Part shown: one piece after another, positions 1 through 41,367 of the stretch | Layout of the letters: each line of letters opens with the position of its first letter | Position numbering within the stretch: the first letter of the stretch is position 1 | Origin: a virus | IMG/VR virus record: IMGVR_UViG_3300027782_004716 | Coordinates: 1-41,367 of that record | Reading direction: 5' to 3' (one strand) | Length of the DNA: 41,367 nucleotides | The notes under the pieces: model-generated | Databases searched by the model: none | Seen by the model: the letters and a program-made list of their open reading frames with translations, nothing else | What the model was told of the DNA's origin: nothing | Position numbers and translations under genes: made by a program

Positions 1-30
1 TTCATGGACCCGTCATTGTTGTTTGAATAA
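1..30 (+). CDS. C-terminal end of a gene entering from the left
   Basis: Frame 1 reads FMDPSLLFE and then stops at TAA (28-30). A purine-rich ribosome binding site and the start of the next gene follow within 10 bases. The tight spacing suggests an upstream phage gene on the same strand, but only nine residues are visible, so no function can be assigned. Confidence 0.4.
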   Translation, partial: FMDPSLLFE

Positions 31-39
31 AGGAAGAAA

Positions 40-615
40 ATGAATATCACACTGAGAAAAGCAAATGCTGTGCAGAACAGCATCAACGATACTATCAAAA
101 GTATCAAAATCGATTTCACAATTGAACTCAATGAGTTTCAAGATGTAGAAGCCGCGATCACCAAGGCCAACTCTGACTTGGTCACCAACGATGGTCGCAG
201 ACAAAAACTAACCATGGCTCTGTACAACATCCGTGCATTGGTTGGCACAGCCAACGCAGCCAGCGGAATCAACACAGCATTGGCCAAGGCAGCATTCATC
301 GACAAGCGTATCGGTCAGCTGGAAGAACTAGCCAAGGCCACAGAGATTACTTCGTTGGAAGTGATCAAGGGCAAGTTGGAAAAGATCAAGAACGACAAGG
401 GTGAAAACACTCGTCGTAGCATCTACGGTTACAGTGATACAGTAAGCACCAGTGTTCTCAGCAAAGAACAGATTGCACAGGCCAAAGCAGAAGTGCTTAA
501 TCTGAAAAAGCAAAAACAACAGCTCAACGATGAAGTGCTTGAGTTGAACATCAAGACAGAGATTCCTCTGAGTGATGATGTAGTGGCTTCACTACAAGCA
601 GAAGGCCTGCTCTAA
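40..615 (+). CDS. Phage protein of unknown function, coiled-coil rich
   Basis: This 191-residue protein has no signal peptide or membrane segment. It is mostly charged helix, with a likely coiled coil around residues 150-172 (LNLKKQKQQLNDEVLELN). The pattern of an N-terminal LRKANAVQNSIN segment and a C-terminal acidic tail resembles conserved hypothetical proteins I associate with T4-like phages; that is memory, not a search. The ATG at 40 sits 5 bases after AGGAAG, a good ribosome binding site. The next 345 bases hold no gene. No enzymatic motif is seen. Confidence 0.75.
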   Translation: MNITLRKANAVQNSINDTIKSIKIDFTIELNEFQDVEAAITKANSDLVTNDGRRQKLTMALYNIRALVGTANAASGINTALAKAAFIDKRIGQLEELAKATEITSLEVIKGKLEKIKNDKGENTRRSIYGYSDTVSTSVLSKEQIAQAKAEVLNLKKQKQQLNDEVLELNIKTEIPLSDDVVASLQAEGLL

Positions 616-960
616 AAGACCCCGGTTACATTTTACCGTTATAAAAGTGGGTGATGGTTGAGCTCCATAACGACAACTTGGTACATACGGACTTACCACA
701 CAGCTCTACTTAAGGGCCTAGGAAAAAATCGTAGGTAAGGACTAACACCTTCCCATAAGAATAAATGTTATGGACAGAGTAACAGCTCAGTCTAGGGCTC
801 ATGTGGTGTGAGTAGCTAGACACTTTATAAAAGCTCTTTGAAGTTTAACTACACTGGAATGTGTCAGGTAGCCCGAAGTCGACTAAAGGTGAGTGCCCCC
901 AGGAAGATACGGAGTTAGACAGTTTGGTTCGATTCCAACAGAGAGCCTCTATAAAGTTAT
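616..960 (+). other. Non-coding stretch with hairpins and a tRNA-like arm pair
   Basis: No convincing reading frame is present here. The stretch contains a 6-bp inverted repeat GTCTAG/CTAGAC (about 792-820) and a CATAA/TTATG hairpin (about 756-775). A GCTCTTT segment (833-839) can pair with AGAGAGC (940-946), just after a T-arm-like GGTTCGATTCC (926-936). The distance between the two strands (about 115 nt) is too long for a normal tRNA. It could be a degenerate tRNA, a structured leader for the tRNA/rpoZ transcript, or an unknown small RNA. It did not match the tmRNA, RNase P or group I intron landmarks I checked by eye. Confidence 0.35.
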
Positions 961-1035
961 CGCGGGGTGTAGCAGAGGTAGCTAGTCAGTCTCATAAGCT
1001 GAAGGTCGGTGGTTCGAGTCCATCCCCCGCAACCA
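961..1035 (+). tRNA. Initiator tRNA-fMet (CAT) with encoded CCA
   Basis: The 75-nt sequence folds as a full cloverleaf: acceptor CGCGGGG/CCCCGCA with a C1:A72 mismatch, D-stem TAGC/GCTA with A11:U24, anticodon loop CTCATAA, variable loop AGGTC, T-arm GGTGG/CCATC, then ACCA. The unpaired 1:72 position and A11:U24 are known hallmarks of bacterial initiator tRNA, and the acceptor, positions 8-9, anticodon loop and variable loop match E. coli tRNA-fMet. The anticodon stem is TCAGT/GCTGA, so the three consecutive G:C pairs of bacterial initiators are absent apart from the middle one. It lies directly before an rpoZ-like gene. Confidence 0.9.
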
Positions 1036-1054
1036 GTTTTTTACAAAGGCAAAA

Positions 1055-1282
1055 ATGAAACTAACCGACAGTCGTGGTCCCGAAATAGATACAGAACAAT
1101 GTGTAATACAAGCGGGAGGTAACAGGTTTGATCTTGTGCTGATCGCATCAGTAAGAGCCAGAGAGCTCAGTCGCAGACACAAATCAGCCGAACTTACTAC
1201 TCAGGTTAATTCTCCTGTAAGTGCCTTGCTAGATATTCAGTCAGGAAAGATAGGCAAAGAATATCTTAAAAAAGTAGAATAA
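1055..1282 (+). CDS. rpoZ: RNA polymerase omega subunit-like protein (RpoZ)
   Basis: This 75-residue protein carries the omega signature at residues 22-43 (GNRFDLVLIASVRARELSRR), nearly identical to the first conserved helix of bacterial RpoZ. A shorter second helix and a lysine-rich end follow; the E. coli protein is about 91 residues. Omega binds the beta-prime subunit and helps assemble RNA polymerase. A phage copy would be expected to enter the host polymerase and change its assembly, ppGpp response or factor use (inference). The gene lies between tRNA-fMet and tRNA-Gly and starts 19 bases after the former, preceded by AAAGGC. Confidence 0.85.
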   Translation: MKLTDSRGPEIDTEQCVIQAGGNRFDLVLIASVRARELSRRHKSAELTTQVNSPVSALLDIQSGKIGKEYLKKVE

Positions 1283-1297
1283 ATTCGTAAAGATAAT

Positions 1298-1371
1298 GCG
1301 GGATTAGTTTAATGGTAAAACAGCAGATTTCCAATCTTCGGTCAAGAGTTCGATTCTCTTATCCCGCTCCA
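1298..1371 (+). tRNA. tRNA-Gly (TCC) with encoded CCA
   Basis: The 74-nt gene has acceptor GCGGGAT/ATCCCGC, a D-arm with AATGGTA, anticodon loop TTTCCAA (anticodon TCC, glycine), a T-arm around GTTCGATTC, and an encoded CCA. The CDS that follows begins 8 bases after the CCA end, so the 3' end of the tRNA also supplies the AAGGA ribosome binding site of that gene. Confidence 0.9.
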
Positions 1372-1379
1372 AGGATACA

Positions 1380-1958
1380 ATGCAGGTAGTAGATCAAACA
1401 GAACTTGTACGTAAATTTAACTTTCGCAGTGTTATCACTGAGGAAGATGATGCTGCGGCCTGCCACATTATCAAGAGCATCATTGCCGATGGCAATTACT
1501 TTACCAACAGTCCTAAGTTTCAAACCAAAGAAAACATCTTTGCCAGACAAGAAGCGTTGTGGTTGAAATACCGTATGAGTTTTATGTTCTCAGTATTCAT
1601 GTATCTGGGTCGTGAAGTAAAGGTCTCTGAAATGATGGCCTGGAGTTTTATGACCAATCTCCAGGGTGCCGAAGATCGAGAAAAACTATGGCATCATCAT
1701 TGGCATCCAAAAAACCCCAATAATAAAATGTTCAGCGGAATATACTATCTGCACATCCCCGATGATGTCAATGATCGAGATTACTGCGGAACAGAGATAG
1801 CACCTAATGGTGCAGAGCAGGATGGCAAGTATTTCATCACCCCCACAGTAGGTCACTGGATCATTTATCCCGGCAATACATGGCATCGTCCAGGCATTGT
1901 GCAGAGTAACCAATATCGATTCGTATTGGCAGCAGATATAGAATGCTCCTATAGTTAA
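1380..1958 (+). CDS. Putative 2OG-Fe(II) oxygenase
   Basis: This 192-residue protein has the layout of the phage/cyanobacterial putative 2OG-Fe(II) oxygenase family: WHHHWHP (residues 104-110), SGIYYL (119-124), an acidic TEIAP (138-142), then WIIYPGNTWHRPG (160-172) and YRFVLA (179-184). H109, an acidic residue and H169 would bind iron; R180 would bind 2-oxoglutarate. The substrate is unknown. It starts 8 bases after tRNA-Gly, and its last codons run 14 bases into the tRNA-Thr gene, so it is part of a mixed tRNA/protein transcript. The family assignment is fairly secure, the function is not. Confidence 0.7.
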   Translation: MQVVDQTELVRKFNFRSVITEEDDAAACHIIKSIIADGNYFTNSPKFQTKENIFARQEALWLKYRMSFMFSVFMYLGREVKVSEMMAWSFMTNLQGAEDREKLWHHHWHPKNPNNKMFSGIYYLHIPDDVNDRDYCGTEIAPNGAEQDGKYFITPTVGHWIIYPGNTWHRPGIVQSNQYRFVLAADIECSYS

Positions 1959-2018
1959 ATGGCATAACGCATTCTTGGTAAGGATGTATTTCAAGTTCGA
2001 TTCTTGGTTGGAGCACCA
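1945..2018 (+). tRNA. tRNA-Thr (GGT) with encoded CCA
   Basis: The 74-nt gene has acceptor GCTCCTA/TTGGAGC with one mismatch, a D-arm with AAATGGCATAA, anticodon stem CATTC/GGATG with loop TTGGTAA (anticodon GGT, threonine), a T-arm CAAG/CTTG with TTCGATT, and ACCA. Its first 14 bases are also the last codons and the stop of the upstream oxygenase gene. Confidence 0.88.
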
Positions 2019-2019
2019 C

Positions 2020-2048
2020 TTGACAATTTTCAAATAAGACTGTATAAT
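2020..2048 (+). promoter_or_regulatory. Consensus sigma70 promoter
   Basis: TTGACA (2020-2025) and TATAAT (2043-2048) are both perfect and separated by exactly 17 bases. The -35 box begins 2 bases after tRNA-Thr. Transcription would start near 2055, leaving a leader of about 15 bases before the metallopeptidase ATG at 2070. A host-type promoter suggests early expression of the metallopeptidase/IF-1 genes (inference). Confidence 0.85.
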
Positions 2049-2069
2049 CAATACATACAAGGAGCTCTT

Positions 2070-2531
2070 ATGGACATTCAAGTATTAGCGAGAAAAAGCG
2101 TCAGCAAATTGCTGGTCGAAAACTGTCTACAGGTGTTTCGAAATGAATTGAAATTACAGAATAGTCGATATTCGCTGATAGTTGTTCCTGAAAGAGGAAT
2201 GAGTGTCGAAGAAGGAGTGCGAGGCAGTGTGTTCAAACTAGGACCTACTGTTATAGGCATGAGCATAGATACAGCTCTTGACACAGAAAGATTGATCATT
2301 GCACTGGCACATGAAATGGTGCATGTCAAGCAGTATGCTCGAGGGCAGATCACACATGGAAAGAATCTCAACAGCAGATTTTGGATGGGTAAAAAATTCA
2401 AGGGACACTATTATGATCTTCCTTGGGAAGTAGAAGCCTTTAGTAAAGAGCGAGTGTTAGCCAATAAGGTTTTTCAAATCATAGACAAGGCAGACGCTCA
2501 ATTAAAATCAAAGAAAAATGTCAAAAAGTGA
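2070..2531 (+). CDS. SprT-like zinc metallopeptidase
   Basis: This 153-residue protein has the zinc site HEMVH at residues 81-85 and a downstream WEVEAF (119-124), whose Glu is a candidate third ligand; the catalytic base is E82. This layout, with a basic lysine-rich tail, fits small phage SprT-like metalloproteases. Known SprT/Spartan proteins act on DNA-protein crosslinks, but the substrate here is unknown. The ATG at 2070 is chosen over an upstream TTG because it follows AAGGAG by 6 bases and fits the promoter at 2020-2048. The 3' end overlaps the IF-1 gene by 14 bases. Confidence 0.7.
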
Positions 2532-2736
2532 TCTTATAGAATTAACTGGTGCAGTTGAAGAAGTACTACCTGGCAACATGTTCAGGGTCAAGGTAGATAA
2601 TCTACCCAACGTACTTGTATGCTATACCAGCGGTAAATTGAAACAGCACAAGATAAAAATTATCTTAGGCGATAGAGTTAAAATTGAAGTCAGCCCATAC
2701 GATCTTACCAAAGGTCGTGTGACATATAGATTGTAA
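2518..2736 (+). CDS. infA: Translation initiation factor IF-1
   Basis: This 72-residue protein is the normal IF-1 length and is collinear with bacterial IF-1: an IELTG opening, [12 protein letters not shown] (17-28), [20 protein letters not shown] (38-57), and the terminal [13 protein letters not shown]. This is the OB fold that sits in the ribosomal A site and works with IF-2, IF-3 and initiator tRNA. The start lies inside the metallopeptidase end, so the two are probably translationally coupled. With the tRNA-fMet 1.5 kb upstream it suggests a phage-encoded initiation set. The identification is strong; a role in host takeover is inference. Confidence 0.95.
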
Positions 2737-2746
2737 GGAGTATATC

Positions 2747-3310
2747 ATGCCATGGATTCAAAACGTAGCACTCAGTGACATCCGCAAAGGGTTTCACATC
2801 AATGCAGGCCCAAATTCCATGCTGATTCAAATCTGCGATCCGCCTGGCGATTTTCCTATTCCTTTGCACACATTCAAAGAGGTTCATCAATTTGAGTTCT
2901 TGGATATTGAAGCCAATGACACATGTTTAGACGAAGCCATGCGTTGCAGTCAAGAGCAGGCCAACGAGCTGGTTCGACTGTTGCAACACGCATTGGAAAA
3001 TCGCATGAACGTTGTGGTGCATTGCCATGCTGGTGTTTGTCGCAGCGGGGCGGTCTGCGAAATTGGTGTTATGCTGGGCTTTGATGATACTGAAGCATTT
3101 CGCAGTCCTAACCTATTGGTCAAGCATCGCATGATGAAGGCTCTAGGCTGGACCTACGACGAGCAAGAACTCCATTCAATCAATGGGGTTACAATGCCTT
3201 CCGGAATAGTTATTCCAGCCAAGACCATAGATTGGACCAACGACAACGAAAAGATTTTTACCCTAGCTGCCGAGCGTAGAGCTCGTAGAATTAAAGAAGG
3301 TGATGTATGA
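2747..3310 (+). CDS. Tyrosine/dual-specificity phosphatase-like protein
   Basis: This 187-residue protein has the cysteine-phosphatase P-loop HCHAGVCRSG (residues 92-101) after a hydrophobic NVVV strand. C93 would be the nucleophile and R99 the phosphate-binding arginine. The size and a single domain fit phage protein-tyrosine-phosphatase-like proteins. The substrate could be a protein or an RNA 5' phosphate; nothing in the sequence decides. It starts 10 bases after infA with GGAG upstream and overlaps the next gene by 4 bases (ATGA). Confidence 0.8.
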   Translation: MPWIQNVALSDIRKGFHINAGPNSMLIQICDPPGDFPIPLHTFKEVHQFEFLDIEANDTCLDEAMRCSQEQANELVRLLQHALENRMNVVVHCHAGVCRSGAVCEIGVMLGFDDTEAFRSPNLLVKHRMMKALGWTYDEQELHSINGVTMPSGIVIPAKTIDWTNDNEKIFTLAAERRARRIKEGDV

Positions 3311-3498
3311 TTAACTTAAATATATTTGAATTGAACAAAATTAAAAAAATCTGCGAAGAAGTGGGTACAGAGTACTTTACACTGGAACAGACAAATGCTT
3401 CTGGTATTGGCAGTGTTCTTACATTCATCTACGAAACAGAAATAGCAGATCATCCTGCTACAATATCAATCGAAGTGCGTGGTGTAGATAATTGGTAA
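3307..3498 (+). CDS. Small protein of unknown function
   Basis: This 63-residue protein has a helical N-terminus (FELNKIKKICEEVG) and a beta-rich C-terminus. The ATGA overlap with the phosphatase gene supports co-translation. No motif is recognised. It is the last gene before the terminator at 3517. Confidence 0.6.
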   Translation: MINLNIFELNKIKKICEEVGTEYFTLEQTNASGIGSVLTFIYETEIADHPATISIEVRGVDNW

Positions 3499-3516
3499 CC
3501 GTGGCATTTCTACAAC

Positions 3517-3550
3517 ACCCCGTTGATTTTGGTTGACGGGGTTTCTTTTT
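3517..3550 (+). terminator. Intrinsic terminator
   Basis: A perfect 7-bp stem ACCCCGT/ACGGGGT with a 12-base loop is followed by TTTCTTTTT. It ends the tRNA/rpoZ/infA/phosphatase transcript. The right arm of the stem overlaps the -35 box of the next promoter. Confidence 0.85.
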
Positions 3551-3561
3551 GGTGCTACAAT
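3533..3561 (+). promoter_or_regulatory. Sigma70-type promoter overlapping the terminator
   Basis: TTGACG (3533-3538) and TACAAT (3556-3561) are spaced by 17 bases, one mismatch each to consensus. The -35 box lies in the loop and right arm of the preceding terminator hairpin. It would drive the phosphoesterase gene, whose ribosome binding site AGGAGG precedes the ATG at 3602. Confidence 0.65.
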
Positions 3562-3601
3562 AGAACAATAATAGAAGTAAAAAACAAGAAAGGAGGGCGG
3601 T

Positions 3602-4192
3602 ATGCCAGCAGTATTTTTAGTCAGCGATACGCACTTTGGTCACACAGGTGTTTGCCGCTTCACACGTAACGATGGTGTTACAAAACTTCGTCCATGGGAT
3701 TCCGCAGAGGAAATGGATGAAGCTATGGTTAAGGCGTGGAACGAGCGTGTGCGCCCTAACGACAAAGTGTATCACTTAGGTGATGTTGTTATTAACCGTA
3801 AAGCATTGGGTATCATGAGACGGTTAAACGGTGACAAGGTGTTGATCCGCGGTAACCACGATATTTTTAGAGATAACGAGTACCGCGAACACTTTAGGGA
3901 ATTACGGGCATATCACGTTATGAACGGAATGATCTTGAGCCATATTCCTTTACACCCGGAATCGTTGGGACGTTTTGGTACTAACATACACGGACATACA
4001 CATGCCAATCGTGTTATGTTGCCCGGATTTGGTGGTAAGATTACCGACATAGTAGATACTCGTTATCACTGTGTTTGTGTGGAACAAACACCAGACTTTG
4101 CTCCTATTTTGTTTGAAGATGTTATTAAACGCATCGAAGAAGAAGGTGGTAGTATAGGGTTTAAAAACGGTAACGGTCCTATAGTGGATTAG
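3602..4192 (+). CDS. Calcineurin-like metallophosphoesterase
   Basis: This 196-residue protein carries all the family blocks in order: DTHFGH (9-14), GD (60-61), GNHD (84-87), SHIP (113-116) and GHTH (131-134), which together form the two-metal site. Phage members of this size are phosphodiesterases or phosphatases of undefined substrate. It is a single-gene unit between two terminators with its own promoter and a very strong ribosome binding site. GC content is similar to the core genes and higher than the island. Confidence 0.88.
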   Translation: MPAVFLVSDTHFGHTGVCRFTRNDGVTKLRPWDSAEEMDEAMVKAWNERVRPNDKVYHLGDVVINRKALGIMRRLNGDKVLIRGNHDIFRDNEYREHFRELRAYHVMNGMILSHIPLHPESLGRFGTNIHGHTHANRVMLPGFGGKITDIVDTRYHCVCVEQTPDFAPILFEDVIKRIEEEGGSIGFKNGNGPIVD

Positions 4193-4208
4193 GACATAGT
4201 CCTATGTT

Positions 4209-4228
4209 AGCGCCAGCCCTAAGGCGCT
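4209..4228. repeat. Hairpin AGCGCC/GGCGCT after the phosphoesterase gene
   Basis: A perfect 6-bp inverted repeat with an 8-base loop lies 16 bases after the stop codon. It is not followed by a T-run, so it is more likely an RNA-stabilising hairpin or part of a double termination region with the terminator at 4244. Confidence 0.45.
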
Positions 4229-4236
4229 TATAAATA
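4229..4236 (+). promoter_or_regulatory. TATAAATA, T4 late promoter-like motif
   Basis: This is an exact match to the T4 late promoter core, but it lies only 7 bases before a strong terminator hairpin. It would make only a very short RNA unless termination is read through. It may be a chance match or a backup start for the tail-fibre gene. Confidence 0.35.
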
Positions 4237-4243
4237 AGGGTAA

Positions 4244-4270
4244 AATAGCACCTTCGGGTGCTATTTTTTT
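4244..4270 (+). terminator. Intrinsic terminator with TTCG tetraloop
   Basis: The stem AATAGCACC/GGTGCTATT is closed by a stable TTCG loop and followed by a run of seven T. It separates the phosphoesterase unit from the tail-fibre gene. The symmetric A-run on the left would let it act on the opposite strand too. Confidence 0.9.
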
Positions 4271-4294
4271 GACTCTAAGTTCTGATATCTGCGG

Positions 4295-4303
4295 CATAAA
4301 TAC
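4295..4303 (+). promoter_or_regulatory. T4-type late promoter CATAAATAC
   Basis: CATAAATAC is close to the T4 late consensus TATAAATAC and is the form common in T4-like cyanophages (known for that group). It lies 33 bases before the tail-fibre ATG, giving a leader of about 27 bases that holds CCAGGAG. Placement before a structural gene supports real use. Confidence 0.7.
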
Positions 4304-4336
4304 TTGTGATAGGAAAAATTCCAGGAGTAGAAAAAT

Positions 4337-5542
4337 ATGCCATTACAGATTCGCAGGGGCACAGATGCTGAAAGATTAGCGATGACACAGCCGCTGGCTC
4401 AGGGAGAGCTGCTGTATGTAACCAACGCACAGAGATTATATATAGGAAACGGCACTACATTGGGCGGTGTTCAAATCACCGGTTACAACAATGAAGATGC
4501 ACAAGATGCTGCTGCTCTGCTTTTCAGCAACGGCGCACACACTGGGATAAACTTCACATACAACGATGCGACTGCTAGTTTGAGTGCTACGGTCGATTTA
4601 GCTAATTATCAAGGAACCATCGGAGCAACATCTTTCAAGGGTTCTATTTTTGCTGACGATTCTACACTACTAGTGGATGCTGTTTCAGGAACTATAGTAG
4701 GACCTGTAGTAGGCAATATTACTGGAAATCTCACAGGAAATGTTGTCGGTAATGTCACAGGTAATGTCACAGGTAATGTCACTGGTAGTGTGGTTGGCGA
4801 TTTAAAAGGATCAGTATTTGCTGATGATAGCACAGTATTAGTCGACGGTCCTGCTGGGCTGTTACGAGGTCAACTAATTGGTTCAGTAACTGGTTCAGTA
4901 ACCGGCGATGTTAAAGGTTCTATATTTGCTGACGGTTCTACATTGCTAGTAGATGCTATTGCAGGAGTAATTACAGGTGACGTATTAAATATTAATGTTA
5001 CTACAGATAACATTGTCTCGGGATCTATTATTATTAATAGAAATCCCCCAACTAATGGTATTGCTATATATTCAGAAGCATCTCTTGAAGACAACGTTGA
5101 TATTTTTAATATTATCACAGCACACGATGACGCATCTGCATCAGGATTGACATTTACTAGAAGTCGAGGAACAATTGCTGCTCCTACAGCATTAACCGCT
5201 AACAATGAGATTTTTTCTTTGTTATTTGCAGGTCAATCTTCTACTTCGATCGAACCTGCTGTTAGACTTGACGTCAAATTAGATGGCAGTGTTGGAACAG
5301 CGATTGTTCCTGGAAAACTAGTTATCGGAACAGCCAATGCATCGGGAGTGATGACTGATAGATTAACCATCGATTCCAAAGGAATTTCAACATTTGCAGG
5401 CATGGTTACACTGCCAACATATGCCAACGAAGCCGCAGCCAACGCAGCTGTGACAACTCCTGTGAACGGAATGATGTATTATGATTCTGGAGCCAGCAAG
5501 GTCAAAGCACGTCAGGGCGGTGCTTGGGTGGTATTAGCCTAA
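4337..5542 (+). CDS. Tail-fibre/receptor-binding structural protein with repeats
   Basis: This 401-residue protein opens with the phage fibre N-terminal motif (QIRRGTDAERL, residues 4-14; GELLYVTNAQRLYIGNG, 23-39). Three copies of a KGS(I/V)FAD(D/G)ST block follow at about 99-120, 155-176 and 191-212, interrupted by a run of G-N-V-T tetrads (125-153). The C-terminus (PVNGMMYYD...GGAWVVL) is typical of fibre proteins that end in a short beta-structured cap. The repeats suggest a trimeric beta-helical shaft. It is a late gene, and its stop codon overlaps the first island gene on the opposite strand. Confidence 0.85.
   Translation: MPLQIRRGTDAERLAMTQPLAQGELLYVTNAQRLYIGNGTTLGGVQITGYNNEDAQDAAALLFSNGAHTGINFTYNDATASLSATVDLANYQGTIGATSFKGSIFADDSTLLVDAVSGTIVGPVVGNITGNLTGNVVGNVTGNVTGNVTGSVVGDLKGSVFADDSTVLVDGPAGLLRGQLIGSVTGSVTGDVKGSIFADGSTLLVDAIAGVITGDVLNINVTTDNIVSGSIIINRNPPTNGIAIYSEASLEDNVDIFNIITAHDDASASGLTFTRSRGTIAAPTALTANNEIFSLLFAGQSSTSIEPAVRLDVKLDGSVGTAIVPGKLVIGTANASGVMTDRLTIDSKGISTFAGMVTLPTYANEAAANAAVTTPVNGMMYYDSGASKVKARQGGAWVVLA
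4712..4795 (+). repeat. Seven tandem 12-bp units in the fibre gene
   Basis: Units of the type GGTAATGTCACA are repeated in frame, encoding G-N-V-T tetrads. Two central units (4748-4771) are identical and the flanking ones diverge. Such short tandem units can change copy number by slippage and alter shaft length. Confidence 0.8.
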
Positions 5543-6135
5543 TTAAGCAAATACTCAATGTCGTTGCGAAATCTAAAAGTAGCAACGACTCGAGGCTCAT
5601 TGTGCGGATTATATACAGCATGCGGTACATTAATTTTTAATACCGCAGGCGTGTTTAGTTCAAATCTAAAAACTTCGGTAACATTGGTGTGGTCGTGCCC
5701 ACCGCAATTGTATGTGGGATAATACACATCGTCTAATGATTCATTTTTTAATTCATAAAATAGTGTGAAAGAGCCCTCACAGTTCTCCATTGGAATGTTA
5801 ATAGCATTGGTTGGTGGAAAATCTGTTAGCACAGGCACATCATCGAATTTAGAATCTGGATCATCTTGTCTATCTGTATGTATAAACATACTAGAGGAGT
5901 TGGTGTGATCAAGCATCGTTAGGTCATTTTTTAGATTAGTAAAGAAAATTAATTGGTGCATATGCAGTCCCATAGATTCAAATACTGCAATTAACTCCGG
6001 CATGTGCTCTTTTACTTCATTTTCAAAATGGCACCACCACAACGCATCCTTAGGAGTATGGTTGTCTTTGAATTGAATTAATTGATTTCTAAGATCGATC
6101 CAATTTGGAATATCAATATATTTTGCGTATATCAT
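5539..6135 (-). CDS. HxD...H 2OG-Fe(II) oxygenase/cupin-like protein
   Basis: This 198-residue protein has HTD at 86-88, H172 in VPHAVYN, and R182 in RVVATFRF, the order of iron and 2-oxoglutarate ligands in double-stranded beta-helix oxygenases. A 60-residue insert lies between the first two strands. The start at ATG 6135 is preferred over one seven codons upstream because it reduces overlap with the neighbour. It is the last gene of a minus-strand block and shares its stop region with the tail-fibre gene. The substrate is unknown. Confidence 0.6.
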   Translation of the reverse strand: MIYAKYIDIPNWIDLRNQLIQFKDNHTPKDALWWCHFENEVKEHMPELIAVFESMGLHMHQLIFFTNLKNDLTMLDHTNSSSMFIHTDRQDDPDSKFDDVPVLTDFPPTNAINIPMENCEGSFTLFYELKNESLDDVYYPTYNCGGHDHTNVTEVFRFELNTPAVLKINVPHAVYNPHNEPRVVATFRFRNDIEYLLN

Positions 6136-6661
6136 TAAACTGATTATCCTTAACACATAAAGTCAACACTGACCAAAATTTATCAGTGCGATTCCACCCA
6201 TGATGCCATATCACAGGAGCAGCTATTCCTATGGTTTCTTTAAATTTTAAATTCATAGAATCATCTTCTATAACCAATCCTACTTGATCGATATCATTGC
6301 TAGGATTTAATACTCCTGTTATAATTCTAAACGATTCGTCATCGTCATCGCAGTGCCTCGGAATAACACTCTGAGGACTCATGAATATGTACAATGCTCT
6401 TTCTAAATTTTTAATTTTAGATAACAACTTAATTTCCTCTGCAAAAATATTTTGTGTTTTTTTAGAAATTGTTTTTTTTGAAAATATTTCAATTATTTTC
6501 ATATCACAAATTTCTTCAACAGCTACTGGAAAGTCAATATTTTCATTAGTTACATTAGTAATTTCATCAGCCATGTACCTATCTAATACTTCAGATCCCT
6601 TGTCTGCTAATAATTCTGCAATTTTTTCTAAATTGTTTTCAACAGCATATTCTTTAATCAT
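6113..6661 (-). CDS. Aspartyl/asparaginyl hydroxylase-like protein
   Basis: This 182-residue protein has a helical N-terminal half, then IPRHCDDDD (100-108) and a WHHGWNR element (152-158). H103, D105 and H153 or H154 are plausible iron ligands. The pattern is closest to the Asp/Asn beta-hydroxylase branch of 2OG oxygenases, where the second His is followed by Gly-x-x-Asn/Arg. It abuts the glycosyltransferase-like gene upstream (1-base overlap) and overlaps the next oxygenase by 23 bases. Confidence 0.55.
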   Translation of the reverse strand: MIKEYAVENNLEKIAELLADKGSEVLDRYMADEITNVTNENIDFPVAVEEICDMKIIEIFSKKTISKKTQNIFAEEIKLLSKIKNLERALYIFMSPQSVIPRHCDDDDESFRIITGVLNPSNDIDQVGLVIEDDSMNLKFKETIGIAAPVIWHHGWNRTDKFWSVLTLCVKDNQFNDIRKIY

Positions 6662-7845
6662 TACTTAGGTATTCTTATATAAGTCTTAAAATCTTTTGTT
6701 AACAGCCATCGATCAACACTCGCTTGACTAACACTTAATTCATCCTTCAACCATTCGATCAGTTTTTCATTACGGTCAAGAATATCAAACATCACCCTAC
6801 GATTATGATCTATGTCAATATTTATTTGTTCTATATTGTCCGAGACAGTATCTAAAAAATAGCGAGTGTTTGCAACAACAGCATCTAGTCTAGTTTCTTC
6901 ATTTTCGATATAAGCATATTCTGGAGTATGTAGATAATTTTCAAAAGTTTGAAGTCCTCTATGTTTCATAAAAGTAAATCTATCAGGATGATCTGCTACG
7001 ATAAACGGATGGTTGTTAATTACAGCTCGCCAAATCTTTTCAGTTAAAAACTCAAAATCTGTTGCAGGTGGGTAACAACTACCTTCGGATATTATACTAA
7101 CTGATGTATCGTGAAATACATCGGGATCAATCCATCCACAATCATTTAACCAAGGCGAATCAAGTAAACCTCTATCAGCCATCTCTTTACCCGATACCCG
7201 CGAGTAATCTTTTGATACTGTATATTTGTCATCAACTGCACGATCACAGTATTTTAAAAATTTATCATATTGCTCATCTGTATAATGATTGAGGTATTCT
7301 CGACACCACTCTTGGTCATTGCTGGTCCATGGTGGGAAGAAACTCCAAATACCTGTATCAAGTATTTCGGCATCGTAATATTTGCTCATTAGCCCTATGC
7401 GATTTGGTCTAGAAGGCACACCTCCTAGAAATAAAAATTTGCCTGCTGTGGGATTCCATTCATGTACAAGGTGTAATTTGTCTTTGTAACTTTGATACAT
7501 TTGGTTAACTGGAAAATCCCAGTCAAGTATCTCATATGCCAACGACCGCTGGTCTAGATCAGATTGATAGTCTGAGCACATTCCTGGCATCAGATAGAAC
7601 TTTTTAATACCTAGATCTGTTCCTTCTTGATGAATTTTTTTTAATATTGAATAAAATCGATCATTGTCTTTGTATAAAAATCCATCAACTAACAACAGAC
7701 CTACGATACAATCTACATGTTTACTTTCTACCGCTGATTTAATGTCAGCGACCACTAGTTCAATATTCAGTCGATCTAACTTATCTTGATCGTGGTCATC
7801 ATCATAGGTAAACCACAATTCAAAGTTTACCAGTTCAGCTTTCAT
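6661..7845 (-). CDS. Glycosyltransferase-like protein (GT-B C-terminal motif)
   Basis: This 394-residue protein has KFLFLGGVPSRPNR (about 136-149) and then FLTEKIWRAVINNHPFIV (267-284) with a following LQTFENY. The E-K-x-W/F-x-x-HPFI pattern is typical of the donor-binding half of GT10/GT47-type glycosyltransferases and of phage proteins related to them. A nucleotide-sugar donor is therefore likely, the acceptor unknown. The neighbouring oxygenases and amidinotransferase suggest that the transferred or receiving sugar is further modified (inference). It overlaps the next upstream gene by 4 bases. Confidence 0.5.
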   Translation of the reverse strand: MKAELVNFELWFTYDDDHDQDKLDRLNIELVVADIKSAVESKHVDCIVGLLLVDGFLYKDNDRFYSILKKIHQEGTDLGIKKFYLMPGMCSDYQSDLDQRSLAYEILDWDFPVNQMYQSYKDKLHLVHEWNPTAGKFLFLGGVPSRPNRIGLMSKYYDAEILDTGIWSFFPPWTSNDQEWCREYLNHYTDEQYDKFLKYCDRAVDDKYTVSKDYSRVSGKEMADRGLLDSPWLNDCGWIDPDVFHDTSVSIISEGSCYPPATDFEFLTEKIWRAVINNHPFIVADHPDRFTFMKHRGLQTFENYLHTPEYAYIENEETRLDAVVANTRYFLDTVSDNIEQINIDIDHNRRVMFDILDRNEKLIEWLKDELSVSQASVDRWLLTKDFKTYIRIPK

Positions 7846-8336
7846 TTCATTAGTCCTGTTAATTGTATTGCATATCTATTCTTAGTGCTGAAATTATATA
7901 CAGCATGCTCGGCATCGCCAGTCCATGAGAACCAATCGCCCGCCTTCCAATTATTATAAATGTTGTTTACGATCTGTAGGAACTGGCCTCGCTCGCTATC
8001 TTCCAACATTACTATAATGCGCATAATTTTATCTGTGTCTGTGACCTTGTGTATATGTCTCCACCTTGCATATAAATCTCTATGCAGTGGCATGTATTGT
8101 CCGGGCAACACTAGATTTATCGCCGCAGTTAGATTGATCAAAAAATCAAATTTACTTTTAACATAGTCAACTGACACCGGCATAACCTGGGGTTCAAAAT
8201 AGTTGTATAAACACATTTGATTTCGATTATGTCCAGCATCTAAAAAATTATTGAGATAGGTATCGTCGACTGTATCTTGATTATATCTTAAATTAATATA
8301 ATCTTGAATATTCCACTGAGGAGTAATATTATTCAT
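7842..8336 (-). CDS. HxD...H 2OG-Fe(II) oxygenase/cupin-like protein
   Basis: In this 164-residue protein PGQYMPLHRD (about 78-87) gives H85 and D87. A KAGDWFSW strand and EHAVYNF follow, with the distal His near 144, and KNRYAIQLTG supplies an Arg near 154. It belongs to the same island family as the genes at 10285, 14889 and 19464: a short beta-helix core with GD-x-F-x-W before the distal His. ATG at 8336 is the first true start; the frame opens with TTG one codon earlier. Confidence 0.6.
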   Translation of the reverse strand: MNNITPQWNIQDYINLRYNQDTVDDTYLNNFLDAGHNRNQMCLYNYFEPQVMPVSVDYVKSKFDFLINLTAAINLVLPGQYMPLHRDLYARWRHIHKVTDTDKIMRIIVMLEDSERGQFLQIVNNIYNNWKAGDWFSWTGDAEHAVYNFSTKNRYAIQLTGLMK

Positions 8337-8339
8337 CAA

Positions 8340-9395
8340 TTAAAAATAATCTTGAAGCGGGCCTGTACGTTTAACATCTAAAGTAGAACAGTGAAATCCT
8401 CCGCTCATTGTACGTGCCTGACGGCAAGGAAGTCCAATAGATTCAACATCCCACTTGGCTAGTTCTCGACGCAGTTCTTCTTGTTCGATATCACATATAA
8501 CTAATTTCTCATTCACACTTAAGAAGTTTAATCCGATATAAGGACTACATGGTGCTATGCCGCCCGCCATATTTGCTTTTGGCACAGCTAGTCTGTCTCC
8601 GGTAAACCAAATCTTATCCCAGTTTTTAAATATTGCTGGATAGTTATCTGGTGTCACTCGATCTGCATTGAACAATACCAGTCCTGGGCGCAATGGTAGT
8701 ATAGTCGAGTCAAAGTGTGCGAAGCTATAGATCTTTTCAGCAAGATGGATTCTGTAACCTTTTGGTGCGAGTATCGATTGCAACCATTCGAATCCTAGTT
8801 TGTTGCCGCTGTTGCTAACCTGACACAATAGATCTTTGCCTAGGCGTACAACATTGGGAGCATCAAATACGATTTCGTTGTTTAACAGTGTTGCTTCCTC
8901 TAAATGTTCAAGCTGGAAACTGCTATCTTCTAAAATAGGTTTCGGAGCACATATCCACTGAGTCCCGTCTTTCATCTGTTCATACAGATAATCATTGTAT
9001 GCACGAGTTTCAAAGTACCTAGACCGCATAGGACTCGGGCAGTCGATAATCATATTGTCTAAGGGCAAGAGAAGGTCTCGTGGGCAAAAGTTATACCAAC
9101 CAGTGGTCTTCCATTCCGGCGTACTAAATTCTTTAGTGTGATCTAATATTTTAGGGCGATGTACCTTGACCCCAAGACCTTTGAGTGTGTCTGCTAGTCT
9201 ATCAAGATCTTCTTGCCCTTCATCTAGTACCCATTGCTCATGTGTACCTTGTAAGTGCTGAATATCTTCCCACTTCTCTCCAGCATATACAAAACTGTGA
9301 GTGCTTTTGTTTAAAGGCGGCAACAGTGCATTACTACCGACGCCTACAATAATTTCCTCTAACGGATCCCAATCATTATTCGAACTCACTGCCAT
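8340..9395 (-). CDS. Glycine amidinotransferase-family enzyme
   Basis: This 351-residue protein aligns by eye with human AGAT across the catalytic half. GKDLL (186-190) matches the RDIF segment with the catalytic Asp (D188); AHFDST (226-231) holds H227; GGFHCSTLDVKR (332-343) holds nucleophile C336, followed by GPLQDYF like the AGAT end. The family moves an amidino group from arginine to an amine. The acceptor is unknown: glycine, an inosamine or an aminosugar are options. The gene abuts a PLP enzyme with no gap (9395/9396), which suggests amination followed by amidination (inference). Confidence 0.88.
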   Translation of the reverse strand: MAVSSNNDWDPLEEIIVGVGSNALLPPLNKSTHSFVYAGEKWEDIQHLQGTHEQWVLDEGQEDLDRLADTLKGLGVKVHRPKILDHTKEFSTPEWKTTGWYNFCPRDLLLPLDNMIIDCPSPMRSRYFETRAYNDYLYEQMKDGTQWICAPKPILEDSSFQLEHLEEATLLNNEIVFDAPNVVRLGKDLLCQVSNSGNKLGFEWLQSILAPKGYRIHLAEKIYSFAHFDSTILPLRPGLVLFNADRVTPDNYPAIFKNWDKIWFTGDRLAVPKANMAGGIAPCSPYIGLNFLSVNEKLVICDIEQEELRRELAKWDVESIGLPCRQARTMSGGFHCSTLDVKRTGPLQDYF

Positions 9396-10292
9396 TTATA
9401 AAACCCCTGTATGTAAAAATTTATGAAAACTTAATCTGTTTGTCTCTGTTCCTCTGTTGTATTCTTTCCATCGATCATCACCGAGACCAAAGAAAACTGT
9501 ATTGCTGGGACATACATCAAGTTGCTTACAAAACTCTATTTGAAGTGCGTGATATTTATTAGTAATATAATCTACATCAAATTTATCAATAAAATGCAGA
9601 CCCAAGGCAGCACCAAATTTATTATTATAGTTGATTTTATTGTAGACAAACATAGTGTCGTCATTGTCTTCTCTGGTCAACCTTATTCCTATCCTAGCGT
9701 AGGCCAATGGAAAAATTTTAGACAGGCTAAACACAATATCAGTGATACACGGATAACTAACATCGTAAACTAAATCGTAACTAACACCAGAAAATACTAG
9801 ATCAAGCATCACAGGAATATTTTTTTCTGTACACTGTTGCAGAATTTTATCGTGCCATGCGTGTTTAATACCAGTGTCGGCAAATGGGTAGCTGATAATT
9901 ACTGCATCATTAGAATCTAATTCTTCATCTTCAATAAACTTCCAGTCAGGCCAACCAGTGCGCCATGCTATCTGATGATAAACATATTCTCCCTTAAAAC
10001 ATCGAAATCTGCGTGTGCTGTTCTTCATATAGAACTTGTCAAATGATTCGCTGGTTGCTTGAGAGTAATTGATAAATTTAAAATCTTCTAAACCTATGTA
10101 TTTGTTAAGTTCAGTAGATGATATCCATTCTTTGTATCTACTGCAAAACTTTTCTATAATTTCTCGATCGTCGAAAATTGTCTGTAGATTTAAATTGAAA
10201 TTATTTAGATGTGCTATCGCATCTGGATCGCTGATAGCACCTGAACTTCCATAGGGCATCGATCTTTTATCTGGGCTGATATGTTTAGTCAA
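9396..10292 (-). CDS. Compact fold-type I PLP aminotransferase-like enzyme
   Basis: This 298-residue protein has IISYPFADTG (132-141), the cofactor Asp in MLDLVFSG (D164) and the Schiff-base lysine in SLSKIFPLAYARIGIR (K192). This is the class I/II aminotransferase order, but the protein is about 100 residues shorter than usual, with a reduced N-terminal arm and C-terminal domain. The start is TTG at 10292 behind AGGTGA; an ATG at 10259 is the alternative. It has a paralogue at 22320. The amine product may feed the adjoining amidinotransferase (inference). Confidence 0.65.
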   Translation of the reverse strand: MTKHISPDKRSMPYGSSGAISDPDAIAHLNNFNLNLQTIFDDREIIEKFCSRYKEWISSTELNKYIGLEDFKFINYSQATSESFDKFYMKNSTRRFRCFKGEYVYHQIAWRTGWPDWKFIEDEELDSNDAVIISYPFADTGIKHAWHDKILQQCTEKNIPVMLDLVFSGVSYDLVYDVSYPCITDIVFSLSKIFPLAYARIGIRLTREDNDDTMFVYNKINYNNKFGAALGLHFIDKFDVDYITNKYHALQIEFCKQLDVCPSNTVFFGLGDDRWKEYNRGTETNRLSFHKFLHTGVL

Positions 10293-10872
10293 TATAGGTC
10301 ACCTGCATTATAATTAAATCGTCTTTACCGAAGTTACAGGCACCGTGCCAGGTGTCGCCTGACCAGGTAAATGTATCTCCCATCTTCCAACCAGAAAGAA
10401 CATCTCCACCGATTTGGATCACATGTCCGAAACTCCATGGAGTTAACGCTATCACTGTGCGTTTGATTTTATCTGAATCTTTTTGTTCTATTCCAATTTC
10501 TTTAACAAAGGTAGCATAGGTATCAAAGTGCCATACAACCATGTGACCCGATGTTATCTTTAGTAAGTTATAACTATACTTGAAATCTTTAAAATGATCA
10601 AGACACTGTTCGAGTCCGTGTTCAAGCTCAGGTCGAATACTCATATAATGCGTAACCGACTCTGGAGGTATGTTCCAACTGCTATGCAGGTCTTCTAATT
10701 GATACTTGAGATCAGTGGTGTAAATCTTCCAAGGATCTTTGACATCAACTTCTTTGGTTTGTATAACTTCAACCCAAGGCACATCGACCTGATACCAAGT
10801 GCATGGAACATTACCAAATACGACTTCAGGCTTGTTCCAGTTTATATATTTTTCTGTTTGATCTATTTTCAT
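10285..10872 (-). CDS. HxD...H 2OG-Fe(II) oxygenase/cupin-like protein
   Basis: This 195-residue protein has an extended N-terminal 70 residues, then HMVVWHFDTY (110-119; H115, D117), KRTVIALTPW (137-146) and the MGDTFTWSGDTWHGACN strand (164-180; H176). It overlaps the PLP gene downstream by 8 bases and the radical SAM gene upstream by 47 bases, so radical SAM, oxygenase, PLP enzyme and amidinotransferase form one run of genes. Confidence 0.6.
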   Translation of the reverse strand: MKIDQTEKYINWNKPEVVFGNVPCTWYQVDVPWVEVIQTKEVDVKDPWKIYTTDLKYQLEDLHSSWNIPPESVTHYMSIRPELEHGLEQCLDHFKDFKYSYNLLKITSGHMVVWHFDTYATFVKEIGIEQKDSDKIKRTVIALTPWSFGHVIQIGGDVLSGWKMGDTFTWSGDTWHGACNFGKDDLIIMQVTYID

Positions 10873-11812
10873 TTTTTAAAAAATTAATTACAAAATCTTT
10901 GTTTGGGATAAAGAAATTGTCGAGTCTGCTGATAAAATCATCACGATCTTGCTCAGTTAAGTTTGCTACACTTAGTCTATCTGGATAAGTTAATACTCCT
11001 AGGGTCCAAGGAGATTCTATCGACTTTACAAATAAACTCAAATCTTCAAATCCTCCCCAGTTATTAATATGAAGAACTGAATGCACACTGAGATTAAAAT
11101 TGAGATTTTTAATCTGCTGTATAAAAGCTAAAATATCTGTCCACTCACTACCAGACCTCACTTTGTTGTTGAGTTCTCCTACACCGTCGATGCTTAGTAT
11201 AAATGTAACCTTAGATACTATAGACAACGTTTCTATTACATCATTAGTCAACAAGAATGTGCCGTTAGTGTAGTAAGTTAATTCTAACTTGGAAGTATCT
11301 GTAAAAGTTTTTAAAAATCTCATATGACGATTAGTCATTAAGGGTTCGCCGCCCAAGAATGTAATTCGAGTTATGGTGTTAGGCACACTAGTTAATTCAG
11401 ATACTTGTATAACATTTTCTTTGTTAGTCTTGTTTGGGTTTTCAATATTGGCCCAAGCACTACTAAACTCGCCCCAACATCCGTCACAGGTTAAATTACA
11501 GATATTATCAAACCCAATTTCTAGATATTTGAGTTCAACTACCTCGATGTTATAAGCTTCGTTGAATTCCTGTCTAAGACTTTTCTTTCCGAGGGTTTCT
11601 TCCATGTAGCACTTTTGGCATTCAGATATAAATTCCCCGTTGAGACTTTTTTGTCTAAGTTCTTGATATTCAGGAATCGTAAGAACTTGTTCCAGATCTC
11701 CATTAAATTGGGCAATCGGTTTTTTGAATCTACAACAGGGGAATATTCTATCTCCCCCTCTAATATTAGTGTGATTCCAAAATGCAGAACAAAGAGTGTT
11801 ATCTTTCGACAT
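10826..11812 (-). CDS. Radical SAM enzyme with N-terminal twitch/SPASM-like cluster domain
   Basis: This 328-residue protein has the core motif CNLTCDGC at 105-112 (C105, C109, C112) and FLGGEPL (152-158). Before the core lie C8, FPCC (24-27) and CQKC (65-68), which match an N-terminal twitch-type auxiliary Fe-S domain ending in KKSLRQ. The start at 11812 is used because the longer frame runs through the divergent promoter region into the DegT gene. It is the first gene of a minus block. The substrate is unknown, and auxiliary clusters usually mean peptide or protein oxidation chemistry. Confidence 0.8.
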   Translation of the reverse strand: MSKDNTLCSAFWNHTNIRGGDRIFPCCRFKKPIAQFNGDLEQVLTIPEYQELRQKSLNGEFISECQKCYMEETLGKKSLRQEFNEAYNIEVVELKYLEIGFDNICNLTCDGCWGEFSSAWANIENPNKTNKENVIQVSELTSVPNTITRITFLGGEPLMTNRHMRFLKTFTDTSKLELTYYTNGTFLLTNDVIETLSIVSKVTFILSIDGVGELNNKVRSGSEWTDILAFIQQIKNLNFNLSVHSVLHINNWGGFEDLSLFVKSIESPWTLGVLTYPDRLSVANLTEQDRDDFISRLDNFFIPNKDFVINFLKNENRSNRKIYKLEQA

Positions 11813-11842
11813 GAGGAAATTATTTACCCATATGTCACGCAC

Positions 11843-11850
11843 TATAAATA
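11843..11850 (+). promoter_or_regulatory. TATAAATA late promoter-like motif in a divergent gap
   Basis: The exact T4 late core lies in the 46-bp gap between the divergent radical SAM and DegT genes. It ends 8 bases before the DegT ATG, so the transcript would be nearly leaderless. On the opposite strand GGTAAATA (11821-11828) occupies the same position relative to the radical SAM start. Confidence 0.55.
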
Positions 11851-11858
11851 ATTTTCTA

Positions 11859-12914
11859 ATGATACCTTTAGACTCTCCCCTACTTAACGGAAATGAAAAG
11901 AAATACCTAAATGAATGCATCGATACGAATTGGATTTCGTGGCAGGGAAAATTTGTTGACAATCTAGAAGCTGAGATAGCCAACTATTGTGGAACCAAAC
12001 ACGGTATTGCTATTGTTAACGGTACCTATGCATTAGTGATTGCATTAAGAGCATTAAATGTAGGGCCGGGGGATGAAGTAATTGTTCCTACGTTAACTAT
12101 GAGCGCATCAACATTTGCTATTTCATCAGTAGGGGCCATTCCTGTGTGGGTAGACTGTTTGCCAAATTCATTGTTAATGGATCCGCTCGATGTCTACAAA
12201 AAAATATCTAAAAAAACCAAAGCTATCATGGCTGTTCATTTGTACGGTCATTCTGTAGATATGACTAGGTTAAAAGAAGTCGCTGGCAATATTCCTATTA
12301 TCGAAGATGCTGCTGAAAGTTTTGGCGCAAAGCATCAAGATATAGTTGTTGGTGGATTTGGGGATATTGCCTGTCATAGTTTTCACAATAAAATTATCGG
12401 CTCGGGAGAAGGTGGAGCTATTACTACGAACAGCGATTATCTAGCCGAACGAGTAAAAGAATTGCGTGTACCTGCACCAGATAATTCAGGCAGTAAAGAG
12501 TTCACATTAAACAACAGAATGAGTAATCTTGCAGCCGCAGTTGCTCTAGCACAATTAGAGAAAGTTGATCATATCATTTCTCTTAGACAAAATGTAGCTA
12601 AATTATATGAAAGTCTGTTTTCTAAAATATCAGGCATAGAAATTTTACATAGAGCACCTAATAATTTTTCTGTCTACTGGCGATATCAAATTTTTGTAGA
12701 CAACAGCAAATTATTAGTTGCTAAATTAGCAGAGTCGAGCATAGAATCTAGAACAATTTTTAAACCCATGCATAGACATCCCTATTACGATAACAAAGAT
12801 AGATTTGTCAATGCGGAACACATCAGTAGTCGAGGTGTCGACTTGCCTTCGGGACCTTGCCTAACAGAAGAACAAATTTATAAGGTAGTTGAAGCAGTTA
12901 AACAATCACTATGA
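11859..12914 (+). CDS. DegT/DnrJ/EryC1 family sugar aminotransferase
   Basis: This 351-residue protein opens with MIPLDSP, as the family does. It then has WQGKFVDNLE (28-37), VNGTYAL (53-59), GDEVIVPTLT (71-80), the cofactor Asp in IIEDAAESFGA (D150) and the Schiff-base lysine in SFHNKIIGSGEGGAITT (K178). The nearest functional relatives are perosamine-type nucleotide-sugar 4-aminotransferases. It would place an amino group on a keto-sugar, consistent with the island's glycosyltransferase and amidinotransferase. The ATG at 11859 lacks a good ribosome binding site. Confidence 0.9.
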   Translation: MIPLDSPLLNGNEKKYLNECIDTNWISWQGKFVDNLEAEIANYCGTKHGIAIVNGTYALVIALRALNVGPGDEVIVPTLTMSASTFAISSVGAIPVWVDCLPNSLLMDPLDVYKKISKKTKAIMAVHLYGHSVDMTRLKEVAGNIPIIEDAAESFGAKHQDIVVGGFGDIACHSFHNKIIGSGEGGAITTNSDYLAERVKELRVPAPDNSGSKEFTLNNRMSNLAAAVALAQLEKVDHIISLRQNVAKLYESLFSKISGIEILHRAPNNFSVYWRYQIFVDNSKLLVAKLAESSIESRTIFKPMHRHPYYDNKDRFVNAEHISSRGVDLPSGPCLTEEQIYKVVEAVKQSL

Positions 12915-13663
12915 TAAATCACCAGGCATTAGATTTCTACAACAAAAACAAAGATTGCACATGGCAATTAGAATCTGCCCCCGATGGAATTAGTTCAAAT
13001 ATAGAACTTGCAGATTGGCTGCTTAACAAATCTAAATTTGGTTGGTTAGAATTAGATCTTAACATAGATTTATCACAGTGGCAACATGAAGCCACACAGT
13101 CTAAATCCTATTACGTTGAACATCGAGAAGATGAGAGTCAAGGATGGAACAGTTGTTGCGTACACGGGATTGATATAGACAAAACCGGAGCATGGACCAA
13201 CTACGGATATATTAACGAAGCAGACGTACCATATAGCTGGACTAACCTATCATTTAAAACTCCATCAATAAAAAACTTCTGGCAAAATCAATTCCCATCA
13301 GATAGATATAGACGCATTCGGTTCATGGAACTGGAACCCGATTCTGCAATAACTCCGCACAGTGATATGCCTGGGAGACTACCAGGTGAGGATAACTTCG
13401 ATGCATTAGATTTTGGCTGTCCTATTAATATTGCTGTGATTCATCCCAAAGACTGCTATATGGTATTAGAAGGATATGGCATCGTTCCATTCAAAGAAGG
13501 CAAAGCATTTTTAATTAATATTAGAAACTATCACAGTGTGATAAATTTTTCTAATGAATCTCGCATACACATAATAGGACATAGTTACGGGTACGGTTCT
13601 AAAAAACAGCAGTTCGCAGATTTAATTACAAGAAGTTATGAAAAACAATATAATAGAATTTAA
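12911..13663 (+). CDS. Aspartyl/asparaginyl beta-hydroxylase-like oxygenase
   Basis: This 250-residue protein has a C-terminal beta-helix core: ITPHSDMPG (147-155; H150, D152), NYHSVINFSNESRIHIIGH (207-224, with H208 and R218). This H-x-D...H...R spacing is that of the Asp/Asn hydroxylase branch of 2OG oxygenases. The N-terminal 130 residues are Trp-rich and unassigned. The start overlaps the DegT stop by 4 bases, which implies co-translation and perhaps action on the same product. Confidence 0.68.
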   Translation: MINHQALDFYNKNKDCTWQLESAPDGISSNIELADWLLNKSKFGWLELDLNIDLSQWQHEATQSKSYYVEHREDESQGWNSCCVHGIDIDKTGAWTNYGYINEADVPYSWTNLSFKTPSIKNFWQNQFPSDRYRRIRFMELEPDSAITPHSDMPGRLPGEDNFDALDFGCPINIAVIHPKDCYMVLEGYGIVPFKEGKAFLINIRNYHSVINFSNESRIHIIGHSYGYGSKKQQFADLITRSYEKQYNRI

Positions 13664-14894
13664 ATCTCTATCCGATCAAAAATCTAAGACAGCATTTTGC
13701 TTTGTCGATACGACCGGACGAGCTGCGTCTGCATGGATACGAGAAATAGTCAAGAATCAATCAGAATACACTGTTAGTAATGTTGTGGGTAAATTTTACG
13801 ATTTATATCAAGGCATTGATGAAGATGAATTATTAAATTATGCTGCTGATTTAAATTATGAATATGCTGTGGTATTTGCCACGGGCACAGAGTTTATCAA
13901 TGGATATTCGTTCTTTGAACAGATCGAAGAATTAATAGGTACCGGTACGTCATTAGCAGGACATATTTTAGATAGAGGAGATGCATACTACGAACTGCAT
14001 CAACAGTGCTATCTAATAAATCTAAAAACATATATCAAATTAGGAAGACCGGTAGTTGGCAATCAAGCACTTGGTCAATGGCATCAACAACAAGAACCTA
14101 TACGAAGTCAAGAAAATTATCATGATAATTACACACCGTTATGGATACAGCCAGGGCAGTCTATTAGAACATTTAATCACCAATGTCACGGATGGAATAT
14201 CCTATCAATATTTTTAAACAACAATCAACCCATCGCTGTATTCAATCATCAAATACGAAACAGCAAAATACATCTTTATTCTGAATTCGTTAACGATTTT
14301 AATAAAAATGTCAATTGGATTTATAAAAGACAACAGGTGTGTTCAACAGAGTTTATACATACTTCTAATACAGAATGGGATTTTGATCCGAATTTAAAAT
14401 TCAAACAGATAGTCACACCCGCTAGCGGCATATGGTATAATGCGTTGATCGATAGCAACGAACACACTACCGTGATATTTTATGATTATAATTCCAAGGC
14501 TCTCGACTACTGGAGAAGCAATGTTCCGCCTGCGCCTAATATCGAATACAAGTTTGTGTTATTAGATTTACTTGTTGACGACTTTGATATAAGAAGTCTC
14601 ATCGATATTACTATGTCAGATAGTACAATAATTAATTTTTCTAATATATTTTTTTACGAAGGAACTGCCTGTCTTCAACCAATGCATTATCGATTAAGTC
14701 GAGAAGCAGAAATATTAGAAAATATAAAACTTTATGCCCCCGATGCGTATGTTAGTTTTAATATGAGATCTGCCGGAGCATTTGGTTCTAAAAATCATTT
14801 GCATGGCGAATTGACCAAAGCCATCGATATTGAAATTTTACATCCTAAAGATCTTATTAAACCAACTTGGAGATTCAACCGAGACTGGTCATAG
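13638..14894 (+). CDS. Large protein of unknown function, possibly two-domain
   Basis: In this 418-residue protein, residues 1-170 contain AGHILDRGDAYYELHQQC (106-123), LINLKTYIKLG and GQWHQQQ, reminiscent of the acceptor half of small glycosyltransferases in phages, though no DxD motif is clear. Residues 250-418 form a second unit with alpha/beta character (TTVIFYDYN, YKFVLLDLL) ending in a basic Trp-rich tail. I do not recognise a family with confidence. It overlaps the upstream hydroxylase by 26 bases and converges on the oxygenase gene at 14889 with a 6-base overlap. Confidence 0.6.
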   Translation: MKNNIIEFKSLSDQKSKTAFCFVDTTGRAASAWIREIVKNQSEYTVSNVVGKFYDLYQGIDEDELLNYAADLNYEYAVVFATGTEFINGYSFFEQIEELIGTGTSLAGHILDRGDAYYELHQQCYLINLKTYIKLGRPVVGNQALGQWHQQQEPIRSQENYHDNYTPLWIQPGQSIRTFNHQCHGWNILSIFLNNNQPIAVFNHQIRNSKIHLYSEFVNDFNKNVNWIYKRQQVCSTEFIHTSNTEWDFDPNLKFKQIVTPASGIWYNALIDSNEHTTVIFYDYNSKALDYWRSNVPPAPNIEYKFVLLDLLVDDFDIRSLIDITMSDSTIINFSNIFFYEGTACLQPMHYRLSREAEILENIKLYAPDAYVSFNMRSAGAFGSKNHLHGELTKAIDIEILHPKDLIKPTWRFNRDWS

Positions 14895-15383
14895 GTAGTC
14901 GGTGACCTGTAGTATTATTCTTGGCAAATAACCAATATTTGCTGCACCGTGTGTATCCTGACTATCATCATAGACAAAAACATCCCCGGCTCTATAATCT
15001 TTAATTAATTCATTTTTATAGACAAAAATGTGTCCTGGTTCATAATCCTGCATAGGTACCCAGTATCGCACACATTTGTTTTCAAACGTGTGTGGGTCGC
15101 AATGCATTGGGGTAAATTGTCCAGGATACATTTTAGTAAACCACCAATGTATATTTGTTGAGGTCCACGGCGGAGTAATATCAAAAGTTAAATTTGATTT
15201 TTCATACAGCCAAAAATGAACTGAGTCTAAATCATAGCCTGCATCAGATGCAGTCTTATAAGTCTGTTCTTCTTGAAGGCTATCTGGTTTCCAATCTCTT
15301 GGTCTACCATATCCATCAGAGTGACTAATTTCTGTTAGCCACTCGGGATTTATCCAGCTTTTGTAATTTCCGATACAATGCAT
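14889..15383 (-). CDS. HxD...H 2OG-Fe(II) oxygenase/cupin-like protein
   Basis: In this 164-residue protein PGQFTPMHCDPHTFE (87-101) gives H94 and D96. GHIFVYKNE and RAGDVFVYDDSQDTHGAANIG (131-151) give the distal H145, and PRIILQVTDY gives R155. It overlaps the upstream radical SAM gene by 34 bases and is probably translated with it. It shares the PGQ-x-x-P-x-H-x-D signature with the gene at 7842 and, more loosely, those at 29687 and 30222. Confidence 0.65.
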   Translation of the reverse strand: MHCIGNYKSWINPEWLTEISHSDGYGRPRDWKPDSLQEEQTYKTASDAGYDLDSVHFWLYEKSNLTFDITPPWTSTNIHWWFTKMYPGQFTPMHCDPHTFENKCVRYWVPMQDYEPGHIFVYKNELIKDYRAGDVFVYDDSQDTHGAANIGYLPRIILQVTDYL

Positions 15384-16513
15384 GAAAAAACTTTTCTCCC
15401 ATCAAGATAATTATTACTTTTAGATTCACGATTATTAATATATTCTGACAATAAGCTATTAGCTTCGCCTAGTTTTTCTTTTCTTGAAAAATCTATTTTG
15501 TTATGAAAAAATAAAAATTCTTCAAATAGATTCTCTCCTGGTTGATCTAACATACTTAACACTTCACTGTACTCTTCTATACTAGGCCTCACTAATGTTT
15601 TTAAATCTTGAGGCATATTTTTAATTGATAACATTGTAGGCTCAACACTGATTTGTTTCTTAGATTTATTAAAGCGAGGAAACATCTGTTCAAAAAATAA
15701 ATCAATTTCTTTTAACTTATTAACATTATAAATGTAAACTGTAGTTCGAACTGTGATGTTAGTATTTTTATCTTTTCTTAAATCAATTAATGTGTTAAAA
15801 TAATTCATAGTTTTAACACAATCATTCCACTTTGAAGGACTTCGTATATATTCATTAAGAGTACCAATGCCATCTATGCTGAGTACAATCGTTAGATCTT
15901 TACATTCTAATAAGGATTCATGAACTGAAGCATTTGGAATAATTGTACAATTAGTAGCAAATGTTAAATCTATATTTTTTATAAAATCTTTATCTCTAAG
16001 ATTTTTTAAAAATTGTTCACAGTCTTTGCTAAAAAAAGGTTCGCCGCCTGAAATACGAATATGCTTAAGATGATTAGCATTCATAGTATGCAGTGTAGAA
16101 TTCCTAATATATTTTTTTTCAACAAACGGCTTACCATAGATTTGAAATTCTTCATCGTACCATTGATGACTTGCGGTGCTGTTACATCCTCTACATTTTA
16201 AATTGCAGATATTATCAAACACAACATCTAAATATTGTAGATTAGCAACAGTAACTACTCCCCAAGTGTCGATGGCAGCTTGTCTGAAAGATTTTTGTCC
16301 AACTTTTTCATCATTGTAACAATATTCACAATTAGGAATTTGTTTCCCATCTAACATATCTTGACGAATCTGTTTTATTTTTATACCATGAAATGCTTCA
16401 TTGATATTCAATATGATATCTTCTTTGCTGAGACGTTTCCAATTACAACATGGCTCGAAACTGTCAACTTCTGCATATGAATTTACCCAAGGCAACGGAC
16501 AATAATATTTCAT
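15350..16513 (-). CDS. Radical SAM enzyme with N-terminal twitch/SPASM-like domain
   Basis: This 387-residue protein starts MKYYCPLPW with C5, then EPCCNW (20-25) and CEYC (62-65), an N-terminal auxiliary Fe-S region like that of its neighbour at 16510. The radical SAM core follows with CNLKCRGC (103-110) and ISGGEPF. LSIDGIGTLNEYIR is the usual strand-6 segment of twitch/SPASM-type enzymes. Its ATG overlaps the stop of the upstream radical SAM gene (ATGA), so two radical SAM enzymes are made in tandem between two oxygenases. Confidence 0.82.
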   Translation of the reverse strand: MKYYCPLPWVNSYAEVDSFEPCCNWKRLSKEDIILNINEAFHGIKIKQIRQDMLDGKQIPNCEYCYNDEKVGQKSFRQAAIDTWGVVTVANLQYLDVVFDNICNLKCRGCNSTASHQWYDEEFQIYGKPFVEKKYIRNSTLHTMNANHLKHIRISGGEPFFSKDCEQFLKNLRDKDFIKNIDLTFATNCTIIPNASVHESLLECKDLTIVLSIDGIGTLNEYIRSPSKWNDCVKTMNYFNTLIDLRKDKNTNITVRTTVYIYNVNKLKEIDLFFEQMFPRFNKSKKQISVEPTMLSIKNMPQDLKTLVRPSIEEYSEVLSMLDQPGENLFEEFLFFHNKIDFSRKEKLGEANSLLSEYINNRESKSNNYLDGRKVFSCIVSEITKAG

Positions 16514-17913
16514 TTTAATTCAGGAAAAATTTTATTGAAATTAGTTCCGCGAATAGAATCTAAGTTTTCAAAATATTCTGTAAAGTCTGGAATCATGTGA
16601 CTATGATCCTCAGCATCAATAAACTTTAAAATACCTTCCCAACGTTTCCAACCGTAGGGATTATCTTTCCAAAAATGATCATCTTGAGTATAGTTATCCC
16701 ACAACCATTGTTTGAAGTCTACAAACTTTGCACGTACTCGATCTTTTTGTTCTTTGGTTAGTATTCTAGCACTTAGAAAAGTCGGAATAAACAACAGATG
16801 CATACTGAATATTCCGCCGCCTGCTTGATAGTCACCGAGGTAGTGTTTGTTTACCTTTTTATAATTTTGAGATATCATCCATTTAGCAAAATCGGGTAGA
16901 TGTTCGACATTAATTGCTTGCACTGCACATTCAATGCTGGTTTGAATATTGTCCGGGGTGTTATCTAATCGATCCAATATCCGAATAATATCGGCCCAGT
17001 CGGTCGGATATCGTATATACCAATTGCGTTCTTCTAGGGCATCTACACTAACTGAAAACTTTACTTTTTTAAACTGAGTCCATATCTCGATCATGTTTTC
17101 GTCTAATAGCACACCATTGGAATTATAACGCAGAGTGATCTTATTATTGTATCCACGTTTGATAATTTCTTCTAAGAATCGTTTGTGCTCTTTGATCATC
17201 AAGGGCTCACCGCCTGCAAAATATAATTGTTCGATGTGTGGAATCTGCTCAAAGATATCGTTCCAGAATTCAGGCTTTTCATACCAATAATTGTTGAATG
17301 TGTTTTTATCCCATTTGATCTGATTAATAACTATTGTACTTTTTGTCTTGGCCATCATCGGTTCGTAATCTTGCACCCAGCGACTGCTGTCATGCGGACT
17401 ACACATAACACATTTTAAATTACATGTATGGCCTAATCGTAAATCAAGATACCTGATAGCGGGAGGAACCGTTCCAGTATCGGAAGTTTCGTCTATTAAT
17501 TGTTCTATGTCTAAATCGTTGTTCATCCAGTCATAGGCTTCCCAGATCCGTTTACTAGCAACTCCATTAGATTCTTCCTCAAAGCATTTTGTACAACTTG
17601 CAGGTACCTTACCATCTAACATAGACAAACGAACATCTTTCATGTAATCATTGTTCCATGCACTCAGTGGTGTATCAATTCCAAAGTTTGCCGGTTGACC
17701 GTTTTCTTTTTTAACTAGCCCTACACCGTGGTCTCCCGTGGCTGCACCCGATGCATTGGCCACACAACATAATCTAGCATCACCGTTAGGTCTGGTAGCC
17801 ATGTGTATCCACGGTATCACACAAAAACTAGGAGAACCTGATCGATCTTTGATTAATTGTTGTACGGTGCCGATTTTAGTTTCTTTTGGCTGTAGCCAAT
17901 AAATCTCACGCAT
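16510..17913 (-). CDS. Radical SAM enzyme with N-terminal twitch/SPASM-like domain
   Basis: At 467 residues this is the largest radical SAM protein here. Auxiliary cysteines are C31, RLCC (47-50) and CTKC (107-110). The core is CNLKCVMC (164-171) with FAGGEPLM. The extra C-terminal 150 residues are rich in Trp and aromatics and have no second cysteine cluster. NCBI names such proteins twitch-domain radical SAM proteins; their chemistry is not known to me. The gene overlaps the upstream oxygenase start by one base. Confidence 0.82.
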   Translation of the reverse strand: MREIYWLQPKETKIGTVQQLIKDRSGSPSFCVIPWIHMATRPNGDARLCCVANASGAATGDHGVGLVKKENGQPANFGIDTPLSAWNNDYMKDVRLSMLDGKVPASCTKCFEEESNGVASKRIWEAYDWMNNDLDIEQLIDETSDTGTVPPAIRYLDLRLGHTCNLKCVMCSPHDSSRWVQDYEPMMAKTKSTIVINQIKWDKNTFNNYWYEKPEFWNDIFEQIPHIEQLYFAGGEPLMIKEHKRFLEEIIKRGYNNKITLRYNSNGVLLDENMIEIWTQFKKVKFSVSVDALEERNWYIRYPTDWADIIRILDRLDNTPDNIQTSIECAVQAINVEHLPDFAKWMISQNYKKVNKHYLGDYQAGGGIFSMHLLFIPTFLSARILTKEQKDRVRAKFVDFKQWLWDNYTQDDHFWKDNPYGWKRWEGILKFIDAEDHSHMIPDFTEYFENLDSIRGTNFNKIFPELK

Positions 17914-18725
17914 TAATAATTCTCCAGATGATCTATCTTTAATCGTATTCTAAAATCTTCCGTGAACTTACCGTCAATTCTTAGACTATAGCTTTGTTCT
18001 TTAATCTGATCACCGCCATGCCAATCCTGATCATTCCACCATGCAGCCTTAGTGTTTAAATATATTTTAGTTTTAGTTTCTGGATCCCAAACATAAAACC
18101 CTTTTTTAGTATTAGGTCGAATATGTATAAATTCGTTTCGATGAGGAGTATAAAAATCATTTTCAAATACTCCATTATTAGCATCTAAATCTCGGTGTTC
18201 AAATGGCATCCCGTCTGCTTCGCAATGAAAAAATATCACTCGTCCAATATGTTCAAATATTCCATCGGTGATCATTTGTTCAACCCACTTAACTACGTTA
18301 GGAAAGTATTCTGCTTCTTCAGTGAGCTTACGTGGCGCAGTTCTATCATTCCACGATCCTTCTTCCCATAAAAAATAATATATGTAAGGATCATAGGCAC
18401 CCATGGCCATTTTAACATATCTAGTAAAAAGATTACGGCTATTGTGATCTTTAGCATTGCACCATAGATCCCAACCACTTTGTTTAATCGGATCACTATC
18501 AGGCAATGCAAGAAATTCTTCTATTGCTTTATAAATGGGTTTCCAGTTCCAAATATAACTACCTCTAGTTTGATCAAATCCTGGTTTCATCCAGGTACCT
18601 TCTTTGGCATGGAGTCGTGCCAATGCAAATCCTTTGAGGATTTCGGGCTGTAGTTTATCAAATTGATCCATATCTAAATATGGAGCCATATCTAAGTACG
18701 GCTGATTGTTGATGCCTTTGATCAT
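17913..18725 (-). CDS. 2OG-Fe(II) oxygenase-like protein, long form
   Basis: This 270-residue protein has an N-terminal 160-residue helical, Trp/Tyr-rich part. The beta-helix core that follows has MPFEHRDLDANN (173-184; H177, D179), GFYVWDPETKTKIYLN and DQDWHGGDQ (232-240; H236), then SLRIDGKF (R249). It opens the minus block that continues into two radical SAM genes. Upstream of its ATG, CTTAAATAC (about 18744-18752, minus) resembles a late promoter, and CAGGAAC serves as ribosome binding site. Confidence 0.65.
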   Translation of the reverse strand: MIKGINNQPYLDMAPYLDMDQFDKLQPEILKGFALARLHAKEGTWMKPGFDQTRGSYIWNWKPIYKAIEEFLALPDSDPIKQSGWDLWCNAKDHNSRNLFTRYVKMAMGAYDPYIYYFLWEEGSWNDRTAPRKLTEEAEYFPNVVKWVEQMITDGIFEHIGRVIFFHCEADGMPFEHRDLDANNGVFENDFYTPHRNEFIHIRPNTKKGFYVWDPETKTKIYLNTKAAWWNDQDWHGGDQIKEQSYSLRIDGKFTEDFRIRLKIDHLENY

Positions 18726-18778
18726 TTAATTTTGTTCCTGTTTGTATTTAAGATAATTAAATTACAGAGGACATACTC

Positions 18779-19474
18779 GTGAAATACCATTATTATTACA
18801 ATCAAGTACCAGGAGAATTACCCTGGAGAAATAATCTAATCTATACCAGCTTGATCAGTGACGACAAAAAGACATTTGTGCAGTGGTATGTTAACGACTC
18901 CGAATATCACCAAGGACAGAATCAAGTAGTTGATCCTGCCCTGATGAAAGAAAAATGGCTTAGGGAAGTCAACTTCATCACTCAGATGAGAAATCGATTT
19001 CCTGATTTAGTCCCAACTATCATTAATATAGATTTAGAAAAGAAAAAACTATATCTTGAAATTGACGGTGTTGATTTATGGCAGCGTAGTTTAGATCGCA
19101 ACAACTGTCCTTTTGAAGAGATTGTACCAGACTGGCAAGATCAAATGTTGGCAATTTTATCTGCTCACAAGAGTTTAGGAATTTACAAATATAGCCTGCA
19201 TCCTAGTAGTTATTTTGTTGTTAACGGAAAACTAAAAAGTATTAATTATTTTTTTACATATAGGTTTAATGAACCTCCAATTACTATAAACAGTTTTCTG
19301 AGCCATATCAGTGAAAATCGTAGAATAGAATTACGAAAACAATCTCAGGCTATGGGCATAGATTGGGAAACTCCTACTCCCCTCATTGACATTCAGTTAC
19401 TGGCTTTTGAAAGTTTCAGTAACAATTATCCTAGAGATTTTATAGAAAAAGCTAAAACAATTTATGGAACATAA
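18779..19474 (+). CDS. Kinase-like fold protein, degenerate (RIO/Bud32 type)
   Basis: This 231-residue protein starts with GTG at 18779 behind a good AGAGG. LREVNFITQM (61-70) looks like the regulatory Glu helix, VPTIINIDLEKKKLYLEIDG (78-97) like the strand 4-5 hinge, and YKYSLHPSSYFVVNGKLKSI (136-155) like a catalytic loop in which the usual HxD is replaced by LHPSS. A metal-binding Asp is not obvious, so catalysis is doubtful. Its paralogue at 30781 shares the same landmarks. It may bind a nucleotide or act as a pseudokinase. Confidence 0.5.
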   Translation: MKYHYYYNQVPGELPWRNNLIYTSLISDDKKTFVQWYVNDSEYHQGQNQVVDPALMKEKWLREVNFITQMRNRFPDLVPTIINIDLEKKKLYLEIDGVDLWQRSLDRNNCPFEEIVPDWQDQMLAILSAHKSLGIYKYSLHPSSYFVVNGKLKSINYFFTYRFNEPPITINSFLSHISENRRIELRKQSQAMGIDWETPTPLIDIQLLAFESFSNNYPRDFIEKAKTIYGT

Positions 19475-20024
19475 AGACCAACTTGAAAAAATAAAACTTT
19501 TATCAGAAATCTTTCTGAAAGAGTTCGACTGGAAAAAATTAAAACAAGAATTAATCTCTAGCGTAAATCTTAATCTCGGTTGGTATTATCAATATAACAA
19601 TGATGGCAATATAGAAGTTTGCCAGTATGGGTGTGATGATGACGAAATTCGCTTTCCAAATTCTGCCATCGGAGCAGAATATTTTACCATAGAATTTACT
19701 TCAGTACAGCACGGTGACAGAAAATATTTTTGGGAGATAGTTTCTAGCGCCTTAGAAATTAAAGGCATTGATTATATAGGAATTAATTTCTTAGGTCCAA
19801 ACATGGAATTTCCAGAACATGTTGACATGAATGTTTTTACTATTCTTATCAATATTGAAACCAATGATCAGTGCATATTACAGGTAGACAGTAAAGATTA
19901 TGTTTTTAAAAATGGAGACATCTTTATGTTTGACGGAGAAATTCCGCATGCTGTTTATAATCGATCTAATTCTTTTTGGAAACAAGTTGTTCTTAGAATA
20001 AAAAAAGTGTACCCTGAAGAATAA
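19464..20024 (+). CDS. HxD...H 2OG-Fe(II) oxygenase/cupin-like protein
   Basis: In this 186-residue protein MEFPEHVDMNVFT (114-126) gives H119 and D121. A NGDIFMFDGEIPHAVYN strand (150-166) gives H162, and VVLRIKK gives R178. The upstream 110 residues form an alpha/beta cap. The start lies 11 bases inside the kinase-like gene. Its C-terminal core resembles that of the protein at 5539 (I/V-PHAVYN). Confidence 0.62.
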   Translation: MEHKDQLEKIKLLSEIFLKEFDWKKLKQELISSVNLNLGWYYQYNNDGNIEVCQYGCDDDEIRFPNSAIGAEYFTIEFTSVQHGDRKYFWEIVSSALEIKGIDYIGINFLGPNMEFPEHVDMNVFTILINIETNDQCILQVDSKDYVFKNGDIFMFDGEIPHAVYNRSNSFWKQVVLRIKKVYPEE

Positions 20025-20026
20025 TT

Positions 20027-20581
20027 ATGTATAAGATAGTTAAATGGAATTCAAATTTAAATCTTTGTGAGTTTTATCAAGAGGCTGCTGAGCGAGGATT
20101 TGCTAATAATGCTAGTCAGAAAGTAATGATAGATTGCTTCCGTAATGAATCAGAGTGGGCAGCATGGATATTATATCAAGATGACAAAGCTATCGGCAGT
20201 GTTGTTGCACACTCTTTTGATGAAATGGGAACAAACTGTTATCGAGTTTTAGCACGTACCTGCACGTTTGGAGATGCTCGACCTAATAGAGGTCTTATAA
20301 CTCCTAAAAAATTAATCGCCGAACATCAAAATTTAACTGATCAATTCTTATTACCGACTTGTATAGAATGGTCCAACGGTAAACGTATATTTGCTACCAG
20401 TAATGAAAGCACAGTAGCGAGTCAACGTCTTGTACATAGACATTACTTTCCTACGCTGGCCAAGTTAGGTATTGTGGAACGTATTGGTGATATAGTGTAC
20501 CGTAATACAGAACAGACAGTATGGCAGATATATCCTGATCGATTTCTTGAAAACTTAGAACGTTATCCTAGATGGATCTAG
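20027..20581 (+). CDS. Possible GNAT-type acyltransferase, unverified
   Basis: In this 184-residue protein, WAAWILYQDDKAIGSVVAHSF (45-65) has the beta-turn-beta of an N-acetyltransferase, and YRVLARTCTFGDARPNRG follows, but the acetyl-CoA P-loop (Q/RxxGxG/A) is not clear. It is the third gene of a short plus-strand operon, 2 bases after the oxygenase stop. Its 3' end overlaps the convergent SDR gene by 27 bases. The assignment is tentative. Confidence 0.45.
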   Translation: MYKIVKWNSNLNLCEFYQEAAERGFANNASQKVMIDCFRNESEWAAWILYQDDKAIGSVVAHSFDEMGTNCYRVLARTCTFGDARPNRGLITPKKLIAEHQNLTDQFLLPTCIEWSNGKRIFATSNESTVASQRLVHRHYFPTLAKLGIVERIGDIVYRNTEQTVWQIYPDRFLENLERYPRWI

Positions 20582-21154
20582 ATTAGGATTGGCACGTCTT
20601 AACTGTTCGTAGACAAATGGTGTTAGCTTCCATCTAAATTCAATTTGTCTAATGCTGGGCTTGCCTGCCCAGAAAATAATTGTATCAACGATATCTTCAT
20701 ATGAAGTTGTATAATCGCTGGTGAATACGTTTGTATCAGCGGCATCGACTTGAGTTCCTTCAATAAAACTTAAATCTAAATGCAGCAAGGGTATTCCATC
20801 AGGGTTGATACTGATTAGTCTACAAGCTTCTGCTAGGTCTTGTTTGTGTTTGACATATTCTGTAGGAATTAATTCTGGATATAATCTACTTACACTGCCC
20901 ATTACCACCATCATATCAACTTTGTCTTTTAATGCTTCAACTAATCGTAACTGTTGCTGTTCACAATAGGCATTGTTGATAAACATCTCACAGCCTTCTG
21001 CTTCAGCAATAATTTTGTCAAAGTCTTTTTCTATGTCGTAGCCATTTGTTCTACTCATTCCAACTATTTCTCGACAGCTGATTTCTTTAAATTTATCATA
21101 CACAGCTTTGCCAATGCCATTGGTATGTCCAGTAATAATTATTTTTTTATTCAT
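20555..21154 (-). CDS. Short-chain dehydrogenase/reductase (SDR), reduced
   Basis: This 199-residue protein has the dinucleotide motif TGHTNGIGK (8-16), a second strand with MSRTNG and the NNAY element (about 60-63). The active-site region GSVSRLYP...YVKHKQDL (S then Y-x-x-x-K spacing) is present, so it may be catalytic. It is about 50 residues shorter than classical SDRs. It follows a paralogous SDR with an ATGA overlap. Confidence 0.72.
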   Translation of the reverse strand: MNKKIIITGHTNGIGKAVYDKFKEISCREIVGMSRTNGYDIEKDFDKIIAEAEGCEMFINNAYCEQQQLRLVEALKDKVDMMVVMGSVSRLYPELIPTEYVKHKQDLAEACRLISINPDGIPLLHLDLSFIEGTQVDAADTNVFTSDYTTSYEDIVDTIIFWAGKPSIRQIEFRWKLTPFVYEQLRRANPNLDPSRITF

Positions 21155-21618
21155 TGATTCGGTTCTCCGGTCGCATCAAAACTAACTGCTGTTATATGAG
21201 GATATTCTAACCAAAGGTCTATTATTTTAAGTAACGCATCTGGATTGTTATAACCACTAGAGCTTAGATGTAGCATGAGTATTTTTGCACCTTTATTCTG
21301 TAATTCAGTTACTGCCGTAGCAAGTTTGTTTTTATGATCACTGTATTCTGGTAAACAAGTGTCTTTATAAAATGCTGCCATGCTACCACATACGATCATT
21401 TTATCCACAGAGGAATATAATTCATTTAAAAATTCAAGTTGCTTTCCATTGGCATAGGCATTGTTAATAAACAAATCACACCCCCGGGCAGTCTCAACAA
21501 CATCGGCTAATCCAGTAGCGGTATTGAATCCAATAACTTCCCACCCTTTACTGATAAGATGATTTGAAAAAATAACACCAATGCCTCGTGTGTGTCCTGT
21601 TATGATTGCTTTAGGCAT
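21151..21618 (-). CDS. Short SDR-family protein
   Basis: This 155-residue protein has TGHTRGIGV (7-15), NNAYANG (about 51-57), GSMAAFY and YSDHKNKLA, so glycine motif, Ser and Tyr-x-x-x-Lys are all kept in a very small protein. It is roughly 40% shorter than usual SDRs and lacks the C-terminal substrate lid. It overlaps the next SDR by 4 bases and the upstream oxygenase by 8. A heteromer of the two SDRs is possible (inference). Confidence 0.7.
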   Translation of the reverse strand: MPKAIITGHTRGIGVIFSNHLISKGWEVIGFNTATGLADVVETARGCDLFINNAYANGKQLEFLNELYSSVDKMIVCGSMAAFYKDTCLPEYSDHKNKLATAVTELQNKGAKILMLHLSSSGYNNPDALLKIIDLWLEYPHITAVSFDATGEPNQ

Positions 21619-22279
21619 AGTTTACCTTAAAATCAGTAGTAACAATATTTTTAAAATATTCAAGGACATTGGGATTGATATTAAATCTAATAGTGTTTCC
21701 TTGGAAATTAAAATGACTGATATCTCCAGCCTTGTTTGCACGATTCAACCAAGGACTAAAAATTAAATCAAAGTTATGTCTATGCCAGGTCGTATCGCCG
21801 GCCGGATCAATTGTTACTCGAATGCTGTTATCTATATTATTTTTTAATAATAATTTTCTAACAACCAACTGAATCCTTGAATGGCCGCCAAAATTTGCTG
21901 CTGAATGAATCCGGCCAGCATCCATGTAATACCAATCCCCGTCGGGATCTGTTTTATGTATTTTCATTTCATCTAAATCAATTAGATAACTTTGATCGCC
22001 TGATAATGCTAGATGCCAGCGATCATCGATGTCAGCATGACTACTATATGTTTGTTGTGGTGCTAACTCAATCAATCTAGCTTCTCCTTTGTCTAAAGGC
22101 AAACTATCAAGTACTTCTTCCCACACTGTGTTTTTAAATTCGGATTTTATTTCCCACGGATCGTAGAAGAAATCACCAGTGGGCTGATTTAAAGACAATT
22201 TAGAATTAATAGAAGGAATAGAATCTTTTGCAATATTGAATATTTTAAAAGGTACCGTAAATTGAGTTTTGGATAGCAT
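21611..22279 (-). CDS. HxD...H 2OG-Fe(II) oxygenase/cupin-like protein
   Basis: In this 222-residue protein APQQTYSSHADIDDRWH (73-89) gives H81 and D83, DWYYMDAGRIHSAANFGG (115-132) gives H125, and HSRIQLVVR gives R135. About 80 further residues with WHRHNFDLIFSPWLNRA follow the core and are not assigned. The ATG at 22279 is chosen because it lies 4 bases behind a TATAAATA motif; the open frame continues upstream through the divergent gene and is not credible there. Confidence 0.65.
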   Translation of the reverse strand: MLSKTQFTVPFKIFNIAKDSIPSINSKLSLNQPTGDFFYDPWEIKSEFKNTVWEEVLDSLPLDKGEARLIELAPQQTYSSHADIDDRWHLALSGDQSYLIDLDEMKIHKTDPDGDWYYMDAGRIHSAANFGGHSRIQLVVRKLLLKNNIDNSIRVTIDPAGDTTWHRHNFDLIFSPWLNRANKAGDISHFNFQGNTIRFNINPNVLEYFKNIVTTDFKVNYA

Positions 22280-22283
22280 GAAA

Positions 22284-22291
22284 TATTTATA
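22284..22291 (-). promoter_or_regulatory. TATAAATA late promoter-like motif (minus)
   Basis: Read on the minus strand the sequence is TATAAATA-TTTC-ATG, placing an exact T4 late core four bases before the oxygenase start at 22279. The 40-bp divergent gap also holds TTAAATA (22308-22314) five bases before the plus-strand ATG at 22320, and a TATAAT at 22298-22303 without a good -35 box. Confidence 0.55.
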
Positions 22292-22319
22292 TGCTACTAT
22301 AATATGGTTAAATATTTCT

Positions 22320-23177
22320 ATGCTACGAGTTAAAATTGCCAAAGAATATTCTTCTACATACTTAGAAATTGAAAGGCCACAACCCTTAACTGATAACACG
22401 ATCGAGCAGCTAATACAACAAGTACTCAGCGGAAATTTAGACAAAGATATCAGTGATGCTGTATATACTAATTTTAAAAAAGAAATGGCCGATTGGATTC
22501 TTGATAGTAAACTGAATACCATAACCGGCCTTGATAGCTTTGACAGAGTTGACATTATAAACGGATGTACGCAATTTATCGATAATATCTATATGCAATG
22601 TCAACCGCAGGTATTAGTTGGTGATTATAGATACCACGACAGATTAGGTAACTGGGGAACTAGGCCGGGTCTGTTGCGAGAAGATATACCATTAATTATT
22701 TCCATGCCATTTCCTAGCACAGGTGCAGTACACGAACAGATGAAGGAGATTTTAGATGAAGCGCAAGACAAGGGAATTAGTGTACATGTGGACGGCGCTT
22801 GGTTTACTTGCTGCCGCGCAATTAACTTTGATGTATCTCATCCTGCAATTAGATCTGTGGGGATAAGTTTAAGCAAAGGCTTAGGTCTCGGTTGGAATCG
22901 AATTGGCCTACGTTGGTCTAGACAACCTAAGCCCGATAGTATTACAATAATGAATGACTTCCATATGAATAATCGTGCGTTGGCAATGATTGGTTTACAT
23001 TTTATTCGTAACTTACCATCAGACTATCTGTGGAATAAACACGGTAATAACTACTATAAAGTGTGTGCAGATTTTGCACTAACTCCGACCCAAAGTATCT
23101 ATCTAGCTCTACGCAACGGGGAACCTGTCGGAGTTAGTCCACTAATAAGGTATTTAGAAAATGCAGATATTTCATGA
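22320..23177 (+). CDS. Compact fold-type I PLP aminotransferase-like enzyme
   Basis: This 285-residue protein has IISMPFPSTGAVHEQM (126-141), the cofactor Asp in VHVDGAWF (D158) and SLSKGLGLGWNRIGLRW (183-199) with lysine K186. The collinear motifs make it a paralogue of the enzyme at 9396, with the same reduced length. ATG 22320 is preferred to a TTG at 22269, which would overlap the divergent gene. It overlaps the PP-loop ATPase gene by 17 bases, and the two probably act in one pathway. Confidence 0.65.
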   Translation: MLRVKIAKEYSSTYLEIERPQPLTDNTIEQLIQQVLSGNLDKDISDAVYTNFKKEMADWILDSKLNTITGLDSFDRVDIINGCTQFIDNIYMQCQPQVLVGDYRYHDRLGNWGTRPGLLREDIPLIISMPFPSTGAVHEQMKEILDEAQDKGISVHVDGAWFTCCRAINFDVSHPAIRSVGISLSKGLGLGWNRIGLRWSRQPKPDSITIMNDFHMNNRALAMIGLHFIRNLPSDYLWNKHGNNYYKVCADFALTPTQSIYLALRNGEPVGVSPLIRYLENADIS

Positions 23178-23892
23178 TATAGACGGTGTTCGTATTCCTT
23201 TTAATAAAAACTGGCGTAGTGTTGCAATTAGTGTCAGCGGTGGTGCAGATAGTGCTCTGTTAGCCCATTTAGTTTGTGGTCTTGCATCCGATGGGTTCAC
23301 AGTACATATAATCAGTCATACGAGAATGTGGAAGACTCGTCCGTGGCAACAATACGATAGTCTTAATATATTCAATTGGCTGTTAACAAATCATCCAACC
23401 CTGAGACTGTATAGACATACTAATTTTATTGCCCCCGAACTAGAGTACGGTAATATAGGTCCTAATCTAATAGATGAATACGGTAAACAAGTCAGTGGTG
23501 ACAACATACAACAACGTGCTTTTGCAGAATACATTTGTCATAAAGAAAACTGTGATGCATACTATAATGCAGTTACACATAATCCTAGGCAAGCTTCTTT
23601 TAGTGGTATGTCTGAACGAGATATCGAACCTTCCGAAGAAAACAAACATCTAGAATATATGTTGCACATGAATAAGGTTGCAAGTCACCCATTTAGATTC
23701 ATTGATAAATCTTGGGTTATTACCCAGTATAGAAGATTAGAACTAGAAAGTCTATTTGAAATTACAAGAAGTTGCGAAGGCGAATTTGAAAATATAAACT
23801 ATCAAACATATACTCCAGGACAATATGTACCTGTCTGTGGTAAATGTTTTTGGTGTAAAGAAAGAGAGTGGGCCATTGAACAATCAAAGTAA
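23161..23892 (+). CDS. QueC-like PP-loop ATPase
   Basis: This 243-residue protein has the PP-loop SGGADSA at 26-32 and a C-terminal zinc-type motif CGKCFWCKER (226-235) preceded by a further Cys near 203, as in QueC (C...CxxCxxC). QueC adenylates a carboxylate and adds ammonia to make an amide and then a nitrile. No QueD, QueE or QueF is seen nearby and the middle region differs, so the substrate need not be 7-deazaguanine. Adenylation and amidation of an island intermediate is a reasonable inference. Confidence 0.7.
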   Translation: MQIFHDIDGVRIPFNKNWRSVAISVSGGADSALLAHLVCGLASDGFTVHIISHTRMWKTRPWQQYDSLNIFNWLLTNHPTLRLYRHTNFIAPELEYGNIGPNLIDEYGKQVSGDNIQQRAFAEYICHKENCDAYYNAVTHNPRQASFSGMSERDIEPSEENKHLEYMLHMNKVASHPFRFIDKSWVITQYRRLELESLFEITRSCEGEFENINYQTYTPGQYVPVCGKCFWCKEREWAIEQSK

Positions 23893-25126
23893 AACATTCT
23901 GCATGCATCCGTTTACCGGACTAGCAACACGCGAAGACGGTGCCATACAGGCCTGCTGTCGTAGTCATCCCGTTGGTTGGATACAGGATACTACCTTAGA
24001 AGAAATATGGAACAATGATACCATGCAGCGTATTCGCCGCCAGGTACTAAACAACGAACGCCCGCCCGAATGTGCGCCTTGTTTTAATTTAGAGGATCAA
24101 GGAGTAGAAAGTCTACGTCAACGACATATTGCAGGGATTATACCCGAGGCTCGTATCAATCTATATCCTAGCACACCTTTACAAGAAAAAATGCCTTTTG
24201 AAATTCCCACAATGGAATTAAAGTTAAACAACTTATGTAATTTAAAATGTCGCATGTGTCATCCTGGAGACAGTACCAGTTGGAATGATTGGGCGGAAAT
24301 TAAAGATTTCTATAAAGACGAAGGTAGGATAATTTATCAGATGGTAGAAGAGCATAATCTAGAAAATAAACCATTGCTGGACAAGTTTGAAGACAATCCA
24401 GGGTGGTGGACTAGTTTAGAAAAAAACTTACCATATTTTCGCCGTGTGGAGTTTGCCGGCGGCGAACCCTTGATGGATCCACAGCATTATCGCATATTAG
24501 ATATGCTTGCTCCTTACGGTCATCAGATAGAAATCAAGTATGCTACTAATTTAACTATGTTAGGCAAAAGCAATCGCACAGTTTGGGAGTACTGGCCTAA
24601 GTTTAAAAGCGTAGCAGTAAATGTTTCTATTGACGGCATGGGTGCCAGTTATGAATATATTCGTGGCAATGCATCTTGGGAAGAGTTGATTAATAATATC
24701 AAACAAATACAGTCGATACCTAACATCAGTCGAATTGTCGGCGCTGTGGCTGTACAGGCCAGTAATGTTATGATTCTAGATAAAATGATCAAATATTTTC
24801 TAGATGAATTAGGTATTGTTTTTTATACCAATATGGTGCAGTATCCTAATGTTTTATCAGCGCAGGTCATTCCAATAGAGCTAAAAGATATTGCAGTTTC
24901 TAGATTAGAATTAATTAAAAAAGAATTATCAAATTTTAAATTGGTAAAACAAAAACCAATTTTACATGGAATAACTTTAAATCAGATCAACGGAATAATA
25001 AATTTTATTCAAGCAAAAGATCAAAGCCACTTGTGGAAAGACTGCATCGAATTTAATCATCGATTAGACAAAACACGCGATCAATGCTTTGAAGACATCA
25101 CACCAGAGTTTAAAAAATATGTATAA
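23876..25126 (+). CDS. Radical SAM enzyme with N-terminal twitch/SPASM-like domain
   Basis: This protein has about 416 residues from a TTG at 23876; longer starts run into the PP-loop gene, and the first ATG in the homologous region comes ten residues later. The order is FCMHPF, QACCRS, CAPC, ESLRQRH, then the core CNLKCRMC (121-128), FAGGEPLMD, and VSIDGMGASYEYIRG. It has the same architecture as the proteins at 10826, 15350 and 16510. It overlaps the ATPase by 17 bases and the next radical SAM gene by 8. Confidence 0.8.
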   Translation: MNNQSKTFCMHPFTGLATREDGAIQACCRSHPVGWIQDTTLEEIWNNDTMQRIRRQVLNNERPPECAPCFNLEDQGVESLRQRHIAGIIPEARINLYPSTPLQEKMPFEIPTMELKLNNLCNLKCRMCHPGDSTSWNDWAEIKDFYKDEGRIIYQMVEEHNLENKPLLDKFEDNPGWWTSLEKNLPYFRRVEFAGGEPLMDPQHYRILDMLAPYGHQIEIKYATNLTMLGKSNRTVWEYWPKFKSVAVNVSIDGMGASYEYIRGNASWEELINNIKQIQSIPNISRIVGAVAVQASNVMILDKMIKYFLDELGIVFYTNMVQYPNVLSAQVIPIELKDIAVSRLELIKKELSNFKLVKQKPILHGITLNQINGIINFIQAKDQSHLWKDCIEFNHRLDKTRDQCFEDITPEFKKYV

Positions 25127-26015
25127 AATAACTTCTGTGTGGCCGCATCAAGATCAAATTAAGGTTGAATGGAACATAGGCAAACGCTGTAATTATGATT
25201 GCAGCTATTGCCCCGCAGAAATACACGATAATTTTAGTCCACACACAGATATTAATATAATGGAAGCGACTGTGGATAAACTATGCGAATTAGGTAAACC
25301 TTTACGTATTAGTCTCACCGGAGGAGAACCCTGTGTACATCCTGACATCGAGGATCTTCTTGAGTACTTTAAACGAAAAAATATTTTCTGGATTAATTTA
25401 ACCACTAATGGTACGCGAGGGTATCAATGGTATTTAGATCATGAAATGTTTTTTAATCATCTTGTGTTTAGTCTACATTTTGAACAGGACTGGACTCGAA
25501 TATTCGATACTATTTTAAAATTCTACGACAGCACAGAACGAGACTTTTTTGTTAATGTTATGGCACATCACAAATATATGCATAATGTAAAAATTGTTGT
25601 TAAAAAGTTTGACGAGATCGGAATTAAGTATGCTATTCGTAGAATTCGTTGGACCGAAGGCGACCATAATGTTTTTGATGATTTAAAATACGACGGCAAA
25701 GATCTGCAATGGATACTAGACCACAATGCCACAGTAAAACCCAACTGTAGAATCGACGAAGAAAAGATCATGCATGCCAACGATGTTATTAAAAATAATC
25801 TAAATCAATTTAAGGGATGGCAATGCAATGCAGGTATAGAAAGCCTAATGATAAATTGGGACGGTGAAGTGCATCGTGCTACTTGCCGTGTTGGCGGAAG
25901 TCTTGGAAATATCTACAATGATACATTTTCAATGTCAGTAGGCCCTATCACCTGCACCAGAGACAACTGTACCTGTGCTGCCGATATTCCTCTAACAAAA
26001 ATAAAGAACTCGTAA
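25119..26015 (+). CDS. Radical SAM enzyme with C-terminal cysteine-rich (SPASM-like) tail
   Basis: This 298-residue protein has core CNYDCSYC (24-31) and SLTGGEPCVHPD. After the barrel, a tail holds WQCNAGIESLMINWDGEV, TCRVGG, LGNI and ITCTRDNCTCAAD, with at least five cysteines suited to an auxiliary cluster. This is the second architectural class in the island, with paralogues at 33856 and 36347. The ATG at 25119 overlaps the preceding stop by 8 bases. It follows a twitch-type enzyme, so one operon carries both classes. Confidence 0.82.
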   Translation: MYKITSVWPHQDQIKVEWNIGKRCNYDCSYCPAEIHDNFSPHTDINIMEATVDKLCELGKPLRISLTGGEPCVHPDIEDLLEYFKRKNIFWINLTTNGTRGYQWYLDHEMFFNHLVFSLHFEQDWTRIFDTILKFYDSTERDFFVNVMAHHKYMHNVKIVVKKFDEIGIKYAIRRIRWTEGDHNVFDDLKYDGKDLQWILDHNATVKPNCRIDEEKIMHANDVIKNNLNQFKGWQCNAGIESLMINWDGEVHRATCRVGGSLGNIYNDTFSMSVGPITCTRDNCTCAADIPLTKIKNS

Positions 26016-26022
26016 ATACATC

Positions 26023-26355
26023 ATGGACATCTATCACGTATGGGCAGACAAAGAGGAAGACATCAGCGATCTCGATTGGGTCAAAAATATGAAAAGTTTT
26101 CTTCAACATCTTGTTGACGAAGGCAAAATGCAAAGTTATCGAGTTACTCGTTGCAAGATGGGATTCCGTAGTATAGAAAATTTACCAGAATGGCACATCA
26201 TGATGGAGTTTACAGGCATGGCGCAACTAGAAAGTGCGTTCCAAAGAGTAGCTCCATTAGAAGGCGAGCTAGAAGATAAACACAAAAGTTTTAATCAATT
26301 TGTAAGCGGTAACATACAGCATGCCTATTTTAGAGATTGGCCGGATGAACAATAA
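26023..26355 (+). CDS. Small conserved protein (DUF6614-like)
   Basis: This 110-residue ferredoxin-like alpha/beta protein has MDIYHVWADK at the start, YRVTRCKMGF (39-48), WHIMMEFTGMAQLESAF and FRDWPD at the end. It resembles DUF6614 proteins of alphaproteobacteria from memory. It has the look of a dimeric alpha-beta barrel stress-type protein. It lies 7 bases after a radical SAM gene and overlaps the amidinotransferase start by 11 bases. Confidence 0.6.
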   Translation: MDIYHVWADKEEDISDLDWVKNMKSFLQHLVDEGKMQSYRVTRCKMGFRSIENLPEWHIMMEFTGMAQLESAFQRVAPLEGELEDKHKSFNQFVSGNIQHAYFRDWPDEQ

Positions 26356-27526
26356 AGTAAACAGTTGGGACGAGTTTCAACCGTTAGAAGCTGTGGTAGT
26401 GGGCAGTATCTACGACAGCAGTTTTTTTGACGGTGTTGCAAATAAAAAAATTGCTGATGTTCTTAAAAGAGTCGTTGATGAAACCAACGAGGACATTGAA
26501 TATTTCAAACAACAATTATGTTCACACAATGTTACTGTATTTCAAGCATCACCGACAGAACTAGGATACAAATCTAGTATACTAGACTATGTGGATGTTA
26601 ATGGCAAGTTGGGTTACGGTAGTAACAATCCTGATTTTGTCAAAGACAGTTTAATTCCAACAAGTCCGTTACAGGTCCGAGACGATGCTGTTACTATGGG
26701 CAATAGGATTCTTGTTACAGATAATACTTTTGAAGTTGCCGGTTACACAAAAAAGTTTGTTGAATGGTTTGGAGAAAGTCAAGTAGATTTGAGTATCTAT
26801 AATGGCAACTATAAGTTCTATCAAACTGAAGAATGCCTAGATAGATATGTTAAAGATAGAAACTTAGGTACAGGAATCAACGATTTTACACCGGAACAAA
26901 AACAACAACTAATTGAAGAACATACACTACAAGGGTTTTGCAGTCCTAATCTAACAAGGATAGGTAAAAAGTGTTTGGTAGATTTAAATCAAACACCAAC
27001 ACTACTTGAGTTTCTACAAGACAAGTATCCTATATTTGACTACGAACCTCTCAATCTTGGCGGACACAATGACAGTATTTTTACTGTACTCAAGCCCGGA
27101 TTGGTAGTATCAGGTCCTTGGTTCAAAGGTTCAGAAGGCGCTTTTAAGAATTGGGAAGTTATTTTCTTTAACGACTCTAGATGGGACGGTGTTAGAGAAT
27201 GGTTAGATCTACGTAGCAAGAACAAAGGCAAGTGGTGGGTACCAGGTGAAGAACGCAACGACGATTTTACACATTTTGTAGAATCGTTCTTGCCCAACTG
27301 GACAGGCTTTGTTGAAGAAACTATATTTGATATCAATAGTCTGGTCATTGATGAAAAGAATGTTGTTATCAACAGTAATAGCCCTACCCTAATCAAACTG
27401 TTAGAAAGCAAGGGTATCAATCCTATTGTATGCCCATTAAGACACAGATTCTTTTGGGATGGCGGATGGCACTGTTTAACACTGGATGTTAGACGCAGTG
27501 GTGGGCAAAATGACTACGGACTATGA
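26345..27526 (+). CDS. Divergent amidinotransferase-family enzyme
   Basis: In this 393-residue protein GGHNDSIFTVLKPGLVVS (239-256) carries H241, and DGGWHCLTLDVRRSG (372-386) carries nucleophile C377, matching the AGAT catalytic half and the paralogue at 8340. At the position of the third catalytic residue (AGAT R-A-G-R-D) it reads R-I-G-K-K, so the Asp is not conserved there by eye; VRDD (111-114) may compensate or the reaction may differ. The start at 26345 avoids a long overlap. Arginine could be the amidino donor, or it may be a hydrolase-type member. Confidence 0.75.
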   Translation: MNNKVNSWDEFQPLEAVVVGSIYDSSFFDGVANKKIADVLKRVVDETNEDIEYFKQQLCSHNVTVFQASPTELGYKSSILDYVDVNGKLGYGSNNPDFVKDSLIPTSPLQVRDDAVTMGNRILVTDNTFEVAGYTKKFVEWFGESQVDLSIYNGNYKFYQTEECLDRYVKDRNLGTGINDFTPEQKQQLIEEHTLQGFCSPNLTRIGKKCLVDLNQTPTLLEFLQDKYPIFDYEPLNLGGHNDSIFTVLKPGLVVSGPWFKGSEGAFKNWEVIFFNDSRWDGVREWLDLRSKNKGKWWVPGEERNDDFTHFVESFLPNWTGFVEETIFDINSLVIDEKNVVINSNSPTLIKLLESKGINPIVCPLRHRFFWDGGWHCLTLDVRRSGGQNDYGL

Positions 27527-28004
27527 AGTATATCTGCGTGACTGGATCACAGAAGTCTTGGATAAGCCGCAGCACTGGCTTAATAATATACCAATTTGCC
27601 CATACGCTAAACAAGCATTAATTAAAAACAAGATCGACTTCAGACGAAGCTATACTTACATCGCTGACATTCATAGTTTGTTTAAACAATGGAATCCACA
27701 AATTGATGTTGTAGTGTTAGTCTGTGACGATAATATAAATTCAGATTTGTTTAGCCAACATGTAGCTGAAATTAATGAACAGTATGTTCCCTTAGGATAT
27801 GCCTGTCTAGAAGACCATGTTGATTGTATTGAAACAGTCAAAGATATTAAACTTAACAATGGCAAATATAATTTAATATTATGTCAACCATTAGATAAAC
27901 TTAATGCCGCAACCGTGCAATTAGAGAAACAAGGGTATTATCAGCATTGGAGCAAAGACTATTACGATCAAGTAGTCAAGTGGAGATTCCCTAAAACTTC
28001 ATAA
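27510..28004 (+). CDS. Protein of unknown function with PxCPYAK motif
   Basis: This 164-residue protein has a helical start, then NNIPICPYAKQALIKNKID (about 31-49), a strand with DVVVLVCDD and a second half with NLILCQPLDKL. The CPYAK segment resembles a motif in small marine bacterial and phage proteins I cannot name. No catalytic set is evident. It overlaps the amidinotransferase by 17 bases, so the two are probably co-translated, and it converges on the gene at 27968 with a 37-base overlap. Confidence 0.5.
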   Translation: MTTDYEVYLRDWITEVLDKPQHWLNNIPICPYAKQALIKNKIDFRRSYTYIADIHSLFKQWNPQIDVVVLVCDDNINSDLFSQHVAEINEQYVPLGYACLEDHVDCIETVKDIKLNNGKYNLILCQPLDKLNAATVQLEKQGYYQHWSKDYYDQVVKWRFPKTS

Positions 28005-28417
28005 CCATCTAATTTAGATTTATATGAGTTTGCCTCTCCCAGATATAGATATTTGTAACCTAAATTTTTATAAACAGCACACTCGTGTGTAAGACTTGCA
28101 ATCCCTAGTTTTAATTTAGGATTTTCATAGTTCCAAGAAAATTGTAAACTTTCAACATTTTCTTGATCATGTTTTTTAACAACACTGAACGCCACTAACT
28201 TTCCATCAGTATCTAGATATCCCCATATGTCAATAGTAGCATCATTAAAGTAGGAATCAAACAAAGGCATAATACTATCAAATTTTTTGTAATGACAGTA
28301 TTGTTTATAAATTTTTTGCAAATCATCGATTGGGGGACTATCAAATAATACACAATCATTTGATGGGCTGTAAGTTGTTTTCGATAAGTCAATTCTGCAG
28401 TACATTAAGCTAGACAT
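27968..28417 (-). CDS. GNAT-fold acyl/aminoacyltransferase-like protein
   Basis: This 149-residue protein has IDIWGYLDTDGKLVAFSVVKK (62-82), a SLTHECAVYKNLGYKYLYLG segment (about 108-127) and SYKSKLDGYE (130-139). The ending resembles the C-terminal half of arginyl/leucyl-tRNA-protein transferases (G-x-x-Y-x-Y-L-G...YK...E), a branch of the GNAT superfamily. It could therefore transfer an amino acid from tRNA, or be a plain acyltransferase. It is the last gene of the long minus-strand run. Confidence 0.45.
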   Translation of the reverse strand: MSSLMYCRIDLSKTTYSPSNDCVLFDSPPIDDLQKIYKQYCHYKKFDSIMPLFDSYFNDATIDIWGYLDTDGKLVAFSVVKKHDQENVESLQFSWNYENPKLKLGIASLTHECAVYKNLGYKYLYLGEANSYKSKLDGYEVLGNLHLTT

Positions 28418-29500
28418 TTAATTAAATTGATCCCTTTGTAAAAATTGATCATCGGGTTTTGAAATATTTTTGTCTATTCCGCATATACGGGCGCACATGA
28501 TCATCTTTTTAGTTGTCCAGAATATTTTCCAAACATTCTGCCAATTGTCAGATTGAATAATATTTTTTACTCCTACTAGATCTGCATTTAAATTTTCTTC
28601 ACCGCCCAATGATTCAACCAAGTCAAAGTATTGTTTATTAATTTCGTTCCTAATTGCAATATTGACATTTTTATTATCGTAGTTTGTATAGGGTATTGAT
28701 CCGACCCAGCAACACGGAAATACATTTTTAAAATGATCTATATAAATTTCTTTAGTGTGTTGAACTTTACAACTAATTTCTAAAGGCATAATTGTAGATT
28801 TATATTCTTCTATCATTTGTTTACTGATGAAATGCATCTTGTTGTCCGATGGTGGTTCAATAACATGAGTAACATTTCCAGCTTTATCCAATACATCAAA
28901 TTTCGGTTCTCCTAAAAATCTCGAACTATTTTTTAATGTAAAATATTTAAAACCTTCTCGACTAGCTCTGTCTCTAGCTTCGTCTTCTTGATGTTCATTG
29001 TGTTTAAATTTAATAAAACACCATTCAGCAATCCCGCCGGCCTTGATAAATGTTGTGGCATTTTTAATTACGCCGTTATACGTTGTGCCTATTCTATATA
29101 AATGATGAGTATCTTCAAGTCCATCTAATGCAAATACCACCCTATGGTCTTCTGGTAAAGAATAACATAATTCTTCCCACCAATCAGAATTTCTTGCACC
29201 GCCATTTGTGTGAATCGCCACACGCATTGTTGGCTTGTGTTCTTTAAGGTGCAGACACATGTTGGGAAGATCTTTATTTAAAATTGGATCTCCAAAATTT
29301 CCACAGAAGTACACACTGCTGATTTGATCAATTAATTCAGTTGTAAAAATAGATTTAAACTCTTCTAACGTCCACGACTTTTCTTGGAGAAGAGTGTTGG
29401 GCAGGCCACCATGATTATTTCTAGCACACATAGGGCAACTAGCCTGACATGCCGAAGTAATTTCAAGATGTACTGAATCTAACTCATTAAATCTAAACAT
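28418..29500 (-). CDS. Radical SAM/SPASM-type enzyme
   Basis: This 360-residue protein has core CQASCPMC (18-25), FCGNFGDP in place of the usual GGEP strand, and ALDGLEDTHHLYR. In the C-terminal half lie ISCKV, FKNVFPCCWVG and CARICG, giving at least five cysteines for auxiliary clusters as in SPASM maturases. SPASM enzymes usually modify peptides. Its start overlaps the stop of a 60-residue gene (TAATG), which makes that small protein a candidate partner or substrate (inference). Confidence 0.8.
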   Translation of the reverse strand: MFRFNELDSVHLEITSACQASCPMCARNNHGGLPNTLLQEKSWTLEEFKSIFTTELIDQISSVYFCGNFGDPILNKDLPNMCLHLKEHKPTMRVAIHTNGGARNSDWWEELCYSLPEDHRVVFALDGLEDTHHLYRIGTTYNGVIKNATTFIKAGGIAEWCFIKFKHNEHQEDEARDRASREGFKYFTLKNSSRFLGEPKFDVLDKAGNVTHVIEPPSDNKMHFISKQMIEEYKSTIMPLEISCKVQHTKEIYIDHFKNVFPCCWVGSIPYTNYDNKNVNIAIRNEINKQYFDLVESLGGEENLNADLVGVKNIIQSDNWQNVWKIFWTTKKMIMCARICGIDKNISKPDDQFLQRDQFN

Positions 29501-29682
29501 TATGCAGGACCATCTTTTATACTGTCAAAGATAGACAACCCCAGTTCTCGAGTCACTACCTCAGAGGTTACCGGATTTTCTTTTATCTTTAATAGAGTTT
29601 TGTACAATATAATATTTTGCTGTTGTATCTCCATAAATTTATCTATGTAAAACGGATCAGTGAATACAGGTTTATCAGTCAT
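29500..29682 (-). CDS. 60-residue protein coupled to a radical SAM gene
   Basis: This is an acidic helical protein (FYIDKFMEIQQQN; LLKIKENP; VTRELGLSIF; ending KDGPA) with no cysteine. It lies directly before the SPASM-type gene with a TAATG junction. It is not similar to a known precursor family and lacks a Cys- or Gly-rich core. It could be a small partner protein or a substrate. Independent evidence for translation is only the coupling and the frame. Confidence 0.5.
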   Translation of the reverse strand: MTDKPVFTDPFYIDKFMEIQQQNIILYKTLLKIKENPVTSEVVTRELGLSIFDSIKDGPA

Positions 29683-29686
29683 AATA

Positions 29687-30229
29687 TTAATATAGGTTAA
29701 AAAGGTATTTAGGTGTTAGGCCGCAATTAGTTCCGGCATGCCAATATCTTCGAGAATCCCATTGAAAGGCATCCCCTTGTTGTTTATTGTAAAACATTTC
29801 ATTTTCACATACAAATATATGTCCAAACGTAGGTTTACCAATATGACAATGCCATCTCATCATATCCGGTTGTGTTAATAGAGTTGCTTCGTCATCGTGT
29901 ACATCCCAATGTATCGGTGCTTGTCTACCGGGCCATATACGACTAATCCACGAACCCGAGTTAGGTTTAATTTCAAAAAAATCACAGAATTTTTCTTCGA
30001 TGCTTCGATCATAATGTACTCCGGGAAAAAGCATGTCCCATTGTACAGTTCCGCCTAGTTCAACGGTTTTATATCCTTCATCTCGCCAGATAGTAGTTAC
30101 TTCATTTAATAATGGAATTGGATCACCTTCTTTATGTGTGGGCCCGTGGTCGGGGGAACAATTCTCTAGATCACGAATAACCAACTCCCAATCAATAATA
30201 CCGCTACAATTTCCTATAAATTTAATCAT
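29687..30229 (-). CDS. HxD...H 2OG-Fe(II) oxygenase/cupin-like protein
   Basis: In this 180-residue protein WPGRQAPIHWDVHDDE (99-114) gives H107 and D109. FGHIFVCENEMFYNKQQGDAF and RRYWHAGTNCG (160-170) give H164, and PKYLFNLY supplies a Lys in place of the usual Arg for 2-oxoglutarate. It is a tandem paralogue of the next upstream gene (30222), with which it shares DWDVV/DWELV, HWDV, RYxHAGTN and YLF in order, and overlaps it by 8 bases. Confidence 0.65.
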   Translation of the reverse strand: MIKFIGNCSGIIDWELVIRDLENCSPDHGPTHKEGDPIPLLNEVTTIWRDEGYKTVELGGTVQWDMLFPGVHYDRSIEEKFCDFFEIKPNSGSWISRIWPGRQAPIHWDVHDDEATLLTQPDMMRWHCHIGKPTFGHIFVCENEMFYNKQQGDAFQWDSRRYWHAGTNCGLTPKYLFNLY

Positions 30230-30788
30230 TAGAAATTCCTAAAAAATGAAAAAGGTAATAGGGTCCTTGACCAGCATTAGTTCCGGCGTGGTAATCTCTA
30301 TAGTGATCCCATTGATAAATTTCGCCTTGTTCTATATTATAAAAACATTCATTGCCCAAGATAAACGCATGAGCAAATTTCGGAGTATCTATAAAACACA
30401 CATAACGAACAAGATTGCCCTGCTCTAACCATTCTGTTTCGTTGTCTTCTACATCCCAATGATATGGAACGCACTGCCCCGGCATTACTTCAGAAATAAA
30501 CACTCGTTTGGGTTCAGCATTAACTATATTTGAAAATGATTCTTGTATATCAATATCAAAATGTTCTCCTGGATAATAATCCCACCATTCGATATTTTTA
30601 AAGTCATAGTTAGCATTCTTCCAGGTTTCCATAATTTCTTTATAGTAACCTAAATTAACATTAGGATCATCCTTGACACGATCAGTTACAGTAGAAGGAC
30701 TGTTGTAATCACCACTGCGAGGTACAAGGCCTGTCATAACGACATCCCAATCAATTAATCCGTTTGTAGATCCAATGCGCTTAGGCAT
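30222..30788 (-). CDS. HxD...H 2OG-Fe(II) oxygenase/cupin-like protein
   Basis: In this 188-residue protein MPGQCVPYHWDVEDNE (102-117) gives H110 and D112, and DHYRDYHAGTNAGQGPYYLF (161-180) gives H167. The Arg or Lys normally found after the distal His is missing, so 2-oxoglutarate binding is uncertain. It arose from the same duplication as 29687. ATG 30788 is chosen because it overlaps the kinase-like gene by only 8 bases. Confidence 0.62.
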   Translation of the reverse strand: MPKRIGSTNGLIDWDVVMTGLVPRSGDYNSPSTVTDRVKDDPNVNLGYYKEIMETWKNANYDFKNIEWWDYYPGEHFDIDIQESFSNIVNAEPKRVFISEVMPGQCVPYHWDVEDNETEWLEQGNLVRYVCFIDTPKFAHAFILGNECFYNIEQGEIYQWDHYRDYHAGTNAGQGPYYLFHFLGISND

Positions 30789-31491
30789 TAAAAATTTCCT
30801 TGTATATATATTCCATGTTCTGATTGCCCCATTTAACATGTTCTTGCATAGAACGTTGAAACATTATTTCTAGGTTGTATTTGTTATCAACAATAGCCCC
30901 GGTTTCAGCCAACCTAAATTTTGCTGACTCGTGTATAATACCATCCATATATTCTGCATCAACGAACGGATCATTGGTAGAAATACCGCCGTACCAATCA
31001 ATTGTTTGCATTTGACCATCTTTAATAAAATGACAATGCGGATACATTGTCAACTTATAAGTACCTTCCTTGAATAGATCTGTCATTATAAAATGCAGTT
31101 GTTCTTTCCAATTGCTACAATAATTATCTAAATTTCTACCACTGTAAATAATTTCATTACAGGTTTCTCCCTGCCACTCAAAAAATACCTGCTTACTATG
31201 ATAATCAATATCTATAATCGTAGGAGTATATGGTTTATCTTTATATTTTAACAGATTATCTATTTCATTTTTCCAAAACCAATCAACTACATTTTGAGTA
31301 TATTTTTCTCTAATAGGATCTTCTTGTCGTTGATATTTGTTTGCCCAATCATAATTGGCACAAAAAATCGTGCCTTCTGGATTCAATAATGGTTCATAGG
31401 TCTGCTGCGACATGCACCTAGTGCCGTCATCGTCTATCTTTAGAAAGGGTATCCAGTTACTAATCGAAGTCACGAACTTTATATCCCACAC
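30781..31491 (-). CDS. Kinase-like fold protein, degenerate (paralogue of 18779)
   Basis: This 236-residue protein starts with GTG, at 31491 or a little later. VVDWFWKNEIDNLL (69-82), YTPTIIDIDYHSKQVFFEWQG (about 89-109) and YKLTMYPHCHFIKDGQMQTI (145-164) match in order the helix, hinge and catalytic-loop segments of the gene at 18779. As there, the HxD catalytic loop is altered (YPHCH), and a final IDW follows. It lies between an oxygenase and the cold-shock/hydroxylase fusion. Confidence 0.5.
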   Translation of the reverse strand: MWDIKFVTSISNWIPFLKIDDDGTRCMSQQTYEPLLNPEGTIFCANYDWANKYQRQEDPIREKYTQNVVDWFWKNEIDNLLKYKDKPYTPTIIDIDYHSKQVFFEWQGETCNEIIYSGRNLDNYCSNWKEQLHFIMTDLFKEGTYKLTMYPHCHFIKDGQMQTIDWYGGISTNDPFVDAEYMDGIIHESAKFRLAETGAIVDNKYNLEIMFQRSMQEHVKWGNQNMEYIYKEIFNA

Positions 31492-32281
31492 GTGGCTGGT
31501 CGCTAAAGAAACAACTGGCTATCCACTTGGTGCCTTTGGTGATTGGTCGACTTTCGTGAATCGTACTCCAGTTCGTTGCTTCATCATACCCTTGTTGAAA
31601 ATATAGAAAAGATCCAGCCTTGGGCTGTATCTCTATATTTAATTTTGGAAAATAAGTTTGGCCGCCTACAAAATTATCATTTAAAAAGAATATACCAGTG
31701 CCGACCCTATCACCGCCGTATCTATAATAGTTTATTTGTTTTGGATCATAGGGGTAATCGTGATGTAGATCTAAATACTGCCCCTCGACATAGTTATAGA
31801 TATCTATGGCTTCGATGTGGCTGTACGGAATTTTAGCAGAATTTACAATTGCTGTGGCCAACATATCGTAATGATAAGGATCTACTCCAAGACTGATTCC
31901 CCTGTTTTCAACCAGTTCTGTTACTTGAGCGTACGACTCTTGTCTACTTTGTGTTCCAGAATTAGGATTCATTCCGTTCCTAGAATGTCGATCGATGATG
32001 CTGTTACATGCTTCGATGGGCAATAGATTATCAAAAACACTTATCCGTGGAATGTTTAAATGTTTGTGTTCAAACACTGAGGAAAGTACGCTAACCTTGA
32101 TAGCCTTACTGCCCTCATCTACTTCTATCCTTTCAAACGATACCTGTTGAAGTTCAAATAATACCTGAGGGTCTTGGTTTATGTCCCATTTTTCTACCAA
32201 GATAGAAGATCCATCGTTATCCGATAAGATAAATCCATAGTCTTTAGCATCGTTAAACCATTTAACTATTCCGGTTTCCAT
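31460..32281 (-). CDS. Cold-shock domain fused to a prolyl 4-hydroxylase-type oxygenase
   Basis: In this 273-residue protein, residues 1-66 are a cold-shock domain: METGIVKWFNDAKDYGFILS holds the RNP1 motif, SILVEKW the degenerate RNP2, and QQVSFE...KAIKVSVL the last strands. Residues 75-262 are a P4H-type domain: YLDLHHDYPYD (169-179; H173, D175), GTGIFFLND, GGQTYFP, IHESRPITKGTKWIASCFF (241-259; H242, K252). Cold-shock domains bind single-stranded RNA/DNA, so hydroxylation may be directed to a nucleic acid or to a protein bound to one (inference). Start ATG 32281, TAATG-coupled to the methyltransferase. Confidence 0.88.
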   Translation of the reverse strand: METGIVKWFNDAKDYGFILSDNDGSSILVEKWDINQDPQVLFELQQVSFERIEVDEGSKAIKVSVLSSVFEHKHLNIPRISVFDNLLPIEACNSIIDRHSRNGMNPNSGTQSRQESYAQVTELVENRGISLGVDPYHYDMLATAIVNSAKIPYSHIEAIDIYNYVEGQYLDLHHDYPYDPKQINYYRYGGDRVGTGIFFLNDNFVGGQTYFPKLNIEIQPKAGSFLYFQQGYDEATNWSTIHESRPITKGTKWIASCFFSDQPRVGYKVRDFD

Positions 32282-32871
32282 TATTGTTTTCCAATGATCA
32301 TAAATCGTTTGTACAATGGCAATTCTAATTCTCCTGCCCAAATAATATCGATCTGGCACTGTTTTTTAAATTGTTCTAAATCTGCGGCAATGCGAACATG
32401 TTCTGGTATATTATAATTATTGCTTTGCAGAACTAACAAACTATTGTGCGGCATGCCACTCAACCACAGATCGTATTGTTCTTGAGTTATGTGTTCGCAA
32501 CTGGTATTAATAATTACGTCTGCATCACTGCGAATGGCACACATGTCTGCAGTAACAGCATGAAACTTCCCACTCATTTCTTCTTTTTTGTTCATCATAG
32601 TGGCAATAGGTTGACAACTAGGATCAATATCAACACTACGAATATTTGTAATATAAATGTCACTTTGAAACAGCATGCTGGCCAATGTTCCTACCCAACC
32701 GCCATGTATATCTATACTTACAAACTTATTAACGTTCTTACGTAGATTAGCAATCAACCATTCTTTGCTTTTTAGTTGGCCGCTCCAAAACGCATCCATA
32801 GTACGTATGGGGTCTGGACTTTGCCTAATGGCCTGCATCCAATAATGTAGGTGTTCGGTGTCAATGTCCAT
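32281..32871 (-). CDS. Class I SAM-dependent methyltransferase
   Basis: This 196-residue Rossmann-fold protein has KFVSIDIHGGWVGTLA (49-64, motif I), IRSVDIDPSC (77-86, motif II with acidic residue for the SAM ribose) and ADVIINTSCEHI (117-128, motif IV). It belongs to the small phage methyltransferases with TSCEH; the target is unknown. The ATG at 32871 overlaps the DUF2061 stop by 11 bases and the stop is shared with the cold-shock/hydroxylase start, so expression is coupled. Confidence 0.75.
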   Translation of the reverse strand: MDIDTEHLHYWMQAIRQSPDPIRTMDAFWSGQLKSKEWLIANLRKNVNKFVSIDIHGGWVGTLASMLFQSDIYITNIRSVDIDPSCQPIATMMNKKEEMSGKFHAVTADMCAIRSDADVIINTSCEHITQEQYDLWLSGMPHNSLLVLQSNNYNIPEHVRIAADLEQFKKQCQIDIIWAGELELPLYKRFMIIGKQ

Positions 32872-33070
32872 ATTGACCCCATTTAATTTTATTCCAAATC
32901 CTTTCATGTATAAAATACAAAATTGTATTCGAAATTAATTGTGCCATAGCGATCGAACCTGCAATAACAAAATTACCAGACACAATATACGATATTGCAA
33001 ACGTAGCTCCACTACCAGTTATCCTCCAACTGACAGTTTTAACTAGACTGCGGACAGCACGATCACTCAA
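32861..33070 (-). CDS. DUF2061 small membrane protein
   Basis: This 69-residue protein has RSLVKTVSWRITGSGATFAI (7-26), which matches the DUF2061 opening, then two membrane segments (about 21-33 and 36-55) and the HERIWNKIKWG end. In bacteria DUF2061 is often found near or fused to APS kinase genes (known association); here it overlaps the APS-kinase-like gene by 8 bases. A role in sulfate or PAPS handling at the membrane is inferred from that association. Confidence 0.82.
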   Translation of the reverse strand: MSDRAVRSLVKTVSWRITGSGATFAISYIVSGNFVIAGSIAMAQLISNTILYFIHERIWNKIKWGQYGH

Positions 33071-33854
33071 GACCTAATTCCTTGCGAATTTTTGTAGCAC
33101 TGATGTCAGTTATCGACTCGTCAAAAGTTTCTTCCCCTGCGGTATATCCCACACCACGACCCCAGCCGATATGTACAATATTAGGAACAACCTGTATTTC
33201 ATATTGTCCTTGATACAATGGATCTAAATCATGTTTGATAAAACCTTTGACTTTAGCTACTTCAAATGGATTACTACCTTGCCATCCTTGTACATCACGT
33301 ACTTGAATAATCACCTGTCCGGTCTTGGCCAATAATCTTTCAAATAATGCACGATGACCAGCATGCCAGGGTTGCCAGCGTCCTAGCATCTGTACTGTTT
33401 CTTTCTTCCAATCAAATACTGGGCGCCTACGATCGTCTACGATATGATTGGCAATAAAATCTGACCACTTGTCTGCGTTCTGCTCTGTAACACGGAAATC
33501 GTATATCTCTGGTTCAATAAACATGGCATTAGTATCTGCGTAACGACCTTCACGAATAGTATCCATCCAAATAGTCCAGTCTGCTTTGAAGTTGTTACGC
33601 ATTTCAACTAAAGGAGCCACAAAATCAGCAATGACATAATCACTTTCTAATCTAGTGGATAGGTCATACATACGTTTACTTTGTCTAATACGTCCTGCTT
33701 CTGTAAAATCCCAGTCGTTGTATTCTTTACGAACTTCATCTGCATTAAGCCATTCAACTTTCTTACCCGAATCACTCAATAGTTTTTTAAGTTTTTCTGC
33801 TAATGTTGTTTTACCTGCGCCAGGTAATCCCATAATTAGTACACGTTTAGTCAT
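33063..33854 (-). CDS. APS-kinase-like/nucleotidyltransferase fusion
   Basis: In this 263-residue protein, residues 1-140 form a CysC-type kinase: Walker A GLPGAGKTT (9-17), LNADEVR (36-42), EAGRIRQSKRM (52-62). Residues 150-263 form a HxGH nucleotidyltransferase: GRWQPWHAGH (158-167) and ISATKIRKEL (251-260). The kinase half would phosphorylate APS to PAPS. The C-terminal half is too short for ATP sulfurylase and looks more like an NMN/cytidylyl-transferase type. AAAGGA inside the preceding gene end serves as ribosome binding site. Confidence 0.78.
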   Translation of the reverse strand: MTKRVLIMGLPGAGKTTLAEKLKKLLSDSGKKVEWLNADEVRKEYNDWDFTEAGRIRQSKRMYDLSTRLESDYVIADFVAPLVEMRNNFKADWTIWMDTIREGRYADTNAMFIEPEIYDFRVTEQNADKWSDFIANHIVDDRRRPVFDWKKETVQMLGRWQPWHAGHRALFERLLAKTGQVIIQVRDVQGWQGSNPFEVAKVKGFIKHDLDPLYQGQYEIQVVPNIVHIGWGRGVGYTAGEETFDESITDISATKIRKELGLE

Positions 33855-33855
33855 A

Positions 33856-34803
33856 TTATATTTCCTTTGTATTTTCTATATGCTTATCTGCCCTTATATC
33901 GGCACCACAATCACACCTAAACTTATCACAGATTACAGATTCCTGTAAATTATCTATGTTAATACTAGTTATGTTGCCTAGATCAATCATTCCACAATTA
34001 CTCCAACGGACATTACCTAATGCATCTATGATTAAGTTTTCTTTCCCTGAATAGCAACGCCATCCATAAAAATTATGATCATCGTTTTTCATTAATTGGT
34101 CTGGATCTAATACCGATTGGGAACCATCATCATATATTGCAATAGTATCGGTATCTTTTAACCAACTATGAGAAACAGTTAATTCGGTATGTCTCTGGTC
34201 TGTAAACTGCCACCTCGGCGAAGTATTTAAAAACTCTAATTGCTCCGGAGTCCATTTTGTAAAATAGTCAGCGCCGGCCCAATTGCTAACAGGTTTGATC
34301 AATATTATTTTAATATTTTCCAAAGATTTTAATTGTTCAAACCACGACACTGCTAAGTCCCAATGTTTGGGATCCATCATGATGTAAACTATGACAAAAC
34401 TTTGATCTGTTAATACTTTTATTTTTTCAAGATCAAATTTATGCTGACTTGGATGCATGGTTAAGCACCAAACATCTACTAGATTCCCAACTTCTTTATA
34501 AAATCTCGGAGTTCTAACATTATTGCTGTCTACTTTAATTTTGATATCTAGGTCTTTTATCATCTTTAAAATATCAATAAACTGAGGATGGGTAGTAACT
34601 TCACCACCGGTGAGATTTAATAAAATAGGTTGTTTAATTTGACTAAAGAAATTTTTATAAATCTTCAGGTCGATATTATGATGTTTGCCTGTTCTAAAAT
34701 GCGGAGGGCAATATTCGCAGGCATAGGTGCAGTTGGTTGTCATCTGCCAGGTAATTTTCATTGTATGACTGTTGCCCGACTTAATTTTAATTATTTTTTT
34801 CAT
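33856..34803 (-). CDS. Radical SAM enzyme with C-terminal cysteine-rich (SPASM-like) tail
   Basis: This 315-residue protein has core CTYACEYC (25-32) and NLTGGEVTTHP with Val in place of Pro in GGEP. The tail has WRCYSGKENLIIDALGNV, SNCG, LGNI, ICDKFRCDCGADI, the same order of landmarks as the paralogues at 25119 and 36347. It lies between the sulfotransferase-like gene (17-base overlap) and the APS-kinase fusion (1-base gap). A second in-frame ATG at codon 15 is an alternative start. Confidence 0.8.
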   Translation of the reverse strand: MKKIIKIKSGNSHTMKITWQMTTNCTYACEYCPPHFRTGKHHNIDLKIYKNFFSQIKQPILLNLTGGEVTTHPQFIDILKMIKDLDIKIKVDSNNVRTPRFYKEVGNLVDVWCLTMHPSQHKFDLEKIKVLTDQSFVIVYIMMDPKHWDLAVSWFEQLKSLENIKIILIKPVSNWAGADYFTKWTPEQLEFLNTSPRWQFTDQRHTELTVSHSWLKDTDTIAIYDDGSQSVLDPDQLMKNDDHNFYGWRCYSGKENLIIDALGNVRWSNCGMIDLGNITSINIDNLQESVICDKFRCDCGADIRADKHIENTKEI

Positions 34804-35419
34804 TTAATCTGCTAATTTTATCTTGCCATTCATCTTCAAAGGATGTTAACACCATTTGTATTTGTTCTACAGCCCAATCAAAATTTGTTATAAATTGATA
34901 TTTTTTATGACTTTGTTGATCATCAGTATTCATTAATGCAGTATCGAAGTATTCGCTAGGATAATTTTCTAGACTTATTATTTTGCCATTTTGAGGATAG
35001 TGTTTAAGATAATTTTTTATTTCTAACACCATTGACTGAATATCGTTTTCATCTATTGAAAATTTAAACGGGTCAACTTGATTTCTTTTATTATAACCAA
35101 ATCTTTCTGCCATAAAAAGGCTCAGAAACATGTGTATTCTATCTGACCTTTCTACAACAAACACATCATAAATGTTATTATCAAGAACCGAATTATACCA
35201 ATTAGAGATTAACGAAGATCGTTCTATGTGAGCACCATGTATTTTTAAAACCGCATTTGGATCATCAACTTTATAAAATGCTTTTTTAACCGCAGTTTCA
35301 TTTAAAATATCTAAATTTGATTCTGAAAAGATTTCATCTTTTAGTATAGCTCGACGACAAGAATAAAATAGCACCGTTGCTCTAGTTCTAGGAAGGGTAT
35401 ATAACATCACAGGTTTCAT
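34787..35419 (-). CDS. Sulfotransferase-like protein
   Basis: In this 210-residue protein the N-terminal VMLYTLPRTRATVLFYSC (4-21) looks like the 5'-phosphosulfate loop of PAPS-dependent sulfotransferases, and VFVVERSDRIHMFLSLFMAERF (about 87-108) resembles the 3'-phosphate site with R-x-D and following Ser. The usual C-terminal RxGxxG is not found. With an APS-kinase-like gene three genes away, a PAPS-using transferase is a coherent reading (inference). ATG 35419 overlaps the previous stop by 4 bases. Confidence 0.6.
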   Translation of the reverse strand: MKPVMLYTLPRTRATVLFYSCRRAILKDEIFSESNLDILNETAVKKAFYKVDDPNAVLKIHGAHIERSSLISNWYNSVLDNNIYDVFVVERSDRIHMFLSLFMAERFGYNKRNQVDPFKFSIDENDIQSMVLEIKNYLKHYPQNGKIISLENYPSEYFDTALMNTDDQQSHKKYQFITNFDWAVEQIQMVLTSFEDEWQDKISRLNEKNN

Positions 35420-35763
35420 AATTCTATTTTGGGATCGCTGATCTCCCATCCTTTTTCTATTAACGCATTTTTAAATTTTAAAAATGTTTCATGATTAAAA
35501 AAATAATCCACAAATGGATTTATTTGATCAGGAGTTTCCCAAACTGCAATCATTGTTTTAGTCGCTGTGTCCCATCCCTGTAAATTTAAAGGATAACTTC
35601 TTACTCTATAATCAATTTCGCTCTGGCGCTGCCAAACATCAAAATCAAATAGAAAATCTTCACTGTATTTTTCAAGTAAGATATTTTCAATTATAGAATC
35701 AAATTGTTCGTAATCGTTACAATCAGTCTGTTGATTTGAGATTTTAATTATACACTTTTGCAT
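35416..35763 (-). CDS. Protein of unknown function
   Basis: This 115-residue acidic alpha/beta protein is rich in Phe, Asp and Trp (DFLFDFDVWQRQSEIDYRV; MIAVWETPDQINPFVDYFF). No family is recognised. It overlaps the SGNH gene by 16 bases and the sulfotransferase-like gene by 4, so it is a translated member of the run, possibly a partner of one of them. Confidence 0.55.
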   Translation of the reverse strand: MQKCIIKISNQQTDCNDYEQFDSIIENILLEKYSEDFLFDFDVWQRQSEIDYRVRSYPLNLQGWDTATKTMIAVWETPDQINPFVDYFFNHETFLKFKNALIEKGWEISDPKIEL

Positions 35764-36359
35764 TTTAAATTAATATATTGTAAAATTTCTTCGCTGTAAA
35801 TTTCTTGACATTCGTGTCCTGGATGGCGCATATCTAAAGCCAATGGATTTTTCTTTTTTAATTGTTCTAGATAAATTGGAATATGGTCAATTGTCGATCC
35901 CTCTAATGTTAGAAATTTTATTGCCTGTTTATTAAAAACAAGATTATATGCTTCTATATTTTTCACATTTAAAAAATTGTTAGCATGATTAATAAACAAT
36001 TTAGACATTAATTCCATATCGTGTTGGTCATATAAATCTTTATAAAATGTATGTCCTGTCCACGGCCCTATACTTTCAACTTCTGTTTTTCTAATTATAG
36101 CTGTTCGATCAGGGAAACTCCATAATACAAAAACAATATCATTAGGCCTATAAGAAAATTTAATTATATCGTTCCATATTCTTTTATTACTTGCACCAGG
36201 ACTTGATTCATTGATACAAATCCTATTCATCTTTTTCGCTAATATTGAAGGCCAAGATAAAGCACTGGGATTTTCACCCGGATGATTTGGAGGTATATGA
36301 CAATCAGACAGACCGTGCCCATAAGTCAACGAACAACCAAATGCTATTAATCTTTCCAT
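35748..36359 (-). CDS. SGNH/GDSL-type hydrolase
   Basis: This 203-residue protein has block I FGCSLTYGHGL (7-17, Ser10 nucleophile), block II GASNKRIW (about 55-62, Gly/Asn), block III-like VLWSFPDR, and DMRHPGHE (about 176-183) with the Asp and His of block V. Such enzymes remove or transfer acyl groups on carbohydrates or lipids. This fits a glycan-related island. No signal peptide is present, so it acts in the host cytoplasm. It overlaps the radical SAM gene upstream by 13 bases. Confidence 0.78.
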   Translation of the reverse strand: MERLIAFGCSLTYGHGLSDCHIPPNHPGENPSALSWPSILAKKMNRICINESSPGASNKRIWNDIIKFSYRPNDIVFVLWSFPDRTAIIRKTEVESIGPWTGHTFYKDLYDQHDMELMSKLFINHANNFLNVKNIEAYNLVFNKQAIKFLTLEGSTIDHIPIYLEQLKKKNPLALDMRHPGHECQEIYSEEILQYINLKCKSV

Positions 36360-37327
36360 TTTGGCACCTTGCTATCTGCTGAGCTGACGCAACTGGGTGT
36401 AATACAGAGGTGTGGTTCTTTAAACAATTCGAACCGATCTAATGTTCCCAAAGAAACATCGTGACAACTGTAGCTGCGTTTAACTTCGTTACTTCTAATT
36501 ATAACACTTTGATATCCACTATTGCAACCCCAGCCTTGAAATTTATTAAATCCAAAAGCATTAAAACGTTCTGCCTGATCAAATAGATATTCTTGCCCTG
36601 CATGGTCGTATAGTGCAATTTGAAAAACATCTTCGCCTTGTGCTGTTTGAGGGAACCCAGTTTGCAACAGACTGATCATTTCTTCTGTGTAACCATCTAC
36701 CACACGACTGGCAGTGGGATCGCTCTGTGGTTTGAGTGTTACATTGATGCCTCGAGCATGCAATCTACTCATTCGGTCATACAGTTCATAGAACTGTTCT
36801 GGAACCATAACTTGATTAACTGTGACATGTACACGTTCGTATATCAACTGTAAACACTTGTCACCAAATTCTTGTTCCTTGGCAAACTCTGCATGAAAAC
36901 TAGCAGTTATACTTCTACGCTGTAATAGTTCTGTATTTCGACACCATGTATTCCACCATTTACTACCTGGACTTAGATTGGTGGTCATATGAATACTTTG
37001 ATAGGTGCTTTCTGTTTCGTCTAGGTGTTTGACCAAATCAGTTAACTGTTTGTAAGCAGTGGGTTCGCCACCACTGAAGCTCCAATGAAATTCATTAAAT
37101 CCATTTTGTCGAGCTTGCCGTTTGATTTCGTCTATGGTGTTGGTATAGACTTCGAATGGCTGATAATCCATCCTGTCACTGCGAGCATAGGGCCAACAAT
37201 AACTACAATTATAATTACAGAATCTTCCTAGGATCCAACTAGTAGAAAATAATGGACGATTCAACATTGTGCGTTGTCCAAATCTTATTATATTGTCAAA
37301 TGGTATCTTTGTGAAGTCTTGTGTCAT
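36347..37327 (-). CDS. Radical SAM enzyme with C-terminal cysteine-rich (SPASM-like) tail
   Basis: This 326-residue protein has core CNYNCSYC (37-44) and WSFSGGEPTAY. The tail has WGCNSGYQSVIIRSNEV, YSCHDVSLGTLD and LCITPSCVSS. It is related in layout to 25119 and 33856. The start at 37327 is preferred to one 14 codons upstream that would extend into the promoter region. GTTAAATACT lies 9-18 bases upstream (minus strand) and may be its late promoter. It is the first gene of the 9.4-kb minus-strand run. Confidence 0.8.
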   Translation of the reverse strand: MTQDFTKIPFDNIIRFGQRTMLNRPLFSTSWILGRFCNYNCSYCWPYARSDRMDYQPFEVYTNTIDEIKRQARQNGFNEFHWSFSGGEPTAYKQLTDLVKHLDETESTYQSIHMTTNLSPGSKWWNTWCRNTELLQRRSITASFHAEFAKEQEFGDKCLQLIYERVHVTVNQVMVPEQFYELYDRMSRLHARGINVTLKPQSDPTASRVVDGYTEEMISLLQTGFPQTAQGEDVFQIALYDHAGQEYLFDQAERFNAFGFNKFQGWGCNSGYQSVIIRSNEVKRSYSCHDVSLGTLDRFELFKEPHLCITPSCVSSADSKVPKWKD

Positions 37328-37355
37328 AATCTTGCAGTATTTAACTACAAAATGC

Positions 37356-37384
37356 TTGACCTTTTGCATTTGCGGTTATATACT
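37356..37384 (+). promoter_or_regulatory. Sigma70-type promoter for the tRNA-like RNA
   Basis: TTGACC (37356-37361) and TATACT (37379-37384) are spaced by 17 bases. The predicted start is 37391, exactly the first base of the tRNA-like element. Confidence 0.65.
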
Positions 37385-37390
37385 GTATGA

Positions 37391-37497
37391 GTGGTCGTGA
37401 GTGGAATGGCATACCTCCGGTCCGTTGTGAAACGCATTTGGGCAAGGGCAACGTCTTAGACATCGCTTTGTAGGTTCGAATCCTACCGACCACACCA
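37391..37497 (+). tRNA. Unusual 107-nt tRNA-like RNA with encoded CCA
   Basis: A perfect 7-bp acceptor GTGGTCG/CGACCAC, a perfect T-arm GTAGG-TTCGAAT-CCTAC and an ACCA end are clear, and GTGGAATGGCATAC looks like a D-arm. The 50 bases between D-arm and T-arm are too long for a normal anticodon arm plus variable arm. TTGTGAA (GTG) and CTTAGAC (TAG) are possible anticodon loops, but neither has a good 5-bp stem. It may be a tRNA with an insertion, a decaying tRNA or a tRNA mimic. Confidence 0.6.
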
Positions 37498-37539
37498 ATT
37501 ACTATTATAAGTAGTAGAACATAACTTAAGGAAAACATT

Positions 37540-37737
37540 ATGTCAAACACAGTAGAACAACTAAAAACAGCAATGGAAGAATTCTTAGCAGAGGATGCTA
37601 AATTCGCAGCAGGCAATAACGCAGCAGGTACTCGTGCTCGCAAAGCTCTTCAGGAAGTAGGTAAGGCAGTTAAAGCCCGCCGCAATGAAATCACCGAAGA
37701 AAAAAATGCCCGCAAAGAAGCAAAAACAGCAGCCTAA
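37540..37737 (+). CDS. Histone H1/Hc1-like small basic protein
   Basis: This 65-residue protein has an N-terminal helix VEQLKTAMEEFLAEDAKFAAG, the core NNAAGTRARKALQEVGKAVK (26-45), and a Lys/Ala-rich end. The core matches, from memory, the AGTRxRKAxQ segment of bacterial histone H1-like (Hc1-type) proteins. It would bind DNA and could help compact phage DNA or displace host nucleoid proteins (inference). AAGGA lies 8 bases before the ATG. It follows the tRNA-like RNA and overlaps the next gene by 32 bases. Confidence 0.72.
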   Translation: MSNTVEQLKTAMEEFLAEDAKFAAGNNAAGTRARKALQEVGKAVKARRNEITEEKNARKEAKTAA

Positions 37738-38206
37738 CTACAACTCAGACACCGTGACCATAGATGGCAGCTATGGTGCGGTGCCTTATACCTCTAACAT
37801 AGGCGGCGCCATGGGCACTGATACCATCACACTCAATAATACTCTGTGGGGCGGATCGATAACATCACCTTACACTACTACCACTACTGTGCCTAATGGT
37901 GGCTATACCCTTTCTACCGGAGCAGGGTCTGGCTATAACTGGAGTACTGGAACAACCAATACTAATGTCTCTGTTGAGATCAATGCCGATGGTATGAAAA
38001 TTAAAGAAGGCGGGGATATTACCATAGGTGGTAAGAGCCTAAGCGACGCTATTGAAAAAATTGAAGAACGATTAGGAATATTGAATCCTAATCCAGCACT
38101 AGAAGAACGTTGGGACCAATTGAAAGAACTGCGTCAGCAATATATAGAAATGGAACGAGACCTTCTCGAAAAAGAGAAGCTGATGAAGATTTTAAAGGAA
38201 GCATAA
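37706..38206 (+). CDS. Phage protein with Thr/Gly-rich region and C-terminal coiled coil
   Basis: This protein has 166 residues from ATG 37706. The first 90 residues are Thr/Ser/Gly/Tyr-rich and probably disordered (TSPYTTTTTVPNGGY). Then SVEINADGMKIKEGGDITIGG forms strands, and the last 50 residues form an acidic/basic coiled coil (LEERWDQLKELRQQYIEMER). I associate this layout with conserved proteins of T4-like phages, possibly virion-associated, without proof. It is TAATG-coupled to thyX. Confidence 0.65.
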   Translation: MPAKKQKQQPNYNSDTVTIDGSYGAVPYTSNIGGAMGTDTITLNNTLWGGSITSPYTTTTTVPNGGYTLSTGAGSGYNWSTGTTNTNVSVEINADGMKIKEGGDITIGGKSLSDAIEKIEERLGILNPNPALEERWDQLKELRQQYIEMERDLLEKEKLMKILKEA

Positions 38207-38868
38207 TGAATGTTCGATTACTCAGCTACAGTCAACCCACACAGGAATTTGCAGATCTTGGCATCCAAGATGCACAGGAACTCATTGCGTATTGCGCCCG
38301 TGTCAGCAACCCATCAAACCAACTCAACACAGACACATCAGAAAAACTCATCAGATACTTGGTCAAACACCAACACTGGAGCCCACTTGAAATGGTCTCC
38401 GCCTGTATCGAAATCACTACCACCAGAGACATTGCACGACAGATCCTTAGACATCGTAGTTTCAGCTTCCAAGAATTCAGTCAGCGATATGCTGACCCTA
38501 CTAAAGACTTGTCGTTTGTACTGCGAGAAGCACGACTCCAAGACACCGCAAATAGACAAAACAGTATCGCAACAGATGATCACTTGTTACAAAACGAATG
38601 GGAACGTGCTCAAAAAAGAGTCATCTATGCAGCCCAACGAGAATACGAGTGGGCCATTGCCAACGGCATTGCCAAAGAACAGGCTCGAGCTGTATTGCCG
38701 GAAGGGCTTATTGAAAGCCGTTTATATATGAACGGCACACTGCGTTCATGGATTCATTTTATCGAACTGCGTTCAGCAAATGGCACACAAAAAGAGCATC
38801 AGGAAGTGGCTGTGGCCTGTGCAAAGGTGATTGCGGAAATATTTCCAATGGCTGAAAGTCTAGTCTAA
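38206..38868 (+). CDS. thyX: FAD-dependent thymidylate synthase ThyX
   Basis: This 220-residue protein has the ThyX motif RHRSFSFQEFSQRY (RHRxxSxxxxSxR) near residues 85-98, and the HWSPLEM segment that precedes it. The protein makes dTMP from dUMP using methylenetetrahydrofolate, FAD and NADPH, which feeds phage DNA synthesis. The ATG at 38206 shares bases with the preceding stop (TAATG), so an earlier in-frame start is rejected. Phages of T4-like and other groups commonly carry ThyX. Confidence 0.95.
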   Translation: MNVRLLSYSQPTQEFADLGIQDAQELIAYCARVSNPSNQLNTDTSEKLIRYLVKHQHWSPLEMVSACIEITTTRDIARQILRHRSFSFQEFSQRYADPTKDLSFVLREARLQDTANRQNSIATDDHLLQNEWERAQKRVIYAAQREYEWAIANGIAKEQARAVLPEGLIESRLYMNGTLRSWIHFIELRSANGTQKEHQEVAVACAKVIAEIFPMAESLV

Positions 38869-38869
38869 A

Positions 38870-39253
38870 ATGTCTAAAGAATTAAACCAATTCTGCGAAA
38901 ACTATGAAGTGCGTGTGCTCAACGATTCTAAACGTAGGGCACGATATCATCCTGTTAGATTTTTTACAGATCCCATGCGGGCAGATATAATTCAAAAAGA
39001 TACAATAGAATACGAAACTGAAAAGGTCTATACAGTAGAAATACCCGAAGGTAGGTTACGCACATTAGTCGAAATGGAACGTAGATTCTTTAACTATGTT
39101 GAGCATCACGACAAACCTATTGACATGTTTCAAACACTCATGGACAAAGAACGTGAAGAAGCTCACTATAGAAATACCAATGCTGCTGTCCAAAAAGCCT
39201 ATGAACAATATTCAATCATGCTTAACCTAGCAGGATATCAAAAAAAGTTTTGA
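38870..39253 (+). CDS. Phage protein of unknown function
   Basis: This 127-residue soluble, charged, mostly helical protein (PEGRLRTLVEMERRFFNYVEHH, split as 59-80) has Arg-rich RRARYHPVRFF near the start. It begins one base after the thyX stop codon, so the two are likely co-translated. No motif is recognised. Confidence 0.65.
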   Translation: MSKELNQFCENYEVRVLNDSKRRARYHPVRFFTDPMRADIIQKDTIEYETEKVYTVEIPEGRLRTLVEMERRFFNYVEHHDKPIDMFQTLMDKEREEAHYRNTNAAVQKAYEQYSIMLNLAGYQKKF

Positions 39254-39270
39254 TTGATTTTGAATAGATA

Positions 39271-39299
39271 TTGACAGGTTTCTAGAAAGATAGTATAAT
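39271..39299 (+). promoter_or_regulatory. Consensus sigma70 promoter
   Basis: TTGACA (39271-39276) and TATAAT (39294-39299) are separated by 17 bases, a perfect match identical in design to that at 2020-2048. Transcription would start near 39306, 29 bases before the next ATG, with TTAAGGAA as ribosome binding site. Confidence 0.85.
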
Positions 39300-39334
39300 T
39301 AAGTTGTTCGGCAGTATAATCTTAAGGAATAAAA

Positions 39335-40177
39335 ATGCGTAGCCATTATTGGACATGTTCAAAATTTGCAGATTGGCTTCGTGGTACTACAAAACTCAAA
39401 TGTGGTACTGGCGAAGAATGGAACGAGTGGGAAACTCGTGCCAAGTCAGCATATCCAATTCGTTGGTGGCTGGCTGAAGAAGGACTAGACTATGTCCAAA
39501 AATTTGTCTACTATATACCGGATCGACTAAATGACATACGCTATTATATTAACAATCGCTGGGTTACTCACAGCCATGCTCTTACCGCACATCCTCGAGA
39601 CATACAACCGGGTGCTTGGAGTGATGTGGGCAATCGCTTCCTTCCTTGTCTTTTCAACGAGCTTGTTAATTTTGTTGAAATAGAACAAGCATGGCATCAC
39701 TGCATTTGGAGTGATGAAGCCAAGACCCAATTCGAAACTCCGTGGTGGCGCAAGGGTTGGTTGCGTTGGAGAACGTGGCGCTGTCCAGAAGCAGGCATGG
39801 AGTACTTAAAATGGGCCAGTGGCCTTACTGTCGGAGAAGACATGGGTGTAGCGCCTGATGGCAAAGGCTACGGCGAACCAACTCATCAAGCCAAAGCCGC
39901 CAAAGAAATCATAGAGCTTTACACCTGGTGGACTGTTACCTATCGCAATCGTCCCGACCCCTATGATGCAAGTGGTTGGACTGCTTACTGTGAAGCAAGC
40001 CGAGCAGCTAATGGTGGAAGTCTTTGGGGAAGTTTGAGTTCCGATAAAACTCCCGAGATGAAAAAGATGAGTACGTTGTCTTTGAATAAACTTCGTAAAC
40101 TGGAAGAAGCTTACGAAAAAGAAGATGAAGCTATGATGATTCGTCTTATTAAAATTAGACAAAGCCTGTGGACATGA
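39335..40177 (+). CDS. Large phage protein of unknown function, Trp-rich
   Basis: This 280-residue protein starts MRSHYWTCSKFADWLRGT and is rich in Trp, Tyr and charged residues, with a two-cysteine N-terminal segment (C8, C23). No membrane segment is seen. The opening reads like conserved proteins seen in several large phages, from memory. The C-terminus (SLNKLRKLEEAYEKEDEAMM) is a coiled-coil helix. It heads a tight operon of at least five genes under the consensus promoter, so early expression is expected. Confidence 0.7.
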   Translation: MRSHYWTCSKFADWLRGTTKLKCGTGEEWNEWETRAKSAYPIRWWLAEEGLDYVQKFVYYIPDRLNDIRYYINNRWVTHSHALTAHPRDIQPGAWSDVGNRFLPCLFNELVNFVEIEQAWHHCIWSDEAKTQFETPWWRKGWLRWRTWRCPEAGMEYLKWASGLTVGEDMGVAPDGKGYGEPTHQAKAAKEIIELYTWWTVTYRNRPDPYDASGWTAYCEASRAANGGSLWGSLSSDKTPEMKKMSTLSLNKLRKLEEAYEKEDEAMMIRLIKIRQSLWT

Positions 40178-40178
40178 T

Positions 40179-40400
40179 ATGAGCATATCAGATCAAAACG
40201 AACACTGTATTGAAGATTTGTATGCCAAGTATCTGCAGTTCACTGCTGTGATGTTGGAAGAATATAAAGATATAGAAATAGCCGGTATCATGGTCACACA
40301 AGCTCTTAGCATGTATAGAACTGTGTTACCAGAAGAAGATTATCAACGCATGGTAAAAAGCATATATGAAAGAAGAAATGATGTCAAAAGCTTCGACTGA
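40179..40400 (+). CDS. Small phage protein of unknown function
   Basis: This 73-residue acidic all-helical protein (NEHCIEDLYAKYLQF; EIAGIMVTQALSMYRTVL; YQRMVKSIYERR) begins one base after the preceding stop. The helix pattern resembles small regulatory or partner proteins of phages. No family is named with confidence. Confidence 0.6.
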   Translation: MSISDQNEHCIEDLYAKYLQFTAVMLEEYKDIEIAGIMVTQALSMYRTVLPEEDYQRMVKSIYERRNDVKSFD

Positions 40401-40731
40401 ACTCGAACCGCAGACTCCTGCAGAAGGTATTTTAAAACGAGGTCAATGGGGTGACGCCATGACCTACCAAGTCACTTGCGAATGTCACGACGCCAATCAC
40501 GATCACAATGTCTGGGTCGAAGCAGACGACCATCGTGTGACTGTTACTACCTACACCACACAAAAATCCAAATGGTGGAGTCTAAATCGTTGGCAGACTA
40601 TTTGGATTCTACTTACCAAAGGCTATGTTGAGCATGAAGCCAATATCATTATGACTGAGCAACAGGCACTGAACTACGCAGAAACATTGAAGAAAGCAAT
40701 TAAAGATGTCAAAAATTTCAAGCAGCCCTGA
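40381..40731 (+). CDS. Phage protein of unknown function
   Basis: In this roughly 116-residue protein CECHDANHDHNVWVEADDHRV (first 20 of about 33-53) is a Cys/His-rich strand pair that could hold a metal, followed by KWWSLNRWQTIWILLTKGYVE, which looks like a hydrophobic helix, and a C-terminal helix. Two adjacent in-frame ATG codons (40378, 40381) are possible starts. It overlaps both neighbours, by 20 and 26 bases. Confidence 0.6.
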   Translation: MSKASTELEPQTPAEGILKRGQWGDAMTYQVTCECHDANHDHNVWVEADDHRVTVTTYTTQKSKWWSLNRWQTIWILLTKGYVEHEANIIMTEQQALNYAETLKKAIKDVKNFKQP

Positions 40732-41236
40732 ACGAAATACTTTTCAGTTAGACAATGCCAAACGCCGTGCTGAGGAAAAGGGCGAAGAAGTTCCAGAGTA
40801 CTATGAAAACTTTTGGAAATCGGCCAAAGAGCAAGATGAAGAAAATCTTCTAGATCCAGACTGGCAGAAAGACAACATGGAATATGACCTTCGCAGTAGC
40901 GAATGGATGTGTGCCAAAGCTCGAAACTCTGATGCCTATGCACAAAATCTCTATGCGGCCATGTGCAATATGCAGTTTATCAAACTGGATGTTTTACCTA
41001 TCCTAAAAAATCAACGGTGGAGTGCCAGCTGGAGACATGCTGGCGGCATTGTGGCAGATATGCTACAACAAGGTGACTACATAGATTGGTACTGTAGTGG
41101 TATGGGGGAGGGATTGGGCAACGGTGATGCCGATGGCACCAAAGGATATGTACCTGAAGGTCAAGTAACTGAAGAAATAGCCAATGACCTTAAAACTTTA
41201 GGCTGGCTAGCCATGGAGTGGGACGACGAAGAATGA
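40706..41236 (+). CDS. Phage protein of unknown function
   Basis: This 176-residue protein has an acidic N-terminal half. The C-terminal half has LKNQRWSASWRHAGGIVADM and YIDWYCSGMGEG, followed by a Gly/Asp loop and an acidic end. The WRHAGG...YCSGMGEG pattern is seen in conserved phage proteins without known role (memory). It ends in an ATGA overlap with the next gene. Confidence 0.6.
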   Translation: MSKISSSPERNTFQLDNAKRRAEEKGEEVPEYYENFWKSAKEQDEENLLDPDWQKDNMEYDLRSSEWMCAKARNSDAYAQNLYAAMCNMQFIKLDVLPILKNQRWSASWRHAGGIVADMLQQGDYIDWYCSGMGEGLGNGDADGTKGYVPEGQVTEEIANDLKTLGWLAMEWDDEE

Positions 41237-41367
41237 GCTACATGCTATATGAAGTTTGGGTAGAAGATGAAATTGGACATCAGGAATTAATCGATACAAC
41301 TGCTAGCCAAAAAGAAGCTTTTGAATTAGCCAAAAAAAGTCTGGAGGAAGGATGGCCTGCGTCTGTT
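41233..41367 (+). CDS. Start of a small phage gene, cut by the window edge
   Basis: ATG at 41233 overlaps the previous stop (ATGA) and the frame stays open for 45 codons to the end. The visible part (MSYMLYEVWVEDEIGHQELI, then TASQKEAFELAKKSLEEGW) is an alpha/beta start with no known motif. Confidence 0.6.
   Translation, partial: MSYMLYEVWVEDEIGHQELIDTTASQKEAFELAKKSLEEGWPASV

Follow-up and report, generated by a model that had tools for sequence, protein, structure and literature searches.

A freshwater jumbo-phage fragment with its own IF-1 and an initiator-type tRNA of altered anticodon stem

Gene order around the initiator tRNA

The stretch of DNA analysed, referred to here as the window, is an IMG/VR virus record of 41,367 bases, a fragment of a freshwater jumbo phage with its own initiator tRNA and translation initiation factor IF-1. 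Its left end contains the following features:

40–615, + strand: p191, a conserved protein preceding the RNA module (ORF; homologues at the equivalent position; dN/dS 0.065)
616–827, + strand: conserved non-coding RNA directly 5′ of the initiator tRNA, with a covarying 3′ domain (conservation, alignment A3, pair counts)
961–1035, + strand: predicted initiator tRNA (CAU) with C1:A72, A11:U24 and anticodon stem AGU/GCU (ARAGORN, Rfam, initiator model, identity)
1055–1282, + strand: RNA polymerase omega (RpoZ)-like protein, 75 aa (PF01192, PDB omega chains, homologues)
1298–1371, + strand: tRNA-Gly (UCC) (ARAGORN, Rfam tRNA model)
1380–1958, + strand: 2OG-Fe(II) oxygenase-like protein (PF13759 at 26.5 bits, slightly below the cut-off of 27; phrog_81)
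1945–2018, + strand: tRNA-Thr (GGU), overlapping the end of the oxygenase ORF (ARAGORN, Rfam tRNA model)
2070–2531, + strand: HExxH metallopeptidase-like protein (HEMVH motif in the ORF; phrog_10499)
2518–2736, + strand: translation initiation factor IF-1, 72 aa (PF01176 and TIGR00008 above cut-offs; dN/dS 0.05)
2747–3310, + strand: dual-specificity/tyrosine phosphatase-like protein, the next gene (Pfam; synteny)

An IF-1 search of IMG/VR yielded 301 relatives, from which 80 loci were kept. The order p191, initiator tRNA, omega, (tRNA-Pro), tRNA-Gly, oxygenase, tRNA-Thr, peptidase, IF-1 and phosphatase was widespread among relatives, with local rearrangements. Median dN/dS values against relatives were 0.16 for omega, 0.08 for the oxygenase, 0.09 for the peptidase, 0.065 for p191 (which had no Pfam or PHROG match) and about 0.05 for IF-1, indicating strong purifying selection on the latter. 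Further to the right, positions 5500–37400 contain a long series of 2OG-oxygenase-like and radical SAM proteins, one DegT aminotransferase and few recognisable structural genes; the ORF at 31460–32359 joins a cold-shock domain to a 2OG-Fe(II) oxygenase.

An earlier note on this DNA had reported a full-length IF-1 about 1.5 kb from the tRNA and on the same strand, and profile searches bore this out; the omega-like ORF, the tRNA-Gly and tRNA-Thr genes in between and the conserved RNA had escaped that note. The product of 2518–2736 matched Pfam PF01176 at 67.1 bits (cut-off 30.2) and the NCBIfam infA equivalog TIGR00008 at 91.7 bits (cut-off 61.15) over residues 3–72, that is, full-length, and the gene starts 1.48 kb downstream of the initiator tRNA. 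The phage IF-1s keep the core of the protein; in place of the E. coli loop GKMRKNYI they have GKLKQHKI or a near variant. Around 17 IF-1 loci have no tRNA, and in one of these (L065) IF-1 lies beside homologues of the right half of the window, so the position of IF-1 differs among related phages. A second IF-1 beyond the right end of the window, placed as in L065 next to the homologue of 40706–41236, was considered and rejected: none is present up to the end of the window, and a single intact copy is found in whole records. The IF-1 of Acinetobacter phage MD-2021a was set aside as a phage case, its context being chromosomal.

The ORF at 1055–1282 scored 29.5 bits against PF01192 (cut-off 26) and 23.0 bits against TIGR00690, slightly below the cut-off of 23.6, and matched omega chains in the PDB with an E value of 6e-6; the omega homologues adjoining the initiator tRNA in relatives are stronger, reaching 56.8 bits on PF01192. 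The 345 bases preceding the tRNA are non-coding and conserved, with up to 96% identity over 100 bases, and the 616–827 block is 85–96% identical in loci whose flanking proteins are 64–70% identical. The 3′ domain of this RNA covaries, changes on both sides of a pair being found in 28 cells versus 6.8 in shuffles (kinship ignored). The RNA had no Rfam match, even at E 5, and the minimum-energy fold of the window copy alone was not unusual (z = -1.1). An independent scan located it in at least 119 viral stretches. In 46 of 83 usable RNA loci an initiator tRNA followed within 1 kb downstream, with stems AGU/GCU (32), GGU/GCC (10) or AGG/CCU (4). Of the RNA-anchored loci, 35 of 43 had omega no more than 2 kb away, and 5 of 20 had IF-1 no more than 6 kb away; in two records whose IF-1 is distant (G047 and G048), no more than about 450 bases separate the omega-like gene from the initiator. 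Judged from these positions, the omega-like gene and the 616–827 RNA are closer neighbours of the initiator tRNA than is IF-1. Additional RNA-like modules were seen in some relatives between the 616–827-type RNA and the tRNA.

The initiator tRNA and its anticodon stem

ARAGORN called a tRNA-Met (CAT) at 961–1035 on the + strand, and the Rfam tRNA model matched positions 963–1029 at 46.4 bits. By segment, the sequence reads CGCGGGG TG TAGC AGAGGTA GCTA G TCAGT CTCATAA GCTGA AGGTC GGTGG TTCGAGT CCATC CCCCGCA ACCA. The anticodon CAU sits in the loop CUCAUAA, position 1:72 is C:A and forms no Watson-Crick pair, and 11:24 is A:U, in agreement with the complete initiator tRNA described in the earlier note. 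Position 1:72 was unpaired in 40 of the 40 rows of alignment A1, which were partly chosen for that feature. An initiator model gave 96.2 bits for this tRNA, a sequence contained in its training set, versus 41.6 bits for the next tRNA in the window. Further, identity was 79–83% to initiators with a GGG/CCC stem versus 61–65% to CAU elongator or Ile2-type tRNAs, which argues for an initiator. An elongator Met or Ile2 identity, a possibility raised in the earlier note, was ruled out by 1:72, 11:24 and percent identity. By sequence, the 961–1035 gene is thus classed as an initiator tRNA.

By the textbook account, bacterial initiators are marked out by three G:C pairs at 29–31/39–41. The window tRNA has the anticodon stem UCAGU/GCUGA, in which the pairs are A29:U41, G30:C40 and U31:G39; only 30:40 is G:C, and the replacement of the other two by A:U and U:G, noted previously, is confirmed by direct reading.

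An initiator-type tRNA with the loop CUCAUAA was present in 43 of the 80 IF-1 loci kept, and its stem was AGU/GCU in all but two of them (L044, GGU/GCC; L056, AGG/CCU). Among 24 distinct initiators from IF-1 loci, G30:C40 was found in all 24, and U31:G39 and A29:U41 in 23 each, although these loci are related and the counts are not independent. Of the 282 other distinct tRNAs in these loci, 22 had U31:G39 (kinship ignored). The fixation of this pair in the initiators compared with the other tRNAs rules out drift as the main cause of the stem change. Pairs 27:43 and 28:42 vary freely, with compensation, in the initiator alignment; some rows of that alignment were found through the AGU/GCU pattern, hence its frequencies at 29:41 and 31:39 are biased.

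The matches listed from a viral scan neutral with respect to the stem included AGG/CCU, GGG/CCC, UGG/CCA, GGU/GCC, AGU/GCU and others. Since viral initiators with GGG/CCC exist, a phage initiator can do without the altered stem. G30:C40 was kept in nearly all initiator-type tRNAs among the viral matches listed, exceptions being, for example, L124 and L194. In cultured phages the initiator stem is GGU/GCC in D482 and PAU, AGG/CCU in XbC2 and UGG/CCA in RcXuper, and the phage initiators with AGG/CCU or UGG/CCA retain G31:C39. The KVP40-like Vibrio phages KVP40 and nt-1 have an initiator-type tRNA-Met with the same AGU/GCU stem as the window; unlike in the window, no IF-1 was found in them, and their 1:72 positions also differ, being U1:U72 in KVP40 and U1:A72 with one extra unpaired acceptor-stem base in nt-1. 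Initiators that combine U1:A72 with a 3′ acceptor strand of eight bases (one extra unpaired base) were seen in Vibrio and other phages (L337:3000, L345:999, L341:1000, L208, L257, L262, L267 and L272).

The AGU/GCU pattern was found in 46 stretches in 84,980 cellular genomes, mostly of Staskawiczbacteria and related Patescibacteria, the others being three contigs from Methylococcaceae, two from Clostridia and a small number of archaeal elongators. Among 299 genomes of Pseudomonadota, a GGG/CCC stem was found in 171 and an AGG/CCU stem in 67. Since cellular initiators depart from it too, the set of three G:C pairs is, as far as these gene sequences tell, a usual but not strictly defining feature of initiators. 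The cellular initiators with AGG/CCU (many Pseudomonadota) or AGU/GCU (Staskawiczbacteria and related Patescibacteria) keep G:C at 30:40 and change 29:41 or 31:39, as the window does; the window element is viral and unlike the usual bacterial initiator. Mycoplasma initiators have AU/GC/GU, the U31:G39 of the window being the reverse of the mycoplasma G:U. Three assemblies (Methylocucumis oryzae, Methylococcaceae UBA6146 and a Clostridia MAG) contain both stem types, with the GGG/CCC initiator on one contig and the AGU/GCU initiator on another; an IMG/VR viral contig (L269) has a tRNA identical to the AGU/GCU one of Methylocucumis. Host mimicry was rejected as an explanation, given that AGU/GCU is nearly absent from cells outside Patescibacteria and that assemblies holding both stem types exist. 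The recurrence in phages of an altered stem that bacteria almost never use suggests selection. The AGU/GCU initiators of Staskawiczbacteria and related Patescibacteria (L284-L293, L305-L327) have an unusual T-loop, TGCAATT.

IF-1 and the initiator tRNA across phage genomes

A clear initiator tRNA was present in 9 of 10 IF-1-bearing phage records larger than 200 kb (G118, G119, G125, G038, G047, G048, Phosso, LR756511 and Lak-C1), the initiator of the tenth, LR756508, being ambiguous. DAC16 (178 kb) has IF-1 and no clear initiator. Among eight large phages without IF-1 (KVP40, phiKZ, G, RaK2, SPN3US, 201phi2-1, PBS1 and PAU), two had an initiator. Counted by genome, and ignoring shared ancestry, the difference gives a Fisher p of 0.013; counted by lineage (4 of 6 versus 2 of 8), p is 0.28. 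Of 50 records whose initiator is AGU/GCU, 4 had an IF-1 above the cut-off, as did 1 of a further 50; many of these records are fragments. In G038, G047 and G048, roughly 100 kb or more separates IF-1 from the initiator. These unlinked genomes, together with the 5 of 20 RNA-anchored loci mentioned above, speak against a tight IF-1/initiator module. The idea that the two genes form a set, as the earlier note had it, is supported as regards co-occurrence by genome and not supported as regards a fixed pair. IF-3 was also present in Phosso and LR756511; it was absent from the window-clade records tested.

The earlier note had further supposed a shift in start-codon choice, or an advantage for leaderless or weak-RBS messages, and this left no genomic trace. 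In 170 long ORFs of the clade the start chosen, by a heuristic, was ATG in 158 (93%), and a Shine-Dalgarno match of 4 nt or more preceded 50% of first ATGs versus 12% of internal ATGs. Leaderless or weak-RBS messages were thus discarded as a candidate, the clade having ordinary Shine-Dalgarno sites and ATG starts.

Possible roles of a phage initiator

There is perhaps an even chance that the phage brings a supplementary working initiator (plus, separately, IF-1) with which initiation is sustained while the infection proceeds. The host's own initiator tRNA might run short or be destroyed in the infected cell; the phage tRNA would then supply extra initiator, and we infer that it would be charged, formylated and used, compensating for the host initiator lost. 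The features expected to serve formylation, unpaired 1:72 and A11:U24, are kept, as is G30:C40, the pair that 16S A1339 would grip, the flanking pairs being changed to A29:U41 and U31:G39. In E. coli, A1339 of 16S rRNA contacts pair 30-40 and G1338 contacts 29-41, and a swap of 30-40 cuts translation 20-fold (PMC11497404); a UA/CG/AU triple mutant is inactive (PMC10486304). The window tRNA keeps 30:40 and would thus be likely to work as an initiator. The supply of extra initiator also fits the rescue of defence-cut host tRNAs by phage tRNAs, demonstrated for tRNA-Tyr and tRNA-Lys (PMC11555353).

The changes at 31:39 and 29:41 could, in addition or instead, protect the phage initiator from cleavage by VapC or other host nucleases, which we regard as possible but rather doubtful. 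VapCs of several bacteria cut tRNA-fMet between the anticodon stem and loop, and both sequence and stem-loop structure matter to them (PMC8522696), so a change at 31:39 could also be protective; U31:G39, the most constrained of the changes, lies at the stem-loop border, outside the pairs gripped by A1339 and G1338 (PMC11497404), and it has been proposed in general that phage tRNAs differ near sites of nuclease attack (PMC10264068). However, the loop CUCAUAA is unchanged, the AGG/CCU and UGG/CCA phage initiators retain G31:C39, and enteric-host phages facing such a VapC generally avoid tRNA-fMet genes (PMC10264068). Anticodon-nuclease-evading phage tRNAs (PMC10264068, PMC11555353) could likewise replace a defence-cut host tRNA; in the window the changes are in the stem, not the loop, and resistance would be putative.

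Somewhat less probable is ordinary gene capture, with the tRNA and IF-1 as accessory genes of big phages and the stem a product of relaxed constraint or descent. The many stem types among phage initiators and the relatedness of the loci are in its favour, but U31:G39 is fixed in one clade while neighbouring pairs vary, it recurs in unrelated phages and Patescibacteria, and the dN/dS of IF-1 is that of a constrained gene. A takeover of initiation, in which the phage initiator and IF-1 jointly alter start-site choice on the 30S subunit toward phage messages, seems the least probable. The co-occurrence in nine of the ten large IF-1 records, the IF-3 of Phosso and LR756511 and the altered IF-1 loop speak for it; against it, the two genes lie far apart in several genomes, no IF-1 was found in most of the viral records that have an initiator, and Shine-Dalgarno use and start codons are ordinary. 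The selection signal on the stem does not yet suggest that the two genes form a takeover pair.

A wider proposal is that a second class of initiators, repeatedly evolved by phages and with A29:U41, G30:C40 and U31:G39, might pass the P-site check through the middle pair and escape host nucleases that recognise the GGG/CCC stem, being deployed here with the upstream RNA, an omega-like subunit and often IF-1; we offer this tentatively, as a reading with the odds clearly against it.

Phages provide a natural experiment on which G:C pair matters, the middle one being kept and the outer two changed in nearly all viral initiators examined, in line with ribosome structures. What a phage-encoded initiator does is part of the old question of what phage tRNAs do. 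The same stem is present in nt-1, whose host is Vibrio natriegens, which makes phage-initiator function directly testable. For the recurrent stem signature, the omega linkage and the upstream RNA, no description was found in the open literature, which is weak evidence of novelty as most subscription journals lay outside its scope. Initiator-type tRNA-Met genes are already present in deposited phage records, and IF-1 in huge phages is already known: Al-Shayeb et al. 2020 (PMC7162821) reported huge phages encoding IF1 and IF3, read as redirecting host translation. IF-1 is common to these phages and the window; the main text of that paper does not contain the word 'initiator', and in the window the initiator tRNA has, in addition, the omega-like gene and the conserved RNA as neighbours. 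In two giant phages, L328 (PV764938.1) and L330 (LR756511.1), IF-1, IF-3 and the initiator tRNA were all present, at distant sites.

What the first reader, a model, noticed from the sequence alone, without database searches (positions are those of the whole stretch)
5539..37327. A 32-kb phage island of radical SAM, 2OG-oxygenase, PLP, amidinotransferase and sulfation enzymes
Seen: 8 radical SAM proteins with intact CxxxCxxC motifs, 12 HxD...H oxygenase-like proteins, 3 PLP enzymes, 2 amidinotransferase-like proteins, 2 SDRs, a QueC-like ATPase, a glycosyltransferase-like protein, an SGNH hydrolase and a possible PAPS module. Single 2OG oxygenases are known in T4-like phages, but I know of no described phage system with this many tailoring enzymes in one place. 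Inference: they build an elaborate aminated, amidinated, hydroxylated or sulfated group on a virion, glycan, peptide or nucleic acid.
Basis: partly seen in the sequence, partly recalled or inferred. Interest (0 to 1): 0.92.

Follow-up and report, generated by a model that had tools for sequence, protein, structure and literature searches.

The report
Phage radical-SAM enzyme island beside tail genes
A large uncultured phage carries some 43 genes that look like a small chemical factory beside its tail-fibre gene; hundreds of other viral contigs hold the same core enzymes and cellular genomes almost never do, so the phage probably decorates its own particle with an unusual chemical group, though nobody has yet seen the product.

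Summary
The island is real (window 5539-37369): 8 intact radical SAM (rSAM) enzymes, 12 2OG-oxygenase-like proteins, 3 PLP enzymes, 2 amidinotransferases, 2 SDR-like proteins, a QueC-like PP-loop ATPase, one GT-A-like and one weak GT-B-like protein, 2 kinase-fold proteins and a methyltransferase. The sulfation module is not supported. It is not random accumulation: order and strand are almost fully kept in a 163-kb relative, dN/dS is about 0.06-0.16, and catalytic motifs are intact (rSAM 104/106). In 38 dereplicated viral loci picked by the QueC-like gene, four rSAMs and one oxygenase are always present; picking by another rSAM gives the same core. That ATPase has at least 496 viral relatives but one in 84,980 cellular genomes, and that one looks like a phage contig. 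T4-type late-promoter cores (ATAAATA) precede the tail gene and several island operons. Best reading (confidence 0.5): a late-expressed, modular factory that builds and attaches an unusual group to a virion component. Multi-rSAM phage clusters are already noted (Campylobacter CP220, Aeromonas 332-Vera, pelagimyophages) without a function, so I class this as a new variant of a known kind. Substrate and product remain unknown.

The parts
4337..5542 (+). w9: tail protein (Mtd_N domain, GNVTG-type repeats); left border of island
   Evidence: Pfam Mtd_N E 7e-9; related protein next to the island in G001, G002, G003, G004, G010; CATAAATAC 34 nt upstream
5539..6156 (-). w10: 2OG-oxygenase-like (motif only)
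   Evidence: HxD...H in 6/6 homologues
6113..6661 (-). w11: 2OG oxygenase-like (Asp_Arg_Hydrox)
   Evidence: E 2.6e-4, below curated cut-off
6661..7845 (-). w12: probable GT-B-like glycosyltransferase (weak)
   Evidence: AF2 pLDDT 82; MurG E 0.012, prob 0.97
7842..8339 (-). w13: 2OG oxygenase-like
   Evidence: E 2.7e-3; linked to w16/w21 by hhalign
8340..9395 (-). w14: amidinotransferase
   Evidence: 35% to amidinotransferase of phage S-SCSM2R, E 4e-50; HxD and HCxT motifs
9396..10292 (-). w15: PLP enzyme (paralogue of w31)
   Evidence: hhalign 100% to w31; SxSK conserved
10285..10872 (-). w16: 2OG oxygenase-like
   Evidence: hhalign 100% to w13
10826..11983 (-). w17: rSAM with N-terminal twitch/SPASM-like domain
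   Evidence: Radical_SAM E 1.5e-9
11796..12914 (+). w18: DegT-family aminotransferase (start probably downstream)
   Evidence: E 8.9e-96; TATAAATA at 11843
12911..13663 (+). w19: 2OG oxygenase-like, paired with w20
   Evidence: E 9e-8; with w20 in 18 of 20 loci
13638..14894 (+). w20: GT-A-like protein; best structural matches are collagen hydroxylysine glycosyltransferases (low TM-scores)
   Evidence: AF2 pLDDT 81; LH3 E 4e-5, COLGALT1 E 5e-5, mimivirus R699 E 6e-4, TM 0.22-0.27
14889..15383 (-). w21: 2OG oxygenase-like
   Evidence: E 7.8e-3; hhalign 99.9% to w41
15350..16513 (-). w22: rSAM, N_Twi family
   Evidence: NF033640 E 4e-68
16510..17913 (-). w23: rSAM, N_Twi family; CORE
   Evidence: NF033640 E 1e-116; 38/38 and 19/20 loci
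17913..18725 (-). w24: 2OG-oxygenase-like, paired with w25
   Evidence: invariant H177xD179, H236, R249 in 12 homologues; 27/38 loci
18779..19474 (+). w25: kinase-fold protein without obvious catalytic Asp
   Evidence: profile w25+w43 hits TTK kinase E 2.7e-6; with w24 in 22/22 loci
19464..20024 (+). w26: 2OG oxygenase-like
   Evidence: E 1e-7
20027..20581 (+). w27: conserved protein, perhaps acyltransferase-like (inference)
   Evidence: 10 relatives at 40-82% identity; no PDB match
20555..21154 (-). w28: SDR-like
   Evidence: E 0.025; hhalign to w29
21151..21618 (-). w29: SDR-like
   Evidence: E 3e-4
21611..22279 (-). w30: 2OG oxygenase-like; CORE (start trimmed from the longest ORF, which runs to 22555)
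   Evidence: E 1.8e-3; 38/38 loci; TATAAATA just upstream
22269..23177 (+). w31: PLP enzyme heading operon w31-w34 (start probably downstream)
   Evidence: invariant Asp175 and SxSK Lys203; 24/38 loci
23161..23892 (+). w32: QueC-like PP-loop ATPase with 4-Cys site; near virus-only family; CORE in most lineages
   Evidence: PHROG QueC-like E 2e-4; an orthologue hits PF06508 E 5e-5; at least 496 viral vs 1 cellular-genome relative
23825..25126 (+). w33: rSAM with N-terminal SPASM/twitch; CORE
   Evidence: Pfam SPASM E 8e-9, Radical_SAM E 3e-8; 38/38 and 16/20 loci
25089..26015 (+). w34: rSAM with C-terminal Cys-rich domain; CORE
   Evidence: E 7e-13; 38/38 and 17/20 loci; extra invariant Cys
26023..26355 (+). 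w35: DUF6614 protein
   Evidence: E 2e-23
26321..27526 (+). w36: second amidinotransferase
   Evidence: hhalign 99.3% to w14; WHCLT motif; with w37 in 6/6 loci
27486..28004 (+). w37: phage protein of unknown function
   Evidence: phrog_10325 E 2e-17
27968..28417 (-). w38: ATE_C-like (arginyl-tRNA-protein transferase) protein
   Evidence: E 1.1e-5, over cut-off
28418..29500 (-). w39: rSAM; CORE
   Evidence: E 5.6e-8; 38/38 and 19/20 loci
29500..29682 (-). w40: conserved 60-aa protein, no family
   Evidence: homologues in five relatives; no Pfam match
29687..30229 (-). w41: 2OG oxygenase-like
   Evidence: hhalign 100% to w42, 99.9% to w21
30222..30839 (-). w42: 2OG oxygenase-like, paired with kinase-fold w43
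   Evidence: 31/38 loci; with w43 in 20 of 21 loci
30781..31491 (-). w43: kinase-fold protein
31460..32359 (-). w44: cold-shock domain + 2OG oxygenase fusion
   Evidence: CSD E 2.6e-11, 2OG-FeII_Oxy_3 E 3.3e-9
32281..32907 (-). w45: methyltransferase-like protein (by reading, and by homology to a methyltransferase-annotated gene of phage Mosig); CORE
   Evidence: 31/38 and 20/20 loci; Mosig homology of the family
32861..33070 (-). w46: small putative membrane protein
   Evidence: hydropathy 1.65
33063..33854 (-). w47: P-loop kinase + nucleotidyltransferase fusion (not a proven APS kinase)
   Evidence: PF01583 E 5e-12 but 39 bits vs 139 cut-off for TIGR00455
33856..34803 (-). w48: rSAM (w34 family)
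   Evidence: E 1.8e-7
34787..35449 (-). w49: possible sulfotransferase-like P-loop protein (motif by eye only)
   Evidence: no relevant Pfam match
35416..35763 (-). w50: unknown
   Evidence: no Pfam match; homologue in G001 60%
35748..36359 (-). w51: SGNH-hydrolase-like (motif FGCSLT by eye)
   Evidence: no Pfam match; 35-39% homologues
36347..37369 (-). w52: rSAM; CORE; right border of island
   Evidence: E 7e-12; 381 viral relatives

Best explanation
The island is a late-expressed chemical-decoration system of a T4-type large phage, located in the tail/host-recognition region. A conserved core (rSAMs w23, w33, w34, w39, w52; methyltransferase w45; oxygenase w30; usually the PLP enzyme w31 and QueC-like ATPase w32) makes or installs an unusual group. 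Swappable cassettes tailor it: oxygenase plus glycosyltransferase-like protein (w19-w20), oxygenase plus kinase-fold protein (w24-w25, w42-w43), and amidinotransferases (w14, w36). Most likely the group is put on a virion protein or virion-linked glycan such as a tail/receptor-binding protein, while virions are being made, so that adsorption or resistance to host and environmental attack can be altered. Shown: gene content, conservation, selection, modularity, tail-gene neighbours, late-promoter-like sites. Inferred: late expression, virion target, the hydroxylate-then-cap logic, the benefit.
For: Near-colinear island in a 163-kb relative with 57-93% identity for most genes. In 38 dereplicated w32-selected loci, w23, w30, w33, w34 and w39 are always present at 30-88% identity; w52-selected loci give w45 20/20, w39 19, w23 19, w34 17, w33 16 of 20. 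Purifying selection (median dN/dS 0.098, 0.064, 0.156 in three pairs) and intact motifs. A related tail protein gene borders the island in the window, G001, G002, G003, G004 and G010. ATAAATA cores, the proposed late promoter of the jumbo phage CBB (PMC5259590), are depleted (6 vs 20.6 expected) and lie 5-45 nt upstream of ORF starts in 87/151 cases (19/42 inside islands) versus 5.7% (3.7%) on average for permuted words. No transporter or clear multi-pass membrane protein in the island. Cassette pairs co-occur. Smaller rSAM clusters in other phages also sit in tail-fibre or host-recognition regions (PMC12390700, PMC7029224; Mosig).
Against: No substrate, product or virion data exist. The PDB matches of the rSAMs are to the generic core only, so peptide, sugar and other substrates are all open. 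Kinase-fold w25/w43 lack an obvious catalytic Asp. The w20 structure match has low TM-scores. Non-virion genes can also have late-type promoter words; here the RNR large subunit does. In G005, G007, G011 and G013 no tail gene of the w9 type was seen at the border, although these were inspected only by simple motifs.
Confidence: 0.5

Rival explanations
1. The enzymes change the infected host's surface glycan (LPS or capsule), for example to block superinfection by competing phages.
For: The pelagimyophage paper proposes this for glycosyltransferases in the host-recognition cluster (PMC7029224). Relatives' islands contain sugar-nucleotide enzymes: epimerase, UDP-glucose dehydrogenase, RmlD, DHQ-synthase-like.
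Against: No polymerase, flippase, lipid-linked or multi-pass membrane enzymes in the island; only w46 is a possible membrane protein. Late-promoter-like sites leave little time to remodel the host.
Confidence: 0.2
2. The island makes a diffusible small molecule (natural product, cofactor or toxin) during infection or at lysis.
For: Toolkit resembles aminocyclitol/guanidino natural-product clusters (own knowledge): DegT transaminase, amidinotransferases, carbamoyltransferase and AMP-ligase in relatives, rSAM, SDR, 2OG enzymes.
Against: No exporter, carrier protein or self-resistance gene found; almost no cellular homologue of the w32 family at the sensitivity used; tail-gene neighbourhood unexplained.
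Confidence: 0.13
3. The island hypermodifies phage DNA or an RNA (for example with a 7-deazaguanine derivative).
For: QueC-like w32; FolE in 7 of 14 and QueD in 7 of 14 large relatives.
Against: No TGT-family transglycosylase in 14 of 14 records; no ThyA-type enzyme in G001, G003, G013; w32 lacks the canonical QueC motif YPDC (PMC13329287); late-type promoter sites.
Confidence: 0.08
4. A hypervariable region that collects unrelated metabolic genes without a joint function.
For: Gene content varies among relatives and cassettes come and go.
Against: Invariant core, conserved order and strand, strong purifying selection, intact motifs.
Confidence: 0.05

Closest known systems
rSAM/amidinotransferase clusters of Campylobacter phages CP220 and CPt10 (PMC2853527)
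   Same: Five rSAM genes plus a putative amidinotransferase and nucleotide-sugar-transferase-fold proteins in one cluster; homologous amidinotransferase (30%) and rSAMs (22.8%, E 3e-4; other pairs); exchangeable module; function unknown.
   Different: 10-12 genes instead of about 43; no 2OG-oxygenase array annotated, no w32-type ATPase found.
Host recognition cluster (HRC) of pelagimyophages/cyanomyophages, e.g. Pelagibacter phage Mosig EXVC030M (PMC7029224)
   Same: Hypervariable island among tail genes with 2OG/Asp_Arg_Hydrox proteins, aminotransferases, MoaA-like rSAMs, methyltransferase, carbamoyltransferase, acetyltransferase; several homologues.
   Different: Three MoaA-annotated (rSAM-like) genes instead of eight; borders VrlC/gp14 not shown here; no w32 homologue in named phages.
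Aeromonas phage 332-Vera (PMC12390700)
   Same: Eight rSAM genes inside the structural/tail-fibre cluster.
   Different: Chimallinviridae (phiKZ-like); its sequence was not in the collection, so gene-level comparison was not possible.
Vibrio phage KVP40 genes 0254-0261 and 0272-0274
   Same: QueC-like gene, three rSAMs related to the N_Twi group (hhalign 99.6-99.7%), one protein annotated with PF00534 (glycosyltransferase group 1) and a Ser/Thr-repeat protein (0254) nearby.
   Different: Small; the QueC-like protein was not detectably alignable to w32 from a single sequence; no 2OG array annotated.
QueC family: Cap9 (type IV CBASS) and QatC
   Same: SGGxDS PP-loop and Cys-rich zinc-type site; precedent for joining a carboxylate to a protein amine (PMC13279940, PMC13329287).
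   Different: Divergent sequence; CDG-binding motif not seen; no CBASS/Qat partner genes seen.

Membership tests
Host recognition cluster (HRC) of T4-like aquatic myophages | Hypervariable island inside the structural/tail region, with tail-fibre genes | tested here: met
   Mtd_N-type tail protein at left border in the window and several relatives; tail and baseplate-connector PHROGs upstream in G001; variable cassettes
Host recognition cluster (HRC) of T4-like aquatic myophages | Lies between VrlC and gp14 | tested here: inconclusive
   N-terminal 655 aa of a 2480-aa candidate in G001 matched no named phage; gp14 not sought
CP220-type rSAM/amidinotransferase cluster | Several rSAM genes plus amidinotransferase in one block | tested here: met
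   8 rSAM, 2 amidinotransferases; CP220 homologies
NF033640 twitch-domain rSAM (N_Twi_rSAM) | Score over the curated 170-bit cut-off | tested here: met
   w23 390 bits, w22 230 bits; w17 and w33 join by profile comparison but were not scored against this model
QueC (PF06508) | SGGxDS PP-loop and C(x)nCxxCxxC zinc motif | tested here: met
   invariant in the A6 alignment
QueC (PF06508) | Pfam score over cut-off | tested here: not met
   w32: no Pfam match; one orthologue E 4.9e-5, below cut-off
RiPP biosynthesis (proteusin-like) | Precursor peptide with leader and core | tested here: inconclusive
   only w40 (60 aa, no Cys, no obvious variable core) recurs; no Pfam match
RiPP biosynthesis (proteusin-like) | RiPP recognition element, exporter/protease | not tested
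   no RRE model at hand; no exporter seen
7-deazaguanine DNA modification | TGT/DpdA-type transglycosylase | tested here: not met
   0 of 14 records match PF01702 (records may be incomplete)
Sulfation (PAPS) module | APS kinase at equivalog level and sulfotransferase family match | tested here: not met

The most novel reading that the evidence does not exclude
A phage lineage has evolved a dedicated, essentially virus-only pathway that hypermodifies its own receptor-binding apparatus: rSAM and PLP enzymes build an unusual carboxylate or amino compound, the QueC-like ATPase w32 joins it to a virion protein amine (as Cap9 does with a deazaguanine), and oxygenase-transferase pairs then hydroxylate and cap it. 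This would be a new class of viral post-translational chemistry, invented outside cellular metabolism.
Probability: 0.17. Interest if true: 0.95.

Novelty: new variant of a known kind. Interest (0 to 1): 0.77.

Why it matters
Clusters of radical SAM genes in phages have been called 'highly unusual' since 2010 with no function proven. This work shows that one such cluster is a conserved, selected, largely virus-specific core in hundreds of viral contigs, and names which genes are core and which are swappable. It makes the question testable in phages that are already in culture, and may be a source of unknown enzyme chemistry and of a new kind of virion modification.

Tried and rejected
Random accumulation: rejected by core conservation, dN/dS and motifs. 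DNA modification via 7-deazaguanine: FolE and QueD occur in half of the relatives but no transglycosylase. A bacterial source or host from the w32 hit in a Muricauda MAG: rejected, because that contig carries long repeat proteins of tail-fibre type and a similar enzyme island, so it looks like a misbinned phage (by reading; Pfam confirmed only the two rSAMs and an AMP-ligase). RiPP precursor: none convincing. PDB profile searches for w12, w20, w27, w31, w32 and w23 were empty or weak. S/T/G-repeat scan for a likely substrate: such proteins occur at island borders but also far away, so not decisive. Sigma-70 promoter and terminator scans were at chance level. Several literature searches gave no description of this system; subscription papers and preprints are mostly not held.


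Full report
WHAT IS THERE. The window is a 41.4-kb IMG/VR virus fragment. Genes are numbered w1-w60 along the window (list). From 5539 to 37369 some 43 tightly packed, partly overlapping genes lie on alternating strands. Pfam, PHROG, NCBIfam and profile-profile comparison give 8 radical SAM proteins in three groups (w17, w22, w23, w33 with an N-terminal twitch/SPASM-like domain; w34, w48, w52; w39), 12 2OG-oxygenase-like proteins (three over the curated cut-off, the others by weaker hits, profile links or motifs), PLP enzymes w15/w31 and DegT w18, amidinotransferases w14/w36, SDR-like w28/w29, a QueC-like PP-loop ATPase w32, a kinase-fold pair w25/w43 (profile hit to a protein kinase, E 2.7e-6), a methyltransferase-like protein w45, an ATE_C-like protein w38 and a kinase-nucleotidyltransferase fusion w47. 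AlphaFold2 plus Foldseek suggest that w20 is GT-A-like, with collagen hydroxylysine glycosyltransferases as best but low-TM matches, and that w12 may be GT-B. The sulfation module is not supported.

IT IS CONSERVED. A tblastn scan with w23 found 25 viral contigs. The whole records carry 7-15 rSAM domains each, mostly in one block. In the 163-kb contig G001 the island is nearly colinear with the window, strand changes included. Reciprocal-best pairs show median dN/dS of 0.098 (window-G001), 0.064 (G011-G013) and 0.156 (G005-G007), similar to the rest of each contig (synonymous sites are near saturation, so these are rough). Motifs are intact: rSAM CxxxCxxC 104 of 106; the oxygenase HxD...H in all tested homologues; PLP SxSK 16/16; amidinotransferase HxD 15/15 and HCxT 13/15; PP-loop 9/9.

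A CORE AND CASSETTES. The scans used different degenerate patterns, so the ratio is indicative. The single hit (27% identity) lies on a contig binned as Muricauda that carries long repeat proteins of tail-fibre type and a similar enzyme island, so it is most likely a phage (Pfam named only two rSAMs and an AMP-ligase). No named phage has a w32 homologue. In 38 dereplicated loci with full 10-kb flanks, w23, w30, w33, w34 and w39 occur in all 38, w45 and w42 in 31, w52 in 29, w24 in 27 and w31 in 24. Identities to the window proteins are 30-88%. Independent selection by w52 gives w45 20/20, w39 19/20, w23 19/20, w34 17/20, w33 16/20 within 10 kb. w32 itself is lost in some lineages (G004, G010), so it is common but not obligate. 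Other genes move as cassettes: w36 with w37 6/6, w24 with every w25 (22/22), w42 with 20 of 21 w43, w19 with 18 of 20 w20. These pairs combine an oxygenase with a glycosyltransferase-like or kinase-fold protein, which suggests hydroxylation followed by capping; this is inference, and w25/w43 lack an obvious catalytic Asp.

WHERE AND WHEN. The left border gene w9 encodes an Mtd_N tail protein with GNVTG-type repeats, and a related gene borders the island in G001, G002, G003, G004 and G010. In G001 tail-fibre and baseplate-connector proteins lie further upstream. The terminase of the 364-kb relative G013 is closest to jumbo myophages such as PA5oct and Phosso (52%). In the jumbo phage CBB, ATAAATA was proposed as late promoter before structural genes (PMC5259590). 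In the window this word is depleted (6 vs 20.6 expected). Over ten contigs 87 of 151 sites lie 5-45 nt upstream of an ORF start in the right orientation, and 19 of 42 inside islands; twenty permuted words give 5.7% (maximum 14%) and 3.7% (maximum 6.3%). Sites precede w9, w18, w25, w29 and the w30 region. This indicates, but does not prove, late expression. Apart from w46, hydropathy gives no clear membrane protein in the island.

WHAT IT MOST LIKELY DOES. Late-type promoters, tail neighbours, lack of membrane or export proteins and a virus-specific core together favour modification of a virion component (0.5). Host-surface change (0.2), a diffusible product (0.13), nucleic-acid modification (0.08) and no joint function (0.05) are less likely. 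QueC-family enzymes are known to join a carboxylate to a protein N-terminus in type IV CBASS and are proposed to do so in Qat (PMC13279940, PMC13329287); w32 has the PP-loop and the cysteine site but not the deazaguanine-binding motif. FolE and QueD occur in half of 14 relatives and a TGT in none.

WHAT IS KNOWN. Timms et al. 2010 (PMC2853527) reported 11-12 rSAM proteins in CP220/CPt10 and exchangeable clusters of five rSAMs with an amidinotransferase. 332-Vera has eight rSAM genes in its structural cluster (PMC12390700). Pelagimyophages have rSAM cassettes in a host recognition cluster (PMC7029224). Mosig EXVC030M, S-SCSM2R, KVP40 and K566 hold smaller versions. No function has been shown for any of them in the papers I could search. 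Hence a new variant of a known kind: much larger, with a defined core and a nearly virus-only enzyme family.

LIMITS. Host and habitat are unknown. All close relatives are metagenomic contigs that may be incomplete. ORFs in relatives were called by a simple script. Substrate and product are unproven.

Noticed in passing
window 961-2018: tRNA-Met, tRNA-Gly and tRNA-Thr genes lie close to the left border of the island; in G011 and G013 short ORFs of the kind read from tRNA genes also flank it.
   Followed up: partly
window 1380-1958: w3, outside the island, matches PHROG 2OG-Fe(II) oxygenase (E 8e-6) but lacks an HxD motif.
   Followed up: no
window 2004-2531: w4 has a metalloprotease-like motif (AHEMVH); PHROG of unknown function.
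   Followed up: no
window 33063-33854: Fusion of an APS-kinase-like P-loop domain and a nucleotidyltransferase-like domain (RWQPWHAGHR); found in few relatives.
   Followed up: partly
window 29500-29682: Conserved 60-aa protein without family between w39 and w41; homologues in five relatives, possible accessory or leader-like protein.
   Followed up: partly
window 37341-37643: Conserved ORF w53 with a strong hydrophobic stretch at the right border; may be an antisense or spurious ORF.
   Followed up: no
L110 (NHBR02000105.1): Contig binned as a Muricauda MAG looks like a phage: repeat-rich tail-like proteins next to rSAM, QueC-like, ligase and SDR-like genes.
   Followed up: partly
L271 5225-5818 (KVP40.0254): Protein with a long Ser/Thr/Tyr/Arg repeat next to the QueC-like and rSAM genes of KVP40; a possible substrate to test.
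   Followed up: no
G001 ORF 080 (L035-L036) and G003 ORF 020 (L042-L043): Both relatives carry a 2480-aa protein; the N-terminal 655 aa of the G001 copy match no named phage.
   Followed up: partly
G001 128.6-131.7 kb (L039): Curlin-like Asn/Gln/Gly repeat proteins, recalling the curli cluster described in pelagimyophages (PMC7029224).
   Followed up: no
G005 and G007 island edges (L078, L050-L051): DHQ-synthase-like cyclase, nucleotidyltransferase-like, cupin-like and SGNH-like genes continue the island, suggesting sugar or cyclitol building blocks.
   Followed up: partly
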